A DNA stretch of 64,000 nt from Rufibacter sp. XAAS-G3-1 (GTDB taxonomy: Bacteria > Bacteroidota > Bacteroidia > Cytophagales > Hymenobacteraceae), in NCBI RefSeq assembly GCF_013623775.1, contig NZ_JABFAM010000017.1, positions 1 to 64,000 on the forward strand. The letters run 5' to 3'. A program made the position numbers and the translations under genes. This document shows positions 1 to 64,000 of the stretch, one piece after another (the stretch's first letter is position 1; the number at the start of each line of letters is the position of its first letter). The notes beneath the pieces are model-generated. The model was given only the letters and a program-made list of their open reading frames with translations. It was not told where the DNA came from and did no database searches.

Positions 1-94
1 ACCTCGTCTTTGGTAGCCCCCGACCGGAGCCTCAGACGTAACCAATCTCAGGCACTCGGAAGTTCCTTCTTGCGGAGATTTTTCTCTTTGCTTC

Positions 95-130
95 GTTTTA
101 GCGCCATTTTCTGGAAACAAAGCTGAAATC
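95..130. repeat. P36 palindromic element, copy 1
   Basis: Imperfect 36-bp copy of the window-wide P36 element, whose consensus half-sites are GTTTTAGGCCTGTTTTCY and AGAAAACAGGCCTAAAAC. It runs from GTTTTAGCGC to GCTGAAATC and lies beyond the 3' end of the DUF2480 gene. Nothing else recognisable is seen in positions 1-306 apart from this and the terminator at 156-189. Confidence 0.6.
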
Positions 131-155
131 ATCCTTAGATTGAGTAAACCATACT

Positions 156-189
156 AAAAGAGACAAGATGATGCCACCTTGTCTCTTTT
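156..189 (-). terminator. Terminator hairpin after the DUF2480 gene
   Basis: Arms AAAAGAGACAAG and CTTGTCTCTTTT enclose a short loop. The A/T flanks make it usable in both directions. It would end the tsaB-DUF2480 transcript. Confidence 0.65.
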
Positions 190-306
190 ATCTTCATCAT
201 TACACGTATGCTGCCTTGGGCCTGCTTTTCTAAAAACAGTTCATTTTCCGCAATCGCATCTTGGCTGTAATTTAAGAATGCAGCCAGTTAAGCTAAAGCC
301 ATAGGG

Positions 307-831
307 TTAGACTGTGGCAACTTTGTCTTTCGGCTTTTTATAGATAGGAACCGTGGAGCATGGCTCGCCATACATGATACTGCTTACTACTGGTAGCAAC
401 TTCTGCATGATCTCTACATAGGCGTAGGTTGGCACGGGTATTTGCCCACAACCTTTAATCACCACTTTGGCATCTTGGTATTCCTCGGCATTGATTTCAG
501 CTATGGCATCTTGCAACAAGGCCTGCTCCAATGCATCCAAATCACCAAACACGTAGCGATTCACGAATGGCTGTAGCTTGCTTGCTAGCAACATATAGGC
601 CCAGGTAGGCACAATGGCATCTGTTGAGCAAATAATGGCTACGTTCTTTCCGGTGTATTGTGACCAGTCATGGTCTTTGACAAAGGCTCGGAAATCTTTC
701 TCGCGTAGCATCAGCCCGTGGAACAGATTATCTTTTATATCATAGACTACCCGTTCACCGGAGTGCAAGTACTCTTCTAAGTTCAGTGTAATGAGGCCGC
801 TGTTGGCTACCCGGTTTACAAACTCTTCCAT
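307..831 (-). CDS. DUF2480 family protein
   Basis: This 174-residue cytosolic protein has no signal peptide or membrane segment. It matches the remembered pattern of the DUF2480 family of Bacteroidota, with an N-terminal MEEFVNRVANSGL and a central NVAIICSTDAIVPTWAYML stretch. The family has no established biochemical role. The start ATG lies two bases after the tsaB stop, so the two genes are almost certainly co-transcribed and probably translationally coupled. A hairpin terminator follows at 156-189. The family call is fairly confident; the function is unknown. Confidence 0.8.
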   Translation of the reverse strand: MEEFVNRVANSGLITLNLEEYLHSGERVVYDIKDNLFHGLMLREKDFRAFVKDHDWSQYTGKNVAIICSTDAIVPTWAYMLLASKLQPFVNRYVFGDLDALEQALLQDAIAEINAEEYQDAKVVIKGCGQIPVPTYAYVEIMQKLLPVVSSIMYGEPCSTVPIYKKPKDKVATV

Positions 832-833
832 CT

Positions 834-1523
834 TTACTTCCCTGAGGGTTTGGTGATATATACTTCTTTTAAATAGAAGGGCTCATAATAAGCCACATCT
901 TCAAATTCTCCTGCTTGCAGCTTTGGCCATGCTAATACGCCAATGGCTTTGGCTGTAGGATTAACATTGTTTAGGTAAAAAGCGTTCGGGTGAGGAACCA
1001 GAAGTTCCTGGGCTTTGGTGGCACCGCTCCCGAAGAAGATTATGGGCTGTTTTTCCAATTCCAGGGCAAAACTGGAAGCTTCCAAAATCATCGGCTCCAC
1101 GGGTCTTTGTTCCCCCAGGTCATGCGTCAGGAGGCACGTGTACACTTCTGAGCGGCGGGCATCTAACATGGGGCAGAACAAGTAACGTTCTGGAGCAGGC
1201 GTAACAGCAATAACTTGTTGTGCCATGGAGGCAAGCGTACTTACCGAAATCAAAGGTTTGTCCAGAGAGAAACACAAACCTTTGGCTGTTCCCGAACCAA
1301 TGCGAAGACCTGTATAGGATCCGGGACCTCCTGAAACCGCCACGGCATCTAACTGCTCCAACTTCACGCCCGCATATTCCAGCACTTGCCGTACCATCAC
1401 GGTGATGTGGGAGGAATGGGATTTCTCCATCTGCAGTTCTGCATAAGAAAGCAGCTGTTGGTCTTGGTGCAAGGCCACTGAACAGACCGAGGAGGAAGTT
1501 TCTAAAGATAAAATATACGCCAT
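834..1523 (-). CDS. tsaB: tRNA threonylcarbamoyladenosine biosynthesis protein TsaB
   Basis: TsaB is the non-catalytic ASKHA-fold partner of TsaD in making N6-threonylcarbamoyladenosine at A37 of ANN-decoding tRNAs. The 229-residue product opens with MAYILSLETSSSVCSVAL and carries the diagnostic AVSGGPGSYTGLRIG segment near residues 70-85, followed by KGLCFSLDKPLISVSTL. I chose the start at 1523, because the ten extra upstream residues are not part of the family and the protein begins correctly at MAYILSLETS. The protein lacks the metal-binding histidines of TsaD, as expected for TsaB. It is coupled to the downstream DUF2480 gene and separated from the upstream protease by a terminator. Confidence 0.93.
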   Translation of the reverse strand: MAYILSLETSSSVCSVALHQDQQLLSYAELQMEKSHSSHITVMVRQVLEYAGVKLEQLDAVAVSGGPGSYTGLRIGSGTAKGLCFSLDKPLISVSTLASMAQQVIAVTPAPERYLFCPMLDARRSEVYTCLLTHDLGEQRPVEPMILEASSFALELEKQPIIFFGSGATKAQELLVPHPNAFYLNNVNPTAKAIGVLAWPKLQAGEFEDVAYYEPFYLKEVYITKPSGK

Positions 1524-1571
1524 GAACAAAACTAAGCGGTAATGCTGCTGCAAATCTACGCTATTCTAAAA

Positions 1572-1603
1572 GATAAGGGCAACCGTGTTCCGGTTGCCCT
1601 TAT
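1572..1603 (-). terminator. Terminator of the S41 protease gene
   Basis: Hairpin with arms ATAAGGGCAACCG and CGGTTGCCCTTAT, 20-odd bases beyond the stop codon at 1626. It separates the protease from tsaB. Confidence 0.75.
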
Positions 1604-1625
1604 TATACTATAGACTAAGTAACCT

Positions 1626-3287
1626 TTACTTCTTGGTACTGGTGGTAAGTAAGCTTTGGTAGCGCGATGGGTTATTCAATACCTCTACCGCCGCCACAAT
1701 ATTCTTGTCATCATTGAAAGTGGCTTCTACCAAGCCTTTTTGCAGATAATAACGGGAAACGATTTCCTGCTCCAGCAGTTCCGTGATTTCGGCTTTGAAC
1801 CTTAACAAATCGTTTCCTTTGTTAGCGGCCACTTTCTTCTTAATCTGCTCTATGTCGGCTTTTACCTCGTCATAATGCTTGTCTTCCTTCGCTTTCTTAA
1901 TCATGGTATCCAAGGCTTTCTCCACGTCGGTGGAGTAGGAAACGTCTTTTCCGTTCAGGAACGTCATGAATTTCTGGTACTCTGCGTCAGACAACCGGAA
2001 ATCTTTGGCCGATGCGATGGTGGGGTTGGCTGCCCTAAACCGGGTGGCGTAATCAAAGATGTAGTTCTTCACCATCAGTTTGCGGATGATGTCTGGCACG
2101 GGCTGGTCTTTCACTTCCACGTCTGGGCTAATGCCACCGCCGTCATACACCACACGGCCATTGGCTGTTTTGAACGCCACGCGCAAAGAATCTGGCGTTT
2201 TGTGCAACGTACCGTCTGCGTCTCTATGGGCGTAATCAATGGCCTGAATGCACCGGCCGCTCGGGATATAGTATTTGGCAGTAGTTACTTTCAACTGGGA
2301 ATTATAGGAAAGCGGACGCGTCATTTGCACCAGGCCTTTCCCGAAGGTTCTTTCACCCACCAGCACGGCCCGGTCATAGTCCTGTAAAGCACCGGCTACA
2401 ATCTCGGCCGCTGAGGCGCTGTTATTGCTGGTCAGGACTACCAAAGGCATCTGCACATCCAACGGCTCGTCTAAGGCCTTGTACATTTTATTCCAGTCAG
2501 AGACTTTGCTTTTGGTGCTCACAATGTCTTTCCCGCGGGCCAGAAACAGGTTAGAGATGTTCACCGACTCATTCAGCAAACCACCGGGATTGTCCCGCAA
2601 GTCCAGAATCACTTTCTTAGCCCCTTGCTCTTTCAACTTGGTTACGGCATTGCGCACCTCGCGGCCCGCGTCAACGGTAAACCCAGAGAGTTGCAGATAG
2701 CCAATCTCAGGCGTGACCATGCCATAATAAGGAACATTGTTGATTTGGATGTTGGCGCGGGCAACGTCCACCACCATGGGCTTCTCGGCCCCAAACCGCT
2801 TGATTTCCAGTTTTACAATGGTACCAGCCTGCCCTTTGAGTAGTTTGCTGACCTCGTTGTCTGATTTCTTGGCAAGGTCTACCCCGTCAATCTTCAGGAT
2901 TTCATCGCCAATGATTAAGCCAGCCTTCTGAGCCGGAGAGCCTTCATGCGGCAAAGAGATAATGGTACGGCCTTCGCGTTTCCCCACCAAAGCGCCAATC
3001 CCCCCGTACTGACCAGTGGTCATGGTACGGAAGTCTTCAATGTCGTCTTCGGGAATGTAGTTGGTGTAGGGGTCTAGTGACTTGAGCATGGCGTCAATGC
3101 CGGTGCGCACTAGTTTGGAGGGAGCCACATCGTCTACGTAGTAGGTGTTTACCTCTTTGAAGAGCGTGGCAAAGATGTCCAGGTTTTTGGCGATATCGAA
3201 ATAGCGCTCAGAGCCATCGTTCGTGAACGAGAAAAGGCCCCACGCGGTGCCCGCCACCAATAGGCCGGCAAAAGTTTTCTTCAACAT
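1626..3287 (-). CDS. S41 family C-terminal processing peptidase (CtpA/Prc type)
   Basis: This 553-residue envelope serine protease degrades or trims periplasmic proteins from their C termini. An N-terminal hydrophobic segment (about residues 4-21) acts as signal or anchor. A PDZ domain spans roughly residues 95-165 and the S41 core about 190-345. The catalytic serine is in SNNSASAAEIVAGAL near residues 287-301, and the lysine of the Ser-Lys dyad is in ERTFGKGLVQ at about residue 317. The C-terminal 200 residues are helical and charged, as in Bacteroidota members of this family. It lies 33 bases downstream of rnpA, a common Bacteroidota arrangement, and has its own terminator. Substrates cannot be predicted. 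Confidence 0.93.
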   Translation of the reverse strand: MLKKTFAGLLVAGTAWGLFSFTNDGSERYFDIAKNLDIFATLFKEVNTYYVDDVAPSKLVRTGIDAMLKSLDPYTNYIPEDDIEDFRTMTTGQYGGIGALVGKREGRTIISLPHEGSPAQKAGLIIGDEILKIDGVDLAKKSDNEVSKLLKGQAGTIVKLEIKRFGAEKPMVVDVARANIQINNVPYYGMVTPEIGYLQLSGFTVDAGREVRNAVTKLKEQGAKKVILDLRDNPGGLLNESVNISNLFLARGKDIVSTKSKVSDWNKMYKALDEPLDVQMPLVVLTSNNSASAAEIVAGALQDYDRAVLVGERTFGKGLVQMTRPLSYNSQLKVTTAKYYIPSGRCIQAIDYAHRDADGTLHKTPDSLRVAFKTANGRVVYDGGGISPDVEVKDQPVPDIIRKLMVKNYIFDYATRFRAANPTIASAKDFRLSDAEYQKFMTFLNGKDVSYSTDVEKALDTMIKKAKEDKHYDEVKADIEQIKKKVAANKGNDLLRFKAEITELLEQEIVSRYYLQKGLVEATFNDDKNIVAAVEVLNNPSRYQSLLTTSTKK

Positions 3288-3320
3288 ATCAGCAGCGGTG
3301 AAAAACGGGAAAAGGGAAGA

Positions 3321-3731
3321 CTATTTAGTTAGCAAACGCTCTAGCCCTGAATTTAGTTTTTTGCTGATATAATTGAAAGGACTTTTTTCTTTCCCAATGT
3401 AAAGAATACCAACGTACCACGTGCCGCCGTCTGGATTGGGTTGGAAAAACGTGGGTTTGTGCAACCGGTACGCTTCGCGCATCTGCCGTTTGATACGGTT
3501 GCGGTCTACCGCTTTTTTGAAGTTCCGCTTAGAAACTGATACCATCACCTGAACGGGGAGTTCAGACGGGCCGGGCACGTGCAGCGCCACAAACCGGAGT
3601 GGATAGGAATTAAAAGAAGAACCTTCACGGAAAAGCTGTTCAATCAGCTTTTTGCTCCGTAAACGTTCTTCTTTCGGAAATCTATAAGAAATCGAATGCT
3701 CTTCTGCAGAATGTTCAGTGAAGGAACCCAT
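3321..3731 (-). CDS. rnpA: Ribonuclease P protein component
   Basis: RnpA is the protein subunit of RNase P, which removes 5' leaders from pre-tRNAs. The 136-residue basic protein carries the family signature RNRIKRQMREAYRLHK in its second half and the preceding VMVSVSKRNFKKAVDRN strand. The N terminus is slightly extended (MGSFTEHSAEEHS), so the true start could be a little further in. It follows rpmH by 35 bases, the conserved bacterial rpmH-rnpA order. yidD and yidC do not follow; the S41 protease does. Confidence 0.95.
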   Translation of the reverse strand: MGSFTEHSAEEHSISYRFPKEERLRSKKLIEQLFREGSSFNSYPLRFVALHVPGPSELPVQVMVSVSKRNFKKAVDRNRIKRQMREAYRLHKPTFFQPNPDGGTWYVGILYIGKEKSPFNYISKKLNSGLERLLTK

Positions 3732-3766
3732 TCGCGAGGCGCCTTGCAGCGAGCTACTCAGAAAAA

Positions 3767-3925
3767 TTAGGCTTTGTGTCTTCTTTCGTCAGAAACGGTC
3801 AGTTTATGACGGCCTTTAGCTCTTCTGCTAGCTAATACTCTTCTACCATTGGCAGTTTCCATTCTTGAGCGGAAACCATGCTTATTTCTTCTTTTGCGTT
3901 GCGAAGGTTGGAATGTTCTTTTCAT
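3767..3925 (-). CDS. rpmH: 50S ribosomal protein L34
   Basis: A 52-residue, very basic ribosomal protein read directly from the minus strand. It begins [18 protein letters not shown], continues [20 protein letters not shown] and ends [14 protein letters not shown]. This is the full L34 family pattern at a normal Bacteroidota length. It is the first gene of the rpmH-rnpA cluster and has a good Bacteroidota-type promoter at 3954-3984, leaving a leader of about 20 bases. Confidence 0.98.
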
Positions 3926-3953
3926 CTTACACTAAACATTATATTAAGGGCTG

Positions 3954-3984
3954 CAAAATTAGGAAATCAATTCTGATAAATCAA
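3954..3984 (-). promoter_or_regulatory. Promoter of rpmH, Bacteroidota -33/-7 type
   Basis: On the minus strand, TTG is followed by 20 bases and then TAATTTTG, matching TTTG-N19-21-TAnnTTTG. The -7 box ends about 28 bases before the rpmH ATG. Confidence 0.7.
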
Positions 3985-4070
3985 CCCCCAGCCCACATTT
4001 TAATTTGATTAGTTGCACGTTACCGCACTCGGCTGAAAGCCTTGCTGCACCATAAGGCCCAAAAGTAAGC

Positions 4071-4106
4071 GTTTTAAGGCTCTTTTTTGAAAATCAGCCA
4101 CAATAC
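4071..4106. repeat. P36 element, copy 2
   Basis: A 36-bp copy, GTTTTAAGGC to CACAATAC, in the 397-base divergent region between rpmH and the M61 peptidase gene. The left half is close to consensus and the right half is decayed. Confidence 0.6.
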
Positions 4107-4236
4107 ACCACAGGTACTTAAGACATCCTGAACCAGAGAAATTCACGGTCTTAGTAGCTCAGCTATTTTACCCCGCCAAACTACCGGCCTCGCGTAAAAA
4201 TTCCATTCACCGTTAAACAGCCAACTGCGTTACACC

Positions 4237-4272
4237 AATTTTGGCCTGCTTTCCTGAAAAGAGCCTCAAAAC
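4237..4272. repeat. P36 element, copy 3
   Basis: A 36-bp copy, AATTTTGGCC to CTCAAAAC, with the core CTTTCCTGAAAAG. It sits immediately upstream of a possible -7 box, TACCTTCG at 4277-4284, for the M61 gene. Confidence 0.65.
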
Positions 4273-4322
4273 GCTTTACCTTCGCTTTTCTGAATTTATC
4301 CTCATCCCAACTAAGACATACC

Positions 4323-6074
4323 GTGCCCCACTACCATCTATCCTTCCAGAATCCGCTCACTGGTTTTCTGCAAGTCCGGACTTCAATCGAAAACATCACT
4401 ACGCCAGAACTGTACCTGCAACTGCCCGCCTGGCGGCCGGGGCGGTATGAGTTGCAGAACTTCGCGCAGAAGGTGCAGGGTTTTGAGGTAGTGGCCGCAG
4501 ACGGTTCTCCCCTGCCCTGCCGGAAAGAAACCAAAGACCGTTGGCGCGTGGCAACCCAGGGAAACCAAACTTTGGAGGTGCGCTACAACTTCTACGCCCG
4601 CCAAATGGACGCGGGCGGCTCCTGGCTGGCCGAGGATTTTCTGTACGTGAATCCCGTGAACTGCCTGCTAACCGCCCAAGGCTACGAACAGGAACCCTGC
4701 ACGCTGGCATTGGATCTACCGGAAAACTGGCAAATTGCCTGCGGTCTCCCGGAACCGAAGCGGCACACGCTGCATGCCCGTAACTTTGACCACTTGGTAG
4801 ACTCGCCGTTCATTGCCAGCGCCACGTTGCAGCACGAGGTGTATGAAGAGCAGGGCATTCCGTTCCACGTGTGGTTTCAGGGCGATGGCGCGCCCGACTG
4901 GAAGCAGATTCTGCCGCATTTTAGGGCGTTCACCCAAGAACAGCTGGCTTTGTTCGGGAGCTTTCCGGTGCAGGACTACCATTTTTTGAACATCATCTTG
5001 CCGTACACGCATTACCACGGCGTAGAGCACCTGAACTCCACGGTAATCACGTTGGGCCCTTCGGAGCGGTTGATGGAGCCTGCTCTCTATAAAGAGTTGC
5101 TGGGCGTGAGCTGCCATGAGCTGTTTCACACGTGGAACATCAAGCAAATTAGGCCGAAGGAGATGCTGCCCTATGATTTCACCCAAGAGAATTACTTTAG
5201 AACCGGCTACGTGGCCGAAGGCGTGACCACGTATTATGGCGATTATCTGCTGGCCCGCAGCGGCGTGTTTACCGCAGACCAGTACTTCCAGGAACTGAAC
5301 ACCGTGCTCAGGCGCCACACCGTAGACCAGGGAGAGGCCAATCTTTCCGTCGCAGATTCTTCCTTTGACACCTGGCTGGACGGCTACAAACCCGGCATCC
5401 CAGACCGCAAAGTGAGCATTTACCACAAAGGCTGCCTTGCGGCGCTCGTTTTAGACCTGGAAATCAGAAAAGCCACCCAAAACGCCCGTTCCCTGGACAA
5501 CGTGATGCGCCGCATGTGGGAAGAGTTCGGAAAGACTGGCATTGGCTACGCAGAGGCAGATTACCAGCGGCTGGCCCAGGAAGTGGCGGGAATTTCGCTG
5601 GAGACGTATTTCCGGGAAATGATTTTTGGGACGGTCGCTTTTGAGAAGTGGCTGGCGCCGGCGTTGGAATACGTGGGCTGTACGCTGGAAAAAGAACCGG
5701 CCGTGCTGCCGCATGAAAGCCTGTACGGGTTCCGGCTGAACGCCGCCTTGCCTACGGCTTCGGTGATTGGGTACGTGGCGCCCAACTCTCCGGCCGCCGC
5801 CGTGCTTTCCGTAGACGATGAACTGGTGGCCGTGAACGGCCGAAAACTGGAGAACGCCAATCTGGCCAACCTGCTCAAAGGCCAGACCCAGGCAGAAATC
5901 ACCTTGTTTCGGCAAAAGACCCTAAAAACGGTGCAGCTGAAAGCCGATGGCCCGGTGTACCTTCCGCAGTACTGCGTGCAAAAGAACCCGAAGGCCAATG
6001 CCGCGCAACAGGAGAACTTCAGACTATGGCTGAAACAGGATTTCAACGTACCGGTGAAAACAAGTGGGGGATAG
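4323..6074 (+). CDS. M61 family metallopeptidase (glycyl aminopeptidase type) with C-terminal PDZ
   Basis: A 583-residue predicted zinc aminopeptidase. The N-terminal half is beta-rich. The catalytic domain holds HELFHTWN at residues 265-272 (HExxH zinc site), preceded by HGVEHLNST, with the third zinc ligand likely Glu299 in VAEGVTTYYGDYLL. A PDZ domain covers about residues 475-560 (GYVAPNSPAAAVLSVDDEL, then VNGRKLENA). No signal peptide is visible, so the enzyme may be cytosolic. The start is GTG; the following residues, MPHYHLSFQNP, fit the family's N terminus. A promoter-like TACCTTCG lies about 40 bases upstream. Confidence 0.92.
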   Translation: MPHYHLSFQNPLTGFLQVRTSIENITTPELYLQLPAWRPGRYELQNFAQKVQGFEVVAADGSPLPCRKETKDRWRVATQGNQTLEVRYNFYARQMDAGGSWLAEDFLYVNPVNCLLTAQGYEQEPCTLALDLPENWQIACGLPEPKRHTLHARNFDHLVDSPFIASATLQHEVYEEQGIPFHVWFQGDGAPDWKQILPHFRAFTQEQLALFGSFPVQDYHFLNIILPYTHYHGVEHLNSTVITLGPSERLMEPALYKELLGVSCHELFHTWNIKQIRPKEMLPYDFTQENYFRTGYVAEGVTTYYGDYLLARSGVFTADQYFQELNTVLRRHTVDQGEANLSVADSSFDTWLDGYKPGIPDRKVSIYHKGCLAALVLDLEIRKATQNARSLDNVMRRMWEEFGKTGIGYAEADYQRLAQEVAGISLETYFREMIFGTVAFEKWLAPALEYVGCTLEKEPAVLPHESLYGFRLNAALPTASVIGYVAPNSPAAAVLSVDDELVAVNGRKLENANLANLLKGQTQAEITLFRQKTLKTVQLKADGPVYLPQYCVQKNPKANAAQQENFRLWLKQDFNVPVKTSGG

Positions 6075-6077
6075 ACG

Positions 6078-6113
6078 CTTTTCGGCCTACTTTCTGAAAA
6101 ATGGGCTGAAAAC
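6078..6113. repeat. P36 element, copy 4
   Basis: A 36-bp copy, CTTTTCGGCC to GCTGAAAAC, just after the M61 stop. Its right edge lies 35 bases before the -7 box of the next gene. Confidence 0.7.
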
Positions 6114-6127
6114 GCATTCGTTCTTTT

Positions 6128-6156
6128 TTGAAGTTGGTGGCTCTTCTTTATCTTGA
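6128..6156 (+). promoter_or_regulatory. Probable promoter of the beta-lactamase-like gene
   Basis: TTG at 6128-6130 is followed by 18 bases and TATCTTGA at 6149-6156, a near match to the Bacteroidota consensus. The ATG is at 6174. Confidence 0.45.
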
Positions 6157-6173
6157 CGCAAAACACAAAAACC

Positions 6174-7073
6174 ATGCGCATTCATCTCCCTTCCCTGGCC
6201 TTGGCCTTACCGCTCTTGCTGCTAAGTTGTACCGTTACCAAACAGAAAAAGAACATGGCCCAACTTAAACAGGAGGTTCTGGCCGAACTTGGGAAACAGA
6301 AAGGCACCTTCGCGGTGGCCTTCAAAGACCTGCAAACCGGAGAAGAACTGTTATTGAATGAGCATGAAAGCTTCCATGCGGCCAGCACCATGAAGACGCC
6401 CGTGCTCATTGAAGCCTACAAGCAAGCCGCCCTAGGCAAATTCGCCATCAGTGATTCTATTCTGGTGAAGAATGAGTTCAAGAGCATTGTAGACGGCAGC
6501 CCGTTCTCCATTGGCCCCGAAGATGACAGCGAAAAAGAATTATATACCCAATTAGGGCAGAAACGGCCTTTGTCTGAGTTGCTGTACAAGATGATCATCC
6601 AGAGCAGCAACCTGGCCACCAACATAGTCATAGAGAAACTAGACGCGAAAAAGGTCACCCAAACCATGCGAGACCTAGGCGCGAAAGACATGCAGGTGCT
6701 GCGCGGGGTGGAAGACACCAAGGCTTACCAGCAAGGAATGAACAACACCACCACCGCCTATGACCTGATGGTGCTTTTCCAGAAAATGGCCGAGGGGAAA
6801 ACCGTAAGCCCGGCGGCTTCGCAGGCAATGATCAAAGTGCTGCTGGATCAGAAATTCAAAGATGTGATTCCGGCCAAGTTGCCCAAAGAGGTAAAAGTAG
6901 CCCACAAAACCGGCTGGATCACCGGCGTTCGGCACGACTCCGGCATCGTGTTCCTGCCCAGTGGCCAGAAGTATGTGCTGGTCTTACTGTCTAAAGGTTT
7001 GAAAGATGACAAAGCCGCCACTGCGGCCATGGCCAACGTCTCAGAAATGATTTACCGGCACGTGACAAGGTAG
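6174..7073 (+). CDS. Class A beta-lactamase-like serine hydrolase, lipoprotein
   Basis: A 299-residue predicted lipoprotein with lipobox LLSC (Cys19), so membrane-anchored. It has the class A active-site motifs in order: STMK at 71-74, SSN at about 144-146 in place of SDN, a candidate general-base glutamate at about 180 in GVEDTKAY, and HKTG at about 244-247. The overall length and order fit class A beta-lactamases, but SSN instead of SDN and the weak omega loop mean hydrolysis of beta-lactams is not certain; a peptidoglycan-related hydrolase is the alternative. I chose the ATG at 6174 over a TTG at 6153 because it starts the signal peptide. It is a single-gene unit, closed by a strong terminator. 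Confidence 0.85.
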   Translation: MRIHLPSLALALPLLLLSCTVTKQKKNMAQLKQEVLAELGKQKGTFAVAFKDLQTGEELLLNEHESFHAASTMKTPVLIEAYKQAALGKFAISDSILVKNEFKSIVDGSPFSIGPEDDSEKELYTQLGQKRPLSELLYKMIIQSSNLATNIVIEKLDAKKVTQTMRDLGAKDMQVLRGVEDTKAYQQGMNNTTTAYDLMVLFQKMAEGKTVSPAASQAMIKVLLDQKFKDVIPAKLPKEVKVAHKTGWITGVRHDSGIVFLPSGQKYVLVLLSKGLKDDKAATAAMANVSEMIYRHVTR

Positions 7074-7127
7074 TCTTGCGTTCTGAGTTTAGATAAGGCT
7101 CATTGTAGAGATCTTTCAGGTGGATAT

Positions 7128-7169
7128 AAAAAGCGGAGGCTGCTCTTGTAAGAGCAGCCTCCGCTTTTT
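7128..7169. terminator. Bidirectional terminator
   Basis: Long perfect hairpin with arms AAAAGCGGAGGCTGCTCTT and AAGAGCAGCCTCCGCTTTT, flanked by A and T runs. It lies between the convergent beta-lactamase-like gene and the small gene at 7193-7474. Confidence 0.9.
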
Positions 7170-7192
7170 ATTATTGATGAGCGAAATAAATC

Positions 7193-7474
7193 TTATTTCC
7201 CGCGGTCAACCTGGTTGTCGCTGGGGTTACTGCGCGGGCGGTCGCCGCCATCGCCGTAGGAGTTATTGACGCCTTCGCGGTTGTTGTTGCCGGTTCTGGA
7301 AACGGCCCGCTCATCCTGAATGGTGGTGCCCCCGCTCTTGGAGCTCATGTAGCTACTTTCTGGGGTCTGAGGCGTTTGGTCATCTGGGGTCAGGTGGTTT
7401 TTGTCTGTGTTGTCAATGAAACCGCCTTTTTCGTTATCCTTTTCTCCGCTGTGATTCTTGTTATTGCTGCTCAT
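7193..7474 (-). CDS. Small disordered hydrophilic protein, unknown
   Basis: A 93-residue product very rich in Asn, Asp, Gly, Ser and charged residues, with no hydrophobic segment. It begins MSSNNKNHSGEKDNEKGG and ends in NPSDNQVDRGK. It looks intrinsically disordered. The ATG is preceded by AGGAGGA (reverse strand of tcctcctttt at about 7480-7488), a good ribosome-binding site, and a shared terminator follows. The reading frame and the RBS support it as real; no function is recognised. Confidence 0.65.
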   Translation of the reverse strand: MSSNNKNHSGEKDNEKGGFIDNTDKNHLTPDDQTPQTPESSYMSSKSGGTTIQDERAVSRTGNNNREGVNNSYGDGGDRPRSNPSDNQVDRGK

Positions 7475-7543
7475 AAAAATCCTCCTTTTGGGTTAAGTTG
7501 ATACCTTGTATACGGGCACCTGCGGCAAAAGTATATTCCTTTC

Positions 7544-7858
7544 TCAACTAAAAGCCAGCACCAATATCACCAGCAGCGTGGGCAGGGAGAGATAGAACCA
7601 GAAGAGAACGTGCTTGCGGTAACTTCGGGGCACTTGCGAACTGGCCAGCAGCAGCGCGCCCACCAAAACGGCCATATAGACCAGAATAAAGTACATCACC
7701 TTGTTCCAGTTGCGCACAATGGAGCCGCCCTGCTCCTCCACTTCGGGGGCCGTGGGAATAAGCCAGGTCACCAGACTGTAATACACCGCCACCTCTAGCG
7801 CCAGGAACACCACTGCCCCTATGAACATGGCCAGTGCCGTTTCATTTTTCTTCTGCAT
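7544..7858 (-). CDS. Small membrane protein, unknown
   Basis: A 104-residue protein with three predicted membrane helices (about residues 8-33, 53-74 and 84-103). A short polar stretch rich in Glu, Gly and Asn (APEVEEQGGSIVRNWNK) lies between the first two. No family is recognised. The good hydrophobic periodicity and ATG start support a real gene; it is divergent from the STAS-like gene at 8020. Confidence 0.65.
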   Translation of the reverse strand: MQKKNETALAMFIGAVVFLALEVAVYYSLVTWLIPTAPEVEEQGGSIVRNWNKVMYFILVYMAVLVGALLLASSQVPRSYRKHVLFWFYLSLPTLLVILVLAFS

Positions 7859-7918
7859 TGTTCTTTAAGTAGAAACCAACTTAGGAAAATCTTGGCAGAA
7901 CTTTCTGATTTCTCAACT

Positions 7919-7954
7919 GTTTTTGCCTCCCTTTCACTAAAACTCCCCTAAAAC
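7919..7954. repeat. P36 element, copy 5
   Basis: A 36-bp copy, GTTTTTGCCT to CCCCTAAAAC, in the divergent region between the membrane-protein gene and the STAS-like gene. Confidence 0.6.
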
Positions 7955-8019
7955 ACGTTACGAAAACGGAGCAGGCGGCACGCTACCTGAAAGAGGGTGT
8001 ATAGCGGCCTTGATGAAGA

Positions 8020-8406
8020 ATGAGGACGAACCAAGTAGACATTAATTTACGGGCCATATTGACCACCTTTGAGGGTTTCCTGAAGTCCCCTGAATTTAAG
8101 CAGATTGCCGAGGATAGCCTTGCCTTGGTGCAGAAAACCGGCTATTCCAAGATTCTAGCAGACACCAGCCGGATAAAAATAATCCAGCGGGAAAGCCAGC
8201 AATGGATCAATGAAGAATGGTTTCCCAGAGCCGTCAAAGCAGGCGTCACCCACATGGCCTTCCTGATCCCGCAAGATTACTTCGGGAAAGTGAGCGTGGA
8301 ATCTACAAACAAGCCCATGGCCCAGCGCGGCGACATTGACATTCAGTACTTCACTAACGAAAAATCGGCCCGAAGGTGGTTGGGAGTAAATAGCAAGCAC
8401 CCATGA
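8020..8406 (+). CDS. STAS/SpoIIAA-like protein, unknown role
   Basis: A 128-residue soluble protein. Its pattern of a beta strand, a helix with NEEWFPRAVKAGVTHMAFLIP, and a C-terminal EKSARRWLG helix resembles the small STAS/SpoIIAA-like proteins common in Hymenobacteraceae. The gene at 53407-53835 shares the W-x3-ES/EW-FP, G-x2-H-x-A-x-L and WL landmarks, so the two are probable paralogues. An in-frame TGA two codons upstream fixes the start at 8020. Stand-alone gene; its ligand or partner is not evident. Confidence 0.65.
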   Translation: MRTNQVDINLRAILTTFEGFLKSPEFKQIAEDSLALVQKTGYSKILADTSRIKIIQRESQQWINEEWFPRAVKAGVTHMAFLIPQDYFGKVSVESTNKPMAQRGDIDIQYFTNEKSARRWLGVNSKHP

Positions 8407-8416
8407 AAGTGTTCTA

Positions 8417-8526
8417 AGAGCTTGTTTAAATTTGAGGTTTGCCAGCGAAAATGATCAGAGAAAAAGGCGAACGCAGGTCCTTTTTATGGTCGTTTGCAGC
8501 GCAAAGATGAAATTTAAACATGCTTT
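8417..8526. repeat. L162 long inverted repeat, short form
   Basis: A 110-nt internally deleted copy of a long hairpin element that also occurs at 22339-22500 and 27155-27316. The terminal arms are AGAGCTTGTTTAAATTT and AAATTTAAACATGCTTT. It keeps the conserved inner blocks GGCGAACGCAGGTCC and GGTCGTTTGCAGCGCAAAG but lacks the central GTAGC-AGC-GCTAC hairpin. Confidence 0.85.
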
Positions 8527-8532
8527 AAGCAT

Positions 8533-8576
8533 AAAGGCACGGGGCTATTGATTTGCATCAATAGCCCCGTGCCTTT
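8533..8576. terminator. Bidirectional terminator
   Basis: Perfect hairpin with arms AAAGGCACGGGGCTATTGAT and ATCAATAGCCCCGTGCCTTT around a TTGC loop, between the convergent STAS-like and PfkB genes. Confidence 0.85.
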
Positions 8577-8591
8577 ATATGGATAAGTCTT

Positions 8592-8627
8592 GTTTTAGGG
8601 CAGATTTCAGGAAAACAGCCTTAAAAT
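8592..8627. repeat. P36 element, copy 6
   Basis: A 36-bp copy, GTTTTAGGGC to CCTTAAAAT, ending four bases before the stop codon of the PfkB gene. Confidence 0.65.
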
Positions 8628-8630
8628 GGA

Positions 8631-9554
8631 TTATCCGCGCTGCGGTTGAAAATTCACCAGTTTCACAAACTCCAGAACACGGCTCACTACCTCATCAGGC
8701 TGCAAATCTACCAGGCGCTCCGTCCCAAACTGCTCTACGCAGAATGACGCCATGGCTGATCCGTGGATCACGGCGCGTTTCATGTTCTCAAAGCTGATGT
8801 CATCCGTAGAAGCCAAATACCCAATAAAGCCACCGGCAAACGTGTCACCGGCCCCGGTTGGGTCAAATACTTCTTCTAGCGGTAAAGCAGGCGCAAAGAA
8901 CACTTCTTCTCCGTGGAACAACAACGCCCCGTGCTCGCCTTTTTTGATGATGAGGTATTTGGGGCCCATGCCCATGATCTTTTTGGCGGCTTTTACCAAA
9001 GAGTATTCACCGCTTAACTGGCGGGCTTCCTCGTCATTGATGCTGAGTACGTCTACCATGCCAATGGTCTGGATTAGTTCCTCCAGCGCAATGTCCATCC
9101 AGAAGTTCATGGTGTCCATCACAATCAGCTTGGGCCGCTGGTGCAGGCGCTCAATTACCTGACGCTGCACCTGCGGGGCCAGGTTGCCCAGCATGAGGTA
9201 TTGGCAGTTTTGGTAGCTTTCTGGGATAATCGGGTCAAAATCGCCCAGCACGTTCAGTTCCGTTACCAGCGTCTCGCGGCTGTTCATGTCATTGAAGTAC
9301 CGGCCCGACCAGAAGAAGGACTTCTCATTTTCCTTGATTTGCAAGCCCTCTACGTTGATGCCTTTGCTCTCCAGCATGGCAATGTCTGACTTCAGGAAAT
9401 CGCCACCCACCACAGACACCAGGTTCACCGGCTGCACAAAGTTGGCCGCCGACAAGGATATGAAGGTTCCGGCGCCGCCGATGATTTTTTCCCGTTTCCC
9501 GAACGGCGTTTCCAGCGCATCAAACGCCACCGACCCAATTACTAATAGACTCAT
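8631..9554 (-). CDS. PfkB family carbohydrate/nucleoside kinase
   Basis: A 307-residue ribokinase-superfamily enzyme that phosphorylates a sugar or nucleoside with ATP. GGAGTFISLSAANF near residues 27-39 matches the N-terminal glycine motif, and DPTGAGDTFAGG at 231-242 is the catalytic-base and anion-hole motif. I placed the start at 9554 (MSLLVIGSVAFDALETPFG); the 17 codons upstream are non-family sequence made from intergenic repeats. Bacteroidota have a conserved PfkB-family kinase of this type; the substrate cannot be told from sequence. A TACATTTG -7 box lies about 90 bases upstream. Confidence 0.88.
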   Translation of the reverse strand: MSLLVIGSVAFDALETPFGKREKIIGGAGTFISLSAANFVQPVNLVSVVGGDFLKSDIAMLESKGINVEGLQIKENEKSFFWSGRYFNDMNSRETLVTELNVLGDFDPIIPESYQNCQYLMLGNLAPQVQRQVIERLHQRPKLIVMDTMNFWMDIALEELIQTIGMVDVLSINDEEARQLSGEYSLVKAAKKIMGMGPKYLIIKKGEHGALLFHGEEVFFAPALPLEEVFDPTGAGDTFAGGFIGYLASTDDISFENMKRAVIHGSAMASFCVEQFGTERLVDLQPDEVVSRVLEFVKLVNFQPQRG

Positions 9555-9642
9555 GTGTTTTTCTTTATGCGTTACCCGTATCAAGTAGCAGGTATCACGT
9601 AGCAAGATAATTTTTGTTAGCTCTTTTGGAGTTATGCTCCGG

Positions 9643-9650
9643 CAAATGTA
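9643..9650 (-). promoter_or_regulatory. Probable -7 box of the PfkB gene
   Basis: TACATTTG on the minus strand matches TAnnTTTG. No clear TTG is seen at the right distance upstream. Confidence 0.4.
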
Positions 9651-9732
9651 TCAATTCTACGGAAGTACCTCTTCTCAGGACATTGGTCTTGCTACATGAT
9701 ACGCACTACCTGGTACTCCAAAGCCCGAAAAC

Positions 9733-9763
9733 AAAAAAGCCCCTGATTTCTCAGGAGCTTTTT
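9733..9763 (-). terminator. Terminator of tRNA-His
   Basis: A-run, stem GC-CCCTGA with TCAGG-AGC, then a T-run, starting right at the 3' end of the tRNA. Confidence 0.75.
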
Positions 9764-9764
9764 G

Positions 9765-9839
9765 GGTGATCGATGGGGTTCGAACCCACGACTTCCAGAA
9801 TCACAATCTGGTGCTCTAACCAGCTGAACTACGACCACC
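9765..9839 (-). tRNA. tRNA-His (GTG anticodon)
   Basis: The minus strand folds as a complete cloverleaf. The acceptor arms are GTGGTCG and CGATCAC with discriminator C. The anticodon arm CCAGA-TTGTGAT-TCTGG gives anticodon GTG, and the T arm includes GGTTCGAACCC. The base before the acceptor stem is G, giving the G(-1) typical of tRNA-His when paired with the discriminator C. CCA is not encoded. It stands alone with its own terminator. Confidence 0.96.
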
Positions 9840-9918
9840 GTGTAATTTGAGACAAAAGTAGCAGGGATTATGATTGAACGCAAGTATTAGCCTGCATTTT
9901 TCTATAAAATTTTCTGCT

Positions 9919-11256
9919 TTACCGGCTAAACAGCACGCGCTCACCCCGTTTACTTTCATCAAATTTCCCGTGCTGGTACGCCAAATGCCCAGACACAATA
10001 GTATGCGTCACCACGCCCGGCAAGGTCTGCCCTTCCAGCGGCGACCAACCGCATTTGTAGTGGATGTTGTCTTTGGCTACCGTTTGGTTCTGGTTCAAGT
10101 CTACCAGCATTAAATCGGCCCAGTAGCCTTCCCTGATGAACCCGCGCTTTTCTACCTGGAAACAGATGGCCGGTGCGTGGCACATTTTCTCTACCACCCG
10201 CTCCAGGGAAATCTTGCCTTGTTGATAGAACGCCAGCATCACTTGTAACGAGTGCTGCACCAGCGGCAAGCCAGACGGTGCTCCTTTGTATGTACCCGCC
10301 TGCTTTTCTTCCCAGGTATGCGGTGCGTGATCCGTCGCGATGATGTCCAGTCTATTATCCAGCAACCCCTGGAACAGCGCCTCTTTGTGCCGTGCCGCTT
10401 TAATAGCCGGATTGCATTTGATTTGGGCGCCCAGCGTCTCATACTGCGCGGCGTCAAACCAAAGATGATGCACACAGACTTCGGCGGTGATGCGTTTCTG
10501 CGCCAGCGGCACATCATTCGTGAACAAGGCTAATTCCTCGGCGGTGCTGATGTGCAGGATGTGCAGGCGCGTGTTGTGCTTTTTGGCCAGTTCTACCGCC
10601 ATGCTGGAGGATGTATAACAAGCCTCTACGCTCCTGATTTCGGGGTGGGCACGCATGGGAATATTCTCACCGTACTGTTCCGTAACCCGCTGCATGTTGG
10701 CTCTAATGGTGGCCTCGTCTTCGCAGTGCGTGGCAATGAGCATGGGACTCTGTTTGTAAATGGCTTCCAGCGTTTCGGGATTGTCTACCAGCATATTGCC
10801 TGTGCTGGAGCCCATGAACAGTTTAATGCCGCACACGCTGCGGGTATCGGTCTTCAGAATTTCCTCCAGGTTGTCATTGGTACCGCCCATGAAGAACGAG
10901 TAATTGGCCAGGGATTTCTGCGCCGCGGTGTCATACTTCTGCTGAAGCAATTGCTGGGTGGTAGCGTTGGGCACGGTGTTGGGCATTTCCATGAATGTAG
11001 TCACACCGCCGGCCACGGCCGCTCTGGGCTCGCTGTACAAATCGCCTTTGTGGGTAAGGCCGGGATCCCGGAAGTGGACTTGGTCGTCAATGATGCCGGG
11101 CAGCAGGTACTGGCTTTTGGCATCAATAACTGTATCGGCAAGGGCGTTGAGGTTCTGCCCGATGGTGTGGAGGTAGCCGTCTTTCACCAGTACATCGGCG
11201 GTTTGGATCTGGCCTTCGTTTACCAGTTGCGCGTTCTTGATCAGGATGCTGTTCAT
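9919..11256 (-). CDS. pyrC: Dihydroorotase
   Basis: This 445-residue amidohydrolase interconverts carbamoyl-aspartate and dihydroorotate in pyrimidine synthesis. Metal and active-site motifs seen are DDQVHFRDPGLTHKGD (residues 57-72), ATHCEDE, LHILHIST and ATDHAPHTWEEK near the C terminus. The first motif has Gln where most dihydroorotases have the first His of HxH; I recall the same DDQVHFR variant in other Bacteroidota enzymes. I chose ATG at 11256 (MNSILIKNAQLVNEG) over the extended start at 11286, whose extra residues are not family sequence. A two-gene AT-rich island lies immediately upstream on the same strand. Confidence 0.93.
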   Translation of the reverse strand: MNSILIKNAQLVNEGQIQTADVLVKDGYLHTIGQNLNALADTVIDAKSQYLLPGIIDDQVHFRDPGLTHKGDLYSEPRAAVAGGVTTFMEMPNTVPNATTQQLLQQKYDTAAQKSLANYSFFMGGTNDNLEEILKTDTRSVCGIKLFMGSSTGNMLVDNPETLEAIYKQSPMLIATHCEDEATIRANMQRVTEQYGENIPMRAHPEIRSVEACYTSSSMAVELAKKHNTRLHILHISTAEELALFTNDVPLAQKRITAEVCVHHLWFDAAQYETLGAQIKCNPAIKAARHKEALFQGLLDNRLDIIATDHAPHTWEEKQAGTYKGAPSGLPLVQHSLQVMLAFYQQGKISLERVVEKMCHAPAICFQVEKRGFIREGYWADLMLVDLNQNQTVAKDNIHYKCGWSPLEGQTLPGVVTHTIVSGHLAYQHGKFDESKRGERVLFSR

Positions 11257-11303
11257 GGTGCTAAGATAAACAGAACTATTTATCATCTTATTTCATGACC
11301 AGA

Positions 11304-12302
11304 CTAATAACCACCCATTGTTCGCATATCATCTATATCACCACCAAAATCATCCCAATCTCCATACTGACCATCTGTTAGTGCATCGAATGCATCTCTA
11401 TCCGAAGTATCTTCTTCTCTATAATTACGCGAATCCCATTCATCCCCGCACCTACTAAGTTTACCCAAGTCATCAGGTTTTATATTAGGGTACAACTTTT
11501 CAAGCTCTTTAGACTCTAATTTTTGCAATGGCAATTTTAATATTTCATCAGGATTAATTGCTTCTGAAATATTAAAATATTCCGCATCTTCAAAATGATT
11601 TAAAGAGAATTTACAATCAAATTTCTGGTTAAATTCAACTAGAATATCTTCGTCAACATCTTCTGATGTAGCATGACTTATGTAAACAGTAAAGTTCTTC
11701 TTGGAATAAAGTTCTTGACCTACTTTTACTAAAAAGTGCTTCAATAAAGCATCTGCGTTAAGGCCTAGTATTAAACAAACATTGGTTAATTTAGAGACAT
11801 ATCTTCCAGGTTTAAGCTCATCATCTTCTAAATATATTGGCGACTTTAAACAATGCTTTAGTGATAGAAGATTTAATGCATAAGTTAACTCTTTAATATA
11901 AGGTAAATAAACACTTAAAACAATCAAAGAGTCGCTATAATATTCATCTAAACCTTTTTCCTCTAAGATTTTAGATGTAAATTTTAGTATTTTCAGCTTT
12001 GTACCATTCTCTTTACAATCTACCGCTACATTTCGATAATAAAGGCCATCAACTCTATTAGGTTTTTGGCCTTCCCAATAAGCTTCTTCACTTGTTTCAG
12101 TTATGACTACACTCCCCTTAAATGTTTTACCAACATAAAAGCTAGTTTGAGTCGCCTTAACGGGAAATCCGCAAGACTCAGGCTCATACTTATAACCTCT
12201 TGCTTCAGAAACAGTTTTTTCCAACTCATCTTCTAGATTGGAAACAGTGACAATATGCCACTCTGGATTCCTAGAAGGCTTAATATCTGTAACAATAACC
12301 AT
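11304..12302 (-). CDS. Unknown 332-residue protein in an AT-rich island
   Basis: I do not recognise a family. The gene is strikingly AT-rich and uses AT-ending codons, unlike every neighbour, which points to recent acquisition. The start at 12302 (MVIVTDIKPSRNPEWH) follows the small upstream gene by two bases; the longer frame to 12440 overlaps that gene and is unlikely. The N-terminal half is mixed alpha/beta, followed by a helical middle (SLIVLSVYLPYIKELTYALN). The C-terminal 50 residues are strongly acidic and end in DDFGGDIDDMRTMGGY. There is no signal peptide or clear enzyme motif. Coupling to a toxin/antitoxin-like small gene suggests an accessory or defence role, but this is only inference. 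Confidence 0.7.
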   Translation of the reverse strand: MVIVTDIKPSRNPEWHIVTVSNLEDELEKTVSEARGYKYEPESCGFPVKATQTSFYVGKTFKGSVVITETSEEAYWEGQKPNRVDGLYYRNVAVDCKENGTKLKILKFTSKILEEKGLDEYYSDSLIVLSVYLPYIKELTYALNLLSLKHCLKSPIYLEDDELKPGRYVSKLTNVCLILGLNADALLKHFLVKVGQELYSKKNFTVYISHATSEDVDEDILVEFNQKFDCKFSLNHFEDAEYFNISEAINPDEILKLPLQKLESKELEKLYPNIKPDDLGKLSRCGDEWDSRNYREEDTSDRDAFDALTDGQYGDWDDFGGDIDDMRTMGGY

Positions 12303-12304
12303 TT

Positions 12305-12487
12305 TTAAACTTTTAATCTTAATGTGGTAACGCGACAAACTCGCTGAAGTCGGGGCTGAACATCTTTTCTGAATTGAATGTATTGCTGCCTTAGTACTTC
12401 CAAGGCCGCAAGTCGCTCTTGGGGAGTTTTCTGTTTCCAATACTGGAAATCTGACTCCTGCTCCCGAAGCTTTCCTACTTTAACCAC
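12305..12487 (-). CDS. Small TA-like protein; start codon disrupted or non-ATG
   Basis: The frame encodes TEKVVKVGKLREQESDFQYW, then KQKTPQERLAALEVLRQQYI and QPRLQRVCRVTTLRLKV. This resembles a family of roughly 60-75-residue proteins in Bacteroidota and cyanobacteria that usually precede a nucleotidyltransferase gene in toxin-antitoxin-like pairs. There is no in-frame ATG where the family should start. GTG at 12487 is the nearest alternative start and would drop the first few family residues. An ATG at 12506, just after a -7-like TATCTTTA, is one base out of frame and stops after eight codons. The gene may start at a non-ATG codon, or may carry a one-base frameshift. It abuts the 332-residue gene. 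Confidence 0.5.
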   Translation of the reverse strand: MVKVGKLREQESDFQYWKQKTPQERLAALEVLRQQYIQFRKDVQPRLQRVCRVTTLRLKV

Positions 12488-12569
12488 TTTTTCCGTACGG
12501 CGGCATTTTATTGCATTTAAAGATACGGGGTAATTACTGAAAAGATGAAAAGGTACTTGAACACCTTCT

Positions 12570-12605
12570 GTTTTCTGCCTCTTTTCCCAAAAACGGCCCA
12601 ATAAC
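12570..12605. repeat. P36 element, copy 7
   Basis: A 36-bp copy, GTTTTCTGCC to CCCAATAAC, between the AT-rich island and the helicase gene. Its right edge is 40 bases before the helicase -7 box. Confidence 0.6.
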
Positions 12606-12645
12606 GTATTATGAGAGTGAACGGTAGACACAAGTCTCAATTCCG

Positions 12646-12653
12646 TACCTTTG
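12646..12653 (+). promoter_or_regulatory. -7 box of the helicase gene, near-leaderless
   Basis: TACCTTTG is an exact TAnnTTTG match and ends only five bases before the ATG at 12659. Transcription would begin at or next to the start codon. No convincing TTG is seen at -33. Confidence 0.55.
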
Positions 12654-12658
12654 CACCA

Positions 12659-14098
12659 ATGATAGAAGAAGAAAACGAAAATCTTGCCCCGGAGCAGGAC
12701 GAGAACATAGCCCCAGAGGCAACCGAAGAAACCCCTACAGAGGAAGAGCCGCAACCCAGCTTTGGGGATTTCAAGCTGAACAAGCAGTTATTGAACGCCA
12801 TTGCCGAACTGGGTTTCCAGAAGCCTACGCCAGTACAACTCCAGACCATTCCCTTGGCCATGGCCGGGCATGACGTGATGGGCATCGCGCAGACGGGTAC
12901 GGGCAAAACGGCCGCCTACGTGTTGCCGTTGCTCATGAAGGTGAAGTACGCCCAAGGCAAACACCCGCGGGCGCTTATCTTAGCCCCAACCCGCGAGTTG
13001 GTGATGCAGATTGAAGAAAACATTCAGAAGTTCAGCGCTTACTTAGATTTGCGCACGGTAGGCATTTACGGCGGCGTGGGCCCAAAAACCCAGATTGAGC
13101 GCATTCAGGCGGGTATTGACATTCTGGTGGCCACGCCCGGCCGACTCATGGACATTTACCGCAAAGGCGAACTGCACCTGAAAGAGCTAAAGACGTTGGT
13201 GCTGGACGAGGCCGACAAGATGATGGACATGGGCTTCATGCCCCAGATTAGGCAGATTTTGGAAATTATCCCCCGGAAACGGCAGAACCTGCTGTTTTCG
13301 GCCACCATGCACGAGCGGGTGCACATGCTTTCTGAAGAATTCTTGGAGTTCCCCATGGTGGTGGAAGTCACGCCGCAAGCCACGCCCGTGGAAACCGTTA
13401 GCCAGAAGCTGTTCCAGGTACCTAACCTCCGCACCAAGATCGCCCTTCTGGATTACCTGTTTAAAGACCGGGAGACGTTCAACCGCGTCATGATCTTCAC
13501 CCGCTCCAAAACCAACGCCGACAACGTGAGTTCTTTCCTGGATCGCAAAGGCGAAGGCGGCGTGCGCGTGGTGCACGGCAACAAAGGCCAGAACACCCGC
13601 ACCAACGCAGTGGAAGCCTTCAGAGCGGGCGAAGTACGGTATTTAGTGGCTACTGATGTGGCAGCCCGCGGCATTGACATCCAGGACGTGAGCCACGTAA
13701 TCAATTTCGACGTGCCTATTATCTATGAGGACTATGTGCACCGCATAGGCCGCACAGGCCGGGCCGAACAGAAAGGCGCCTCCATTATTTTCGCCAACGA
13801 GGCCGAGATGCACCACATTGAGCGCATTGAGAAGCTGATTAAAATGAAGATTCCGGAGGCTCCTTTGCCCGAGGAAGTGAAGGTGTACGAAACTCCGTTT
13901 GAAGAACAGCAGCTCATCAATAGAGACCTGGACAACTACAAACGCCAGCAAGACCCTGATTTCAAAGGAGCCTTCCACGAGAAGAAAGCGAAGCCTCAGT
14001 ACGAGAACAAAGGCAAAGGCGAGAAAGTGAGAGACTTGAAGAAAGCCGGTTGGAAGAAAACCAAAGCCGGTGGCGGCAGCAAGCGCAAGAGCCGGTAG
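12659..14098 (+). CDS. DEAD-box ATP-dependent RNA helicase, RhlE-like
   Basis: A 479-residue RNA helicase. In order it has an acidic leader (residues 1-35), a Q motif (GFQKPTPVQLQTIP), Walker A AQTGTGKT, PTREL, DEAD in VLDEADKMMDMGF, SAT, ARGIDIQDV and HRIGRTGR. A lysine-rich tail (KKAGWKKTKAGGGSKRKSR) follows and probably binds RNA. I moved the start to the ATG at 12659, because the upstream 16 codons overlap the promoter. The role is likely ribosome assembly or RNA decay, as for RhlE and DeaD relatives; the subgroup assignment is not certain. A strong terminator follows at 14173-14216. Confidence 0.93.
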   Translation: MIEEENENLAPEQDENIAPEATEETPTEEEPQPSFGDFKLNKQLLNAIAELGFQKPTPVQLQTIPLAMAGHDVMGIAQTGTGKTAAYVLPLLMKVKYAQGKHPRALILAPTRELVMQIEENIQKFSAYLDLRTVGIYGGVGPKTQIERIQAGIDILVATPGRLMDIYRKGELHLKELKTLVLDEADKMMDMGFMPQIRQILEIIPRKRQNLLFSATMHERVHMLSEEFLEFPMVVEVTPQATPVETVSQKLFQVPNLRTKIALLDYLFKDRETFNRVMIFTRSKTNADNVSSFLDRKGEGGVRVVHGNKGQNTRTNAVEAFRAGEVRYLVATDVAARGIDIQDVSHVINFDVPIIYEDYVHRIGRTGRAEQKGASIIFANEAEMHHIERIEKLIKMKIPEAPLPEEVKVYETPFEEQQLINRDLDNYKRQQDPDFKGAFHEKKAKPQYENKGKGEKVRDLKKAGWKKTKAGGGSKRKSR

Positions 14099-14141
14099 GC
14101 TTAGTGATTAGTTTTTAGTTGTCAGTGATTAGTTGGCGGGC

Positions 14142-14177
14142 CTTTTAGCCTTACTTTTCTAAAAACACCCTTAAAAC
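14142..14177. repeat. P36 element, copy 8
   Basis: A 36-bp copy, CTTTTAGCCT to CCTTAAAAC, whose last bases form the start of the helicase terminator stem. Confidence 0.6.
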
Positions 14178-14216
14178 AGAAGAGCCGCTTAGTTTTCTAA
14201 GCGGCTCTTCTGTTTT
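14173..14216. terminator. Bidirectional terminator
   Basis: Arms AAAACAGAAGAGCCGCTTAG and CTAAGCGGCTCTTCTGTTTT around a TTTT loop, between the convergent helicase and membrane-protein genes. Confidence 0.9.
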
Positions 14217-14231
14217 ATAAACAATCAACAA

Positions 14232-14690
14232 TTATCTAAGAAACTGCAGAAAAGGCACGTGACTTAATTTGAAGAGGGTAAGCGTTACCGCGAACCCCCA
14301 GAAAACGGCGCTCCAAAGCATGTGCAGCACAATTCGGCTTTTAGATACGCCCAGGACAATGGCCAGAACGGTACCAACAATGGGCGTAAACAGAATAGGA
14401 GTCAGGAAAGCGATGCCAGACATGCCAAAACGTTTCCAGACAGACACAATGCGGCGGTTCTTCTTGCTGAACATAGGTTTGTTTTTGGCCCGTTGCCGCT
14501 CTACATACCGGTCATGCACCGCAGAGCCAATCAAGGAGAAAAGCAGCACGCTGGTCATCATACCCGCAATGGTGAGGCCTACGGTTGCCCAGAAAGACAA
14601 GCCCATGGTTAAACCGGCCAAAGGCCCGCCAAAGAACTTGACCGCACTCAGCAAATAGACAGAAATATATTTCAGAACTGCCGCAATCAT
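14232..14690 (-). CDS. Small multi-pass membrane protein
   Basis: A 152-residue protein with about four membrane helices (roughly residues 2-25, 28-58, 88-116 and 120-142). A basic cytosolic loop rich in Arg and Lys (DRYVERQRAKNKPMFSKKN) separates the pairs. The glycine-rich helix FFGGPLAGLTMGLSF and the later GMSGIAFLTPILFTPIVG segment resemble the small multidrug-export/YghB-like membrane proteins, but the match is weak. The substrate is unknown. Confidence 0.65.
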   Translation of the reverse strand: MIAAVLKYISVYLLSAVKFFGGPLAGLTMGLSFWATVGLTIAGMMTSVLLFSLIGSAVHDRYVERQRAKNKPMFSKKNRRIVSVWKRFGMSGIAFLTPILFTPIVGTVLAIVLGVSKSRIVLHMLWSAVFWGFAVTLTLFKLSHVPFLQFLR

Positions 14691-14838
14691 ACAGCCGTCA
14701 CCTCAAAAATTTTATCCAACAACATACCTAAACTCATGTACAAGTCCTTTATACCAAACATCTTAAAGACCTCAGCCTGCAAAGATACCTAATAATAACG
14801 CACCTTACCTATAGGCTACTAGGCCAAAAGAAAGTATC

Positions 14839-15504
14839 TTATTGTACTTTCTCATTCTTTTCCCCAAAGGCCAAATCTCCGGCATCGCCCAAGCCCGGCA
14901 CAATGTAAGACTGCTCGTTCAAGTGCTCATCCAGCGCGCCCAACCAAAGCTCGGCCTCAGGAATCTGCTCCTGCAGGTGGGCTACTCCTTCGGGGCTGGC
15001 AATAATGGCCGCAATGATAATCCGTTTGGGGGTTCCAAACCGAAGCATGTCTTTATAGGTGAGCACCAATGATTTTCCGGTGGCCAGCATGGGGTCTACC
15101 AGAACCAGGATCTTATCTTCCAGGTGCGGTGTGGCCATATAGTCTAAATGGACAGACAGTTTACGCGCCCCTTCTACCCTATAAGCGCCTACAAAAGCAC
15201 TGGTAGAATGGTCAAAATAATTGAGAAAGCCCTGGTGGAACGGCAAACCCGCCCGTAGCACGGTAGCCAAGATGGGGAACTCCTGCAACAACGTTTGCTG
15301 CGTCTGCGCCAAAGGGGTTTGAATGGTCTGCTCAGCGTAAGGTAGCGTTTCTGAGATTTTGTAGGCCATTACCTCGCCCAGACGCTCCAGATTCCGCCGG
15401 AACCGCAAACTGTCTTTCTGCACCGTCACGTCACGTAACTCAGAAATGAAATGATTGGCTAACGAAGGTGTTTGGCTAAGAATGTGAAGACGGTTGGCGG
15501 CCAT
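14839..15504 (-). CDS. upp: Uracil phosphoribosyltransferase
   Basis: A 221-residue salvage enzyme converting uracil plus PRPP to UMP. The PRPP-binding loop is visible as LVDPMLATGKSLV near residues 136-148. The uracil-binding C-terminal segment is YIVPGLGDAGDLAFG near residues 201-215, and LATVLRAGLPFHQGF holds the conserved Arg-Ala-Gly region. Length and N terminus are typical. Its 5' end overlaps the 3' end of the upstream GNAT/FemAB-like gene by 46 bases in a different frame, so the two are likely co-transcribed. Confidence 0.96.
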   Translation of the reverse strand: MAANRLHILSQTPSLANHFISELRDVTVQKDSLRFRRNLERLGEVMAYKISETLPYAEQTIQTPLAQTQQTLLQEFPILATVLRAGLPFHQGFLNYFDHSTSAFVGAYRVEGARKLSVHLDYMATPHLEDKILVLVDPMLATGKSLVLTYKDMLRFGTPKRIIIAAIIASPEGVAHLQEQIPEAELWLGALDEHLNEQSYIVPGLGDAGDLAFGEKNEKVQ

Positions 15505-16421
15505 TGCAGGGTGGTGGGTTTAGGTTTACTGCTTAAAGATACGTACATGACCGGCTGCGCACCAAAACCGGCGTAAAAATTCGCCACGCCGGGCACTTCA
15601 CTGCCTTCAAAGTCAAACGTTTTGCCAGAACCGCCCTCCTGCTGCATGAGCTGGTCTAACAAAAAAGCCATGGCGTTGCGCGTTCTCCCTTCCGCCGCGC
15701 TGGCCCCAAACAAAAAAGTAATTCTGTGCGCAGTGCGGAGAATGAACGCCGCCGCGAGCAACTTATTTTGATTTCTCACCTCCCACACTTCCCCCACTCC
15801 TTCCTTTTGGGCCTGCCTATAAAGCTTCTCTAATTTCTGGTAATGCCGAGGTCGCAAATAGGGCAGTTCTTTCCCTTTGGTACTTTGGAACAACCCCAAA
15901 AGCGGACTGATGGTGGTGGCAGACACTAAAACAAGTTGCGTCGTTTCAGCCTTTTTTAGATTTCTGCGGTGGTTGGTGGTGTAGTGTTGCCGTAGCACCG
16001 CGTACTCAGCAGCCAAAGACAATTCGTAATTCGGCCGTAGCCGAAAAACCCAGGGCTCCGGCAATTCCAAGGAAGCACCTTTGGGTAAAGCCATCTGGTA
16101 CTGCACCTGCGTGTAAAGCTCCGGTAAGAAAGCGAGGTACTCCTCTACTGCTTTATGCCGACTGGCTGGCGTGGTCACCAGCCCCAGTTGCTGCGTGAAC
16201 AAAGGCTGGTACACTTTTTTACTTCCCAGCAATTTCTTCACCGGCAACGGAAATAAGGAAACGTATTCGTCGTCCTGCACTTCTACCAACGCTTCCCATT
16301 GCCCGCCGCAGACCACATCCAGATACCAGGCTTGCAGGTAGACCAAAGGCTCCGGCGCGCTCAGCAGGCAAGCCGCCCAACGGGCGAAGTTGATTTCATG
16401 GTGTCGCAATACCTGTATCAT
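15459..16421 (-). CDS. GNAT/FemAB-like acyltransferase-fold protein
   Basis: A 320-residue soluble protein resembling the uncharacterised GNAT-fold proteins of Cytophagales. It has a N-terminal half with YLQAWYLDVVCGGQWEALV and a second half containing TTNHRRNLKKAE, followed by the GNAT-like strand NKLLAAAFILRTAHRITFLF and helix RTRNAMAFLLDQLMQQ. The fold resembles FemAB-type peptidyl or aminoacyl transferases. Neither substrate nor pathway is evident. The gene runs 46 bases into upp. Confidence 0.7.
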   Translation of the reverse strand: MIQVLRHHEINFARWAACLLSAPEPLVYLQAWYLDVVCGGQWEALVEVQDDEYVSLFPLPVKKLLGSKKVYQPLFTQQLGLVTTPASRHKAVEEYLAFLPELYTQVQYQMALPKGASLELPEPWVFRLRPNYELSLAAEYAVLRQHYTTNHRRNLKKAETTQLVLVSATTISPLLGLFQSTKGKELPYLRPRHYQKLEKLYRQAQKEGVGEVWEVRNQNKLLAAAFILRTAHRITFLFGASAAEGRTRNAMAFLLDQLMQQEGGSGKTFDFEGSEVPGVANFYAGFGAQPVMYVSLSSKPKPTTLQWPPTVFTFLAKHLR

Positions 16422-16540
16422 GGTCTTGGCAAGATACAGTTTTCCGAATTCTGTCTTGATGGCTACTTCCCGGTCGTCTCCCTTTGAAGCTCATCTTGTA
16501 GGGAAAAAAGGAAGTCCTTTCCTTGGCTTGTCCCTTGCTG

Positions 16541-16634
16541 TTCGGGAGTCCTACTCCCGAACCTGCCTGCTGCGGAGTTCTACTCCGCCCGAAACCAGGG
16601 GCAGGTGTTGCAAAAGAAGGGGAGTAGAACTCCC
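16541..16634. repeat. Cluster of GGAGT-NNN-ACTCC hairpins
   Basis: Three short palindromes of the same design are strung together: TTCGGGAGT-CCT-ACTCCCGAA (16541-16561), GCGGAGT-TCT-ACTCCGC (16572-16588) and GGGAGT-AGA-ACTCCC (16620-16634). ACCTGCC at 16561-16567 pairs with GGCAGGT at 16600-16606 around the second. Arms differ between hairpins but stay self-complementary. They fill part of the 566-base gap before the RemB/Wzi-like gene. Confidence 0.8.
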
Positions 16635-16842
16635 GGCAGTACGCTTCCAGAGTGGAACACCAGAAGAGCGGGTTGATTCACGTTTGCTAATCAGGTATTC
16701 CCGAGATTCTTTTTATTGGTGTTCCATAATAATTGGTATTGCATCTTCAACCCGCCTTCTCCTCCTCCTCCCCCCTTTGAAGGGGATGACCGGGAATGCT
16801 TGCGTTGAGAGCAGTCAGCGGTCATAAGTCCCCACCACCGCT

Positions 16843-16878
16843 GTTTTTGCCCTACTTTTTCAAAAGCAGGCAAAAAAC
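16843..16878. repeat. P36 element, copy 9
   Basis: A 36-bp copy, GTTTTTGCCC to GGCAAAAAAC, about 110 bases upstream of the RemB/Wzi-like gene. Confidence 0.6.
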
Positions 16879-16987
16879 AACTCAGGACTCAGAACCCAAG
16901 ACTCAGAACTCCCCTAAGGCAACCTGTTGGCCTTGGGAAGAGTACACGGTCAAAATTCCGCTATCTTCGCGTTATCAATCCCTTCTT

Positions 16988-18682
16988 ATGAGAAAAACAT
17001 ACCGTCTGCTGTTGGGTCTATTTTTTCTGGCGGGTTCAGCAACGGCGCAGGATGCCACCGTGCCGCTGAACCCAGATGTGTACCGCGTCATTGACCGTTA
17101 CCATATCAAGCACAACACCGAAGACCTGCATACGTCTTTCCGGCCGTACGGCCGCGCGCGGGTTGCTAGGCTGGCCGAGGAAGCCCGCCAACATACCGCC
17201 TCCGGCTCCCCCACTGACGAGTACAACATCAATTACCTGCTCAACGACAACTGGAACTACACCCGTGACTCCCGCAACAATGCGACGCAACGGTCTTTAG
17301 GCCCGTTTTTCAAAAACAAGACCGATCTCTACCACTATGAAAGCGAAGACTTCACCCTGCGCGTGAACCCGGTCATAGGGCTGCAGGCGGGCAAAGACAC
17401 AGAGACCGACGGTTTGCGCTACATTAACACCCGCGGGCTACAGGTGGAAGGCACCATTGACAAAAAACTGGGTTTTTACACTTTTCTAGCTGATAACCAG
17501 GCAAAACTGCCGGGGTACGTGAACGAGCGGGTGTCGCGGGACAACATTGTGCCGCATGAAGCTTATTGGAAAACCTTCGGGAATGGGGGCGGTTATGACT
17601 TTTTCTCGGCCAGAGGTTACATCAACTACGCGGCTACCAAGCACATCAGCGTGATGCTGGGCCATGACAGAAACTTCATAGGCAACGGGTACCGCTCCAT
17701 GATTCTGTCTGATTACTCGGCCCCGTACTTCTTCCTGAAACTACAGACGCAAATCTGGAAACTACAGTACACCAACCTGTACGCCGAACTCACCCAAAAC
17801 TTTCAGCAGGCCGACCAACTCTACGACAAGAAGTACATGACGCTGCACCACCTCAGCGTGAACATTTTGCCTAACCTGAACGTGGGCGTGTTTGAATCGG
17901 TCATCTTCGGGCGGGACAGGGGCCGTTTTGAGTTGCAGTACCTGAATCCGGTAATTTTCTACCGAAGTGTGGAGCAAGGCCTGGGCTCTGAAGACAACGC
18001 CCTGCTGGGGATGGATTTCAAGTGGAATATCTACAACCGCGTGCAGCTCTACGGGCAAGCCGTACTGGATGAATTCCTGATTAGTGAACTGCGGGCCGGC
18101 AACGGTTGGTGGGGAAACAAATTCGGCCTGCAAGGCGGAGCCAAGTACATGGATGCCTTCGGGGTTTCTAACCTTGATTTACAGGGAGAACTGAATGTGG
18201 CCCGCCCCTACACGTACCAGCACGAAGACCAGTCCAAGAACTACCAGCACTATTTGCAGCCGCTGGCGCACCCCATGGGCGCGAACTTTGCCGAGGCCGT
18301 CGCCATTGTGCGGTACCAGCCTTTGCCTAAGCTAACCCTTACCGCCAAAGCCATTGCCACCCGTTACGGCCAAGACCCGTTCCCTACCGTTGACCCGCTA
18401 GACCCAGAAGGCGGCCTCATGGAATACAACTACGGCGGCAATGTCTTGAAGCCCTACACCACCCGCCCCGGCGACTACGGCTTTGAGATTGGAAGCGGCG
18501 TCACCACAGACCAGTTCTACGGCGAAGCCACCGCCTCTTTCCAGTTGATGTACAACATGTTCCTGGACGTGACCCAGGTAGTGCGCCGCGCCAACGCGAA
18601 TGACAGCCGTTTTGACCGAAACACCTCCTTTTCGGCGGTGTCTTTCCGGTGGAACATTCCGCAGCGTACGCACGCGTTTTAG
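16988..18682 (+). CDS. RemB/Wzi-like outer-membrane barrel protein
   Basis: A 564-residue secreted protein with a signal peptide (MRKTYRLLLGLFFLAGSATA, cleaved before QDATV). The rest is rich in aromatic beta strands and ends in a barrel-like strand with TSFSAVSFRWNIPQ. It resembles the capsule-assembly Wzi family and the gliding-motility protein RemB, which share this fold. Diagnostic-looking parts are GHDRNFIGNGYRSMILSD and a mid-section RFELQYLNPVIFYRSVEQG. I chose the ATG at 16988 because it starts the signal peptide; the upstream 64 codons are intergenic repeats. It probably acts in surface polysaccharide retention or motility. Confidence 0.8.
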   Translation: MRKTYRLLLGLFFLAGSATAQDATVPLNPDVYRVIDRYHIKHNTEDLHTSFRPYGRARVARLAEEARQHTASGSPTDEYNINYLLNDNWNYTRDSRNNATQRSLGPFFKNKTDLYHYESEDFTLRVNPVIGLQAGKDTETDGLRYINTRGLQVEGTIDKKLGFYTFLADNQAKLPGYVNERVSRDNIVPHEAYWKTFGNGGGYDFFSARGYINYAATKHISVMLGHDRNFIGNGYRSMILSDYSAPYFFLKLQTQIWKLQYTNLYAELTQNFQQADQLYDKKYMTLHHLSVNILPNLNVGVFESVIFGRDRGRFELQYLNPVIFYRSVEQGLGSEDNALLGMDFKWNIYNRVQLYGQAVLDEFLISELRAGNGWWGNKFGLQGGAKYMDAFGVSNLDLQGELNVARPYTYQHEDQSKNYQHYLQPLAHPMGANFAEAVAIVRYQPLPKLTLTAKAIATRYGQDPFPTVDPLDPEGGLMEYNYGGNVLKPYTTRPGDYGFEIGSGVTTDQFYGEATASFQLMYNMFLDVTQVVRRANANDSRFDRNTSFSAVSFRWNIPQRTHAF

Positions 18683-18690
18683 AGACTCCT

Positions 18691-18826
18691 CCCTCGCTCG
18701 CCTCCCTCGCTCGCCTCCCTCGCTCGCCTCCGGCGAGTGTGACTTACTTGCAGCCTCTGGCTGCGTGAGAGATAGGCAGACTTTACCCGACCACAGGCAG
18801 CTCACACTCGCCAGAGGCGAGCGAGG
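18691..18826. repeat. 13-nt tandem repeat running into an inverted repeat
   Basis: Three exact copies of CCCTCGCTCGCCT occupy 18691-18729. The last copy begins the left arm of a near-perfect inverted repeat of about 25 bp, 18718-18742 with 18802-18826 (right arm ending GAGGCGAGCGAGG). The 60-base interior contains the smaller hairpin GCAGCC-TCT-GGCTGC. Confidence 0.8.
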
Positions 18827-18840
18827 ATAAACTCATTCAC

Positions 18841-18866
18841 AGGGGCAACCACCAGGGGTTGCCCCT
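18841..18866. repeat. Palindrome AGGGGCAACC...GGTTGCCCCT
   Basis: A 26-bp dyad around ACCAGG. The same GGCAACCACCAGGG core recurs in the inverted repeat at 41402-41467. Confidence 0.75.
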
Positions 18867-18882
18867 CCAATAAAGGAGGGCG

Positions 18883-18918
18883 GTTTTAGGCCTATTTTCC
18901 AGAAAACAGGCCTAAAAC
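18883..18918. repeat. P36 element, copy 10 (near-perfect)
   Basis: Almost exact consensus: GTTTTAGGCCTATTTTCC joined to AGAAAACAGGCCTAAAAC, with flanking GC and GC also pairing. Its right edge is 41 bases before the -7 box of the ABC exporter. Confidence 0.85.
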
Positions 18919-18940
18919 CGCGCCTTCACACCACATGCGG

Positions 18941-18978
18941 TTTCATTCCTGCAAAGCCGTACCTTTGCAGGAATGAAA
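18941..18978. promoter_or_regulatory. Operator-like 16-bp perfect dyad over promoter and start codon
   Basis: TTTCATTCCTGCAAAG, a 6-base spacer CCGTAC, then CTTTGCAGGAATGAAA form a perfect inverted repeat. The -7 box TACCTTTG (18960-18967) spans spacer and right arm. The ATG of the ABC exporter (18973) lies inside the right arm. A repressor bound here would block initiation; alternatively, the RNA would hide the start codon. Confidence 0.75.
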
Positions 18979-20805
18979 ACTTATTTCCGCATTTTAAATT
19001 TTGCGCGGCCGTTTAGCCAGTTCGTTCCGTGGTACGCCTTCGCCACTCTATTGGCGACCATCTTTGGGGTACTCAACTTCGGGTTACTGGCTCCTTTGCT
19101 GAAAGTACTGTTTGGGCAGGCCGAAAGCATGGCTGACATACCGGCGGTGGTGCCGGCGTTTGAATTCAACATTGCCTGGTTCACCAAGTTCTTCTACTAC
19201 CACGTGGGGCAAATCATCCAGGCCGAAGGCAGCATTGGGGCCTTGCGCTTTATCTGTATCCTGCTGGTGATCTCGGTACTGCTGGCCAACGTGTTCCGTT
19301 ACATCGGCCTCCGGATTGAAGGCGTGATACGGGCCAGAGTAGTGAAGAACCTGAGAATGCAGGTATTTGAACGCCTTACCCAACTGCAACTAGGCTTTTT
19401 CTCCAACCAACGCAAAGGCAACATCATGTCTACGCTCACCAATGACGTGCAGGAAGTAGAAAACTCGGTGGTGAGTACCTTAAACGTGCTGTTTCGCGAG
19501 CCTTTTCTGCTGATTGGCTATTTTGTGGTGCTTTTCTACATCTCGCCGCAGCTCACGTTTTTCAGTTTGCTTGTGCTGCCGCTCTCAGGCTTGGTTATTT
19601 CCACCATCTCCAAAAAGCTGAAGCGCCAGTCTACCCAGGGGCAAGACGCGCTGGGTTCCATCTTAGGCATTATTGACGAAACGTTGGGTGGTTTGCGCGT
19701 GATCAAAGGCTTCAATGCGCAGCCTTATGTCCTGAACAAGTTCAGGGAAAGCAACAGCCTGTACGCCCGCATCATCACGTCCATGAACAACAAACGCAGC
19801 CTGGCCTCGCCTTTCTCTGAGTTCATGGGCGTTTCGGCCGTGGCCGGAATTCTGTTCTACGGTGGCTCTCTGGTGTTGCGCGGCGAGTCTGATCTGGGCG
19901 GCGAGGATTTGATTGCGTACTTGGCCTTGTTTTCGCAGGTACTGGTGCCGGTAAAAGCCATCTCCAACGCCTTCAGCAACATCCAGCGCGGCCTGGTCTC
20001 CGGGGAACGGGTGCTTGCCTTGATAGACACCGAGCCGCTGATCCGGGATCGGCCAGATTCCAAAGCCCTGCCCGAGTTCACCGATGCCATTGAGTTCAGG
20101 AACGTGGGCTTCCAGTACGCCAATGATCCCATTCTGCAAGACATCAACCTGCGGATTCCCAAAGGCAAAACCATTGCGCTGGTAGGCCCCTCGGGCGGCG
20201 GGAAGTCTACCTTAGCAGATTTGCTTCCGCGGTTCTATGACCCCACCCAAGGCACCATCACCATTGACGGCCAGGATCTGCGGGATTGCTCCCTGTTTTC
20301 GGTGCGGGAGCAGATGGGCATTGTCACGCAGGAATCTATCCTGTTCAATGACACCATTTTCAACAACATCGCCTTCAACAAAACCGATGCCACCGAGGCG
20401 GAAGTCATGGCCGCGGCCAAAATCGCCAATGCCCACGAGTTCATCCTGCAGTCGCCGGACGGCTACCAGACCTTGATTGGTGACCGGGGCGGCAAACTAT
20501 CGGGTGGGCAGCGGCAGCGCCTGAGCATTGCCCGCGCCATCCTCAAAAACCCGTCCATCCTGATCATGGATGAGGCCACCTCGGCCTTGGACACGGAGTC
20601 TGAGAAGCTGGTGCAGGAAGCGTTGGCCAACCTAATGAAGAACCGCACCTCCATTGTCATCGCCCACCGCCTCAGTACCATCCAGCACGCAGATGAGATC
20701 ATTGTGCTGCAAAGCGGCCGTATAGTAGAGCGCGGGAACCATGCCCAGTTGGTACAGCAAGGCGGCCTGTACTTCAAACTCACGCAAATGCAGCACACCG
20801 TCTAA
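18973..20805 (+). CDS. ABC transporter, permease-ATPase fusion (MsbA-like)
   Basis: A 610-residue half-transporter that would act as a homodimeric exporter in the inner membrane. Six membrane helices fill about residues 15-330. The ATPase domain follows, with Walker A LVGPSGGGKST (about 397-407), signature LSGGQRQR, Walker B ILIMDEATSALD and the switch histidine in IVIAHRLSTI. The closest familiar family is MsbA-type lipid or drug exporters; the substrate is not determinable. Expression is likely controlled at the dyad over its promoter and start codon. Confidence 0.93.
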   Translation: MKTYFRILNFARPFSQFVPWYAFATLLATIFGVLNFGLLAPLLKVLFGQAESMADIPAVVPAFEFNIAWFTKFFYYHVGQIIQAEGSIGALRFICILLVISVLLANVFRYIGLRIEGVIRARVVKNLRMQVFERLTQLQLGFFSNQRKGNIMSTLTNDVQEVENSVVSTLNVLFREPFLLIGYFVVLFYISPQLTFFSLLVLPLSGLVISTISKKLKRQSTQGQDALGSILGIIDETLGGLRVIKGFNAQPYVLNKFRESNSLYARIITSMNNKRSLASPFSEFMGVSAVAGILFYGGSLVLRGESDLGGEDLIAYLALFSQVLVPVKAISNAFSNIQRGLVSGERVLALIDTEPLIRDRPDSKALPEFTDAIEFRNVGFQYANDPILQDINLRIPKGKTIALVGPSGGGKSTLADLLPRFYDPTQGTITIDGQDLRDCSLFSVREQMGIVTQESILFNDTIFNNIAFNKTDATEAEVMAAAKIANAHEFILQSPDGYQTLIGDRGGKLSGGQRQRLSIARAILKNPSILIMDEATSALDTESEKLVQEALANLMKNRTSIVIAHRLSTIQHADEIIVLQSGRIVERGNHAQLVQQGGLYFKLTQMQHTV

Positions 20806-20835
20806 GAACAGTTGATTCTCTACCTCCCAGAGGCC

Positions 20836-20871
20836 GTTTTACGCCTGTTTTGACAAAAGCAGGCGTAAAAC
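20836..20871. repeat. P36 element, copy 11 (perfect arms)
   Basis: GTTTTACGCCTG pairs exactly with CAGGCGTAAAAC, and flanking GCC/GGC also pairs. Relative to consensus, G has changed to C in the left arm with the matching C to G in the right arm. It is just after the ABC exporter stop. Positions 20872-21074 hold only repeat-like GGAGGGG sequence and no gene. Confidence 0.85.
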
Positions 20872-21074
20872 GGCTTCCTTGTTTTAAATCTGCTGTGCGT
20901 AGAGTTAGCGCCAGCGCTCTACGCACCTTAGGACAGCCAATCTCCTGATGGGCGTAACGGAAAAGTTATTGGCACAGACGCTCGCAGGCCTTTGGAGCAA
21001 ACGACAAAGCGGCGGCAGACAAAACTCCCCTTCTAGTTTAGGAGGGGTGCCCGAAGGGCGGGGTGGTGAAACCT

Positions 21075-21110
21075 GATTTGAGGCTGTTTTCTGGAAAACA
21101 GACCTGAAAC
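21075..21110. repeat. P36 element, copy 12
   Basis: A 36-bp copy, GATTTGAGGC to GACCTGAAAC, with the core TGTTTTCTGGAAAACA. It lies about 90 bases upstream of the gene at 21204. Confidence 0.7.
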
Positions 21111-21203
21111 GCGGCACTTTCCTTCTCTACCACAGCTATTTCGCGGCGTTTGCGTACAGCCTATAATATTCATTATTCTTAATGTTTAGTAACCCGTACG
21201 TCT

Positions 21204-21713
21204 ATGGAGTCTGTGAAGAAGTTCTTAAATATTCTGGTGATGGTGTATCTGCTCATCGCCTTTCTGTTCCTGTTGCGCATTCTAAGTGTGTCTAAGTTTG
21301 TGGCCTTGTTTGACTTAGCCCATGACGCGGCGTTTTACAACCGGCTGCTCTGGGTAGGGGCGGTTTTGCTTCTGGCCGAACTCTTGGTAGAAAACATGTA
21401 TATTGCCACCCTGAAACGAAGCCTGGAACGCGAGCGTAGGCAAGTCTCCCAACTGAAGTCGCAGTACTATGACCAGCAAATGGCCTTTAAGACGCAGCGC
21501 TATGACCAGCAGATGAAAACTCCGGCCGCGCCGCCTGTCCCTGATCCGGTACCGGCCAACCCGGCCACAGTTCCGCCTTCGTCCAGCCATTACACGGGAT
21601 CAGCCAAGGCCCCGGAGCAAGGCCCCATCATCACGCCTGCCCCCATGCCGCCCACGTTGCCCCCCCAGGAAAACCCCAACCTGCCGCCGACAGACCATCG
21701 GCCTTTTGCATAA
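21204..21713 (+). CDS. Membrane protein with coiled coil and proline-rich tail, unknown
   Basis: A 169-residue protein. It has two membrane helices (about residues 8-27 and 46-64) and a short coiled coil with the repeat YYDQQMAFKTQRYDQQM (about 88-104). A disordered tail of about 60 residues is very rich in proline. No family is recognised. It ends three bases before the GmhA-like gene, so the two are co-transcribed. Confidence 0.7.
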   Translation: MESVKKFLNILVMVYLLIAFLFLLRILSVSKFVALFDLAHDAAFYNRLLWVGAVLLLAELLVENMYIATLKRSLERERRQVSQLKSQYYDQQMAFKTQRYDQQMKTPAAPPVPDPVPANPATVPPSSSHYTGSAKAPEQGPIITPAPMPPTLPPQENPNLPPTDHRPFA

Positions 21714-21716
21714 TAC

Positions 21717-22301
21717 ATGACTACCTCTCCTTCGGCCCTCATTCTGCAGGAACTGCAACAAGCCCAACAAGTGCTTGCCAATTTTATGGCCCAGCCCGCC
21801 ACCCTCTCTTCCATTGAAGCAGCGGCACAACTCATGGCCACCAGCCTGAAAAACGGAGGCAAGATCCTTTCCTGCGGCAACGGCGGCTCTATGTGCGATG
21901 CCATGCACTTCGCAGAGGAACTCACCGGCCGCTACCGCGATGACCGGGCCCCTATGGCGGCTATCTCCATCTCAGATCCCAGCCACATGAGCTGTGTCAT
22001 CAATGATTACGGCTATGACCACGTGTTCTCCCGCTACGTGCAGGCGCTCATCAAACCCGGCGATGTGTTGCTAGGCATCAGCACCAGCGGCAACTCGGCC
22101 AACGTGCTCAGAGCCGCCGAGGCCGCTAAAGCGGGGGGGGCACACGTAGTTACGCTTACCGGCAAAGACGGCGGCCAACTGGCTCCGCTGAGCGATGTGG
22201 AAATAAGGGTGCCGCACTTCGGCTACGCCGATAGGATTCAGGAAATCCACATTAAGGTTATCCATATCTTGATTCTGTTGCTGGAAAAGCAGATGGCCTG
22301 A
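21717..22301 (+). CDS. gmhA: GmhA-like sedoheptulose-7-phosphate isomerase (SIS domain)
   Basis: A 194-residue SIS-domain isomerase. GmhA makes D-glycero-D-manno-heptose 7-phosphate for lipopolysaccharide core heptose. The sugar-phosphate site is visible as [20 protein letters not shown] (about residues 50-69), followed by TGRYR. The second SIS motif is [20 protein letters not shown] (about 115-134), and the C-terminal helix [13 protein letters not shown] is family-typical. Length is normal. The other heptose genes are not nearby. An L162 hairpin follows. Confidence 0.88.
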
Positions 22302-22338
22302 TTCTTCCTTTCAAAGAAGAAGCTAACCTGAACTGTTT

Positions 22339-22500
22339 AGAGCTTGCTGGGATTTCACCTTCGCTAGCGAAAACGACTAGAGAAAGGTTCTGCGGAAGCG
22401 TTTTTTGAGTTTCATAGCAGCGCTATGGGACAAAAAAAAGGTGAACGCAGGTTCTTTTTAGGGTCGTTTGCAGCGCAAAGATGAAATCCCAGCAAGCTCT
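22339..22500. repeat. L162 long inverted repeat, full copy
   Basis: A 162-nt imperfect hairpin. Terminal arms are AGAGCTTGCTGGGATTTCA and TGAAATCCCAGCAAGCTCT; compared with the other copies both arms changed together. The apex is CATAGC-AGC-GCTATG, again a compensated version of CGTAGC-AGC-GCTACG in the third copy. Inner stem blocks include GGTTCTGCGGAAGCG and GGTGAACGCAGGTTC. It lies alone between gmhA and yifB. Confidence 0.9.
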
Positions 22501-22577
22501 TACAGCCAAGGAATTTATTTACGTCAAGCTCTGTTGGCTCACTCAAGATAAGTTCAACTACGTATCTGAATAATTCT

Positions 22578-24116
22578 ATGCTTGTAAAGACCTTCGGGAG
22601 CGCGGTACAGGGCGTGAATGCCTTTACCATCACCATTGAAGTAAATGTTTCGCCGGGTACTAAGTATTTTATGGTGGGCCTGCCAGACAATGCCATCAAA
22701 GAAAGTGAGCAACGGATTGAGTCGGCGCTGAAACACCACGGCTACCGCATGCCGCGCCAGAAAGTAGTCATCAACATGGCCCCGGCCAACGTCCGGAAAG
22801 AAGGCTCGGCCTATGATTTACCCATTGCTTTAGGAATTCTAGCCGCCTCAGACCAACTCCTCACCAGTGAACTGGAAAATTACCTGATCATGGGCGAACT
22901 GGCGCTAGACGGCGAGGTGCGACCCGTTAAAGGAGTGCTGCCCATTGCTATTCAGGCCCGCAAAGAAGGTTTTAAAGGATTCATCCTTCCCAAACAAAAT
23001 GCCCAGGAGGCCGCTATTGTCAACAACCTGGAGGTGATTGGTGTGTCTAACCTGAAAGAGGCCATTAACTTTCTGAGCGGCAACCTTTCCATTGAGCCCT
23101 TGAAGGTAGACACCCGCGATCTGTTTCAGGTAACCGTGCACCAATACGCCGCTGACTTTGCCGATGTGCAAGGCCAGGAAAATATTAAGCGGGCGCTGGA
23201 GATTGCCGCGGCCGGGGGCCACAACGTGATCATGATCGGGCCACCGGGGGCTGGTAAAACCATGCTGGCCAAACGCCTGCCCTCCATCTTGCCCCCGCTC
23301 ACGTTGCATGAAGCCCTGGAGACCACCAAGATCCACTCGGTAGCCGGAAAATTAGGTGCCCACGGTTCTTTGATGGCTCAGCGTCCGTTCAGGGCGCCGC
23401 ACCACACCATCTCAGATGTGGCTTTGGTGGGCGGCGGCGGCAATCCGCAGCCGGGCGAGATTTCTTTGTCGCACAACGGCGTGCTTTTTCTGGATGAGTT
23501 GCCTGAGTTCAAGCGCACCGTGCTGGAGGTAATGCGCCAGCCCTTGGAAGAACGGCGGGTGACTATTTCCCGCGCCCGCCTCACCATTGATTTTCCGGCC
23601 AATTTTATGTTGGTGGCCAGCATGAACCCGTGCCCCTGCGGCTTTTACAACGACCCCAATAAGGATTGCGTCTGCGGCCCGGGCGTGGTGCAGCGTTACT
23701 TAAACAAGGTGAGCGGCCCCTTGCTAGACCGTATTGACCTGCACGTAGAAGTAACGCCCGTTTCTTTTGACCAGATGACCGAGACCCGCAAGTCTGAAAC
23801 CAGTGCTGATATACGGGAACGGGTGGAACGGGCGCGCCAATGGCAGGCCAAACGGTTTGAAGCCTTCCCAGACATTCACTCTAACGCCATGATGCCGCCA
23901 CAAATGGTAAAAGACCTTTGCCGCATCAACGAAGCAGGCCGTTTGCTACTGAAAAAAGCCATGGAAAAGCTGGGACTCTCGGCGCGGGCGTATGACCGCA
24001 TCTTAAAAGTCAGCCGCACCATCGCTGATTTATCGGGCTCAGATGACATCAAGATAGAACACTTGGCCGAGGCCATTCAGTACCGCAGCCTGGATCGCGA
24101 AGGTTGGGCCGGGTAA
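22578..24116 (+). CDS. YifB/ComM family Mg-chelatase-like AAA ATPase
   Basis: A 512-residue protein of the ComM/YifB family; ComM is a branch-migration helicase in natural transformation of some bacteria. The N-terminal fragment resembles a ribosomal S5 domain 2-like fold ([18 protein letters not shown]). The AAA core has Walker [16 protein letters not shown] (about 217-231) and sensor residues in [18 protein letters not shown]. The C-terminal Mg-chelatase helical region ends with [20 protein letters not shown]. Length and features are complete. Confidence 0.93.
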
Positions 24117-24153
24117 TTTTACTGGTTTCCACTTCATTCTTGCTTACTGTGCC

Positions 24154-24200
24154 CCTGCCTTTACTTTTCCCTGGATGGAAAAAGTAAAGGCAGGATTTTT
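24154..24200 (+). terminator. Terminator of yifB
   Basis: CCTGCCTTTACTTTTCC pairs with GGAAAAAGTAAAGGCAGG and is followed by ATTTTTT. The rest of 24117-24435 shows no gene and no P36; a weak TTG/TACTTTAT promoter candidate lies near 24250-24275. Confidence 0.9.
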
Positions 24201-24435
24201 TCTCAGCATTTCAGCTTTGTGCTTAGGGGTTTAGGCGGCAACGGATGTCTTGCAGTTAGTGAAAGTCCGTACTTTATGGAAGTGCCCTTTCAGGTGCTTT
24301 AGTAGGCTTTCTTAGCAGGTTAAACCAGGAACATTTACCTAGTTATAAGTATATACTTAAGCCCCAATTATCCTTAACTAGCAGTCACTTAGAGAAATAC
24401 CAGTTAAATTATGTAAAACCTCAAAGATCCCAATC

Positions 24436-25050
24436 ATGAAAAAAATTTTACTAGTTGTTGCCGCATTATTTATCACCTACTTTTCCCAAGCCCAAGGCAT
24501 TAAGCTAGGGTTGAAAGCGGGAGGAAACTACAGCAACGTTACGGGTGATGAAACAGAAGACCTTGAGTCTTTGTTCGGACTTCATGCTGGTGTCATCTTA
24601 GACTATGGTATTTCTGAGATGGTCTCCATTCGTCCAGAATTACTTTATTCTATGAAAGGGGCAAAACTAGAAATTAGTGATGCTGACGACGCTATTATAA
24701 AAAGCAGGTTTCATTATTTAGATGTTCCAATTCTCGCCCACATCAATGCTGGGGGCCTTTTCTTTGAGCTTGGGCCCACTGTCGGTTTCAAATTATCTTC
24801 TTCTACCACTATAGAAGTTGATGGTGAAGAGATAGATGAAGAAGAGTTTGGCATAAGCGATGGAGATGATGGGATGAAGAATTTTGAGATTGGGTACGCG
24901 GCAGGCTTAGGGTACCAACTTCCAATGGGAGTTGGCATTGGTTTACGGTACCAAGGCGGGATATCCAGCATAAATGAGAATGACGATGATCCTAAACAAC
25001 GCAACTCCGTTTTCCAACTATCATTAAGCTATATGTTTGGAGGCAGATAA
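24436..25050 (+). CDS. Outer-membrane beta-barrel protein 1 of 5 (PF13568-like)
   Basis: A 204-residue secreted small barrel. The signal peptide is MKKILLVVAALFITYFSQAQ. Next comes the family's first strand GIKLGLKAGGNYSNVTG, the landmark MVSIRPELLYSMKGAK and the turn GYAAGLGYQLP. The last strand is SVFQLSLSYMFGGR, ending in an aromatic strand as outer-membrane barrels do. The putative loops are very acidic (DETEDLES, DGEEIDEEEF, ENDDDPK). Subgroup with copies 2 and 3. Function unknown; it may be a structural or adhesive porin-fold protein. Confidence 0.85.
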   Translation: MKKILLVVAALFITYFSQAQGIKLGLKAGGNYSNVTGDETEDLESLFGLHAGVILDYGISEMVSIRPELLYSMKGAKLEISDADDAIIKSRFHYLDVPILAHINAGGLFFELGPTVGFKLSSSTTIEVDGEEIDEEEFGISDGDDGMKNFEIGYAAGLGYQLPMGVGIGLRYQGGISSINENDDDPKQRNSVFQLSLSYMFGGR

Positions 25051-25061
25051 CTCAATTACAT

Positions 25062-25089
25062 AAAAAAGGCCTGCTAGCAGGCCTTTTTT
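25062..25089 (+). terminator. Terminator of barrel gene 1
   Basis: AAAAAAGGCCTGCTAGCAGGCCTTTTTT, read as arms AAAAAAGGCCTGCT and AGCAGGCCTTTTTT. Confidence 0.9.
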
Positions 25090-25139
25090 ATGCCTTTTCG
25101 TGTAGTACCAACTAGTATTTACCTACTTCCCTTGGTTTC

Positions 25140-25165
25140 CTGGCGCAAACGTCCGCTTGCGCCAG
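25140..25165. repeat. CTGGCGC-type hairpin
   Basis: CTGGCGCAA and TTGCGCCAG enclose an 8-base spacer. The same termini bound the element at 51619-51823, and a decayed version is at 55632-55657. Confidence 0.8.
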
Positions 25166-25260
25166 AATTCATGTAGCCAGTAATAAAGCTTTATGTGATT
25201 GGGGATAAGTAGCCGCTTAGGGTTCACCGTCTAGGAGAACGGATGAGTAAGTTAATTTCC

Positions 25261-25296
25261 TGTTTAAAGCCCACTTTCCCTAAAACTGCCCCAAAC
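25261..25296. repeat. P36 element, copy 13
   Basis: A 36-bp copy, TGTTTAAAGC to CCCAAAC, in the 416-base gap between barrel genes 1 and 2. Confidence 0.5.
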
Positions 25297-25466
25297 AACC
25301 CTACTTCGGCCGCAGTGCCTACTAATTTCTCAACAAGGGCATAGGGGTAAACGGCAACACATGTGTCTGGAAAAGAACAGCAGCGGTATTAGGCATCTTT
25401 AGCTAGCCTCTTCCATGCAGCTTTCAGCCTGTGAAACAATTTAACCTATACTTATCTTTCTTAACC

Positions 25467-26168
25467 ATGAAAAAATTAGTAGTACTGGTAGCAGCAGTGT
25501 TCACATCTTACTTCGCGCAAGCACAAACGGGCATCTCCCTCGGCCTGAAAGCCGGGGTCAATTACAGCACCATTATGGCAGACGATGATGAGGGAATCAA
25601 GTACAAGCCAGACTTTCACGTTGGGGGCTTCGCCGAGTATTCCATCTCAGACATGGTTTCCATTAAACCAGAACTGCTGTATTCCAGAAAAGGAGCCAAA
25701 TACAGCTTTAGTGCTTCTGATCAATTCATAGACGGGAATGGCGAAACACAAACCATTACCGGCGAGGTAGACGCCAAAATGACCTTCCAGTACCTGGAAT
25801 TACCTGTCTTAGCCAAAGTGAAAGCCGGTAACCTGTTTTTTGAGGCCGGGCCCACCTTCGGGTACCTGTTAAAATCAACGGCAGACATAAAATCCAGCTT
25901 CTCTGGGGGTGGAATGGATTTCTCCTACGATGGCTCTGATGACGGAACCGACGACATGAAGCGTTTTGAATTTGGCTACGCTGCCGGTATTGGCTACGAA
26001 CTACCCAGCGGCTTGGGCTTAACCCTTAGATACAACGGGGGGTTAAGTGATTTAAACAAAGAAACCGAGGAAGACCCCGAAGAAGAGGAATTGGCTGGTG
26101 TACCTTCAGGTAAAATAAAAAACTCTGTCTTTCAATGCTCGTTGAGCTATAGATTTGCCGGAAGGTAA
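25467..26168 (+). CDS. Outer-membrane beta-barrel protein 2 of 5
   Basis: A 233-residue paralogue of the gene at 24436. The signal peptide is MKKLVVLVAAVFTSYFAQAQ, followed by ISLGLKAGVNYSTIM and MVSIKPELLYSRKGAK. The last strand is SVFQCSLSYRFAGR. It is longer than the others because of two inserted acidic loops, one near residues 150-175 (SFSGGGMDFSYDGSDDGTDD) and one near the C terminus (EETEEDPEEEE-like). I chose ATG at 25467, which starts the signal peptide; a GTG 36 bases upstream is less likely. Confidence 0.85.
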   Translation: MKKLVVLVAAVFTSYFAQAQTGISLGLKAGVNYSTIMADDDEGIKYKPDFHVGGFAEYSISDMVSIKPELLYSRKGAKYSFSASDQFIDGNGETQTITGEVDAKMTFQYLELPVLAKVKAGNLFFEAGPTFGYLLKSTADIKSSFSGGGMDFSYDGSDDGTDDMKRFEFGYAAGIGYELPSGLGLTLRYNGGLSDLNKETEEDPEEEELAGVPSGKIKNSVFQCSLSYRFAGR

Positions 26169-26180
26169 TCATCTTGCTTA

Positions 26181-26226
26181 ACCGCCCAAAAGAAGGTCTC
26201 TTAGGGGCCTTCTTTTGGGCGGTTTT
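26181..26226 (+). terminator. Terminator of barrel gene 2
   Basis: ACCGCCCAAAAGAAGG pairs with CCTTCTTTTGGGCGGT and is followed by TTT. Confidence 0.9.
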
Positions 26227-26462
26227 AATTCTGGCACATTTCTGTGAGTCGTTAATTTTTCCAACATTTACCTCTTCGCAAAAAGTCTAACGCTATCAGC
26301 AAACCATCAAAAATCATAATTTATTTAGAGCCTGAAAATCAATATATTATCATTAAAAACCTATAAACAACAAAATACGAAGTATTTAACTTAAGACAAT
26401 TCAGAAAAACTCACTAACTAGCATTACATTTATAATTCTATACCACCCTTTATCCCTATTTT

Positions 26463-27050
26463 ATGAAAAAAGTATTACTATTCGCAGCAATGTTGTTTAC
26501 AACCTACTTTGCCCAGGCCCAGGAAGGCATACAAGTAGGTTTAAAGGCTGGGGCTAACCTCAGCAACATTACAGGCGATGAAACCGAAGATTTGAAAAAC
26601 AAGTTTGGCTTCCATGTTGGGGCTTTTGCTGATTTTGGTATTTCTGAAATGGTGTCCATCCGCCCAGAGGTGCTATATTCCATGAAAGGTGCTAAAGCAG
26701 AGGAAGACGGAATGGAAGGAGGCTTTAATTTACACTACATTGACGTTCCAGTTCTAGCCCGTATCAACGCAGATAGACTATTCTTTGAATTTGGCCCCAC
26801 TGTTTCTTTTCTGTTGAAATCAGAAATAGAGATGGAAGAGGTTTCTGTAGATTTCAAAGATTATACCAACAAGGTTGATTTCGGTTATGCTGCTGGCCTG
26901 GGATATCAGTTAACTGATGGCCTGGGATTAGGATTGAGATACAATGGCGGCATAAGCAAAATCTATAAAGATGACAGCGACGACTTTGAAGCAGGAGAAG
27001 TCCGCAATTCTGTTTTCCAACTTTCACTAAGTTATTCCTTTGGGAGATAA
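26463..27050 (+). CDS. Outer-membrane beta-barrel protein 3 of 5
   Basis: A 195-residue paralogue. The signal peptide is MKKVLLFAAMLFTTYFAQAQ. It is closest to copy 1: both share GDETEDL after the first strand and MVSIRPE-LLYSMKGAK-like wording (here EVLYSMKGAKAEED). The last strand is SVFQLSLSYSFGR. Its upstream region (26227-26462) is notably AT-rich and holds no repeat element. Confidence 0.85.
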   Translation: MKKVLLFAAMLFTTYFAQAQEGIQVGLKAGANLSNITGDETEDLKNKFGFHVGAFADFGISEMVSIRPEVLYSMKGAKAEEDGMEGGFNLHYIDVPVLARINADRLFFEFGPTVSFLLKSEIEMEEVSVDFKDYTNKVDFGYAAGLGYQLTDGLGLGLRYNGGISKIYKDDSDDFEAGEVRNSVFQLSLSYSFGR

Positions 27051-27068
27051 GCTATTTTCCATCCACAG

Positions 27069-27095
27069 AAAGGGGCTGCTAACAGCCCCTTTTTT
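27069..27095 (+). terminator. Terminator of barrel gene 3
   Basis: AAAGGGGCTG and CAGCCCCTTT around CTAA, followed by a T-run. Confidence 0.9.
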
Positions 27096-27101
27096 TATGC
27101 C

Positions 27102-27126
27102 GTTTTCCCAGAACTCAGCTTAAAAC
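27102..27126. repeat. Truncated P36 element
   Basis: GTTTTCCCAGAACTCAGCTTAAAAC is split here as GTTTTCCCAGAA and CTCAGCTTAAAAC; 25 bp, with the left inner arm deleted. Confidence 0.4.
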
Positions 27127-27154
27127 ATTTCTTCAACAGCTTAGAGCTTGTTTA

Positions 27155-27316
27155 AGAGCATGTTTAAATTTCATCTTTGCGCTACAAACGACCATAAAAA
27201 GAACCTGCGTTCACCTTTTTCTCGCACCGTAGCGCTGCTACGCTGCTCAAAAAACGCTTCCGCAGAACCTTTCTCTGGTCATTTTCGCCAGCAAACCTCA
27301 AATTTAAACAAGCTCT
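27155..27316. repeat. L162 long inverted repeat, full copy in opposite orientation
   Basis: A 162-nt copy, reverse-complemented relative to the one at 22339. Termini are AGAGCATGTTTAAATTT and AAATTTAAACAAGCTCT. An extra AGAGCTTGTTTA at 27143-27154 duplicates the terminus. The apex CGTAGC-GCT-GCTACG is preserved. It sits between barrel genes 3 and 4. Confidence 0.9.
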
Positions 27317-27329
27317 AAATTGACCAAGT

Positions 27330-27365
27330 ATTTTAAAGGTCTTTTTCAGAAAACAGGCCCAAAAT
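27330..27365. repeat. P36 element, copy 14
   Basis: A 36-bp copy, ATTTTAAAGG to GGCCCAAAAT, with an exact right inner arm CAGAAAACAGGCC. No gene is seen in 27366-27620. Confidence 0.65.
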
Positions 27366-27620
27366 GCAGACACCCATTTTTATGCTCGGCAAAAAAGGCC
27401 CTCTAGCCAGAGGCCGCCGCTTATAGCAGTAAATAATTGAACAGCAATGCTTATCATACTAATTCTTATCTTTTTCCAAGTTGTTTAAATACGGAGTTTC
27501 TACTTCTTACAGAAACTTAATCTATAAAGAACCAACATTTTTTAGCAGTACCGTATAATGGGGTGAGTTTTACCAGGGCTCGTCAGACAAACAGCCCCTT
27601 ACTTTATTTTTAAAATCACT

Positions 27621-28283
27621 ATGAAAAAGATTGTATTATTAGTAGCAGCCGTGCTTTCGTTTGGTGTTGCACAGGCACAGAATGGCCCTAAAATTGGCCT
27701 TAGAGCCGGTGCTAACTACTCCAACCTTTCCGGTGACCTGGAAAACCAGGACATCTATGAAAACAAGTTCGGGTTTGTGGGTGGCCTTACGGCTAACTTT
27801 GACCTGAGCGGCGACGGCTTCCTTTCTTTACAACCCGAGCTTCTTTACTCGCAACGCGGCTATCAGTACAAAGACGATCAGTACACAATTGGCTCCGGTG
27901 CTAATGCCATCAACTATAGAAGCGAAGGTTCTGTTCATTTTAATTATCTTGATTTACCCATCCTGCTAAGAATAAACGCGGGTGGGTTGTTCTTTGAAGG
28001 TGGGCCACAGGCTTCTTACCTGTTAAGCATCAAAGACAAAAGCGAAACCTTCATTGGAGATAGTCGCACAGCTACCTCCAATGAAATTGAGAAAGATGAC
28101 CTTTCTGAGTTCGAGATTGGCTACGTGGCTGGTTTAGGGTATCAGTTAGAGAACGGCCTTAGCTTGGGACTGCGCTACAACGGTAGCATCAATTCACTTG
28201 CGAAAGAAGACAGCGATGACTTAACCAATGCCCGTCACTCTACTTTCCAACTTACCTTAGGCTTCCTGTTCCCTAGCCGGTAA
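27621..28283 (+). CDS. Outer-membrane beta-barrel protein 4 of 5
   Basis: A 220-residue paralogue. The signal peptide is MKKIVLLVAAVLSFGVAQAQ. The landmarks GLRAGANYSNLSGDL, LSLQPELLYSQRGYQY and GLSLGLRYNGSINSL put it in a second subgroup with copy 5. The last strand is HSTFQLTLGFLFPSR. Its putative loops are acidic but less so than in copies 1-3. Confidence 0.85.
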   Translation: MKKIVLLVAAVLSFGVAQAQNGPKIGLRAGANYSNLSGDLENQDIYENKFGFVGGLTANFDLSGDGFLSLQPELLYSQRGYQYKDDQYTIGSGANAINYRSEGSVHFNYLDLPILLRINAGGLFFEGGPQASYLLSIKDKSETFIGDSRTATSNEIEKDDLSEFEIGYVAGLGYQLENGLSLGLRYNGSINSLAKEDSDDLTNARHSTFQLTLGFLFPSR

Positions 28284-28311
28284 AGAAGTACAATCGTTAG
28301 AAAAACCATTT

Positions 28312-28347
28312 AAAAGGAGAGCCTGCCTAAGCGGGTTCTCCTTTTTT
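28312..28347 (+). terminator. Terminator of barrel gene 4
   Basis: AAAAGGAGAGCC pairs with GGTTCTCCTTTT (one G-T) and is followed by T residues. Confidence 0.85.
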
Positions 28348-28356
28348 GTCATCTCA

Positions 28357-28392
28357 CTTTTAAGCACTTATCTTAAAAAACAGCCTCTAAAC
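28357..28392. repeat. P36 element, copy 15
   Basis: A 36-bp copy, CTTTTAAGCA to CCTCTAAAC, about 90 bases upstream of barrel gene 5. The left arm is poorly conserved. Confidence 0.5.
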
Positions 28393-28479
28393 CGAATGGA
28401 TATATTCAACAATATCATTTAGGCACAGTGTTTGATAAAATACCTGCAAACAAGGGAACTAAATCTAATTTCTTAAACC

Positions 28480-29133
28480 ATGAAAAAACTTTTCGTTTTG
28501 GTGTTTGCGTTTATAGCTTCTTATGCGACCCAAGCACAGACCACCTTCGGGATTAAAGGTGGGGTAAACTATTCCAACCTTTCCGGCGATCTCAAAGATG
28601 AAACAAGGTTCAACAACAAAGTGGGCTTTGCCGGTGGCGTGTACCTGAACGTACCAGTAGTAGGCGACTTCTTTTCTATTCAGCCCGAAGTGCTGTACTC
28701 CAACAAAGGCTTCAAATATGACGACCAAACCTTCTCAGACCCTCTGGGATTGAACACCTACCGGAAAGAAGGAACCGCCAACTTCAATTATTTAGACGTA
28801 CCCGTATTAGCCAGAGTCAAAGCGGGCGCGCTGTTCTTTGAAGCCGGGCCGCAGGTGTCTTATCTGGTAAGCGTCAATGACAAGACCAAAACCTTTAGGA
28901 ATGATGAGTTGCAGGACGCCACCACCAGTTCTAAAAGCAAAGAAGGGTACTCAGACTTTGAAGTGGGGTACGCCGCCGGTCTTGGTTTCGCGACCCAAGG
29001 CGGTATCAGCTTGGGTTTGCGCTACAATGGTGCTTTCTCTGATTTAACTGATGACTCTCCCGCCAGAGGTGACTTCAAAGACGCCCGTCATTCCTTGTTC
29101 CAGCTAAGCGTAGGGTTCCCCATCAGTAGATAG
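28480..29133 (+). CDS. Outer-membrane beta-barrel protein 5 of 5
   Basis: A 217-residue paralogue. The signal peptide is MKKLFVLVFAFIASYATQAQ. Landmarks are FGIKGGVNYSNLSGDL, FSIQPEVLYSNKGFKYDDQ and SLGLRYNGAFSDLTDD, close to copy 4. The last strand is HSLFQLSVGFPISR. It is the last member of the array; no clear terminator follows, but a 33-bp palindrome and a P36 copy do. Confidence 0.85.
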   Translation: MKKLFVLVFAFIASYATQAQTTFGIKGGVNYSNLSGDLKDETRFNNKVGFAGGVYLNVPVVGDFFSIQPEVLYSNKGFKYDDQTFSDPLGLNTYRKEGTANFNYLDVPVLARVKAGALFFEAGPQVSYLVSVNDKTKTFRNDELQDATTSSKSKEGYSDFEVGYAAGLGFATQGGISLGLRYNGAFSDLTDDSPARGDFKDARHSLFQLSVGFPISR

Positions 29134-29232
29134 GCAACGATACCCGTTGAGGTATTCTACCACACTTCACGCAAAACGGCCGGTGGCTCCCCATCTCAGT
29201 CACGAAACGGGAGTCTCGCGCTAGTACTATCT

Positions 29233-29265
29233 AAACCTGTGAGGTCTTGAAGACCTCACAGGTTT
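29233..29265. repeat. 33-bp palindrome family, copy 1
   Basis: AAACCTGTGAGGTCTT, one G, then AAGACCTCACAGGTTT: perfect 16-bp arms. Other copies are at 31142-31174 and 41478-41510. Confidence 0.9.
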
Positions 29266-29269
29266 TCTC

Positions 29270-29305
29270 GTTTTAAGCCTGTTTCCCGTAAAACAGCTTC
29301 AAAAC
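29270..29305. repeat. P36 element, copy 16
   Basis: A 36-bp copy, GTTTTAAGCC to CTTCAAAAC, between the convergent barrel gene 5 and dipeptidase gene. Confidence 0.7.
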
Positions 29306-29364
29306 GCAACAGCGGGGCTCCCCTCTCCGCGGGAGAGGGGCTGGGGGCGAGGTCTTTTCTCGCT

Positions 29365-30735
29365 TTACGCCTCTTGTTGGTGTAAGTCAGTAAAATGCTG
29401 GTAGAACAATGGAATGGTTTCAATGCCTTTCATGAAGTTGAACACGCCAAAATGCTCGTTGGGGGAATGAATGGCGTCTGAGTCCAGTCCGAAGCCCATG
29501 AGAACGGTATCGGTGCCCAGCTCAGATTTGAACATGGCCACAATGGGAATGCTGCCCCCGCTGCGCACCGGCACCGGTTTCTTCCCGAAGGTATCTTCCA
29601 TGGCTTTGGCCGCCGCCTGATACCCCGCCGAGGTAGTGGGCGTGACCACTGGCTCGCCGCCGTGGTGCGGTTTCACTACTACCTTCACGCTGGGCGGCGC
29701 AATGGATTCAAAATGTTTCTGGAACAGCGCGCTGATCTCCTCTGAAGTCTGGTGCGGCACCAACCGCATGGAAATCTTCGCGAAGGCTTTGGACGGTATC
29801 ACGGTTTTGGCGCCCTCACCGGTATAGCCGCCCCAGATGCCGTTCACGTCCAGCGTGGGCCGGATGGAATTACGTTCCATGGTGCTGTAACCTTCCTCGC
29901 CGTGTACATCTGGCAAATCAAGGACTTTTTTGTAGGCTTCTAGGCTGAACGGCGCCCGCGCCATCTCGGCGCGTTCCTCTGGACTCAGTTCCTCCACGTT
30001 GTCATAGAACCCAGGAATGGTGATGTGGTTGTTTTCGTCATGCAAAGAAGCAATCATCTTGCACAGGATGTTGATGGGGTTCGCCACCGCACCGCCGTAC
30101 AAACCCGAGTGCAGGTCACGGTTAGGGCCGGTCACTTCCACCTCGTGGTAGCTGAGACCGCGCAGCCCGGTGGTCACCGAGGGCACATCGTTGGCCAGCA
30201 TGCCCGTGTCAGAAATCACGATGATATCGGCGGTGAGCTTTTCTTTGTTTTCTTTCACGAAGGTAGCCAGGTTCACCGAGCCTACTTCCTCTTCGCCCTC
30301 AATCATGAACTTGACGTTGCAGGGCAAGGTCTGCTGCTGCATCATGGTTTCAAACGCTTTTACGTGCATGTAGGTCTGGCCTTTGTCGTCGCAGGCGCCC
30401 CGGGCGTAAATCTTCTCGTCTTTGATGACCGGCTCAAACGGCGGCGAATCCCAGAGTTCATACGGGTCGGCGGGTTGCACATCATAATGCCCGTAGACGA
30501 GCACCGTAGGCAAAGCCGGGTCTATGATTTTCTCGGCGTACACAATCGGGTTACCCGCCGTCTGGAACAATTGGGCGTTATCGGCTCCGGCGGCTTCCAA
30601 CTTCTCTCTCAGAAACTCGGCGGCCCGCAGCACGTCTCCCTTAAAGGAAAGGTCGGCGCTCACCGACGGAATGCGCAACAACTCCAGCAACTCTAGCAGA
30701 AACCGGTCTTTGTTCTCTTCAATGTAGGCTTTCAT
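29365..30735 (-). CDS. M20 family dipeptidase
   Basis: A 456-residue cytosolic zinc dipeptidase of the M20 (CNDP-like) group. Metal and catalytic motifs are VYGHYDVQPAD (His and Asp), ARGACDDKGQ (bridging Asp), MIEGEEEVGS (catalytic Glu-Glu pair) and DLHSGLYGG in the dimerisation domain. The late histidine is in DSDAIHSPNEHFGVFN. Length is complete. It would release amino acids from small peptides. Substrate range unknown. Confidence 0.93.
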   Translation of the reverse strand: MKAYIEENKDRFLLELLELLRIPSVSADLSFKGDVLRAAEFLREKLEAAGADNAQLFQTAGNPIVYAEKIIDPALPTVLVYGHYDVQPADPYELWDSPPFEPVIKDEKIYARGACDDKGQTYMHVKAFETMMQQQTLPCNVKFMIEGEEEVGSVNLATFVKENKEKLTADIIVISDTGMLANDVPSVTTGLRGLSYHEVEVTGPNRDLHSGLYGGAVANPINILCKMIASLHDENNHITIPGFYDNVEELSPEERAEMARAPFSLEAYKKVLDLPDVHGEEGYSTMERNSIRPTLDVNGIWGGYTGEGAKTVIPSKAFAKISMRLVPHQTSEEISALFQKHFESIAPPSVKVVVKPHHGGEPVVTPTTSAGYQAAAKAMEDTFGKKPVPVRSGGSIPIVAMFKSELGTDTVLMGFGLDSDAIHSPNEHFGVFNFMKGIETIPLFYQHFTDLHQQEA

Positions 30736-30869
30736 AGGGTAGGTTTGGTGGTGGGTGAAGTTAAAATAAAAAGCGTCTTTCTCCTGAAAATTAGACGTTT
30801 TTGTTCTGTTTTGCCCTTGGACTTGTACCAGCGGAGTTGAATCAACAGCGTTTTATCTCCATTATTTCT

Positions 30870-30905
30870 GTTTTCAATGTGTTTTCCAGAAAACAGCTTT
30901 AAAGT
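30870..30905. repeat. P36 element, copy 17
   Basis: A 36-bp copy, GTTTTCAATG to GCTTTAAAGT, with an exact core TGTTTTCCAGAAAACA. It is in the 685-base divergent/convergent gap 30736-31420, which otherwise holds only palindromes. Confidence 0.7.
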
Positions 30906-31141
30906 AATGATGGGTGCATGCAGTTGGCTTTTCCCTTGGTTTGTCTGCTTGATGCGTGGGTGCAGATGCTGAGTTGTTTCATTTATGGCGATAAGCGCTC
31001 ACGGCCGCGAGGCCCCGTCTTCCCCTCTCACACTGCCCTTTCGGCCTGAACGTCTTTTCCGCTTAGTTTTGTCCATCTAAGGCCAAAAGCGAGGCGCGCT
31101 CGGGAAAGACTGGAAAGGGGCAATGCGTCGGCGGCGTTCAT

Positions 31142-31174
31142 AGACCTCACAGGTTTTGAAAACCTGTGAGGTCT
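31142..31174. repeat. 33-bp palindrome family, copy 2
   Basis: AGACCTCACAGGTTTT, one G, then AAAACCTGTGAGGTCT: perfect 16-bp arms, with inner and outer sequence exchanged relative to copy 1. Confidence 0.9.
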
Positions 31175-31218
31175 TCTTCTGCAAAGGCACATTTCTCTTC
31201 TGCCTACTAAAGCAGATA

Positions 31219-31248
31219 CTCCCCCTTTGAAGGGGGCGAAGGGGGATG
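31219..31248. repeat. CCCCCTTTGAAGGGGG-type repeat
   Basis: CCCCCTTTGAAGGGGG followed by CGAAGGGGGATG. Related pieces are at about 16770 (CCCCCCTTTGAAGGGG), 21022, 29310, 31292 and 51484. These resemble a GC-rich palindrome found in intergenic DNA of many bacteria. Confidence 0.7.
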
Positions 31249-31322
31249 TTGACACCGGCCGGTCACACGCGTTCCTTTCTCCTTCAGTTATTCCCCTCCT
31301 GGGAGGGGCAGGGGTAGGTTGT

Positions 31323-31358
31323 GTTTATGGCCTCCTTTTCTGAAAACAAGCGATAATC
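31323..31358. repeat. P36 element, decayed copy 18
   Basis: GTTTATGGCCTCCTTTTCTG is recognisable; the right arm is lost after GAAAACAAGC. Low-quality match 63 bases past the plsY stop. Confidence 0.35.
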
Positions 31359-31420
31359 TGGAGTGCGGCACTTTGCTAGTTTTCCCGCCGCAACCAGATT
31401 GTGTACGATCAAAAGTACCG

Positions 31421-32065
31421 CTACTTGCTGTTAAACGGATTGATGTTGGCTTTGCTTTCTACGCCTTGCAGGAGGCGGGTAATGTTCTTTTTATGCGTGA
31501 GCACCACCATCACGGCAATGAATACCCCGAAGATGGGCAGCAGCACGGTATCTGGCTTGAACATGGGCAACAACAGAAGCAACGGAAACGCAATAGCCGC
31601 CAGCATGGAACTAAGGGATACGTATTTGGTGAGCAACAGCACCACCACAAAAATGCCTAGGCACAGCAGAGCCACTTGCAGATGCACGGCCAGCACCATG
31701 CCCATGAGCGTCGCCACGCCTTTGCCGCCTTTGAAACCCACGTACACCGGAAAAATATGCCCAATGACAGCCACCACACCCAAGATAAGTTTGAATAGGA
31801 TGAGTTGCTGCGGCTCAATTACATCCCAGTACAGCAAAAAATTGGCCAGTGACGTAGCGGCCCAACCCTTGAGAATGTCAACGGCCATGACAATGGAACC
31901 CGGTTTCTTGCCTAACACCCGAAAGGTGTTGGTGGCTCCGGCGTTTCCGCTGCCGTGCTGGCGCACATCAATGCCATAATAGCTTTTCCCCACCCACACG
32001 GCCGTGGGAATAGCCCCAATGAGGTAGGCCAACAAAATGATTCCGCCAATAATGACTATCTCCAT
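31421..32065 (-). CDS. plsY: Glycerol-3-phosphate acyltransferase PlsY
   Basis: A 214-residue inner-membrane enzyme that acylates glycerol-3-phosphate from acyl-phosphate, the first step of phospholipid synthesis. Conserved motifs are GAIPTAVWVGK, HGSGNAGATNTFRVLG and VGFKGGKGVAT, with about five or six membrane helices. I chose ATG at 32065 (MEIVIIGGIILLAYLIG); the upstream 32 codons are not family sequence. A TATATTTG -7 box is found about 70 bases upstream. Confidence 0.94.
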   Translation of the reverse strand: MEIVIIGGIILLAYLIGAIPTAVWVGKSYYGIDVRQHGSGNAGATNTFRVLGKKPGSIVMAVDILKGWAATSLANFLLYWDVIEPQQLILFKLILGVVAVIGHIFPVYVGFKGGKGVATLMGMVLAVHLQVALLCLGIFVVVLLLTKYVSLSSMLAAIAFPLLLLLPMFKPDTVLLPIFGVFIAVMVVLTHKKNITRLLQGVESKANINPFNSK

Positions 32066-32137
32066 ACGCGTGCTGTGTTTTTGAATCTGTTCCCTTTGAT
32101 ACGGAAACCGCCGTTTTAGTTTATAAATATCCTTCTC

Positions 32138-32145
32138 CAAATATA
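32138..32145 (-). promoter_or_regulatory. Probable -7 box of plsY
   Basis: TATATTTG on the minus strand matches TAnnTTTG, about 73 bases upstream of the ATG. A P36 copy lies 50 bases further upstream. Confidence 0.45.
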
Positions 32146-32189
32146 GAAAAAGCCCTAGCAATGCCCAATCCCCTCTGGCTCAAAAGCAA

Positions 32190-32237
32190 CATCCCGTTTT
32201 AAAGCCGATTTGGTGAAATCTGCCTTAAAACGGGATG
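32190..32237. repeat. P36 element, copy 19, with paired flanks
   Basis: The 36-bp core (32196-32231) runs GTTTTAAAGC to CCTTAAAAC. Its locus-specific flanks CATCCC and GGGATG also pair, extending the dyad to 48 bp. Confidence 0.85.
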
Positions 32238-32280
32238 CTGGAGAAAAGTCATCTGCGGCACAGAACGTTACCGTCCCGGC

Positions 32281-35200
32281 TTAATTCTTGACGGGCGGAA
32301 TGTCTGGCACGGCCTCTTCTTTCTTCTTCTTTTCTTTCTTCTTTTTATCAGTTGTGGGTTCTTCTACCGGCGTTTCAAAACCAGACGGCACTACGTCCAC
32401 GGCTTCGGCTTTCTTTTTCTTGCTCTTCTTGTCGGTGGCTTCGGGTTGGTCTACCGGGGTGTCAAACCCGGCAGGAACGGCTCCCGTCTCAGTTTCTTCG
32501 CCTTTCTTTTTCTTCTTGGCTTTTTTACCGGTCTCTTCCTCAGGGGCGGTGTCAAAGGTGTTGTACACCGGCTGCGGAGCCGCTTTGAGCGGTTCTTTGC
32601 CCAGGTATTCCTTCCGGAAGAAATTCACGAAGTCCGTTTTGTCTATGTCTTCCAGCGGATAGAAGGTGTAATCGCCCCCGCCTGTTCCCCGGCCCTTCGA
32701 CTTGGAGGCAACGGCGGCGTTGAACTTAGGGTCTGACGAGGCAATGCCCAATCCGCCTTCAAAGAAGTTGAAGTGGTACCACACGTAGGGGTTCACCTCC
32801 AGGTACAGAGACACCACATCGCCGGCGGCGCCCCGCTTAATTTCTAGGTGGCCGGTGAGTTGGGCGTTCACGTCTGTTTTGCCAATTCCGGCAATACTGA
32901 TGGGCCCGGTACTGTACCACGCGTTGTTTTTAGGCGACCACTTCAGCTTCACTTCATTCAAGACCAAGGTATGAATGAGCTTAGGCGATATTTTAGAGAA
33001 CGGCACGTAGCCCTTGGCAGTGGCGGCGGTGAAATCTGCCACGCCTTTGTCACCAATGAAAGCGGCCAGTTTATACGGCAGCGTGGGGTCAGACAGAGAA
33101 ATTCCCTCGGGCAGGCCGCCTACTTCTTTGGCTACTTTCTGGCCCATGGTTTCCATGGCTTGCTCTGGCACATCAAAGTCAAAGGCCAGGAAGGTGTCCA
33201 GTTCATACAAGCTGCTGTCGGTGCGACCGGTGCCGCTCCCCGCCGCCTGTAGTTTGAAACCTTTCACTGAGTTAATGAGGTTGAACTGCCCGCCGTAGGT
33301 CACTTTCTTGGTGGCTTCATTGTACTGCAGCACATTACCGGCGTAACTATTACCGTAGGCACGGCCTGCATCCCCTAGTTTGTACTGCTTGTCTTCCTTG
33401 TTGAAAGACAACTCGCCCTCTACTACAAACACGTCCAGGTCATCTTCCAACTGCTTCTTAGACACGAAGGTGTTGTAGATTTTGCCCGAGGTAGTGTTGA
33501 TGTGGATACCGGTTTTCAGCGGCGTGCCGTCGGCCAAGGTAGGGTTCTTGATCTCCAGGCGCACATCTTCGGGGTCTACGCCCTCGCGTTTGTACGGGAA
33601 CCAGTCTTTGCTTTCACTTCCGCTGAAGAGCAGTTTGGCGTACCCGTCAAAGTTGAAGGCCTTTTTGTTGGACGCTAACGCCAGATTGCCATAGTAGCGC
33701 ACATTGGGAATAATGAACAAGGTATCTTTTTCGGGCACGGTGGCCTCTGCCAGGAAGTAAGCCGGAGCTTTTTCGTCCCGTTTTCCGCCTTCCTTGTTCC
33801 AGGTAAACTTGTTGAACTTGATTTTATAAGCGTCGCCAATGGAGTTGGTGAAAGTATAAATGGCGTTCCCCGTCATGCCAAACCGGTTGTCTATGTGCAG
33901 CTCTCCCTGACTCATCTGGTGGAACTTCTGCACGGAATCCATGGCTAAGGCCGCATTCTTGAAGGTTCTCAGCTCGGCGTTTTTCAGGAACTGCACCCGA
34001 TTGCTGTCTGGTATCACGTAGCTGTCTCCAATGGGAATGTAGGGCACCCCGGCGGCCGCCAAAGATGAATTACTGAAATCATAGATGGCGCTTTGCGCTT
34101 TGAACCGGAGCGAATCGTCGCCGGACTTCATGGAGAAGAAGTAAGAATCGCTGTTGTTGGTGTTGCCGTTGGTAAGCGTCAGTTTCTTGGTTTTGAAGTC
34201 CCATTTACCCGTAGACAAAGAAGACCGGTACTGCGCGTACGGGAATTCCGTGGTCATTTTCCCCACGGTTTCGGCCCCGTATTCGGCGTAACCGGCATCC
34301 ATGTAGAAGTCCAGGTAAATGTCATAGGTGGTGAGCGCGGGGATCTTCCGGTCATTAGACGCTACTTCCATACCGGCTTTGTTTCCGTGCACCAGCCCTT
34401 TTTTGAACACAAACGACGGCGATTTCATGGCTACCTCTTTGTTCTCTACCACCCCGCTGCCGAACAGCGAAGACGGCGTGAACCCTAGCGTTCCTTTGTA
34501 GGTGAACCGGTCATTGAACATGCTCATCAGCTCCCTACCCACCGTACTTATCTGGAGGGTATCTTGGTACGGCTGCCATTTCATGGTGAAGGATTTGAAG
34601 GTACCGCTGGGGTAAGAACCCATGGCTACGGTTCCTTCCTTGAAGCTTCCTTTCTTGCCAGACAGCGAAGTAGCCGAATCAAGGTAAAACACGAAACTTG
34701 GAGATTGCATGGTAGCGGTCTGGTAACTTAACACGCCTTTGCCACGCAGGCCTTTGGTGTCCATGGTGAGCGTATCATTGAAACGGCCTTTGCCCCCGTA
34801 CGCCGCAAACCCGGCTTTAGGCACCGGGTAGGTGAAACCCAGCGCCCCGTCTGGCTGCACCTCCAATTTGGTGTCAAACGGCGGGAAAATGCCTCCGGAG
34901 TTAAACTGCCCCTTAAACCCGATAACGTTGCGTTTGGTACTGGCCAGGCTGTCAATCCTGAACGGCGGAATATTGAAGTACACCGTGGTGTCATACACGC
35001 CGCCCAAGATCTCTGGTTTGTTGAAGTACACGGTAGCGCCAGAGATAGCATCCAACGCCGGATAACCCTGCGATTTCTTGCGCCCCGATTTGTTGTCTGG
35101 CCGGTTGAGGTACAGTTTGGCCTGTCCTTTGCCCCCGCGGTTAACCAATGTAAAAGGCGTCTCTTTCTCTTTGCCGTCTTTGCCCTTGGTTTTGGTGGTG

Positions 35201-37359
35201 AGCACGGTAGAGTCAATTTTGGCCATGTCTATGAAAAAGCCATCATAATCAAACAGGAAGTCTTTGCCCCTGAAAGTAAAATCAGTAGACTTCACTTTGC
35301 CGTTGAACAAGATATTGCGGTTTTTCTGGATGCGCACCGTCTGGCTGTCTGGCTCGGCTATGACCAAGGAGTCTGTATGAAAGGCGAAGGATTCTACGCC
35401 GCGCAGAATCAGGTCGCCGGAGGTTAGGTCTACCGTGGCATTCTTTCCGGCCGGAGACAAGGCTTTCAGATTGATGTAGTCATAGTCTTTCTTGTCGCGG
35501 GAGGCGTCTACGTAGTGATAGGCTTTGTCGCGCAGGTGTATGTACCCGGTCTTGGGGTCATAGTCTAAGTAACTGCTTTGCGCCAGCGTGGTCAGCGCGT
35601 TGTGCAGCACCTCGGGCTTCATCTTGGTGTCTGCGGCCATCTCGGCCAGATAAAAAGTTTTGGAGCCTCGTTTCAGGCCGTACCCTACCGCCGTGTACAG
35701 CGGATGGAAATTGGAGATGGTCTTGATCTGCTGAAAGCGGGATAGCGTGAAGTACTCCTTAGAGTTCACCTGTACCGGCACCTCGCTTTTAGCCGTTAGG
35801 ATGGCGAAATCTATCTTCGGCTCTGTCAGGTTCCAAGATGCCATGTCGGTGGAGAGTTCCATCTGATGGTACGAGTGGTAGTACGGCGTTTGCTTGTAAA
35901 GGCCTTCGGGGTTGATGAGCACCAGCCGTTTCCCTTCTTTGTTGTACTTGAACTTCACCCCTGGGTGGGTGATGGAATCCTTTCCCTGAAAAAGTGCGAT
36001 TCCGGCCTCAGGGGCCGTGATCAGACTATCCGTAATGGTGTAGTTCCGGGACGTAGCCCTAAACTTACGTCCCCCGTTCTCAGACACCCAGATAGTAGAA
36101 GGACTTCCGTCCAGGGCGGCGCTCATCAACGTACCGCCCGCCAGAGAAAGCCCGCCCAGGTATTTTATATCCGTCCCGAAGCGCTTGATCTGGGCATTGT
36201 TGGTGTGGGAAATGAATTTAGGGAAGCCATTGTCGCCGTTCGGTTTGGGGCGGGTGAGCCGGTATTCCAGATTTCCCCGGATGTTGTTTTCCAACACCGC
36301 CGGGTAGGTGAGCGTAACGTCTTCGGCCTTGAACGTGGGTTTGGCCACTTCAAAGGCCAAGTTCTTGAACTCAGCGGTAGCCTCGCCGCCCAACCGGTTC
36401 CAAACTAATTTACCGCCGTTTCCGGCATACATGCCGTTGGCCAGGGAGACCGCTCCGTTGGCTTGCCTGATGGTAACGGAATCAAAGGCCGAGGTAAACA
36501 CCAGGTCTGCTTTCTGCACCACCACCACCGGGCCCGCCAATACCGGTAAAGGTGCCGAAAAGTATTCTTGTACCATTACCGGAGCGGGTTCAGCCACGGG
36601 AGCTGGTTCCGTTTTTTTAGTCGCAGCCTTGGTTCCCGTAGCTTTTTTGGCTGTCTTGGCGGCTGGCTTGGTTACTTTCTTTGGGGTTTCCCAAGCCGCC
36701 CAAGGGTCTTCCTCTTCCTGCTTCACTACTTTTTGGGGAGCCGGTTTTGGAGCCGGAGCGGTAGCCTTGGTCGCTGGTTTTGGTGTAGTGGTGGTCTTTG
36801 GAGTAGGGGTTGGTTCTTCGGTACCCCAGCCAGAACTAGCAGCCGGTTCTGCGGTGCCTTCGCGGTATTCAAAGGCAAAGGTGCCGCCCTGGGCTTTTAA
36901 CCCGTTGGTAGGGCCTTTGTAGAGCGTTTTGTCCGTTAGGAACTTTTGGGTGCTGGCCAGAAACCGCTCATACACTTTCACGTCCTGCTTCTGGAGGGTT
37001 TGCTCCATCACCTTCAGCAATTGGTCTAAGTTAGCGCCGCTGTACTGGTGCAGGTTTACGCTGGAGGCTACGGTGCCCAGAAAATTCTCAAAGTGTGGCC
37101 TTGACTTCAGCTTTTTCTTCAGCATCTGCTGGGCCAGATCCATGACCTTGGTTTTCTGGGAATTGTTCAGTTTTCCGCTGCTCCAGGCATTTTCAAAATC
37201 GGTGCCCACTTGCACGGCCGCTGCGTTTTTGGTACCAGCCATGAGCGCGCGCATGTCCAACGCAAACTGCTCGGGGTTATCTGTGGACAGCTTATAGTTT
37301 TGGGCAGAGCCGGCCAACCCGCTCAGTAAAAAAATCAGGAAGAGATAAAGATGCTTCAT
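32281..37359 (-). CDS. Very large secreted protein of unknown function
   Basis: A 1692-residue protein starting at 37359 with signal peptide MKHLYLFLIFLLSGLAGSAQ; the longer frame adds 27 non-signal residues. The layout is a helical region (about 20-170), then a Pro/Ala/Lys/Thr linker (about 190-265). About 1300 residues of beta-rich sequence follow. The tail holds two near-repeats (VPAGFDTPVDQP and VPSGFETPVEEP) separated by lysine runs such as KKKKKGEE and KKKKEKKKKEE. I recognise no family or catalytic motif. It follows prmA by 19 bases. A cell-surface or envelope-structural role is inferred only. Confidence 0.8.
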   Translation of the reverse strand: MKHLYLFLIFLLSGLAGSAQNYKLSTDNPEQFALDMRALMAGTKNAAAVQVGTDFENAWSSGKLNNSQKTKVMDLAQQMLKKKLKSRPHFENFLGTVASSVNLHQYSGANLDQLLKVMEQTLQKQDVKVYERFLASTQKFLTDKTLYKGPTNGLKAQGGTFAFEYREGTAEPAASSGWGTEEPTPTPKTTTTPKPATKATAPAPKPAPQKVVKQEEEDPWAAWETPKKVTKPAAKTAKKATGTKAATKKTEPAPVAEPAPVMVQEYFSAPLPVLAGPVVVVQKADLVFTSAFDSVTIRQANGAVSLANGMYAGNGGKLVWNRLGGEATAEFKNLAFEVAKPTFKAEDVTLTYPAVLENNIRGNLEYRLTRPKPNGDNGFPKFISHTNNAQIKRFGTDIKYLGGLSLAGGTLMSAALDGSPSTIWVSENGGRKFRATSRNYTITDSLITAPEAGIALFQGKDSITHPGVKFKYNKEGKRLVLINPEGLYKQTPYYHSYHQMELSTDMASWNLTEPKIDFAILTAKSEVPVQVNSKEYFTLSRFQQIKTISNFHPLYTAVGYGLKRGSKTFYLAEMAADTKMKPEVLHNALTTLAQSSYLDYDPKTGYIHLRDKAYHYVDASRDKKDYDYINLKALSPAGKNATVDLTSGDLILRGVESFAFHTDSLVIAEPDSQTVRIQKNRNILFNGKVKSTDFTFRGKDFLFDYDGFFIDMAKIDSTVLTTKTKGKDGKEKETPFTLVNRGGKGQAKLYLNRPDNKSGRKKSQGYPALDAISGATVYFNKPEILGGVYDTTVYFNIPPFRIDSLASTKRNVIGFKGQFNSGGIFPPFDTKLEVQPDGALGFTYPVPKAGFAAYGGKGRFNDTLTMDTKGLRGKGVLSYQTATMQSPSFVFYLDSATSLSGKKGSFKEGTVAMGSYPSGTFKSFTMKWQPYQDTLQISTVGRELMSMFNDRFTYKGTLGFTPSSLFGSGVVENKEVAMKSPSFVFKKGLVHGNKAGMEVASNDRKIPALTTYDIYLDFYMDAGYAEYGAETVGKMTTEFPYAQYRSSLSTGKWDFKTKKLTLTNGNTNNSDSYFFSMKSGDDSLRFKAQSAIYDFSNSSLAAAGVPYIPIGDSYVIPDSNRVQFLKNAELRTFKNAALAMDSVQKFHQMSQGELHIDNRFGMTGNAIYTFTNSIGDAYKIKFNKFTWNKEGGKRDEKAPAYFLAEATVPEKDTLFIIPNVRYYGNLALASNKKAFNFDGYAKLLFSGSESKDWFPYKREGVDPEDVRLEIKNPTLADGTPLKTGIHINTTSGKIYNTFVSKKQLEDDLDVFVVEGELSFNKEDKQYKLGDAGRAYGNSYAGNVLQYNEATKKVTYGGQFNLINSVKGFKLQAAGSGTGRTDSSLYELDTFLAFDFDVPEQAMETMGQKVAKEVGGLPEGISLSDPTLPYKLAAFIGDKGVADFTAATAKGYVPFSKISPKLIHTLVLNEVKLKWSPKNNAWYSTGPISIAGIGKTDVNAQLTGHLEIKRGAAGDVVSLYLEVNPYVWYHFNFFEGGLGIASSDPKFNAAVASKSKGRGTGGGDYTFYPLEDIDKTDFVNFFRKEYLGKEPLKAAPQPVYNTFDTAPEEETGKKAKKKKKGEETETGAVPAGFDTPVDQPEATDKKSKKKKAEAVDVVPSGFETPVEEPTTDKKKKEKKKKEEAVPDIPPVKN

Positions 37360-37376
37360 AAGAGAATTGGCGGGCC

Positions 37377-37412
37377 GTTTAAAGGCTGTTTTTCCGAAAT
37401 ATGGCAGAAACC
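37377..37412. repeat. P36-like sequence overlapping the prmA stop
   Basis: GTTTAAAGGC to GCAGAAACC, 36 bp. It includes the prmA stop codon and encodes about its last ten residues. The match to P36 is moderate. Confidence 0.4.
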
Positions 37413-38215
37413 CAGTTGTTTTTGTTTCTGGACGATTCAAAGGTCAGGTCTAGTTCAGAGGCCCTCTCCTGCAGAATGGGAAGGTCTTCGGTATAAAAAC
37501 CGCTTAATACCAGTGGGTTGCCGGGCTGCAACAGTTGGCTGTACACGGGCATGTCTTCCAGCAGCACGTTGCGGTTGATGTTGGCCAGAATCAGATCAAA
37601 GGAAGCCTCGCCCTGCAGCACAGCGGCATCGCCCAGGCGCACTTCTAAGGTAGAACAGTGGTTGCGCTCGGCGTTCTCGCGGGCGTTTTCTACCGTCCAG
37701 TCTTCAATGTCTACCGCTAACACCTCGCGGGCGCCCAGTTGCTCGGCCATGATGGCCAGGATACCGGTGCCGCAACCCATGTCCAACACCCGCTTTCGGC
37801 TGTGGTCTAGGGTGAGCTGGTTCTCAATCATGAGCGTGGTGGTCTCATGGTGCCCCGTCCCGAAGGACATTTTAGGGGTAATCACAATGTCATAGGCAAT
37901 GCCTTCGGGCTTGGGGTGGAAATCGGCCCGCACCGATACTTTCTCGGCAATGAGCAAGGACTCAAAGTTCTTTTCCCACTCCTCGTTCCAGTTCTGCTTG
38001 GCAATGCTGCGGGTCTGGTACGGGAACTCGCCGGCAAACTGGTAACGCTCCAGTACTTCCTGCAGGGCTCCCTCAGAAAATCTATCTTCCTCAATGTATC
38101 CCTGAAACCCTTCCTCGGTGTCCTGGAAGGTATCAAAGCCTAATTCCCCCAGTTCTGCGATCAAGATTTCTGAGTACTCTGGCGAGGCGGTAACGGTTAC
38201 TTCAATAAAACTCAT
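37379..38215 (-). CDS. prmA: Ribosomal protein L11 methyltransferase
   Basis: A 278-residue SAM-dependent enzyme that trimethylates ribosomal protein L11. The SAM site is VLDMGCGTGILAIMAEQLGA (about 142-161) followed by VLAVDIEDW; FGTGHHETT precedes it and DLILANINRNVLLEDM is the N(I)N-type catalytic motif. The N-terminal substrate-recognition region (MSFIEVTVTASPEYSEILIA) is present. Complete. The large unknown gene follows closely and may share its transcript. Confidence 0.95.
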   Translation of the reverse strand: MSFIEVTVTASPEYSEILIAELGELGFDTFQDTEEGFQGYIEEDRFSEGALQEVLERYQFAGEFPYQTRSIAKQNWNEEWEKNFESLLIAEKVSVRADFHPKPEGIAYDIVITPKMSFGTGHHETTTLMIENQLTLDHSRKRVLDMGCGTGILAIMAEQLGAREVLAVDIEDWTVENARENAERNHCSTLEVRLGDAAVLQGEASFDLILANINRNVLLEDMPVYSQLLQPGNPLVLSGFYTEDLPILQERASELDLTFESSRNKNNWVSAIFRKNSL

Positions 38216-38291
38216 AAAGGTTTCTATAAAAATTCTGCCATAAAGCAGAAGACCAGGTAAATATCTAACGAAAATAAGAGTAATATCTTGC

Positions 38292-38327
38292 GTTTTAGAC
38301 TTATTTCTAGAAAAGGAGGCAAAAAAC
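38292..38327. repeat. P36 element, copy 20
   Basis: A 36-bp copy, GTTTTAGACT to GGCAAAAAAC, 76 bases upstream of prmA. Confidence 0.6.
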
Positions 38328-38386
38328 GTAAAATTAAACTACTCCTATATAGCACCTATTCTCCTAAATTACAAGGCCCTAAACAT

Positions 38387-38422
38387 ATTTAGGGCCTGTT
38401 TTTCACAAAACAGGCCCTAAAT
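38387..38422. repeat. P36 element, copy 21 (perfect arms, shifted ends)
   Basis: ATTTAGGGCCTG pairs exactly with CAGGCCCTAAAT around TTTTTCACAAAA. A half-copy, AGGCCCTAAA, precedes it at about 38374. It lies between tpiA and prmA. Confidence 0.85.
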
Positions 38423-38481
38423 ATAAGACTATTACTATATAAACATTCTACCTACTGCTACAGTAACGCTGAGGACTAAGG

Positions 38482-39246
38482 CTAGAAGGATTTAATGATA
38501 TCGGTGAAATCCCTGGATTTAAGGGAGGCTCCGCCGATGAGGCCGCCGTCTACGTCTGGCTGCGAGAACAATTCTTTGGCATTGCCGGGGTTGGCGCTGC
38601 CGCCGTACAGAATGGTTTTGTTGTAAGCGGCCTGGGCGTCAAAGATGCTGGACAGTTCTTCTCTGATGGACGCGTGCATTTCCTGCGCCTGCGCGCTGCT
38701 GGCGGTTTTGCCGGTGCCAATGGCCCAGATAGGCTCATAGGCAATCACAACCTGGTCAAACTCCTCGTTGCTCAAGTGCGCCACGGTTTCTCTCAATTGT
38801 TGCGCTACGTATTTGAAATGATCTTCGGCCTCGCGTACTTCCAACGGCTCGCCGCAGCAGAAAATAGGTTTAATGCCTTGGGCCAAAGCCGCTTTCATTT
38901 TCTTTAAAAGCAAGTCGGCATCTTCGTGGTGGTATTGACGGCGCTCTGAGTGGCCCACCAACACATACTCCACGCCCACTGATTTCAGCATGGCCGCCGA
39001 CACCTCGCCGGTATAAGCACCACTCTCATGGGCACTTACGTCCTGCGCCGCCAGGTGCATGCGCGAATTTCCCTGGATTAACTTACTGATGGAGTTCAGG
39101 AACGGAAACGGCGGCGTCACAATCACTTCCACGTTCTCATGGGTGACTTCGTCTCTGACCATGTTGTCAATTTCACTTACCAGGGCCTGGGCATCTTGGT
39201 AGGTTTTGTTCATTTTCCAGTTGCCGGCAACAATGTTCTTTCTCAT
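38482..39246 (-). CDS. tpiA: Triosephosphate isomerase
   Basis: A 254-residue glycolytic enzyme interconverting dihydroxyacetone phosphate and glyceraldehyde 3-phosphate. Active-site residues are visible: Asn and Lys in AGNWKMNKT, His in LVGHSERR, Glu in IAYEPIWAIGTGKTAS. The phosphate loop GGSANPGNAKE and GGLIGGASL are near the C terminus. I chose ATG at 39246 (MRKNIVAGNWKMN) over the extended start. Confidence 0.97.
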   Translation of the reverse strand: MRKNIVAGNWKMNKTYQDAQALVSEIDNMVRDEVTHENVEVIVTPPFPFLNSISKLIQGNSRMHLAAQDVSAHESGAYTGEVSAAMLKSVGVEYVLVGHSERRQYHHEDADLLLKKMKAALAQGIKPIFCCGEPLEVREAEDHFKYVAQQLRETVAHLSNEEFDQVVIAYEPIWAIGTGKTASSAQAQEMHASIREELSSIFDAQAAYNKTILYGGSANPGNAKELFSQPDVDGGLIGGASLKSRDFTDIIKSF

Positions 39247-39289
39247 AGCTTGGGGATTTGATGGAAGCGGTGGCCCGAAGTACAGCCGC

Positions 39290-39325
39290 GTTTTTAGGTT
39301 CTTTTTCTGAAAATAGGTCAATAAC
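39290..39325. repeat. P36 element, copy 22
   Basis: A 36-bp copy, GTTTTTAGGT to GTCAATAAC, 44 bases upstream of tpiA. Confidence 0.55.
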
Positions 39326-39432
39326 GGCCCATGCCCTTGCAGGCGGAAGCCGTAGCTGCGTCGCTAAGTTAGCAATTTGTGGTTTACGTGCATTCGCCGG
39401 GGCAGATGTAGGTTCTTGCCCTTGCCGAGAAT

Positions 39433-40584
39433 TTACTTTCCTAGTCCCTGTTTGAGGGCCGCGGGCAGGAAGATGTGTTTATCCACCGCATTCATGATTC
39501 TAAGATCTTCCGGCAGAGAAGTTTCTTCGTTCAGGAATTTAAGGATAAGGCTAGCCGGAAGTTTGCTGAACATGGCGTGGAATACCTCCCAAGGCTCCTG
39601 CTTCTTCTCGGCTAATACCCGCAAAAACACGCTGTCATAAAAGGCGAACTTGTCTACCAAACTCTTAGAGCCCGTCAACGGCATTTTGCCCCGCACCAGA
39701 TTTTGGGCAATAGCCGCGCACTGCCGTTGGATAAAACTGAAGGTATAGCCCGTAGAAGCCTTGGTAGCCCCGCCCGCCGTCCCAATGTTAATGACCTGCT
39801 CACTCATTCCTTTGGAAAAAGGAGCATCGGTCATGGGGATTATCCCAAACTCTTCGTGGGTGACGGTATAGTCCGTGATGTTCAGGTAATCACGAAGGTA
39901 CGTCTGCAACTCTCGGTCATACTCTTCCTGCGGCAAAGCTGCTTCTGAGAAACCCGTGTATTCCACCAGCGCCTCATGGGCATTCACCGGCAACACGTAC
40001 ATAAACCGGCAATCCTGGTGCTGGGCCACCCGGAAGTCCATGAGGGTAGGTTCTTCGGGTTTAAAGACGGGCGCGGCAGTTTTGATGAAAATACCCTTGA
40101 AATGCTGTACCAGGTAATACTTATCAGGCAGCTTGGGAATTTGGAAGAGCACACTGTTAAACACGTATTGCGCCTGGTACACCGCCTGCTTGCCCTTGAT
40201 TATCCCATTCGGTTCCAGAGCCACAATCTCGTCCTGCCGAAACTCTACGTTCGGAAACTTCTCCATCAACGTGAAACAGTGTTGGTAAAACGACAGGCTA
40301 TCCAGCATTTTGTACCGGTACGGGCTGATGTCCAGCAACGCCGAGAACTTGGGGGAGTGGAAATGGAGTTTAGACCATTTACTTCTAAGGCAGCTTTCAA
40401 ATGGGCTGTCTTCGGTTTGCCAGAAACACCAAGTGCGGTCGTTGGTTTGTTTCAGGTCGCGGTCTAGCAGCAGGATGCGTTTGGACTGCAAGCTTTTATG
40501 ACCCAGCAGATGGCACACCAAACTCAGGCCCGCCGCTCCGGCTCCGGCAATGATGTAGTCATACGTGAGGGTTTTATCCGGCAT
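39433..40584 (-). CDS. Lycopene cyclase family protein
   Basis: A 383-residue flavin-type lycopene beta-cyclase. The dinucleotide-binding fold is YDYIIAGAGAAGLSLVCHLL at residues 8-27 and the family landmark NDRTWCFWQ follows near residues 48-56. FSKGMSEQVINIGTAGG and ASTGYTFSFIQRQC are further conserved segments. It would form a beta-ionone ring on carotenoids. Its start overlaps the CruF gene by 11 bases, so the two are coupled and probably make a monocyclic, hydroxylated (flexixanthin-type) pigment. Other crt genes are not in the window. Confidence 0.9.
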   Translation of the reverse strand: MPDKTLTYDYIIAGAGAAGLSLVCHLLGHKSLQSKRILLLDRDLKQTNDRTWCFWQTEDSPFESCLRSKWSKLHFHSPKFSALLDISPYRYKMLDSLSFYQHCFTLMEKFPNVEFRQDEIVALEPNGIIKGKQAVYQAQYVFNSVLFQIPKLPDKYYLVQHFKGIFIKTAAPVFKPEEPTLMDFRVAQHQDCRFMYVLPVNAHEALVEYTGFSEAALPQEEYDRELQTYLRDYLNITDYTVTHEEFGIIPMTDAPFSKGMSEQVINIGTAGGATKASTGYTFSFIQRQCAAIAQNLVRGKMPLTGSKSLVDKFAFYDSVFLRVLAEKKQEPWEVFHAMFSKLPASLILKFLNEETSLPEDLRIMNAVDKHIFLPAALKQGLGK

Positions 40585-41239
40585 AAAAGAATTCTACCAG
40601 GTTGAGAAGCAGGAAAAACACGAACTGCACCAAGAGAAAATAAGGCGCAAACAGGTTTCGGGAATTCTTTAGCAATGGAATAAGCACCAGTACAAACAGG
40701 AAACTGAAGATGTACCAACTCAGGTAGTTCTGCAACGGCGGCGTGTGGCCGTTCCAATACCAAAAATCGAAGGTCTCGCAGACCTGCTCAATCAGGAAAT
40801 CTATGCTGACCGGAATAGCCGCCGCCACCGCCGCTTTCACCAAAAAAGGCTTCCCCCATTGATTGACAACTGCCGCCGCGGCAAAGCACAACGCCGCCCA
40901 GTTCATGCCAATCACTAACGGCACCTCTTTGAATTTGAACCCAAACGCATCGCCGTAATGATAGGCCCCAAATACCTTTCCCGTTGCCACGCCAATAATT
41001 TCCGCCGTTAATCCTACCAGAAACACTGCCACAACTCCTAAGACCATCTTCCAGGTCAATCCTTGGTGATTCCAGAGCAGCAGCCCCGTGGCTAAGACTA
41101 AGTTCAAGGGCGTGTTGCTCAGAAACCACTCTCTAAACGGGGTGTAGAACCCAATTAACCCGCACACGTGGAACAGGCACATGATGCCAACGGCAATTTT
41201 GAGTTTGTTGACCGGAAGAGGAGCGGTGAGTTCCTTCAT
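40574..41239 (-). CDS. CruF-like carotenoid 1',2'-hydratase
   Basis: A 221-residue membrane protein with about seven helices, of the CruF/DUF422 family that hydrates the psi end of acyclic or monocyclic carotenoids. Recognisable segments are AEIIGVATGKVFGAYHYGD, PLVIGMNWAALCF and the FDFWYWNGHTPPLQNYLSW stretch, which is family-typical. It is upstream of and overlaps the lycopene cyclase gene. The substrate is inferred from the partner gene. Confidence 0.88.
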   Translation of the reverse strand: MKELTAPLPVNKLKIAVGIMCLFHVCGLIGFYTPFREWFLSNTPLNLVLATGLLLWNHQGLTWKMVLGVVAVFLVGLTAEIIGVATGKVFGAYHYGDAFGFKFKEVPLVIGMNWAALCFAAAAVVNQWGKPFLVKAAVAAAIPVSIDFLIEQVCETFDFWYWNGHTPPLQNYLSWYIFSFLFVLVLIPLLKNSRNLFAPYFLLVQFVFFLLLNLVEFFYAG

Positions 41240-41401
41240 TCGTTATTGAACTTAGTGGGTATTGCCGCAAAAGCAGCTTTACGCTGCGGCGGCAATATAG
41301 TCAACCGGAATGAGAAGGGAATTGTTGCATCTCTTGAAAGAGCGGCAAAATGCCCGTAGACCTTGCTTCACGGTCTTTATCTTTTTTACCTGACACAGAA
41401 A

Positions 41402-41467
41402 GGACAATCCCTGGTGGTTGCCCTTTCTGTGAAACACCGTTTAGGGCAACCACCAGGGATTGCCCCT
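41402..41467. repeat. Inverted repeat with GGTTGCCCT arms
   Basis: CAATCCCTGGTGGTTGCCCT pairs with AGGGCAACCACCAGGGATTG across a 20-odd-base loop. It shares the CAACCACCAGGG core with 18841-18866. Confidence 0.85.
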
Positions 41468-41477
41468 ACAAATAAAA

Positions 41478-41510
41478 AGACCTGTGAGGTTTTCAAAACC
41501 TCACAGGTCT
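41478..41510. repeat. 33-bp palindrome family, copy 3
   Basis: AGACCTGTGAGGTTTT, one C, then AAAACCTCACAGGTCT: perfect 16-bp arms. Confidence 0.9.
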
Positions 41511-41522
41511 AAATCATCATCC

Positions 41523-41558
41523 GTTTAAGAGCTAGTTTCTCAAAATCAGCCACTAAAC
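41523..41558. repeat. P36 element, copy 23
   Basis: A 36-bp copy, GTTTAAGAGC to GCCACTAAAC, ending four bases before the uvrA stop. Confidence 0.6.
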
Positions 41559-41562
41559 AGAC

Positions 41563-44379
41563 TTACAACTTTGGTTTCAGGTAATGACCAGTATGGTTGC
41601 CTTCCTGCTTTACCAAATCCTCTGGCGTGCCTTCAAAGAGGAGGTGCCCACCATTGGTTCCGCCCTCGGGGCCCAGGTCAATAATCCAGTCGGCGCATTT
41701 GATGATGTCCATGTTGTGTTCAATCACCAATACCGTATTGCCGTTTTCTACCAGCGCGTTCAGCGCGGTCAAAAGTTTGTTGATGTCATGGAAGTGCAGA
41801 CCGGTGCTGGGCTCATCAAAGATGAACAGAATGTTGCCGTTGTGCGGGGTAGAGCCTTTGGTCAGGAAAGACGCTAGTTTTACCCGCTGCGCCTCACCGC
41901 CCGATAAGGTGTTACTAGACTGCCCCAGTCTGATGTATCCCAAGCCCACATCTTGCAGGGGCTTCAGCTTCTCCAGGATCTTAGGCTGGTCTTTGAAGAA
42001 GATCAGGCTGTCATCAATGGTCATGTCCAGCACCTCAGAGATGTTCTTTTCGTGGTACTGGATGTCCAGGATGTCTTGCTTGAACTTCCGGCCTTCACAG
42101 GCCTCGCAGGTGAGGTAGATATCAGCCATGAACTGCATCTCAATCTTTACCTGACCCTCGCCCTGGCACACTTCGCAACGGCCGCCTTCAATGTTGAAGG
42201 AGAAGTGCGACGGCTTGAACCCACGGGCTTTGGCCAGCGGCTGGTCGGCGTACATGGTTCTAATGGCGTCATAGGCTTTCACGTACGTCACCGGGTTAGA
42301 GCGCGACGATTTCCCGATAGGGTTTTGGTCTACGAACTCCACGTGCGCCACCTTGTTGATGTCGCCGGTAAGCTTGTCGAACTTACCCGTGGCATCGGCG
42401 TGGCCGCCTAATGATTTGATAAGCGCCGGAGCCAAAATCTTCTTCACCAGCGTAGACTTGCCCGAGCCGCTGACGCCCGTCACCACGGTCATGATGTTGA
42501 GCGGGAATTTAGCCGTTACGTTCTTGAGGTTGTTCTCGCGGGCACCGTGCACTTCCACGCAGTTGCGCCACGGCCGGCGCTGCGCGGGCACCGACACTTC
42601 CATGCGGCCACTTAAATAACGCCCGGTATAGGTATCACTCTTAAGCAGTTCCTGGAACGTACCCTGGAACATGAGGTTTCCGCCACCAGAACCAGCTTCT
42701 GGGCCGATGTCCAGCACCTGATCGGCGACTTCCATCATGCCTTCCTCGTGCTCCACCACAATCACGGTGTTGCCCATCTGTTGCAAGGAGCGCAACACGC
42801 CAATGAGTTGGTCAGCGTCTTTGGGGTGCAGGCCGATGCTGGGCTCATCCAGAATATACATGGAACCCACCAACGCACTTCCCAATGACGTAGCCAGGTT
42901 AATGCGTTGGCTCTCGCCGCCCGATAAGGTATTGGAAAGCCGGTTCAAGGTTAAATAACCTAAGCCCACGCGGGTAAGATAGCTGAGGCGGTTGGTGACT
43001 TCAGTTACCAACCTATCGGCCACGGCCATGTCATGCGCGCTCAGGTTCAGGGTCTGGAAGAACTCCAGGGTTCTGGTCACGGGCATGAGCACCAGGTCGG
43101 TGATGCTTTTGCCGTCTACTTTCACGTAACTAGCATCTTTGCGCAGGCGCGAACCTTTGCAATCTGGGCAAGCCGTACGGCCCCGATAACGCGATAATAG
43201 CACGCGGTACTGGATCTTATGCGACTGCGCCGAGATGTGCTTAAAAAAGTCATGGAGGCCGCCGAAGTATTTGTTTCCTTTCCAGAGCAGTTCCTGCTGT
43301 TCCTCGGTGAGTTCATTGAACGGCCGGTGGATGGGGAAATCAAAGCGCACGCCGTTCTTGAGCAAGGGCTGTAGCCACTCGTTCTGCTTTTCGGTGCGCC
43401 ACGGCGCGATGGCTCCTTCGTACACGGTGAGGCTTTTGTCTGGAATGACCAGGTCTGGGTCAATGCCCAGCACACTGCCCCAGCCTTCGCAGGTCTGGCA
43501 AGCGCCGTACGGGTTGTTGAAGGAGAAGAAGTTCACGTTGGGCTCCTCAAACACCATTCCGTCCAGCTCAAAGCGGTTAGAGAAAACGCGCGTCTCCTCG
43601 CCCAGGTGGATGTGGCATTCATCATGGCCTTCATAGAAAGCGGTCTGTACCGAGTCGGCGAGGCGCATCTGGAGGCTTTCGTCTTCCTCGCCCTGCTTGA
43701 TCACGGTGCGGTCTATGAGAATGAACACGTTGCCTTTGGGCTCGGGCTTGCCCTCGCCAATGAGTTCCTCAATGAAGAAGGGCTCATTGTTGAGCATCAC
43801 ACGGGAATAGCCTTTCTGCAGCAGCAAGTCCAGTTCTTTGCTCAATTTGCGCTCCGGGGAACGTTGCAGCGGCGCCAGGATCATAATGCGGGTGCCGTCG
43901 GGCAAGGTCATCAGAAAATCGACCACGCTGGTGACGGTGTCTTTTTTCACTTCCTGGCCAGAAACGGGGGAAATGGTCTTACCTATGCGGGCGTACAGCA
44001 GCTTGAGGTAGTCGTAAATCTCGGTGCTGGTGCCCACGGTGGAGCGGTTGTTCCTGATGCTCACCTTCTGCTCAATGGCGATGGCCGGACTAATACCGCG
44101 GATGTAGTCTACATCGGGCTTGTCCATGCGGCCCAGGAACTGGCGGGCGTATGAGCTCAAGCTCTCCACGTACATGCGCTGCCCCTCGGCGTAAAGCGTG
44201 TCAAAGGCTAGGGATGATTTCCCGGAACCGGAAAGGCCGGTCACCACAATGAACTGGTTGCGCGGCAGGGCCACGCTCAGGTTCTTTAAGTTATGGACGC
44301 GGGCCCGTTTGATGATGATGTGCTCGCGGGCGTCCAGCGCGTCCAGGTCAGTATCTTGTTGAATGAGATCTTCTGTCAT
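41563..44379 (-). CDS. uvrA: Excinuclease ABC subunit A
   Basis: The 938-residue damage-recognition ATPase of nucleotide excision repair. Both Walker A motifs are present (TGLSGSGKSSLAF near residue 46-58 and TGVSGSGKSTL in the second half). ABC signatures LSGGESQR and LSGGEAQR are present, as are the zinc modules: CQTCEGWG, CPDCKGSRL, and CEVCQGEG with CEACEGRKF. Complete and standard length. A -7 box lies about 85 bases upstream. Confidence 0.98.
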   Translation of the reverse strand: MTEDLIQQDTDLDALDAREHIIIKRARVHNLKNLSVALPRNQFIVVTGLSGSGKSSLAFDTLYAEGQRMYVESLSSYARQFLGRMDKPDVDYIRGISPAIAIEQKVSIRNNRSTVGTSTEIYDYLKLLYARIGKTISPVSGQEVKKDTVTSVVDFLMTLPDGTRIMILAPLQRSPERKLSKELDLLLQKGYSRVMLNNEPFFIEELIGEGKPEPKGNVFILIDRTVIKQGEEDESLQMRLADSVQTAFYEGHDECHIHLGEETRVFSNRFELDGMVFEEPNVNFFSFNNPYGACQTCEGWGSVLGIDPDLVIPDKSLTVYEGAIAPWRTEKQNEWLQPLLKNGVRFDFPIHRPFNELTEEQQELLWKGNKYFGGLHDFFKHISAQSHKIQYRVLLSRYRGRTACPDCKGSRLRKDASYVKVDGKSITDLVLMPVTRTLEFFQTLNLSAHDMAVADRLVTEVTNRLSYLTRVGLGYLTLNRLSNTLSGGESQRINLATSLGSALVGSMYILDEPSIGLHPKDADQLIGVLRSLQQMGNTVIVVEHEEGMMEVADQVLDIGPEAGSGGGNLMFQGTFQELLKSDTYTGRYLSGRMEVSVPAQRRPWRNCVEVHGARENNLKNVTAKFPLNIMTVVTGVSGSGKSTLVKKILAPALIKSLGGHADATGKFDKLTGDINKVAHVEFVDQNPIGKSSRSNPVTYVKAYDAIRTMYADQPLAKARGFKPSHFSFNIEGGRCEVCQGEGQVKIEMQFMADIYLTCEACEGRKFKQDILDIQYHEKNISEVLDMTIDDSLIFFKDQPKILEKLKPLQDVGLGYIRLGQSSNTLSGGEAQRVKLASFLTKGSTPHNGNILFIFDEPSTGLHFHDINKLLTALNALVENGNTVLVIEHNMDIIKCADWIIDLGPEGGTNGGHLLFEGTPEDLVKQEGNHTGHYLKPKL

Positions 44380-44463
44380 ATAGAATTATAGCCTCTCTAG
44401 AACAACAACCGCGGCAGAATGATTCTGTTTACACGGGTATAAAACAAGCGCGAGGCCAAACCG

Positions 44464-44471
44464 CAAAGGTA
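44464..44471 (-). promoter_or_regulatory. Probable -7 box of uvrA
   Basis: TACCTTTG on the minus strand, about 85 bases before the ATG. A P36 copy starts 39 bases further upstream. Confidence 0.5.
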
Positions 44472-44510
44472 GGCATACGCATTGGTTTTTAGAAGGGTGG
44501 CCGGAGGTTC

Positions 44511-44546
44511 GTTTTAGACCTACTTTCTGAAAAACAGGCCTTAAAC
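44511..44546. repeat. P36 element, copy 24
   Basis: GTTTTAGACCTACTTTCT joined to GAAAAACAGGCCTTAAAC; close to consensus, with two uncompensated mismatches. Confidence 0.75.
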
Positions 44547-44655
44547 GGATAGAGAAACTTGCGCTTATTCCGCAGACTTTGTAACTTTCTTCCCTTACTT
44601 CTCGGATGAGAGTATTTGTCATATCATGTTTCACTTACAGTTAATCGGTACCACT

Positions 44656-44778
44656 ATGGGAAAAGGAGATGGTAAAAGCAAAAAAGGCAAAATAAGCAAA
44701 GGCTCTTACGGCAACAGCCGCCCTAAAAAGGCGAAAAACGAAGTTACCAAAGCAGCTAAGCTGGTTGTCAAGAAATAA
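44656..44778 (+). CDS. 30S ribosomal protein THX
   Basis: A 40-residue, very basic protein read directly from the sequence. It begins MGKGDGKSKKGKISKGSYG, continues NSRPKKAKNEVTKAAK and ends LVVKK. The family-typical MGKGDxKTKKGKI start and SYG-xxRP core identify Bacteroidota THX. It is divergent from uvrA and closed by a terminator. Confidence 0.93.
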   Translation: MGKGDGKSKKGKISKGSYGNSRPKKAKNEVTKAAKLVVKK

Positions 44779-44799
44779 CAAAATCGCTCACTAGTTAAG

Positions 44800-44835
44800 A
44801 AGAGGCCCTGCTGACATGCTTCAGCAGGGCCTCTT
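44800..44835 (+). terminator. Terminator of the THX gene
   Basis: AAGAGGCCCTGCTGA and TCAGCAGGGCCTCTT enclose a 6-base loop. Confidence 0.85.
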
Positions 44836-44841
44836 TGATTA

Positions 44842-44877
44842 AGTTTAATACCGATTTTCAAAAAACAGCCTGAAAAC
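44842..44877. repeat. P36 element, copy 25
   Basis: A 36-bp copy, AGTTTAATAC to CCTGAAAAC, immediately past the THX terminator. Confidence 0.5.
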
Positions 44878-45010
44878 CCAGCAGGTGATTTTTCAGGCTT
44901 GCCAACAAAATTATTGCACTGACCAAGCCGCGACCTGCACCAACAGTTATAATGGTCTAGCACGAGCCCGCCACTCAGAATAAAAAAGCAGGAAGCAAGC
45001 CGCGTATGGT

Positions 45011-45046
45011 CATTTAAGGCCTGTTTTCTTTAAATGGCCCCTAAAC
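45011..45046. repeat. P36 element, copy 26
   Basis: A 36-bp copy, CATTTAAGGC to CCCCTAAAC, with left inner arm CCTGTTTTCTTT. It is in the gap before the small efflux-associated gene. Confidence 0.6.
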
Positions 45047-45162
45047 CAAAAACATCTTACCTATGCCTACGTTTGGCAAGCCGAAGAAGGGCTTCCGCCA
45101 AGGAGGCTATCCAGAAAATGCCTGTTTGCCATAAACAATTACCAAAACCCAGTTGGGCTGCC

Positions 45163-45170
45163 TATATTTG
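45163..45170 (+). promoter_or_regulatory. Probable -7 box of the gene at 45193
   Basis: TATATTTG, an exact TAnnTTTG match 22 bases before the proposed TTG start. Confidence 0.5.
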
Positions 45171-45192
45171 CTCCGGTTCCACCTCCAGCACC

Positions 45193-45573
45193 TTGAGACT
45201 CAGAGTTATCTTTTTTGCGGCTTACCTGTTCCTGGGCTCTCTGCTGCCCAACTCTGATCTGCATGAGCTTTCCAAAATCTCTTTCCTGCTGCAGCATTAC
45301 CAGACCCACCAGGCCCTGAACGGCCCCCTGCGGTTTGTGGACTTCCTGGACATGCATTACCAGGGCGAGGAAAATACCCGCTCAGAAAACCATGATCAAC
45401 TTCCGCTCAAACAACTAGGCAACTCGGCGTACGATTTCTTTGTGGCCATGCCCTTGCTGCAATCCCCGCTGCGGGCGCTAGACCTGCAGGAACCCCAACA
45501 ATACACCCTCTTCACGCCATCCGTCCCTGATTTCTTCACGGGCAGCATCTGGCAACCGCCCCAACTGGGCTAA
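45193..45573 (+). CDS. Small efflux-associated protein, unknown
   Basis: About 126 residues from a TTG start. A hydrophobic N-terminal segment (LRLRVIFFAAYLFLGSLL) is followed by DLHELSKISFLLQHYQTH and FVDFLDMHYQGEEN. I recall proteins with this HEL-x-K, HY-x-x-H and FLxMHY pattern upstream of CusA/CzcA genes in other Bacteroidota. The frame stays open upstream to 45034, but the TATATTTG box at 45163 and the position of the signal-like segment favour the TTG. The conserved histidines suggest metal binding; this is inference. The CusA-TolC gene follows after 366 bases. Confidence 0.6.
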   Translation: MRLRVIFFAAYLFLGSLLPNSDLHELSKISFLLQHYQTHQALNGPLRFVDFLDMHYQGEENTRSENHDQLPLKQLGNSAYDFFVAMPLLQSPLRALDLQEPQQYTLFTPSVPDFFTGSIWQPPQLG

Positions 45574-45714
45574 CCCCTCTTCCTGGATAGTTTTGCTGAT
45601 TTTCCGGCAAATGCGCTACGCTATTCCTGTCTTGTAAATGGGCAGCTGGCTACGCATCTCTGCTTCTGTCTTTCGGGTGCAACTTGCTTCTGGCGTTAGA
45701 AACCCAGTAGGCAC

Positions 45715-45750
45715 GTTTCAAGGCTCTTTTCTCTAAAACAGCCCCTAAAC
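45715..45750. repeat. P36 element, copy 27
   Basis: A 36-bp copy, GTTTCAAGGC to CCCCTAAAC, with core TTTTCTCTAAAA, upstream of the CusA-TolC gene. Nothing else is recognisable in 45574-45939 besides an AAAGGAGGT at about 45905. Confidence 0.6.
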
Positions 45751-45939
45751 CAGAACGCTTGGCAGCGCAGAAGACTTTGCGGCAAAAGCAGTTCCTGCGC
45801 GCGGAAGCGCCAAAATCTATCCAATCCCCATCAGTATTCCATATCCCGGCAGCCAAGGCTTTAGGCTGTGTTAAGGGCTTTTCTTCTGCTGCTTTTTGCC
45901 TCTCAAAGGAGGTGGGCAGCTCTGGATTTATTCAAGAAC

Positions 45940-48900
45940 ATGTTACAGAAGATTATAGATTTTTCCATCAAGAACAAGCTCATTGTGGGGCTGTTTACGG
46001 TGGCCCTGGTGGCCTGGGGGGTGTACAACCTGCAGCGCCTGCCCATTGACGCCGTCCCTGACATCACCAACAACCAGGTACAGGTCATTACCGTATCGCC
46101 TTCTCTGGGCGCGCAGGAGGTGGAACGGCTCATCTCCTTCCCCGTGGAACAAGCGGTGGCCAGCGTGCCGGGCGTCACGGAGATCAGGTCGTTCTCACGC
46201 TTCGGGCTGTCTCTGGTCACGGTGGTCTTTGACGAGGGCCGCGACATTTACTGGGCCCGCCAGCAAATTACGGAGAAGCTTCGGGAGGCCGGGGAGCAGA
46301 TCCCCGAGGGCATGGGCACTCCTACCCTGGCTCCTATTTCCAGCGGCCTGGGCGAGATTTACCAGTATGAGTTAAGACCGGCCCCGGGCTATGAAAGCAA
46401 GTACAACGCCACCGAGCTGCGTACCATCCAGGATTGGATTGTGCGGCGGCAGTTGCTGGGCACGCCCGGCGTAGCCGAGGTCAGCAGTTTTGGCGGCAAG
46501 CTGAAGCAGTACGAGGTGGCTATCCACCCAGAGAAGCTGCGCAGTTTCAACCTTACCATCGGGCAGATTTTCACCGCCCTGGAGCAGAACAACGCCAACG
46601 CGGGCGGTGCCTACATTGAGAAAGACCCCAACGCTTACTTCATCCGCACCGAAGGCCTGGTGAAAACGCCCGAAGACATTGGCCGGATCGTGGTCACCAA
46701 CACCGCCAGCGGCACCCCGGTGCTCATCAGAGACGTGGCCGAGGTGCGCGAGGGATCCGCCATTAGGTACGGTGCCATGGTGAACGAGAAAGGCGAGGTG
46801 GCCGGCGGCATTGTGATGATGCTCAAGGGGGAAAATTCCTCAGAGGTCATCAAGCGGGTGAAAGACAAGATCGCGGAGATCAGGAAAACCCTGCCGCCGG
46901 GCGTAGAGTTGGAGCCGTTCCTAGACCGCACCAAACTGGTAGACCGCGCCATCAACACCGTGCAGAAAAACCTGGCCGAGGGCGCCTTGATCGTGGTCTT
47001 CGTGCTGGTGCTCTTGCTGGGCAACCTGCGGGCGGGTTTGCTGGTAGCCTCTGTCATTCCGCTGGCCATGCTGTTCGCCATTTCGCTCATGAACGTGTTT
47101 GGGGTCTCTGGCAACCTGATGAGCTTGGGCGCGCTGGACTTCGGGTTGATCGTGGACGGGGCCGTGATCATTGTGGAAAGCGTGATCCACCGCATCCACG
47201 TCAGCAACTATTCGGCGCTGGGCATCCAGAAGCTCTCGCGCCAGCAAATGGACGAAGAGGTGAAGTCCTCGGCGGGCAAGATGATGGGCTTCGCCTCGTT
47301 TGGGCAGATCATCATCCTGATTGTGTACCTGCCCATTCTGGCGTTGGTGGGCATTGAGGGCAAGATGTTCAAACCCATGGCCCAAACCGTGTCCTTCGCC
47401 ATTCTGGGTGCGTTCCTGCTCTCGCTGACCTATGTGCCCATGATGGCCTCGCTGGTGCTGAGCCGCAAGACCGTGCACAAAGAGAACATCTCAGACCGCA
47501 TCATGAACGCCATCAACCGCGCCTACCAGCCCTTGCTCACCGCGGCGCTTAAGGCCAAAGGGCTGGTACTGGGCGTGTCCCTGTTTCTTTTCGTGGTCTC
47601 GGTGTTCCTTTTCACCCGTATGGGCGGCGAGTTTATCCCGTCGCTGGACGAGGGTGATTTTGCCATAGAAACCCGCCTGCTCACCGGCAGCTCGCTTAAT
47701 GAGACCATCAAGGTCGTGCAGAAAGCGTCTCAGGTGCTGAAGGAAAAATTCCCCGAGGTGGAGAAAGTAGTCACCAAGATCGGCTCTGCCGAAGTACCCA
47801 CTGAGCCCAACCCCGTGGAGCTGGGCGACATGATTGTGGTGCTCAAGGAGCGCGACGAGTGGACGAGCGCCAGTACCCGCGTAGAATTAGCCGAGAAAAT
47901 GTCTGCCGTGCTGAAAGCGCATCTTCCGCAGGCCTCTTTTGGGGTGCAGCAGCCCATTCAGATGCGCTTCAACGAGCTTATGACCGGCGCGCGGCAAGAC
48001 GTGGTGCTTAAAATCTACGGCGATGATGTGGATCAGTTGGCCAAATACGCCCAGAAAATAGGCAAGCTGGTACAGCCCATTGAAGGTGCCCAAGACCTGT
48101 ACATTGAGGAGATGAGCGGCCTGCCGCAGGTGGTGGTAGCCTATGACCGGGAACAGATAGCCCGCTACGGCCTCACCATCCAGGACGTGAACCGCACCGT
48201 GACGGCGGCCTTTGCCGGCGAAATTGCGGGTCAGGTCTATGAGGGCGAGAAACGCTTTGATCTGGTGGTGCGCCTGAACCAGCAGAACCGCCAGGACATC
48301 TCAGATGTGCAGCGCCTGTACGTGAGCAACGCCGTCGGGCTGCAGATTCCGCTGGAGCACATTGCCCAGGTGGAGATGAAAGACAGCCCCAACCAGATCC
48401 AGCGCGACGGCACCCGCCGCCGCATCACCATCGGGTTTAACGTGCGCAACCGAGACGTACAGAGCATTGTCACCGAGATCCAGCAGAAGATAGACGCCCA
48501 GATCAAGTTGCCGCCCGGCTACACCATCACCTACGGCGGCGAGTTCCAGAACCTGCTGGAGGCCAAGGAACGGCTCTCGGTGGCGGTGCCGCTGGCCCTG
48601 GCGCTCATCTTCGTGCTCCTGTTTTTCGCCTTTAAATCAGTAAAGCAGTCCATTCTGGTGTTCACGGCCATTCCGCTCTCCGCCATTGGCGGCGTGCTGG
48701 CCCTGCTTCTGCGCGACATGCCGTTCAGCATCTCGGCGGGCGTGGGTTTTATTGCGCTTTTCGGGGTGGCGGTGCTCAACGGAATTGTGATGATAGGCTA
48801 TTTCAACCAACTTAAAGCCGGTGGCATGACCAACCTGGAACAAATCATACGGGAGGGCACGGCCGCGCGCCTGCGCCCCATTATCATGACGGCCACGGTG

Positions 48901-50316
48901 GCCTCGCTGGGCTTCCTGCCCATGGCCCTCTCCAACTCGGCCGGGGCCGAAGTACAGAAACCCTTGGCCACGGTGGTGATTGGCGGGCTGATCTCCGCCA
49001 CGCTGCTCACGCTGGTGGTGCTGCCCATTCTGTACTACTTTTCAGAAAAAGGCTTCAAAACGGGCAAGGCGGCGCTATTGTGGCTTCTGCCGCTGGGCTT
49101 TCTGCTGCCGCAGGAAGGACGGGCGCAGACCCCTGCTGTTCCGCAGCCCATGTCTTTGGCCCAAGTACTGGACCTGGCCCGGCAGCACAACCAACAGCTC
49201 AAAAGCGCCGCCCTGGAAGTGGAGGTGCGCGGAGCCTTGCAGAAAACCGCCGTGGACTTACCCAAGACCGAAGTCCTCTACGAGCACGGCCAACTCAACA
49301 GCCCCGTCACCGACAACCGCCTGGGCGTGAGCCAGACCATTCCGTTCCCCTCGGTGTGGAAAGCACAGGGCCAGTTGTTGCAGGAACAGAAGAACCTGAG
49401 CCAGGGGCAACTGACCCTGCAGCAGCACGAACTGGTGTTCCAGGTAAAGCAGGCGTACGCGCAACTGGCTTATTTGCACCAAGCCCAAACGCTGTTGCAG
49501 CGGCAAGACAGCATCTTCCAGGTACTGGAGAAGGCCGCCGAGGTCAGGTTCAGAACCGGCGAGACGGGTCTGCTGGAAAAAACCACCGCCACCACCCAGC
49601 GCCTGGAACTCTCTGACCGGTTGCGGCAGAACCAGGCGGCTCTGGCCGTGGCCCAGGCACAGTTGAACGCGCTGGTGCAGGCCCCGCAGCCTTTGGCGAT
49701 CCTTCCCCAGCCCCTGCAACTGCAACCGGACAGCCTGTCCGCCCCTCTCCTGGCACAGGAAAACCACCCGCTGTTGCAGGTGTACCAGCAGCAAATCACC
49801 GTAGCTGACCGGGAACGGCAGGTGGAGAAAAGTAAACTGGCCCCCGACCTCATGCTGGGTTACTTCAACCAGTCCTTGATTGGCACCTATGAACTCAACG
49901 GGCGCACCGAAACGGCGCCAGACCAGAGCCACCGGTTCCAGGGCGTAGAGGCCGGGCTGGCTATTCCGTTGTTCCGGGGGGCGCAGAACAGCCGCGTGAA
50001 GGCTGCCCAGTTAGAAATACAGGCGGCGCAGGCCACGCTCCAGAACCAGCAGCACCAGTTGCAGGCCCAATGGCAGGCAGCCCAGGAAAACCACGCGCGC
50101 CTGCGCCAAAGCCTGCGCTTCTACCAGGAACAGGTGCTGGCCAACGCCCGCCTGGCCCTCACCCAGGCCGACAAGGCCTACCGTAGCGGGGAAGTCAGCT
50201 ACCTGAGTTACCTCCAGGCCGCCGACCAACAGCTGCGCACCCAGCAGAATTACCTTCAGCTCCTGCTGGACTATCAAGTAAACCTTTACCAACTCCAATA
50301 CTTAGGAGGACAATAA
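45940..50316 (+). CDS. CusA/CzcA RND metal efflux pump fused to a TolC-like domain
   Basis: A 1458-residue fusion. Residues 1-1040 form a heavy-metal RND pump (MLQKIIDFSIKNKLIVGLF start; DAVPDITNNQVQV; GALDFGLIVDGAVIIVES in the proton-relay helix; 12 membrane helices). After about residue 1042, a hydrophobic LLWLLPLGFLL then RAQTP leads into about 390 residues of TolC-like helices (MSLAQVLDLARQHNQQLKS; GEVSYLSYLQAADQQL). The internal hydrophobic segment looks like a signal peptide. I chose ATG at 45940 because the family begins there; GGAGG at 45908 would fit a start slightly upstream. The adaptor gene follows. Likely Cu, Ag, Co, Zn or Cd export. Confidence 0.9.
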   Translation: MLQKIIDFSIKNKLIVGLFTVALVAWGVYNLQRLPIDAVPDITNNQVQVITVSPSLGAQEVERLISFPVEQAVASVPGVTEIRSFSRFGLSLVTVVFDEGRDIYWARQQITEKLREAGEQIPEGMGTPTLAPISSGLGEIYQYELRPAPGYESKYNATELRTIQDWIVRRQLLGTPGVAEVSSFGGKLKQYEVAIHPEKLRSFNLTIGQIFTALEQNNANAGGAYIEKDPNAYFIRTEGLVKTPEDIGRIVVTNTASGTPVLIRDVAEVREGSAIRYGAMVNEKGEVAGGIVMMLKGENSSEVIKRVKDKIAEIRKTLPPGVELEPFLDRTKLVDRAINTVQKNLAEGALIVVFVLVLLLGNLRAGLLVASVIPLAMLFAISLMNVFGVSGNLMSLGALDFGLIVDGAVIIVESVIHRIHVSNYSALGIQKLSRQQMDEEVKSSAGKMMGFASFGQIIILIVYLPILALVGIEGKMFKPMAQTVSFAILGAFLLSLTYVPMMASLVLSRKTVHKENISDRIMNAINRAYQPLLTAALKAKGLVLGVSLFLFVVSVFLFTRMGGEFIPSLDEGDFAIETRLLTGSSLNETIKVVQKASQVLKEKFPEVEKVVTKIGSAEVPTEPNPVELGDMIVVLKERDEWTSASTRVELAEKMSAVLKAHLPQASFGVQQPIQMRFNELMTGARQDVVLKIYGDDVDQLAKYAQKIGKLVQPIEGAQDLYIEEMSGLPQVVVAYDREQIARYGLTIQDVNRTVTAAFAGEIAGQVYEGEKRFDLVVRLNQQNRQDISDVQRLYVSNAVGLQIPLEHIAQVEMKDSPNQIQRDGTRRRITIGFNVRNRDVQSIVTEIQQKIDAQIKLPPGYTITYGGEFQNLLEAKERLSVAVPLALALIFVLLFFAFKSVKQSILVFTAIPLSAIGGVLALLLRDMPFSISAGVGFIALFGVAVLNGIVMIGYFNQLKAGGMTNLEQIIREGTAARLRPIIMTATVASLGFLPMALSNSAGAEVQKPLATVVIGGLISATLLTLVVLPILYYFSEKGFKTGKAALLWLLPLGFLLPQEGRAQTPAVPQPMSLAQVLDLARQHNQQLKSAALEVEVRGALQKTAVDLPKTEVLYEHGQLNSPVTDNRLGVSQTIPFPSVWKAQGQLLQEQKNLSQGQLTLQQHELVFQVKQAYAQLAYLHQAQTLLQRQDSIFQVLEKAAEVRFRTGETGLLEKTTATTQRLELSDRLRQNQAALAVAQAQLNALVQAPQPLAILPQPLQLQPDSLSAPLLAQENHPLLQVYQQQITVADRERQVEKSKLAPDLMLGYFNQSLIGTYELNGRTETAPDQSHRFQGVEAGLAIPLFRGAQNSRVKAAQLEIQAAQATLQNQQHQLQAQWQAAQENHARLRQSLRFYQEQVLANARLALTQADKAYRSGEVSYLSYLQAADQQLRTQQNYLQLLLDYQVNLYQLQYLGGQ
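50303..50309 (+). promoter_or_regulatory. Strong ribosome-binding site of the adaptor gene
   Basis: AGGAGGA nine bases before the ATG at 50319, unusually strong for Bacteroidota; it lies inside the last codons of the CusA-TolC gene. Confidence 0.65.
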
Positions 50317-50318
50317 CC

Positions 50319-51479
50319 ATGAAAGCATCTTTCTATACCTATTCCCTCGCCCTGGCGCTATTCTCTCTGTTTTCAGCGTGTTCTGAGAAAAAAGCCCCTG
50401 AAACGGCAGCTGCCCCCACTCCCCAATCGGTGCCCGCCGAGGGCGTGCTCACGCTAACCCCGCAGCAGATACAGAACGCCGGCATTGAACTGGGCGGGGC
50501 TTCTCAGCAGCAACTCGGTAGCACCCTTCAGCTTTCCGGCGAAATTGATGTACCACCTACCAGCATGGTGAGCGTATCTGTGCCGTACGGGGGCTTCGTG
50601 AAGACCCTGAACCTACTGCCGGGCCAGCACGTGAACAAAGGGCAGGTACTGGCCACCCTTCAGCACCAGGACTACGTGCAACTGCAACAAGATTACCTGG
50701 ATGCCCGCGCCCGCCTGCAACTGGCCAACCTGGAACTGCAGCGCCAGCAGGAGCTGACCCAGGAGAAAGTGGGCGCCCTCAAGAACCTGCAGCAGATCAG
50801 GACGGAGCGCGAAGTCTTGCTGAACAGCCTGGCCGCCCTCAAAGAAAAACTGCTCATGATCAACATCAACCCGGCGCGTTTGCAGAACGGCAAGATCAAC
50901 CGCACCATCAGCGTGCTCTCGCCTATCAATGGTTTCGTGAAGAACACCATGGCCAACGTAGGCAAGATGGTGAACCCCTCAGATGTGCTTTTTGAGTTGG
51001 TGAACACCGATGACCTGCACCTGAAACTGAATGCCTTCGAGAAAGACGTGCCGTACCTGCAGAAGGGCCAATCCCTCACCTACACCCTCGCCAATGACCC
51101 CACACCCCGCACCGCCAAGATCCTGCTGGTAGGCCACAGCGTGGAAGGCGACAAGACCATTCCCGTTCACGCCCACCTGGCCCACGCCGATGAGCACGAA
51201 CTCCTGCCTGGCATGTACGTTACGGCCACCATCCAAACCAAAGCCAGAACGGTCACCTCTTTACCAGAGAGCGCCCTGGTGCAGTTTGAGGGGGCCTCGT
51301 ATGTTTTTGTAGCCAACGGCAACCGTCAATTCAAACGCGTAGAAGTGCCCACCGGCCTCAAGGGAAATGGCTTTGTGGAAGTAGAACTGCCGGCTGCGCT
51401 GCAAACCTCTACTCAGATTGCCGTGAAAGGAGCCCATAACCTATTGGCCATGCAGGAAAATGTCGGCGAAGAAGAATAA
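50319..51479 (+). CDS. Periplasmic adaptor subunit of the RND metal pump (CusB/CzcB-like)
   Basis: A 386-residue membrane-fusion lipoprotein with lipobox LFSAC (Cys21). A lipoyl/barrel region (VSVPYGGFVKTLNLLPGQHV, about 85-105) is followed by a helical hairpin (about 115-180). The second half of the lipoyl domain (SPINGFVKNTMANVGKMV) and a C-terminal beta-barrel come next. It would bridge the RND pump to the outer-membrane channel. The stop of the fusion gene is two bases upstream, so the genes form one operon. P36-like sequence overlaps codons 17-29. Confidence 0.92.
   Translation: MKASFYTYSLALALFSLFSACSEKKAPETAAAPTPQSVPAEGVLTLTPQQIQNAGIELGGASQQQLGSTLQLSGEIDVPPTSMVSVSVPYGGFVKTLNLLPGQHVNKGQVLATLQHQDYVQLQQDYLDARARLQLANLELQRQQELTQEKVGALKNLQQIRTEREVLLNSLAALKEKLLMININPARLQNGKINRTISVLSPINGFVKNTMANVGKMVNPSDVLFELVNTDDLHLKLNAFEKDVPYLQKGQSLTYTLANDPTPRTAKILLVGHSVEGDKTIPVHAHLAHADEHELLPGMYVTATIQTKARTVTSLPESALVQFEGASYVFVANGNRQFKRVEVPTGLKGNGFVEVELPAALQTSTQIAVKGAHNLLAMQENVGEEE
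50369..50404. repeat. P36-like sequence inside the adaptor gene
   Basis: GTTTTCAGCGTGTTCTGA then GAAAAAAGCCCCTGAAAC, 36 bp. By eye about two thirds of positions match consensus. It encodes the end of the lipobox and the start of the linker. Confidence 0.35.
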
Positions 51480-51532
51480 CGGCACCTCCTCCCCAGCCCT
51501 TCTCCCACGGAGAAGGGCCGGGGAGGAAAGGT

Positions 51533-51568
51533 GTTTGAAGCCTGTTTCCAGAAAAGGAGGCATAAAAC
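51533..51568. repeat. P36 element, copy 28
   Basis: A 36-bp copy, GTTTGAAGCC to GGCATAAAAC, after the adaptor gene and next to a GGAGAAGGGCCGGGGAGG-type palindrome (51484-51526). Confidence 0.6.
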
Positions 51569-51618
51569 GGGGAGGTGATAGGATAGGAACCTCTCCTTCC
51601 TTTGCTCTGGCCTCTGTT

Positions 51619-51823
51619 CTGGCGCGAGACTAAAGTCTCGTGACTGGGGATGATGCGAGTCTCCAGACTCGCCGGGAACCACAGGGCAGAATTGTTGCGC
51701 CGAATCGATGTTGATTTACGTTCCGAGCCATGGAACCCAGCAATACTTGGATTCGCCGCTTTGCAGCGAGGGTAGTCTGGAGACTACCCTCATCCGTAGG
51801 CACGAGTTACAAACTCGCGCCAG
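51619..51823. repeat. CTGGCGC-bounded element with four internal hairpins
   Basis: The ends CTGGCGCGAG and CTCGCGCCAG are a perfect 10-bp terminal inverted repeat. Inside are CGAGACT-AA-AGTCTCG (51625), GCGAGTCT-CC-AGACTCGC (51655), GAGGGTAGTCT-GG-AGACTACCCTC (51768) and CGAGTT-ACA-AACTCG (51803). No coding sequence is seen; it looks like a non-autonomous mobile element or composite of hairpins. Confidence 0.8.
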
Positions 51824-51872
51824 AGAACGTACCAAAGGCAAAGAAGCCTGCCACAAAACCATTACCGCTATA

Positions 51873-51944
51873 AATAGCCAGCAACTCCCCGTTTTAGGCC
51901 TCTTTCTATAAAAAAAGGCCTAAAACAGGGAGTTGCTGGCTATT
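51873..51944. repeat. P36 element, copy 29, inside a 72-bp palindrome
   Basis: The core 51891-51926 is near-perfect (GTTTTAGGCCTCTTTCTA and TAAAAAAAGGCCTAAAAC). Its flanks AATAGCCAGCAACTCCC and GGGAGTTGCTGGCTATT also pair exactly, probably forming a terminator for the MFS gene. Confidence 0.9.
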
Positions 51945-51960
51945 ACCTATTAGAGAGGTT

Positions 51961-53220
51961 CTACAAACTTAACTTCCGCAGCTTATCAGCTTTCCAGGCC
52001 GTAAACGCCACAATGAGAAGAGTCATGGTACCGCCAAACACCACCGAAGGCACCACACCCATCAGCTTAGCGGCCAAGCCCGATTCAAAGGAACCGATCT
52101 CATTGCTGGAACCCACAAAGATGTTGTTCACGCTGGAGACGCGGCCTTTCATGTGCTCGGGCGTGAGCGTATGAATCAACGTAGAACGGATAATGACCGA
52201 GATGCTGTCCAGCACGCCACTTAACAACAGCAGCCCAAAGGAGAGCCAGAATAGCTGCGAAAGCCCAAACCCGATAATACACGCGCCAAATCCGGCCACG
52301 GCCCACAGCATTTTCTTGCCGGCCTGGAAGGTAATCGGCCGGTAGGCCATAAACAACGCCATGCTCACCGACCCAATAGCCGGGGCCGACCGCAGCAAGC
52401 CCAGTCCCTGCGGCCCAATCTTGAGGATATCTGAGGCAAAAACCGGCAACAGAATCACGGCTCCGCCGAAGAGCACGGCAAACATATCCAGCGCCAGGGC
52501 ACTCAGGATAATCTGGTTCCCGAACACGAACCTGAGGCCCGTTTGCAGGCTTTCCTTGATCTTGAGTTTTGGGCCTTCGCTAAGCGGCAACGGCCGTCCG
52601 GCAATGGAACTATACAGCAAAAGAGACAGAAACACCAGGGCAGCATCTACCCCAAACGCGGCCGTTACGCCGCCAAAAGCATATACCAGCCCGCCAATGG
52701 CCGGGCCCGCCACCGAGCCCGCCTGCCAGGTGGTACTGCTCCAGGTAATGGCGTTGGCGTACAACTTGCGGTCTGGGAGCAGTTGCGGCATGAACGAGAA
52801 CACGGCGGGGCCCATGAAGCCGCGGGCAATCCCGCTCAGGAAGATAACGGAGTAGATGGGCAGTGTGCCAAAGGTGTGTAGAACTTTACCAACATCTAAG
52901 GTATAGAACAGCAGCGCCAACGAACAGAAAAACAGCACGCTGAGCACCGTGACAATGATGCGCTTGCGCGGAACAATATCAGCTACGTGCCCGGCATAGA
53001 GGGCTACCGCGATGGAGGGAATGGCCTCAGCTAAACCAATCAGTCCTAGTGAAAAAGGGTCTTTGGTGATGTCATAGATCTGCCACCCCACTACTACGGC
53101 CTGTATTTGCATGGCCAATGTGATGCAGAAGCGGGCAGAAATGAAACGTCTGAACTCAGGAATGCGGAGAACGGCGTAGGGGTCGTGCCGTTCCTCGGGA
53201 AATGGGGCTGGTGTTGTCAC
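51961..53220 (-). CDS. MFS transporter (EntS/MFS_3-like)
   Basis: A 419-residue inner-membrane transporter with 12 predicted helices. The N terminus has a conserved FRRFISARFCITLAMQIQ segment, and the cytosolic loop between helices 2 and 3 is GHVADIVPRKRI, the MFS motif. The overall pattern resembles EntS-type exporters, often for siderophores or drugs. The substrate is unknown. TACCTTTG lies 20 bases upstream of the ATG. Confidence 0.88.
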   Translation of the reverse strand: MTTPAPFPEERHDPYAVLRIPEFRRFISARFCITLAMQIQAVVVGWQIYDITKDPFSLGLIGLAEAIPSIAVALYAGHVADIVPRKRIIVTVLSVLFFCSLALLFYTLDVGKVLHTFGTLPIYSVIFLSGIARGFMGPAVFSFMPQLLPDRKLYANAITWSSTTWQAGSVAGPAIGGLVYAFGGVTAAFGVDAALVFLSLLLYSSIAGRPLPLSEGPKLKIKESLQTGLRFVFGNQIILSALALDMFAVLFGGAVILLPVFASDILKIGPQGLGLLRSAPAIGSVSMALFMAYRPITFQAGKKMLWAVAGFGACIIGFGLSQLFWLSFGLLLLSGVLDSISVIIRSTLIHTLTPEHMKGRVSSVNNIFVGSSNEIGSFESGLAAKLMGVVPSVVFGGTMTLLIVAFTAWKADKLRKLSL

Positions 53221-53239
53221 AGGTTATACGTCAAGAGGG

Positions 53240-53247
53240 CAAAGGTA
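53240..53247 (-). promoter_or_regulatory. Probable -7 box of the MFS gene
   Basis: TACCTTTG on the minus strand, 19 bases from the start codon. Confidence 0.5.
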
Positions 53248-53364
53248 TTGTATTTTTCTACGGAATACGTCTATTCTGCCTTTTGAGCGAACGTTCAGCA
53301 GAATATAGATGTTCCATATATTCTGTGCGCCCTTCCGAATAATTCGCTGGTGGGATGGCCTTGA

Positions 53365-53393
53365 TTGTGCATAAAGTCGTAAGTTTACCTTAA
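53365..53393 (+). promoter_or_regulatory. Promoter of the STAS-like gene at 53407
   Basis: TTG at 53365-53367, an 18-base spacer, then TACCTTAA at 53386-53393, and the ATG at 53407. Confidence 0.5.
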
Positions 53394-53406
53394 ATAACTC
53401 CCGCGT

Positions 53407-53835
53407 ATGTCCCCATCGTTTTTAGATGCCCTTGCACTTACTTATCGTCCAGACCTGGATGTGTTGTTTATGCGTTGGCCGCAGCCGGTGTACGCCTTAG
53501 GCGTGCGGGAAGTGTACCAGCAAGTATTGGAACTGGCCCAGCAAACGCATGCCCGTTACTGGCTGTTTGACCTCCGGAGCCGCGGCCCTCTTTCCAAAGA
53601 AGACGTTGCGTGGTTGCGTGAGTCTTACTTTCCGGCTTTACACGGCGAGTTAGGGCAGATTACGCATGTAGCCTATCTGCTTTCACCCGCCCACGCCAAT
53701 GACCCTAAAACCAGGGGATTGGCCGGGGAAATGAGAACCTTGCCCTGGTACGGAATAGGAGCCGATTTTGAGGGCTTCACTTCAGAAACCGAAGCGCTGC
53801 ATTGGCTCAAGAAATGCCAGTTAGTAGAGGTATAA
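53407..53835 (+). CDS. STAS/SpoIIAA-like protein, unknown role
   Basis: A 142-residue soluble protein, probable paralogue of the gene at 8020. The pattern is a first strand (LDVLFMRWPQPV), the helix-strand stretch HARYWLFDLRSRGPL, then WLRESYFPALHGELGQITHV and the C-terminal helix ETEALHWLKK. These small STAS-like proteins are common in Hymenobacteraceae and have no established function. It is a single-gene unit with promoter and terminator. Confidence 0.65.
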   Translation: MSPSFLDALALTYRPDLDVLFMRWPQPVYALGVREVYQQVLELAQQTHARYWLFDLRSRGPLSKEDVAWLRESYFPALHGELGQITHVAYLLSPAHANDPKTRGLAGEMRTLPWYGIGADFEGFTSETEALHWLKKCQLVEV

Positions 53836-53861
53836 AGTAGATTGCATTTCTTAAGATAAAT

Positions 53862-53901
53862 GGGCCCGGCTGGTGCTTTACCAGCCGGGCCTCTCTTTTT
53901 T
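53862..53901 (+). terminator. Terminator of the STAS-like gene
   Basis: GGCCCGGCTGG pairs with CCAGCCGGGCC, followed by a T-run. Confidence 0.9.
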
Positions 53902-53915
53902 CAGCCTAGTGCCTC

Positions 53916-53951
53916 GTTTTCAAGCTGTTTTTACCAAATCTACTTGAAAAC
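53916..53951. repeat. P36 element, copy 30
   Basis: A 36-bp copy, GTTTTCAAGC to CTTGAAAAC; outer arms GTTTTCAAG and CTTGAAAAC pair exactly although both differ from consensus. Positions 53952-54155 hold nothing else recognisable. Confidence 0.75.
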
Positions 53952-54155
53952 ACAACCCTACCCCTCCTTCTCTTATTACCTCAGTAGCGTTTGCAGGGTT
54001 GTGGCGCGTAAGTTCCTGCCACTTCTCACCCAACCTTGGTAGTGGCTACGTTTGCGCGAACCTGTCAATCCTAAGGCTGTTTGGTGGCGGAACAAAGCAG
54101 CTGGCATCTCGTTGCCAGCGTCCAATGCGCCTCCTGTCTTGAGGATAACCAGTAC

Positions 54156-55553
54156 TTATACTCTGCTCATTCTGATAGGCATCACCTTGCCTTTTTTGCG
54201 GCTCTCTTCGGCCATGAAGCCCATGATGTGGCTTTCAATGGATTCATCAATGGTGGAAGTAAGCACCTTTGCGTTCTGCTGGGCTACGGCCTGCACAAAG
54301 TCCTTTACCAGAAGCCAATCGCCGCCGCCGTGGCCGCTGTTCTTGTACCCTTCCACGTCTTCCGCCTTCGGCACGAACGTAGTGGATTTACGCGTCCGGA
54401 AATCGGTCACCACTAACTCGGTCATGTCACCTACCATATCGCCCATGGAACCCATGATGCGGGTACGGCGGTCATGGTAAGAGGTGAAGGCTTCCATGGA
54501 GAAGTTGGCGGTCACGCTGTCGTCAAACATGATGCTGGTGATGTAGTGGTCTGGCTGGTCATTTTCCATGCGGTACACGCACCGTCCGTAGTTGGTGGTT
54601 TTTAGCCGCTCCATGATCACTTCGCTGTGCTTTGATTTATCAGCAGGCAAATCCAGGACTTTGGTCCGGCTACGTCTATCATGGTACTCTTTGATGGCCG
54701 AGTAAGGGCACTCCCGCTCCACCTTGCAGCCGTCGGTGCAACGGGCGGTACTACCCGCCGGCGCATTCTCTTTCCGGAACCACTTCAGGTCGCCCATGGC
54801 CACTATCTGCTTGCTGGGCTTGTTGATCACCCACTTGATGATGTCCAGGTCATGGCACGATTTTGCCAAAATGATAGGCGTGGTTTCTTTGGAGTTGTGC
54901 CAGTTACCGCGCACGTAGGAGTGCGCCATGTGGGTGTGCTCAATGGGCTCGAAGTGCTGCACGCTGATCACCTCACCAATGGCCCCCTGCGCCACCAGTT
55001 CCTTCATTTTCACGAAGTAAGGGGCGTACCGTAACACATGACAGACGGCTACAATCCTATTGGTTTTATGGGCCAGTTCTAGAATGTCGCGGCACTCTTT
55101 CTCCGTAGGCGCAATGGGTTTTTCCAGGAGGATGTCATAGCCCATGGACAAGGCTTTCATGCAGGGCTCATAGTGCATGTAATCTGGGGTGGAGATCACG
55201 ATGGCATCGGCAAACTTGGGTCGGTCAAACACCCGTTCCCAGGTATCAAAGCGGTTTTCAGCGGGGATGGAATGGGTGGTGGCGTACAGATCATTCCGGA
55301 ATTTCACCGGCTCGGCTACCCCTACAATCTTGAACTGATCCGGAAACTTAGCCGCGAAATTTCCATACACCGTCCCCCGGTTACCGGCCCCCAAGGTGAT
55401 CGCCGTCACGGGCTTCGCCAGCGGAACGTGCAAGGGGTTTGCGGGTATCTTGTACCCATACTTGTTCTCGCCCAGGTTCGCCAGCACATCGGTACTGATG
55501 ACGGCCGCCCCAATGCTAAGGCCTAATGATTTGATTACGTTTCTCCGGTTCAT
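54156..55553 (-). CDS. Gfo/Idh/MocA family oxidoreductase with Tat-like signal
   Basis: A 465-residue NAD(P)-dependent enzyme-like protein. An RR motif (MNRRNVIKSLGLSIGAAV) suggests twin-arginine export. The Rossmann motif is ITLGAGNRGTVYGNFA (about 52-67) and the conserved EKPIAPT follows near residue 137, with HDLDIIKW further on. A small cysteine patch (ARCTDGCKVERECPY) is seen. It probably oxidises a sugar derivative; exported members usually accompany glycoside hydrolases. It lies downstream of two GH89 genes on the same strand. I chose ATG at 55553, since the residues before it are not part of the signal. Confidence 0.87.
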   Translation of the reverse strand: MNRRNVIKSLGLSIGAAVISTDVLANLGENKYGYKIPANPLHVPLAKPVTAITLGAGNRGTVYGNFAAKFPDQFKIVGVAEPVKFRNDLYATTHSIPAENRFDTWERVFDRPKFADAIVISTPDYMHYEPCMKALSMGYDILLEKPIAPTEKECRDILELAHKTNRIVAVCHVLRYAPYFVKMKELVAQGAIGEVISVQHFEPIEHTHMAHSYVRGNWHNSKETTPIILAKSCHDLDIIKWVINKPSKQIVAMGDLKWFRKENAPAGSTARCTDGCKVERECPYSAIKEYHDRRSRTKVLDLPADKSKHSEVIMERLKTTNYGRCVYRMENDQPDHYITSIMFDDSVTANFSMEAFTSYHDRRTRIMGSMGDMVGDMTELVVTDFRTRKSTTFVPKAEDVEGYKNSGHGGGDWLLVKDFVQAVAQQNAKVLTSTIDESIESHIMGFMAEESRKKGKVMPIRMSRV

Positions 55554-55631
55554 GGTCACAGATTTTAGGAGTGCTTTAACAAAAATTTTATGTTGCTTCT
55601 TCTTGAAGCTGTTTAGAGTTTCAGAATTTCC

Positions 55632-55657
55632 CTGGCGCAAGCATCCGCTGATACCAG
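55632..55657. repeat. Decayed CTGGCGC-type hairpin
   Basis: CTGGCGCAA is exact; the partner arm has become TGATACCAG. Compare 25140-25165. Confidence 0.5.
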
Positions 55658-55677
55658 TGTTGGTAGTTCAATTTCCC

Positions 55678-55713
55678 GTTTCGGGCCTGTTTACCCGCAA
55701 ACAGGCCCGAAAC
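55678..55713. repeat. P36 element, copy 31 (perfect arms)
   Basis: GTTTCGGGCCTGTTT pairs exactly with AAACAGGCCCGAAAC. Relative to consensus, TA has become CG on the left and the matching change is present on the right: a clear compensatory pair. Confidence 0.9.
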
Positions 55714-55751
55714 GCAGCTTCCTTGCCAAGGCGCCGCTTGCCCCCAGCAGA

Positions 55752-58043
55752 TCACTGGGCTTTGTAACTGCTTTTGATGGTTTGGTTGTACTTGCGGTAC
55801 ATCTCCTGGGCAACGGGCACAGAACTGCCCGCTGTTTTGTCTGGGTATGCCTCAGAGCTGTTTACCCATTGCCATTCCCAGTTCTTTATCTTTTCATCAA
55901 ACACTTTCTGGTTTATTTCCTGGCCTTTCGCCATTTGGGCGGTGACATAGTCAAAGTACTGCTGCCAGCGCTTTTTGTAGTAGCCGTTCAGCAACCCAGA
56001 CCACTGCCGGTTGGCGTACTCCCGCAGTTTGCTGTCTTTGTCGCCCCAGAGGGTGATGAGGTTGCGGGCATTCATTTCGTAGAGCTTTTTCTCGTCACTG
56101 GTGGTGCCCCAGCTTTTAGCAGAGTTCAACCACCGGCCCAGCAGAAAATCTTCTTGGGTAGCCAGCAGTCTGTCCATGTCTTCTATCAACGAGATGAACT
56201 CGGCGCTGTGCTTTTTGAAGGCGGCCAGGTCTTTTTTCTGGTAGTCCTGCGCAAACTGCTGTTGTACCTGGGTCGCGTAATTTGCCAGCACCTGACGGGT
56301 CAAGTCTACGATATCGAATTGATACCCTTCACTGGCTTGGAGGTCATTAGAAGCGGCCATCAGGTTGTCCCAGGCATTCACCAGTTCCAGCGGCTCGTAG
56401 GTGAAATTGGTGGTGACACCCCCGGTGTTTCGGCTGAAGGTTGGCCTACCGGCCACTATGGATTCTGGCCCTCCGGAAGTAACGCTGTCGGCGTAGACGG
56501 TGCGCCGCAGAATCTCCAAGGCCTTGTTGGCGGCGGCGTTTTCCTTCCCGTAGCGGCGTCTGGTGTAGCCCTGCAGCCAAGACGTGAGTTCGATGGGCGT
56601 GTCGCGCCAGGCGTTCTCCATCATGAGCTCGTACATGACCGGATTCTGCTCAATGGCCTCGGGTGTTAAGCCGATGCCGGTCAGTTTCCCTTTTTGGGCA
56701 TGATGAAGCGCTTTGGCCGGTTCTGTGGCTACCCTGTCCATGAGGCCATACATGTTCACGTTGCCGCCAAAATTGTGCAGCATGTTCCAGATCCAGGGTT
56801 TTCCGTAGTAGGCCTCGGTTTTCTGCCACATGGGGTTTTTCTCGCTCCAGAGATCCAGGATGATCATCTTGTCATCTGGCACGGCGTTGAGCATGGCCTG
56901 AATCTGGGGTGTTTTCCAGAAATCACGGCTAAAGTGAAACAGCCAGCCCTGCATGATCCAGGTGGCCTTGGGGTCGGCGGCGGCCATGGACTGGTACACT
57001 TTCTGGCTGATGTTGTTGAGGAAAGTAGAGTCGCTGGAAGGAGGCCGGTTCTCGTTGAAGGTATCTGAGGTGTACAAATGATCGGTGCCGAAGGCCTTGA
57101 TTTCCTCCTCAATGAATTTCTTGCCTATCTCCACAAACATTGGGTCATCGGGGTCCAACAGAAAGACATCGGGGAACATCTCATCCCAATTGGTTTTCTT
57201 CAGGTTGGCCTGCGGGAACTTGTCTTTGAAGGCCGGGGGCACGTGGCCGGTGAAAGCGGGCAAGATGGGCGTCATGCCCAGTCCCCGTTCCCTTTCCAGA
57301 ATCTGTTTTTGCAGGGCCTCGTGGCTGTCCATCCAGGAGACTGGAAGGGGGCCTCCCCAGGCATCCAGGTTCCCCATCCAGAACCACGCGAAATAGGCGG
57401 GGCCGCTGAAGAAGCTCTCCAGGTCTTTGTCTGTGAGGCCCATGCTTTTGTAGACCCGCCGGTGGATGGCGTTCTGGCCCGTGAGCGCCAGCGGCATGTT
57501 GATCCCGTTCATGGCCATCCAGTCAATCTCCCACTGCCAACGCTCCCAATCCCACCAGCTCATGGTGTAGTTGAAGGTGCAGTAGTTCAGGTAATAGCGG
57601 TACTTGTAAGGGCTTACATTCCTTACTTTCTGCGGCACCGCCGGAAGCTGCTGGGGGAGGTTGAGGTTGCTGCCGTTCCAGGTGATGCTGCTGTGGGTGT
57701 AGTATTTGAGGTAATGGTTGAGGGCACTGGCAATGGAGACGCCGTTGTTGCCGCGCAAGATGATTTTGCCGTTGCTGCTTTCCACCTCAAACACATCTTT
57801 GCCTTCCTCCTGCGGGATGAATTCGGCCACAAAATGAGATGCGTGCGTGGGTACCACCCGTTTGATAAGGTCATACACCGGTTTGGTGCTGGCATCAGTA
57901 TTGAGCGTCGCGGAGGTTTTGGAAGCGGCTTCAGAAGAGGTGTTACTGCTGGTATTCTTCCGGGCACAGGCCGAGGAGAACAGGATCAATAGCAGTACTA
58001 TTGATCTTGCCCCCTGCATTTTATAGCTTCGTTTTAACTTCAT
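55752..58043 (-). CDS. Alpha-N-acetylglucosaminidase, GH89 (copy 1), lipoprotein
   Basis: A 763-residue secreted enzyme of family GH89, which removes alpha-linked N-acetylglucosamine. A lipoprotein signal ends in LFSSAC. Family segments seen are NYCTFNYTMSWWDWERWQWE, MALTGQNAIHRRVY-like wording (LALTGQNAIHRRVYKSMG), FWMGNLDAWGGPLP, and TSDTFNENRPPSS, which holds a likely catalytic glutamate. Length is normal. ATG at 58019 is an alternative start. It follows copy 2 by 54 bases, so the two form an operon; they are only moderately similar. Confidence 0.92.
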   Translation of the reverse strand: MKLKRSYKMQGARSIVLLLILFSSACARKNTSSNTSSEAASKTSATLNTDASTKPVYDLIKRVVPTHASHFVAEFIPQEEGKDVFEVESSNGKIILRGNNGVSIASALNHYLKYYTHSSITWNGSNLNLPQQLPAVPQKVRNVSPYKYRYYLNYCTFNYTMSWWDWERWQWEIDWMAMNGINMPLALTGQNAIHRRVYKSMGLTDKDLESFFSGPAYFAWFWMGNLDAWGGPLPVSWMDSHEALQKQILERERGLGMTPILPAFTGHVPPAFKDKFPQANLKKTNWDEMFPDVFLLDPDDPMFVEIGKKFIEEEIKAFGTDHLYTSDTFNENRPPSSDSTFLNNISQKVYQSMAAADPKATWIMQGWLFHFSRDFWKTPQIQAMLNAVPDDKMIILDLWSEKNPMWQKTEAYYGKPWIWNMLHNFGGNVNMYGLMDRVATEPAKALHHAQKGKLTGIGLTPEAIEQNPVMYELMMENAWRDTPIELTSWLQGYTRRRYGKENAAANKALEILRRTVYADSVTSGGPESIVAGRPTFSRNTGGVTTNFTYEPLELVNAWDNLMAASNDLQASEGYQFDIVDLTRQVLANYATQVQQQFAQDYQKKDLAAFKKHSAEFISLIEDMDRLLATQEDFLLGRWLNSAKSWGTTSDEKKLYEMNARNLITLWGDKDSKLREYANRQWSGLLNGYYKKRWQQYFDYVTAQMAKGQEINQKVFDEKIKNWEWQWVNSSEAYPDKTAGSSVPVAQEMYRKYNQTIKSSYKAQ

Positions 58044-58097
58044 TTTAAGAAAATTAGGGCAGAAACACCTCTTGGATACACAGAAGAGGTTTTGGCC

Positions 58098-60296
58098 TTA
58101 GTTTTTGCTGTATCTGCGTACCAGTTCTTTCGCTTTGGCCAGAGGATCTTCAAACGGGGTTACTTTGGGTACCCCGGGCTTTTTGATCCAGGCTTCTTCC
58201 CAGGCATCAATATTGGGGTTGGCCTCAAATAAATGCTGCCTCATGCGCGGGATGTAGTAATCCTGGATGAGGCCGCTCCAGATTCTGGCGGCGTAATCCT
58301 CGTTGACTCCGCCCCAGGTGGTGATCAGGCGTTTGGCGTTGGCTTCATAGTAGTCTTTCTGCTGGGTGGTTTTTCCGTGCGACCGGGCGAAATCTACCCA
58401 TGGCTGCAGGCGGTTGGTGGGGTGCGATTCCAACAACCGATCCATGTCCTGTAAGATGCGGATGGCCTTCTCTCCCGCGGCTTTGGTGGCGGCGGTGTTC
58501 TTGGCCGCTTTCGCATCCAGGGCCTGTTTGTAAGACTCATCCGCCTTGATGCCCAGGTAGTGGATGGCTAATTCGATGGCATCGTTCCGGTACAGTTCAC
58601 TGCCTTTGAGTTCTTCTGAGACCGCCAGGAAGTTCTCAATGCCCTGCAGGAAAACGGGGTCTGAGTTCACGACGCCTTTCCGGCGGGTATCGGGTACCAC
58701 CAACTGCCACACAAACCTGGGGTAAGGCGAGAAGCTGTTGTACACCGATTTGCGGAGTTGCTCCCAGGCGGTTTGCATCTTCTCTGGATAGGCACCGTAC
58801 CGGGCCCGGCTGTATTCCTTCATCCATTGGTCTAGGTTGATTTCTTTGTGCGCCCAACCCATGTCGGCGAGCAGTTCATAGACTACTTCGTTGTTTTCAA
58901 TCCCCTCAGGCGCAGAGCCAAACCCCACCAGATTTTTGCTGTACGGCGAATTCAAGGCTTCAATGGCCCCCGAAGCGTACATGGAAAGCACACCCGTATA
59001 AGGGGTTTTGCCGCCAAAGTTGGGTACGTAGCTGTACACCCATTTCTTGCCGTAAAACCCTTCGTGCTCCTTCCAGACCATGGGAATTTTCCAGACCAGG
59101 TCTGGGTACTCATTGGCCAAATCCAGGATCATCATCTTGTCATCGGGCACCCGGGACATCATGGCGCTCAAGGTCTTTTTGTCCCAGAATTCGTGCTGCC
59201 ACCCGAACGTCCAGCCCTGGGTTACCCAAATGGCGTCTGGGTTCCCGGCTTTAATGGAGTTGTAGATGGATTCCCCGTAACCAGCCAGCAGTTCATACTT
59301 CGCCTCCGGATCGTCTTTGGGAACGGGCACGTCCATTTCATTGAAGCTGTCTGAGAGGTACAGCTTGTGCTTCCCGAACTCCTTCTCCCATTCCTCTACA
59401 AACAGCTTCCCTATTTTCTCAAAGAAGGGGGAATCCGGTGCCAACACGTAGGCATTGTAGTCTTCTGAGAAACCGCCCCATTTCAGTACATTCACTTTCA
59501 GCTCGGGGTGTTTCTTTTTGAAGCCTTCGGGCACAAAGCCCGCAAAGGCCGGGGCGATGGGCTCAAAGCCGAGTTCCCGCATGCGGCCCAGAATCTGGTG
59601 CTGCAATTTCAACTGACCTTCGTGCCAGCCTTCGGGGATGGGGCCGTCCCATTTGTTGATGTTGCCCATGCGGTGCCAAGGCAAGTGCGCCGGGCCGGTG
59701 AAAAACTCCCCTATCTCCTCGTTGCTCAAGCCCAGCTTTTTCCAGACCCTTTCGGCAATGGCCTCGCTGCCCACCACGGCCAGGGGCATGTTCACCCCGT
59801 GCAGGGCCATCCAGTCAATTTCCTTTTGCCAGCGTTCCCAGTCCCAATAAGGCGTGGTGTAGCCGTAAGTAACCACGTTCAGAAAATAGCGGTATTTATA
59901 AGGCGTGGTTACCCGCTCTTTGGCGTAATCTGGCCATTGGGTTGGCAGGTTCAGGTGGTTGCCGCTCCAGCTCACCATGCTGTTGGTTCCTTTTTTCAGG
60001 TATTGGTAGAAACCGTAGGTGAGCGCCACGGAGCTGTTGCCCCGCACAGTCAGTTTCCCGTTTTTCGCTTCTATCTCATACGTCTCCAGGCTGTCTGCAG
60101 AAGCAGGCAACAACTCCAGGTTGATGTCCTGCGCCCTGTCTCCTATGAGGCGCTGCATCACGCCCCGGGCAGCGACGATGGCTTTATCTTTGGTTTTGAC
60201 CGTGGTTTCCGCCACCCTTGATTTCGTAGAGGAGTTGGTACATGAAAGAATACCGAAGAAGAGCAGAATAAGTAAGTATCTATAATTATTGCGCAT
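58098..60296 (-). CDS. Alpha-N-acetylglucosaminidase, GH89 (copy 2), lipoprotein
   Basis: A 732-residue paralogue of the downstream gene, with lipoprotein signal ending LSC (MRNNYRYLLILLFFGILSC). Matching family segments are YGYTTPYWDWERWQKEIDWM, LAVVGSEAIAERVWKKLG, HRMGNINKWDGPIPEGW and LSDSFNEMDVPVP with the likely catalytic glutamate. It is anchored at the cell surface or periplasm. The tandem pair may differ in linkage or chain-length preference, as on heparan sulfate or mucin glycans; this is inference. Confidence 0.92.
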   Translation of the reverse strand: MRNNYRYLLILLFFGILSCTNSSTKSRVAETTVKTKDKAIVAARGVMQRLIGDRAQDINLELLPASADSLETYEIEAKNGKLTVRGNSSVALTYGFYQYLKKGTNSMVSWSGNHLNLPTQWPDYAKERVTTPYKYRYFLNVVTYGYTTPYWDWERWQKEIDWMALHGVNMPLAVVGSEAIAERVWKKLGLSNEEIGEFFTGPAHLPWHRMGNINKWDGPIPEGWHEGQLKLQHQILGRMRELGFEPIAPAFAGFVPEGFKKKHPELKVNVLKWGGFSEDYNAYVLAPDSPFFEKIGKLFVEEWEKEFGKHKLYLSDSFNEMDVPVPKDDPEAKYELLAGYGESIYNSIKAGNPDAIWVTQGWTFGWQHEFWDKKTLSAMMSRVPDDKMMILDLANEYPDLVWKIPMVWKEHEGFYGKKWVYSYVPNFGGKTPYTGVLSMYASGAIEALNSPYSKNLVGFGSAPEGIENNEVVYELLADMGWAHKEINLDQWMKEYSRARYGAYPEKMQTAWEQLRKSVYNSFSPYPRFVWQLVVPDTRRKGVVNSDPVFLQGIENFLAVSEELKGSELYRNDAIELAIHYLGIKADESYKQALDAKAAKNTAATKAAGEKAIRILQDMDRLLESHPTNRLQPWVDFARSHGKTTQQKDYYEANAKRLITTWGGVNEDYAARIWSGLIQDYYIPRMRQHLFEANPNIDAWEEAWIKKPGVPKVTPFEDPLAKAKELVRRYSKN

Positions 60297-60429
60297 GAGC
60301 TAGGATTTTCTTAAAACGGGTTATAATCGGGTATCAGGCTTATGTTCACCGGTTGTATGGCAGATGCACCTACCGGCAAATGGCCTGCGGCAATCTTGTT
60401 CAGGCTTTTGATTTAGAAGGAATTTTCAA

Positions 60430-60475
60430 CTTCTGTTTTGGCACCATTTTCACAAAAACAGGCGTAAAACAGAAG
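60430..60475. repeat. P36 element, copy 32, with paired flanks
   Basis: The core 60435-60470 runs GTTTTGGCAC to GGCGTAAAAC. The locus-specific flanks CTTCT and AGAAG also pair. It lies between the ROK gene and GH89 copy 2. Confidence 0.75.
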
Positions 60476-60499
60476 AATAGCTTATGTAGGGTAGTAGCT

Positions 60500-61756
60500 C
60501 TAATCATTGTTCTCTACATCAAGTACTCCTTCAAAGATGTTTTCCATGACCACCGCCACCGGCCCCATGATATCAGCCTCCAGCCCTAGGGTTGACAGTA
60601 CAATCTCTGTTCTCTCCCTTAGCTGAGACATGCAGTACTGATTGATGGATTGTTGAATGGGGGTGGTGATGTATTGTTTGGCCTCGGCCATGCGCCCGCC
60701 CAGGATGATGAGCTCAGGATTAAGCAACTGAATCAAAATAGAGATGCCTTTTCCCAGACTGATGCCCATTTCAGAGAGAATATTGATCGCGAACTGGTCG
60801 CCCAGGTTAGCGGCATCAATCACCAATTGGGGATTTATTTTCTCTATGTTCCCCCCAGAAAGTTCATTTAAGAGGGAGTACTGCCCCGACTGGATGCCCT
60901 CTTTGGCCATACGGGTTAAAGCAATTCCAGAGGCTACCGTCTCCAGGCAGCCACATTTGCCGCAATAACAAAGCGCGCCGTCATTCACCAGCGGAATATG
61001 CCCTATCTCTCCGGCAAAGCCCGTGAAACCGCTGTTCAATTTGCCATCGGTGAGAATACCCAGACCAATTCCCCAGTCCAGCTTCACTACCAGCACATTT
61101 TTCCGGCCTTGGGCCAGGCCGAACCGGTATTCAGCCAAGGCGATGCTTTTGACATCGTTCTGGATGTACACGGGCTTATTGAATTTGTTAGACAAAAGCT
61201 TTTGCAACGACTCTGCCCCCGCCGGAGGAAGTAAATAAGAGTGATTACTGCCTTCTTTGGCGTCTACCAACCCCGGCATGCTAAGGCCAATGCCCAGTAG
61301 CTTTTCCCTATCTATTCCGGAGGCGGAAATCAGGTCTTCGGCATATTCATACAGTTGCTCCAGAATGTTAATGTCTTTTGAAATCTGCACCGGGAAGACA
61401 TGGGTACGGGTAATATTGTTGTTGTTGTTGTCAAAGATGGCCATTCTGGTTTTAAACCGGCCCAGGGCAATGCTTAAGACAAAAAGCGAATTGTCACGCA
61501 GCCCGTACAAATCTGGCTTTCTTCCGCCCTCAGACTTGCCTTGCCCCTGTTTCTCCACCAGTCCTTCCACTATAAGTTCTTTCAGCAACCCCATAGAGGT
61601 GGGGGAACTGATACGAAAGTCACTGCACAGCTCTGAATTGGTTTTAGGCCCCTGCACATACAATTCCCTGATAATCTTTAGTTTCTGATTGTATTTCTTT
61701 TTCTCAATAGTATTAAGGGTATCTAAATAGGCATCTACTTGAATTAAGGTACTCAT
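60500..61756 (-). CDS. ROK family transcriptional regulator (NagC/Mlc-like)
   Basis: A 418-residue repressor-type protein. A winged-helix domain occupies about residues 18-80 (RELYVQGPKTNSELCSDFRI). The ROK sugar-binding domain follows, with the signature GEIGHIPLVNDGALCYCGKC (about 250-270) and the zinc motif CGKCGCLE. It is oriented into the GH89 operon and probably responds to N-acetylglucosamine or a related sugar, as NagC does. The repressor target is not proven. Confidence 0.9.
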   Translation of the reverse strand: MSTLIQVDAYLDTLNTIEKKKYNQKLKIIRELYVQGPKTNSELCSDFRISSPTSMGLLKELIVEGLVEKQGQGKSEGGRKPDLYGLRDNSLFVLSIALGRFKTRMAIFDNNNNNITRTHVFPVQISKDINILEQLYEYAEDLISASGIDREKLLGIGLSMPGLVDAKEGSNHSYLLPPAGAESLQKLLSNKFNKPVYIQNDVKSIALAEYRFGLAQGRKNVLVVKLDWGIGLGILTDGKLNSGFTGFAGEIGHIPLVNDGALCYCGKCGCLETVASGIALTRMAKEGIQSGQYSLLNELSGGNIEKINPQLVIDAANLGDQFAINILSEMGISLGKGISILIQLLNPELIILGGRMAEAKQYITTPIQQSINQYCMSQLRERTEIVLSTLGLEADIMGPVAVVMENIFEGVLDVENND

Positions 61757-61970
61757 ATCTTTTTGTCAATGATTACTACACAAATAACAGTTTTTTTTCG
61801 GAATCTTCAAGCACTTATGCTATTTTTTTATAAAAGTACCATTCCGCTCGTTTATCTCTTTCCTCAATCAATAGCTTGTATGCCCATCTGAATCAATTTA
61901 CCCCCTACATCCTCCTGTGTAGCAGAAGCGCTTTCAGGAGTATTTCCTAAGAGAGGTAATGATAAGTTCT

Positions 61971-62006
61971 GTTTTTGGCCTGCTTTTACAAAAACAGCCG
62001 GTTTTC
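61971..62006. repeat. P36 element, decayed copy 33
   Basis: GTTTTTGGCCTGCTTTTACA and AAAACAGCCGG are recognisable; the terminal AAAAC is lost. It is in the 310-base gap between GntP and ROK, where no gene is seen. Confidence 0.45.
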
Positions 62007-62066
62007 CACTGCGGCTAGCTCCCATTGTGAATTCCTCCAGAAACAGGTACAACGCCCTAAACACAG

Positions 62067-63425
62067 CTACACCAGCACCCACCACAAAAGCATAGTAACC
62101 AGAATGGCCGTGACGCCCTGTACCAAAGTTGCCATGGTGTGGGCCTTGTAGGCATCTGTTATTTTAATGCCGCTGAACTGCGTGACCACCCAGAAGTAAC
62201 TATCGTTCACGTGGCTTACCGCCATTGCCCCCGCCCCAATGGCCATTACCACCAGTGACAAAGGAACCGCCCCTTCAATGCCGGCCTGCGGAAGCGTGGG
62301 GGCGATAAGGGCCGAGGTAATGACTAAGGCAGCGGTAGACGAGCCCTGCGCGGTTTTTAGGGCAGCCGCAATCAGGAAAGGAATCAGAAGCAGTAAAGGG
62401 CCGTGCATGGCTTCACCCTGGGCAAAGCCCTTGATCATGTCTGCGATGGGAGTAGCTTTGATCACCGCACCAAAGGCGCCACCTGCCCCCGTGAGCAAGA
62501 GAATGGCGGCGGCATCTTTCAGTCCTTCGCCCACCCACCCGGTCAAGGTTTCTTCGTTCCACTTGGGGAGCAGGGCAAAGGCCGCGAACACGCCTATCAG
62601 CAATGCCACTACCGGAGTCCCAACAAAGAGCATAACCTCGGCGGCCGCGCCTGCCCACTGCTGGTAGCTGACCATGGAACCGGCCCCTATCAGTACAATT
62701 GGCAAAAAGATGGGGGTAAACGATTTTAAGGTAGAAGGGATTTGCCCAAACTCCTTCACGATCTCGTCATAACTGTATTTCACCTCCTGCTCTCCCTCCA
62801 CCGGAATGTTCACCGCCACTTTGGTTGCCCACAAGTACCCTGCCAGCGTAGTGGGGATGGACACCAAAAGCCCGATCAGGATGATGGTTCCCAAGTAACT
62901 ACTGGCGCCTAGGTTACCGGCGGCGGCAATGGGCCCCGGCGTAGGAGGCACCAGCGTATGGGTGGCATACAAGCCCGTAGCCAACGCAACTGACATAGAA
63001 GCCAGCGGAACCCGCGCTCTATGGGCCAGCGCTTTTTTCAGACTGCTTAAGATAACGTACCCCGAGTCACAGAAAACAGGGATGCTGACCAAAGCCCCTA
63101 TCAAGGACATGCAAAGCTGGGGGCTTTTCTCACCCACCACCCGCAAGACCACTTCGGCCATTCTCAAGGCCGCCCCAGATTTCTCCAGAATCTTGCCTAT
63201 GATGGTTCCAGCCACCACCACTATCCCAATATAGCCCATCAGGCCGCCAAAGCCGTCGTTCACCGCAGTCACTATGTCCAGCAGCGGCATCCGGGCGGCT
63301 ATCCCCACCCCGAAGGCAGCGATGAGCAGCCCTAGAAATGGATGAAGCTTGAATTTGGCGGTGGCTAAAACAATGAATCCTACTCCCGCAAAAAGGATCA
63401 AATAAAGCAACGGGCCTTGTACCAT
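62067..63425 (-). CDS. GntP family permease (gluconate/glycerate type)
   Basis: A 452-residue inner-membrane transporter with about 12 helices. Family landmarks are the glycine-rich helices near the N terminus (GFGGLMGYIGIVVVAGTIIG), FCDSGYVILSSLKKALAH, THTLVPPTPGPIAAAGNLG and the C-terminal ALKTAQGSSTAALVITSALI. It follows the glycerate kinase gene by nine bases, so the two form an operon for uptake and phosphorylation of glycerate or a related sugar acid. Confidence 0.93.
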   Translation of the reverse strand: MVQGPLLYLILFAGVGFIVLATAKFKLHPFLGLLIAAFGVGIAARMPLLDIVTAVNDGFGGLMGYIGIVVVAGTIIGKILEKSGAALRMAEVVLRVVGEKSPQLCMSLIGALVSIPVFCDSGYVILSSLKKALAHRARVPLASMSVALATGLYATHTLVPPTPGPIAAAGNLGASSYLGTIILIGLLVSIPTTLAGYLWATKVAVNIPVEGEQEVKYSYDEIVKEFGQIPSTLKSFTPIFLPIVLIGAGSMVSYQQWAGAAAEVMLFVGTPVVALLIGVFAAFALLPKWNEETLTGWVGEGLKDAAAILLLTGAGGAFGAVIKATPIADMIKGFAQGEAMHGPLLLLIPFLIAAALKTAQGSSTAALVITSALIAPTLPQAGIEGAVPLSLVVMAIGAGAMAVSHVNDSYFWVVTQFSGIKITDAYKAHTMATLVQGVTAILVTMLLWWVLV

Positions 63426-63434
63426 GAAGTGTGT

Positions 63435-64000
63435 CTATTGAGATTTAAGGGAGATGAGTCTGGCTATGTTTCGGGAGCAGAAATGCAGATTCACCTTGGT
63501 CATGGCCATGGCCTCCGCCAGTGTCGCCGGGGCGTTGGCAATGGCATGGCAGCTGAAGAAGTGATCCAGAAGCTGTTCATGGCCTTTTCCCAAGGCACCA
63601 GAGACAAGAATGGTTTTTATGTCGTTTTTGCGGGCCAGGGCGGCTATGAAAAAGGGCAGCTTCCCGAACAAGGTTTGGTAATCACTCTGTCCTTCGCCGG
63701 TAACTACCCAATCAGCGTTGCTGATACTATTCTCTAGGCCGGTGGCATTGGCTATTATCTGGGCCCCGGGTTCTATGGTGGCACCTAAGGTGAGGAAAGC
63801 AAAGCCCAGCCCTCCTGCGGCCCCGGCGCCGGGTACCTGCTGCATCTTCTTTTGCAGATGCTGTTCTACCACATCGGCAAAATTCCTCATTCCTTTATCC
63901 AGAAGAAACACCTGCTGCTGCGTGGCTCCTTTCTGGGGGCCGTAAATAAAGGAAGCACCGTTAGAGCCGCACAGCGGATTTTTCACGTCGCTGGCTACCG
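63435..64000 (-). CDS. Glycerate kinase, C-terminal part (cut by window edge)
   Basis: The C-terminal 188 or so residues of a glycerate kinase of the GlxK/GarK type. Conserved segments seen are VASDVKNPLCGSNGASFIYG, PQKGATQQQV, GAGAAGGLGFAFLTLGA and DWVVTGEGQSDYQTLFGKLP. The GTG in VASDVKNP is internal; the frame stays open to the window edge, so the gene begins beyond 64000. It is co-transcribed with the GntP permease. Confidence 0.9.
   Translation of the reverse strand, partial: VASDVKNPLCGSNGASFIYGPQKGATQQQVFLLDKGMRNFADVVEQHLQKKMQQVPGAGAAGGLGFAFLTLGATIEPGAQIIANATGLENSISNADWVVTGEGQSDYQTLFGKLPFFIAALARKNDIKTILVSGALGKGHEQLLDHFFSCHAIANAPATLAEAMAMTKVNLHFCSRNIARLISLKSQ

Follow-up and report, generated by a model that had tools for sequence, protein, structure and literature searches.

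The window, a stretch of 64,000 nt from Rufibacter sp. XAAS-G3-1, contains 35 copies of a 36-bp element with two-fold symmetry, here P36, at a score of at least 25 in a scan with a symmetric position weight matrix (PWM). These copies are listed in Table 1. The top score in first-order Markov sequence (5 x 64 kb) was 15.8. A score of 25 or more defines a strong site, and gap occupancy in the window was counted at 20 or more. The original prediction had put the number at about 34, which was correct, and the six copies it named as good (18883, 20836, 38387, 44511, 51891 and 55678) were all found at those positions. It had also placed a copy in nearly every gap between separately transcribed genes; most gaps do hold one, but the wording was too strong, with 26 of the 34 window gaps of at least 80 bp occupied. 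No Rfam covariance model matched P36 in the window, the sole match at the gathering threshold being a tRNA at 9765-9838.

Table 1. Copies of P36 in the window, with PWM score and local context.
Feature	Position	Strand	PWM score	Context and conservation
P36 copy	95..130	.	29.7	
P36 copy	4071..4106	.	36.1	
P36 copy	4237..4272	.	37.3	
P36 copy	6078..6113	.	33.4	
P36 copy	7919..7954	.	28.1	
P36 copy	8592..8627	.	39.3	convergent gap
P36 copy	12570..12605	.	35.3	divergent gap ahead of DEAD-box helicase gene; at least one site in orthologous gaps
P36 copy	14142..14177	.	32.6	convergent gap; position conserved
P36 copy	16843..16878	.	36.1	divergent gap; site present in 15/16 Rufibacter genomes
P36 copy	18883..18918	.	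46.9	near-consensus; start 87-91 bp upstream of downstream CDS, 16/16 genomes
P36 copy	20836..20871	.	37.8	hairpin-forming, compensatory changes; 31-37 nt past last aligned codon in 10/16 genomes
P36 copy	21075..21110	.	38.6	
P36 copy	25262..25297	.	27.3	
P36 copy	27330..27365	.	36.9	
P36 copy	29270..29305	.	39.5	convergent gap
P36 copy	30870..30905	.	31.0	
P36 copy	31323..31358	.	32.6	
P36 copy	32196..32231	.	32.0	lies in a longer hairpin that is conserved; flanked by CATCCC...GGGATG in most relatives shown
P36 copy	37377..37412	.	30.4	overlaps 3' end of gene 37379-38215
P36 copy	38292..38327	.	33.0	position conserved
P36 copy	38387..38422	.	36.5	hairpin-forming; position conserved; G048 shows species dialect
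P36 copy	39290..39325	.	35.4	position conserved
P36 copy	41523..41558	.	31.9	position conserved
P36 copy	44511..44546	.	42.1	divergent gap
P36 copy	44842..44877	.	29.5	
P36 copy	45012..45047	.	30.1	
P36 copy	45715..45750	.	36.6	
P36 copy	50369..50404	.	27.5	within 5' part of reading frame 50319-51479
P36 copy	51533..51568	.	34.0	convergent gap
P36 copy	51891..51926	.	40.8	inside long near-perfect hairpin; 15/17 core pairs, pairing runs 18 bp outward
P36 copy	53916..53951	.	28.5	
P36 copy	55678..55713	.	28.8	hairpin-forming; 16/17 pairs
P36 copy	58031..58066	.	25.4	
P36 copy	60435..60470	.	35.3	
P36 copy	61971..62006	.	28.9	

Two convergent half-sites of 18 bp each (GTTTYnRGSCTRTTTTYn) make up P36, with a single fixed distance between them. 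The consensus first written for it is too exact, as columns 6, 7, 9, 12, 17 and 18 tolerate any base or several. When 464 kb were scanned with the 18-bp half-site alone (threshold 10), which removes the bias of an ungapped search, a spacing of 18 bp was found for 228 convergent pairs. Seven pairs were spaced by 17 bp and eight by 19 bp, and all remaining distances up to 60 bp together account for 6. The predicted fixed length is confirmed, and selection on geometry is supported. Scores do not form a continuum into the background: the same 464 kb hold 288 sites at 12 or more and 251 at 25 or more, and second-order Markov intergenic sequence gave 2 and 0, respectively. Between 800 and 3200 bp lies a fraction of 0.44 of neighbour distances against 0.30 for random placement, a model that let sites overlap and hence carries no claim on spacing.

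The placement of P36 between transcription units was also borne out. Strong sites occupy 129 of the 208 gaps of at least 150 bp in the 464 kb (convergent 28/37, divergent 20/39, tandem 81/132), approximate counts from a home-made gene caller with 75% of bases coding, the divergent class of which may include mis-called gaps. None of the 61 tandem gaps shorter than 40 nt has a site, in line with the absence from tight gene pairs noted originally. Among the 251 sites, 53 are in convergent gaps, 27 in divergent gaps and 15 in called coding sequence. Density peaks after stop codons: over the first 60 nt it falls from 7.4 to 5.5 and 4.6 sites per kb in successive 20-nt bins, and from there to 600 nt it is 0.8-3.6, a pattern that suits a terminator too. 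Of 249 sites, 31 have a separate predicted intrinsic terminator no more than 30 bp away (for random non-coding positions, 97 of 2700), and in those cases P36 itself need not be the terminator. Promoter-like TAnnTTTG boxes 20-70 bp from the site edge show a mild excess facing outward (26 in 524 flanks, 8 inward); they are scattered over distances with no sharp phasing, and few sites have one. P36 is nearly missing from the single integrated mobile element found, the stretch L046 with integrase, primase and transposase, at 1 site per 20 kb against 6-19 in each of the 19 other stretches.

P36 is, as far as sampled, confined to Rufibacter, and genomes from elsewhere in the family and the order practically lack it; the idea of an element of the Hymenobacteraceae at large did not hold. 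Strict matches number 117-1413 in each of the 14 Rufibacter genomes counted and at most one in the other 46 genomes of the family. At a density of about 0.58 per kb, extrapolation from 464 kb gives a genome total of about 3,000 copies. In a de novo spaced-word search P36 words came top in all five Rufibacter samples, and the search found no comparable dyad in five further genera of the family (398 kb, 14 genomes). An exact match occurs in one contig of a viral collection. A literature search limited to open-licence PMC papers found no description of a P36-like element.

Positions are retained within the genus. Across 11 congeners, a site is kept in 137 of 171 comparisons of orthologous gaps where the window gap has one, and is present in 16 of 51 where the window gap, of at least 80 bp, has none. 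The near-consensus copy at 18883 holds its distance to the following CDS in 16/16 genomes despite gap lengths from 151 to 915, with a conserved promoter-like TAnnTTTG box just downstream. Identity over 138 orthologous copies is 91% in the tract columns, a value inflated by the score of at least 15 demanded of each copy, 51% in the degenerate columns and 45% in the flanks. By these comparisons P36 positions are conserved under purifying selection. Across 16 Rufibacter genomes most columns outside the T/A tracts drift while the positions stay orthologous, and each species has its own consensus, or dialect: columns 12/13 are C 0.99/A 0.71 in G048 and G 0.66/T 0.75 in G000, and column 6 is T 0.92 in G022.

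The core arms of P36 vary independently. In a set of 260 sites the C/G fractions are 0.49/0.44 at column 9 and 0.46/0.49 at column 28; this pair has z=0.2, and columns 11-17 give z of -0.8 to 0.6 with the opposite arm. Mutual information in G000 is at most 0.12 bits within and across half-sites, as in an additive binding motif. Covariation is seen further out, at 1-36, 5-32, 6-31 and the three flanking pairs nearest the site (z 3.5-5.5), and weaker signals come from 8-29 (z 2.3), 10-27 (z 1.6) and 7-30 (z 1.0). At the 124 sites away from stop codons, columns 7-13 make 487 pairs with 492.6 expected. Some pairing persists there: z is 2.4-3.2 for 1-36, 6-31, 0-37 and -1-38, and 16-17 pairs form at 8 sites (0.9 expected). 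Most copies do not behave as hairpins, because the inner arms lack covariation away from gene 3' ends. The 96 stop-proximal sites give 436 pairs in the same columns (396.8 expected), with z 3.5 for pair 9-28 and 4.7 for flanking pair -2, and 28 of them have 15-17 of 17 pairs, with about 5.7 expected. Roughly one quarter of the stop-proximal copies keep base pairing and double as 3'-end hairpins.

The best explanation, to which we give a probability of just under 0.6, is that P36 is a putative protein-binding dyad of a Rufibacter-specific architectural or boundary protein, a subset of stop-proximal copies also forming 3'-end hairpins. It is suggested by the two independent half-sites at fixed spacing, the inner arms of which do not covary away from stops, and by the retained positions, the dialects, the restriction to the genus, the placement at transcription-unit boundaries and the near-absence from L046; symmetric half-sites, fixed spacing and, the outer columns excepted, independent columns are what a global-factor dyad is expected to have. 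Against it stand the covariation of outer pairs, the residual pairing at non-stop sites, the pooled covariation of window copies given below and the compensated C<->G switches at column 9/28: between orthologues, 19 of 66 such switches are matched in the partner column, a per-column count in which a double change may count twice. One subunit, or one dimer, would recognise each half-site, contacting its RGSCY core through the major groove; the two T tracts, separated by 11 bp, would face the same side of the helix. An abundant nucleoid-type protein, its restriction to the genus being assumed from that of the sites, would occupy them and insulate neighbouring transcription units or organise the chromosome. 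A subset of copies just past stop codons would additionally have acquired the form of 3'-end hairpins, which probably act as terminators or protect mRNA 3' ends. The original prediction was partly supported as a whole, and the boundary or nucleoid-protein site that it listed among its options is supported.

That P36 acts as RNA, as a terminator or a REP-type stabiliser of mRNA 3' ends whose unpaired copies have decayed, is unlikely, though the least so of the alternatives. The stop-codon peak and the paired stop-proximal sites agree with it, and so does the pooled covariation of 29 of the 35 window copies (0.184, 0.128 when shuffled, reached by 0/500 shuffles). Orthologues of 20836, 32196 and 38387 mostly retain long palindromes through compensatory changes. 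Some hairpin-forming copies lie in longer stems. The inner pairing signal is nevertheless missing at the 124 non-stop sites, copies occur in divergent gaps and, with their position kept across genomes, upstream of a TAnnTTTG box that looks like a promoter, and separate terminators accompany some sites. The T fraction in the 12 nt directly after the copy is 0.29 for 28 hairpin-forming copies and 0.22 for 52 others, a count that may miss T-runs since stems often extend outward, with a T-run past the extended stem in at least one printed example. The earlier statement that P36 is not a plain terminator is supported, and a hairpin role is supported for a subset just past stop codons. As a general account the REP-like hairpin or RNA stability element is not supported, since the inner arms pair no more than shuffled ones except near gene ends, and RAYT genes do not track P36: PF01797 (Y1_Tnp) matches occur in 15/16 Rufibacter genomes, 1-6 each (one of 28.8 bits in G000), and in 11 of 13 non-Rufibacter genomes, and are absent from G017 despite its 1160 strict sites. 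REP/RAYT is rejected on the same grounds for the bulk of copies.

An operator of an ordinary global transcription factor of the CRP type at promoters, slightly less probable again, would account for the additive two-fold motif, the fixed distance at 18883 with its box and the outward box excess. The lack of sharp phasing, for which a fixed promoter-linked operator was rejected, the few sites with boxes and the convergent gaps speak against it, and the usual regulon is far sparser than about 0.6 sites per kb genome-wide. Genus restriction, copy number, dialects and depletion in L046 would suit a self-recognition watermark for DNA uptake, as the DUS of Neisseriaceae, spread by uptake-biased recombination; this we consider improbable, since P36 is a dyad, long and degenerate, whose columns are nearly additive, where an uptake word would be short and exact, and since it rarely lies in coding sequence. 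Least probable is a mobile or MITE-like repeat spreading by copying. Copy number is high, the closest copies in G048, G022, G012 and G000 are 0 or 1 mismatches apart, one G012 pair shares the left flank over all 10 bases shown, and a 418-bp insertion in G022 is bordered by P36 on either side. However, in 14 of 15 pairs of closest copies, taken three to a genome from five genomes and compared over 10 nt of flank, agreement outside the copy ends within the first few bases, positions are conserved across the genus, Y1_Tnp is missing from G017, and the 464 kb contain just 54 strong unpaired half-sites more than 40 bp from any site, where chance alone would give about 17 at that threshold. No transposon-end arrangement was seen among these 54, and transposon ends are rejected on that basis. 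For REP/RAYT elements, terminators, uptake sequences and MITEs alike, some of the features tested do not agree, or the reading covers only a subset of copies.

Several known systems resemble P36 in part. REP/BIME elements with RAYT are likewise short, palindromic, intergenic, of high copy number and enriched past stop codons, but P36 loses inner pairing away from stops and does not track Y1_Tnp. Bidirectional intrinsic terminators share the symmetry, the position between convergent genes and a hairpin subset near stops, whereas P36 away from stops has no pairing constraint and is also found between divergent genes and ahead of a promoter-like box. MatP-matS, Noc-NBS and Fis sites are, as P36, chromosome-wide DNA sites with dyad symmetry; the known ones are either shorter and far less numerous or of much lower specificity, and we know of no nucleoid site with a 36-bp dyad that recurs, on average, every 1.7 kb at the boundaries of transcription units. 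DUS and the USS of Pasteurellaceae are also lineage-restricted, of very high copy number, with species dialects and depleted in acquired DNA; they are words of roughly 10-12 bp found in coding and non-coding DNA, whereas P36 is a 36-bp degenerate dyad, almost only intergenic and with no known uptake role. DUS dialects and the use of DUS to find integrative elements are subjects of two papers, to judge from their excerpts (PMC3630211, PMC7371117). REP-type tags are GTAG/CGTC in the excerpt of PMC3733652, and P36 begins with GTTT instead. HIP1 of cyanobacteria, a lineage-specific and very abundant palindrome too, has eight bases, GCGATCGC, is associated with DNA methyltransferases and gives way to alternative HIPs in some species (PMC4390886, in excerpt), unlike the long, degenerate and intergenic P36.

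Being long, specific, dense, conserved in position and limited to one genus, P36 is unlike the known bacterial repeats and nucleoid sites compared. One dedicated DNA-binding protein may sit on the roughly 3,000 dyads that separate transcription units, its specificity having drifted between species with the sites in step, as an insulator-like boundary system; we advance this fuller picture tentatively, at somewhat less than even odds. If P36 is occupied by a protein, the transcription-unit boundaries of Rufibacter would carry one readable motif, the question of a bacterial insulator would become directly testable by removal of one protein or one site, and the dialects would let the co-evolution of a DNA-binding protein and thousands of its sites be followed.

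P36, a 36-bp palindrome, was present at all six coordinates named in the original prediction, and 35 copies scored at least 25 with a symmetric weight matrix in the 64 kb of the window, the top score in a window-sized first-order Markov control being 15.8 (five trials). Across the whole assembly (5,296,800 bases), a strict pattern of 24 fixed letters with up to three mismatches gave 1,265 matches per strand against 0 for the same pattern reversed. A sample of 464 kb, comprising the window and 20 stretches of 20 kb chosen across contigs, contained 270 sites at a score of at least 20 with a refined matrix; extrapolated from this density of 0.58 per kb, the genome would hold about 3,000. Sites numbered 288, 262 and 251 at scores of at least 12, 22 and 25, respectively, against 2, 0 and 0 in a second-order Markov intergenic control; the scores show no fading into background. 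The length of 36 had been proposed from ungapped alignments, which favor a single length. When the 18-bp half-site alone was scanned in the 464 kb (threshold 10), 228 convergent pairs had a spacing of 18 bp, 7 of 17 bp and 8 of 19 bp, with 6 in total at all other spacings to 60 bp, so the fixed length is real.

The half-site is GTTTYnRGSCTRTTTTYn. TT at columns 3-4 and 14-15 and at their mirrors is 97-100% conserved, and the two tracts are 11 bp apart, about one helical turn. Mutual information among columns, within or across halves, is at most 0.12 bits in the genome containing the window (G000); values up to 0.48 at some columns of two other Rufibacter genomes, G048 (50 sites) and G022 (65 sites), come from small samples, which inflate them. 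P36 is a symmetric, nearly additive, fixed-spacing and position-conserved dyad, and by this pattern behaves as a putative binding site.

Gene calls came from a home-made script that missed some genes, which applies to all gap counts: the 251 sites scoring at least 25 were distributed in tandem gaps (140), convergent gaps (53), divergent gaps (27), stretch edges (16) and called genes (15). At least one P36 was found in 129 of the 208 gaps of 150 bp or more, so that its presence in most gaps stands, but not in nearly every gap as first described; its absence from tight gene pairs was confirmed, as none of the 61 tandem gaps shorter than 40 nt held a copy. Density was highest in the 60 nt past a stop codon, at 7.4, 5.5 and 4.6 per kb in successive 20-nt bins, compared with 0.8-3.6 per kb farther away, and 93 of the 140 tandem-gap sites were closer to the upstream stop than to the downstream start. 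Separate predicted intrinsic terminators were identified within 30 bp of 31/249 sites vs 97/2,700 random non-coding positions. The 15 genic copies in the 464-kb sample occupy all three frames; two share one long gene (in stretch L056) and three overlap the stop codon of the gene, while the remaining ones may be real sites in coding DNA.

The gene order around one ABC-transporter gene is kept in 16 Rufibacter genomes. P36 starts 87-91 bp upstream of this coding sequence in all 16, despite gap lengths of 151-915 bp, and the interval separating the two contains a conserved TAnnTTTG box. The divergent gap upstream of the gene holds P36 in 15/16 genomes; a nearby tandem gap (68-175 bp) is without it in 15/16. 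Among 11 congeners, the gap orthologous to a P36-bearing window gap had a copy in 137 of the 171 comparisons made over 22 gaps (five more having no orthologous gap), vs 16 of 51 for window gaps of at least 80 bp without P36 (8 gaps). Identity among 138 orthologous copies was 91% in tract columns, 51% in degenerate columns and 45% in ungapped flanks; a score of at least 15 was required of these copies, which inflates the tract value, but presence and place do not depend on it in the same way. The sites look old, fixed in place and kept by selection on a contact pattern, since their place is conserved in orthologues and the tract columns are kept while others drift. Each species has its own dialect: columns 12/13 are G/T in G000 and C/A in G048, whose form occupies places orthologous to the copies of other genomes, and in G022 92% of the half-sites have T at column 6. 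Other elements identified near P36 are listed with their coordinates below.

Coordinates of P36-related features and neighboring elements (window positions unless a contig is given)
Feature	Position	Sequence	Remarks
P36 upstream of ABC-transporter gene	18883-18918		
Conserved block	upstream of 16988	AGGCAACC...GAGTACACG..CAAAATT	Strongly conserved in 16 species; may be a regulatory element or an unusual promoter
Second intergenic hairpin family	29235-29263, 31144-31172, 41480-41508	ACCTGTGAGGT...ACCTCACAGGT	
MITE-like element	8415-8528, 22337-22502, 27153-27318	ends near TAAGAGCTTGTTTAAATTTGAGGTTTGC	Common to the three places
Big inverted repeat	~18715-18830	CTCGCTCGCCTC...GAGGCGAGCGAG	Similar one in G022 gap
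Gap with insertion in G022 (L045)	orthologous to 18682-18973	element with CCCCCTTTGAAGGGGGTAGGGGG ends	418-bp insertion, P36 on each side; single P36 in sister genome G017
Repeated hairpin between two P36 copies	gap between genes 9919 and 12611 in congeners (L031-L045)	GACCTCGTAGTGTCC...GGTCCTACGAGTGTCTT	Several congeners
Paralogous genes in tandem array	24436-29133		Partial DNA-level repeats
P36-poor stretch L046	G000:C1:1-20000		

P36 is not a hairpin in general. The arms vary independently at columns 11-17 (z -0.8 to 0.6, 260 copies), and at column 9 and its mirror 28, where C and G are nearly equal, 117 matched pairs were found vs 115.7 expected; among C/G switches at these columns between orthologues, counted per column, the partner was unchanged in 35 and compensated in 19, with 12 other cases. 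The most telling test is the split by place, from which 31 of the 251 sites (genic or edge) were excluded: columns 7-13 gave 487 pairs vs 492.6 expected in the 124 sites beyond 70 nt of a stop, against 436 vs 396.8 in the 96 stop-proximal ones. The latter also covary at pairs 5-32, 6-31 and 9-28 (z 3.5-4.0) and at flanking pairs 0 to -4 (z 2.3-4.7), and comprise 28 sites with 15-17 of 17 pairs vs about 5.7 expected. Contrary results were obtained as well: covariation in 29 window copies (the set of 35 less 6) exceeded that of every one of 500 shuffles; in the full set covariation is seen at the outer pairs 1-36, 5-32 and 6-31 as well as at the first flanking pairs, and more weakly at 8-29 and 10-27; among non-stop sites some outer pairs still reach z 2.4-3.2, and 8 sites have 16-17 pairs vs 0.9 expected. 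We infer that these reflect a hairpin-forming subset together with mis-called stops. A subset of the copies past stop codons doubles as hairpins.

REP elements (PMC3733652), terminators, uptake sequences and MITEs were considered, and each misses at least one tested defining feature, while HIP1 was compared by published description only (PMC4390886). The nearest evolutionary parallel is found in uptake-sequence dialects (PMC3630211, PMC7371117), and the nearest functional one in nucleoid-protein sites. No published description of P36 was found in the literature searched. Among the genomes sampled, the repeat was nearly confined to the genus. In the family survey (60 genomes) strict matches per strand numbered 117-1,413 in all 14 Rufibacter genomes; the remaining 46 comprised 44 with none and two with one. 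In the order survey (291 genomes, 115 genera, up to two mismatches) the four sampled congeners alone exceeded one match, and five other genomes had one each. A scan of named genomes gave only Rufibacter among the 80 matches listed of at least 96, and further taxa may have matches too; one contig of a viral collection had an exact match. In a de novo search P36 spaced words lead in samples from five Rufibacter species; 398 kb from five other genera gave nothing comparable by spaced words and 0 matrix sites.

An abundant, putative Rufibacter-confined protein, dimer or tetramer, would bind P36. Its role is, more tentatively, most likely architectural or that of a boundary, because the sites lie between transcription units in every orientation, sometimes adjoin promoters and terminators distinct from P36, and are almost absent from the sole incoming element encountered. 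This 20-kb stretch, L046, encodes a phage integrase, a BT4734-like primase, an IS110-type transposase and a HigB-type protein, and contains a single site, the other 19 stretches having 6-19 each. P36 density might be a marker of acquired DNA in Rufibacter.
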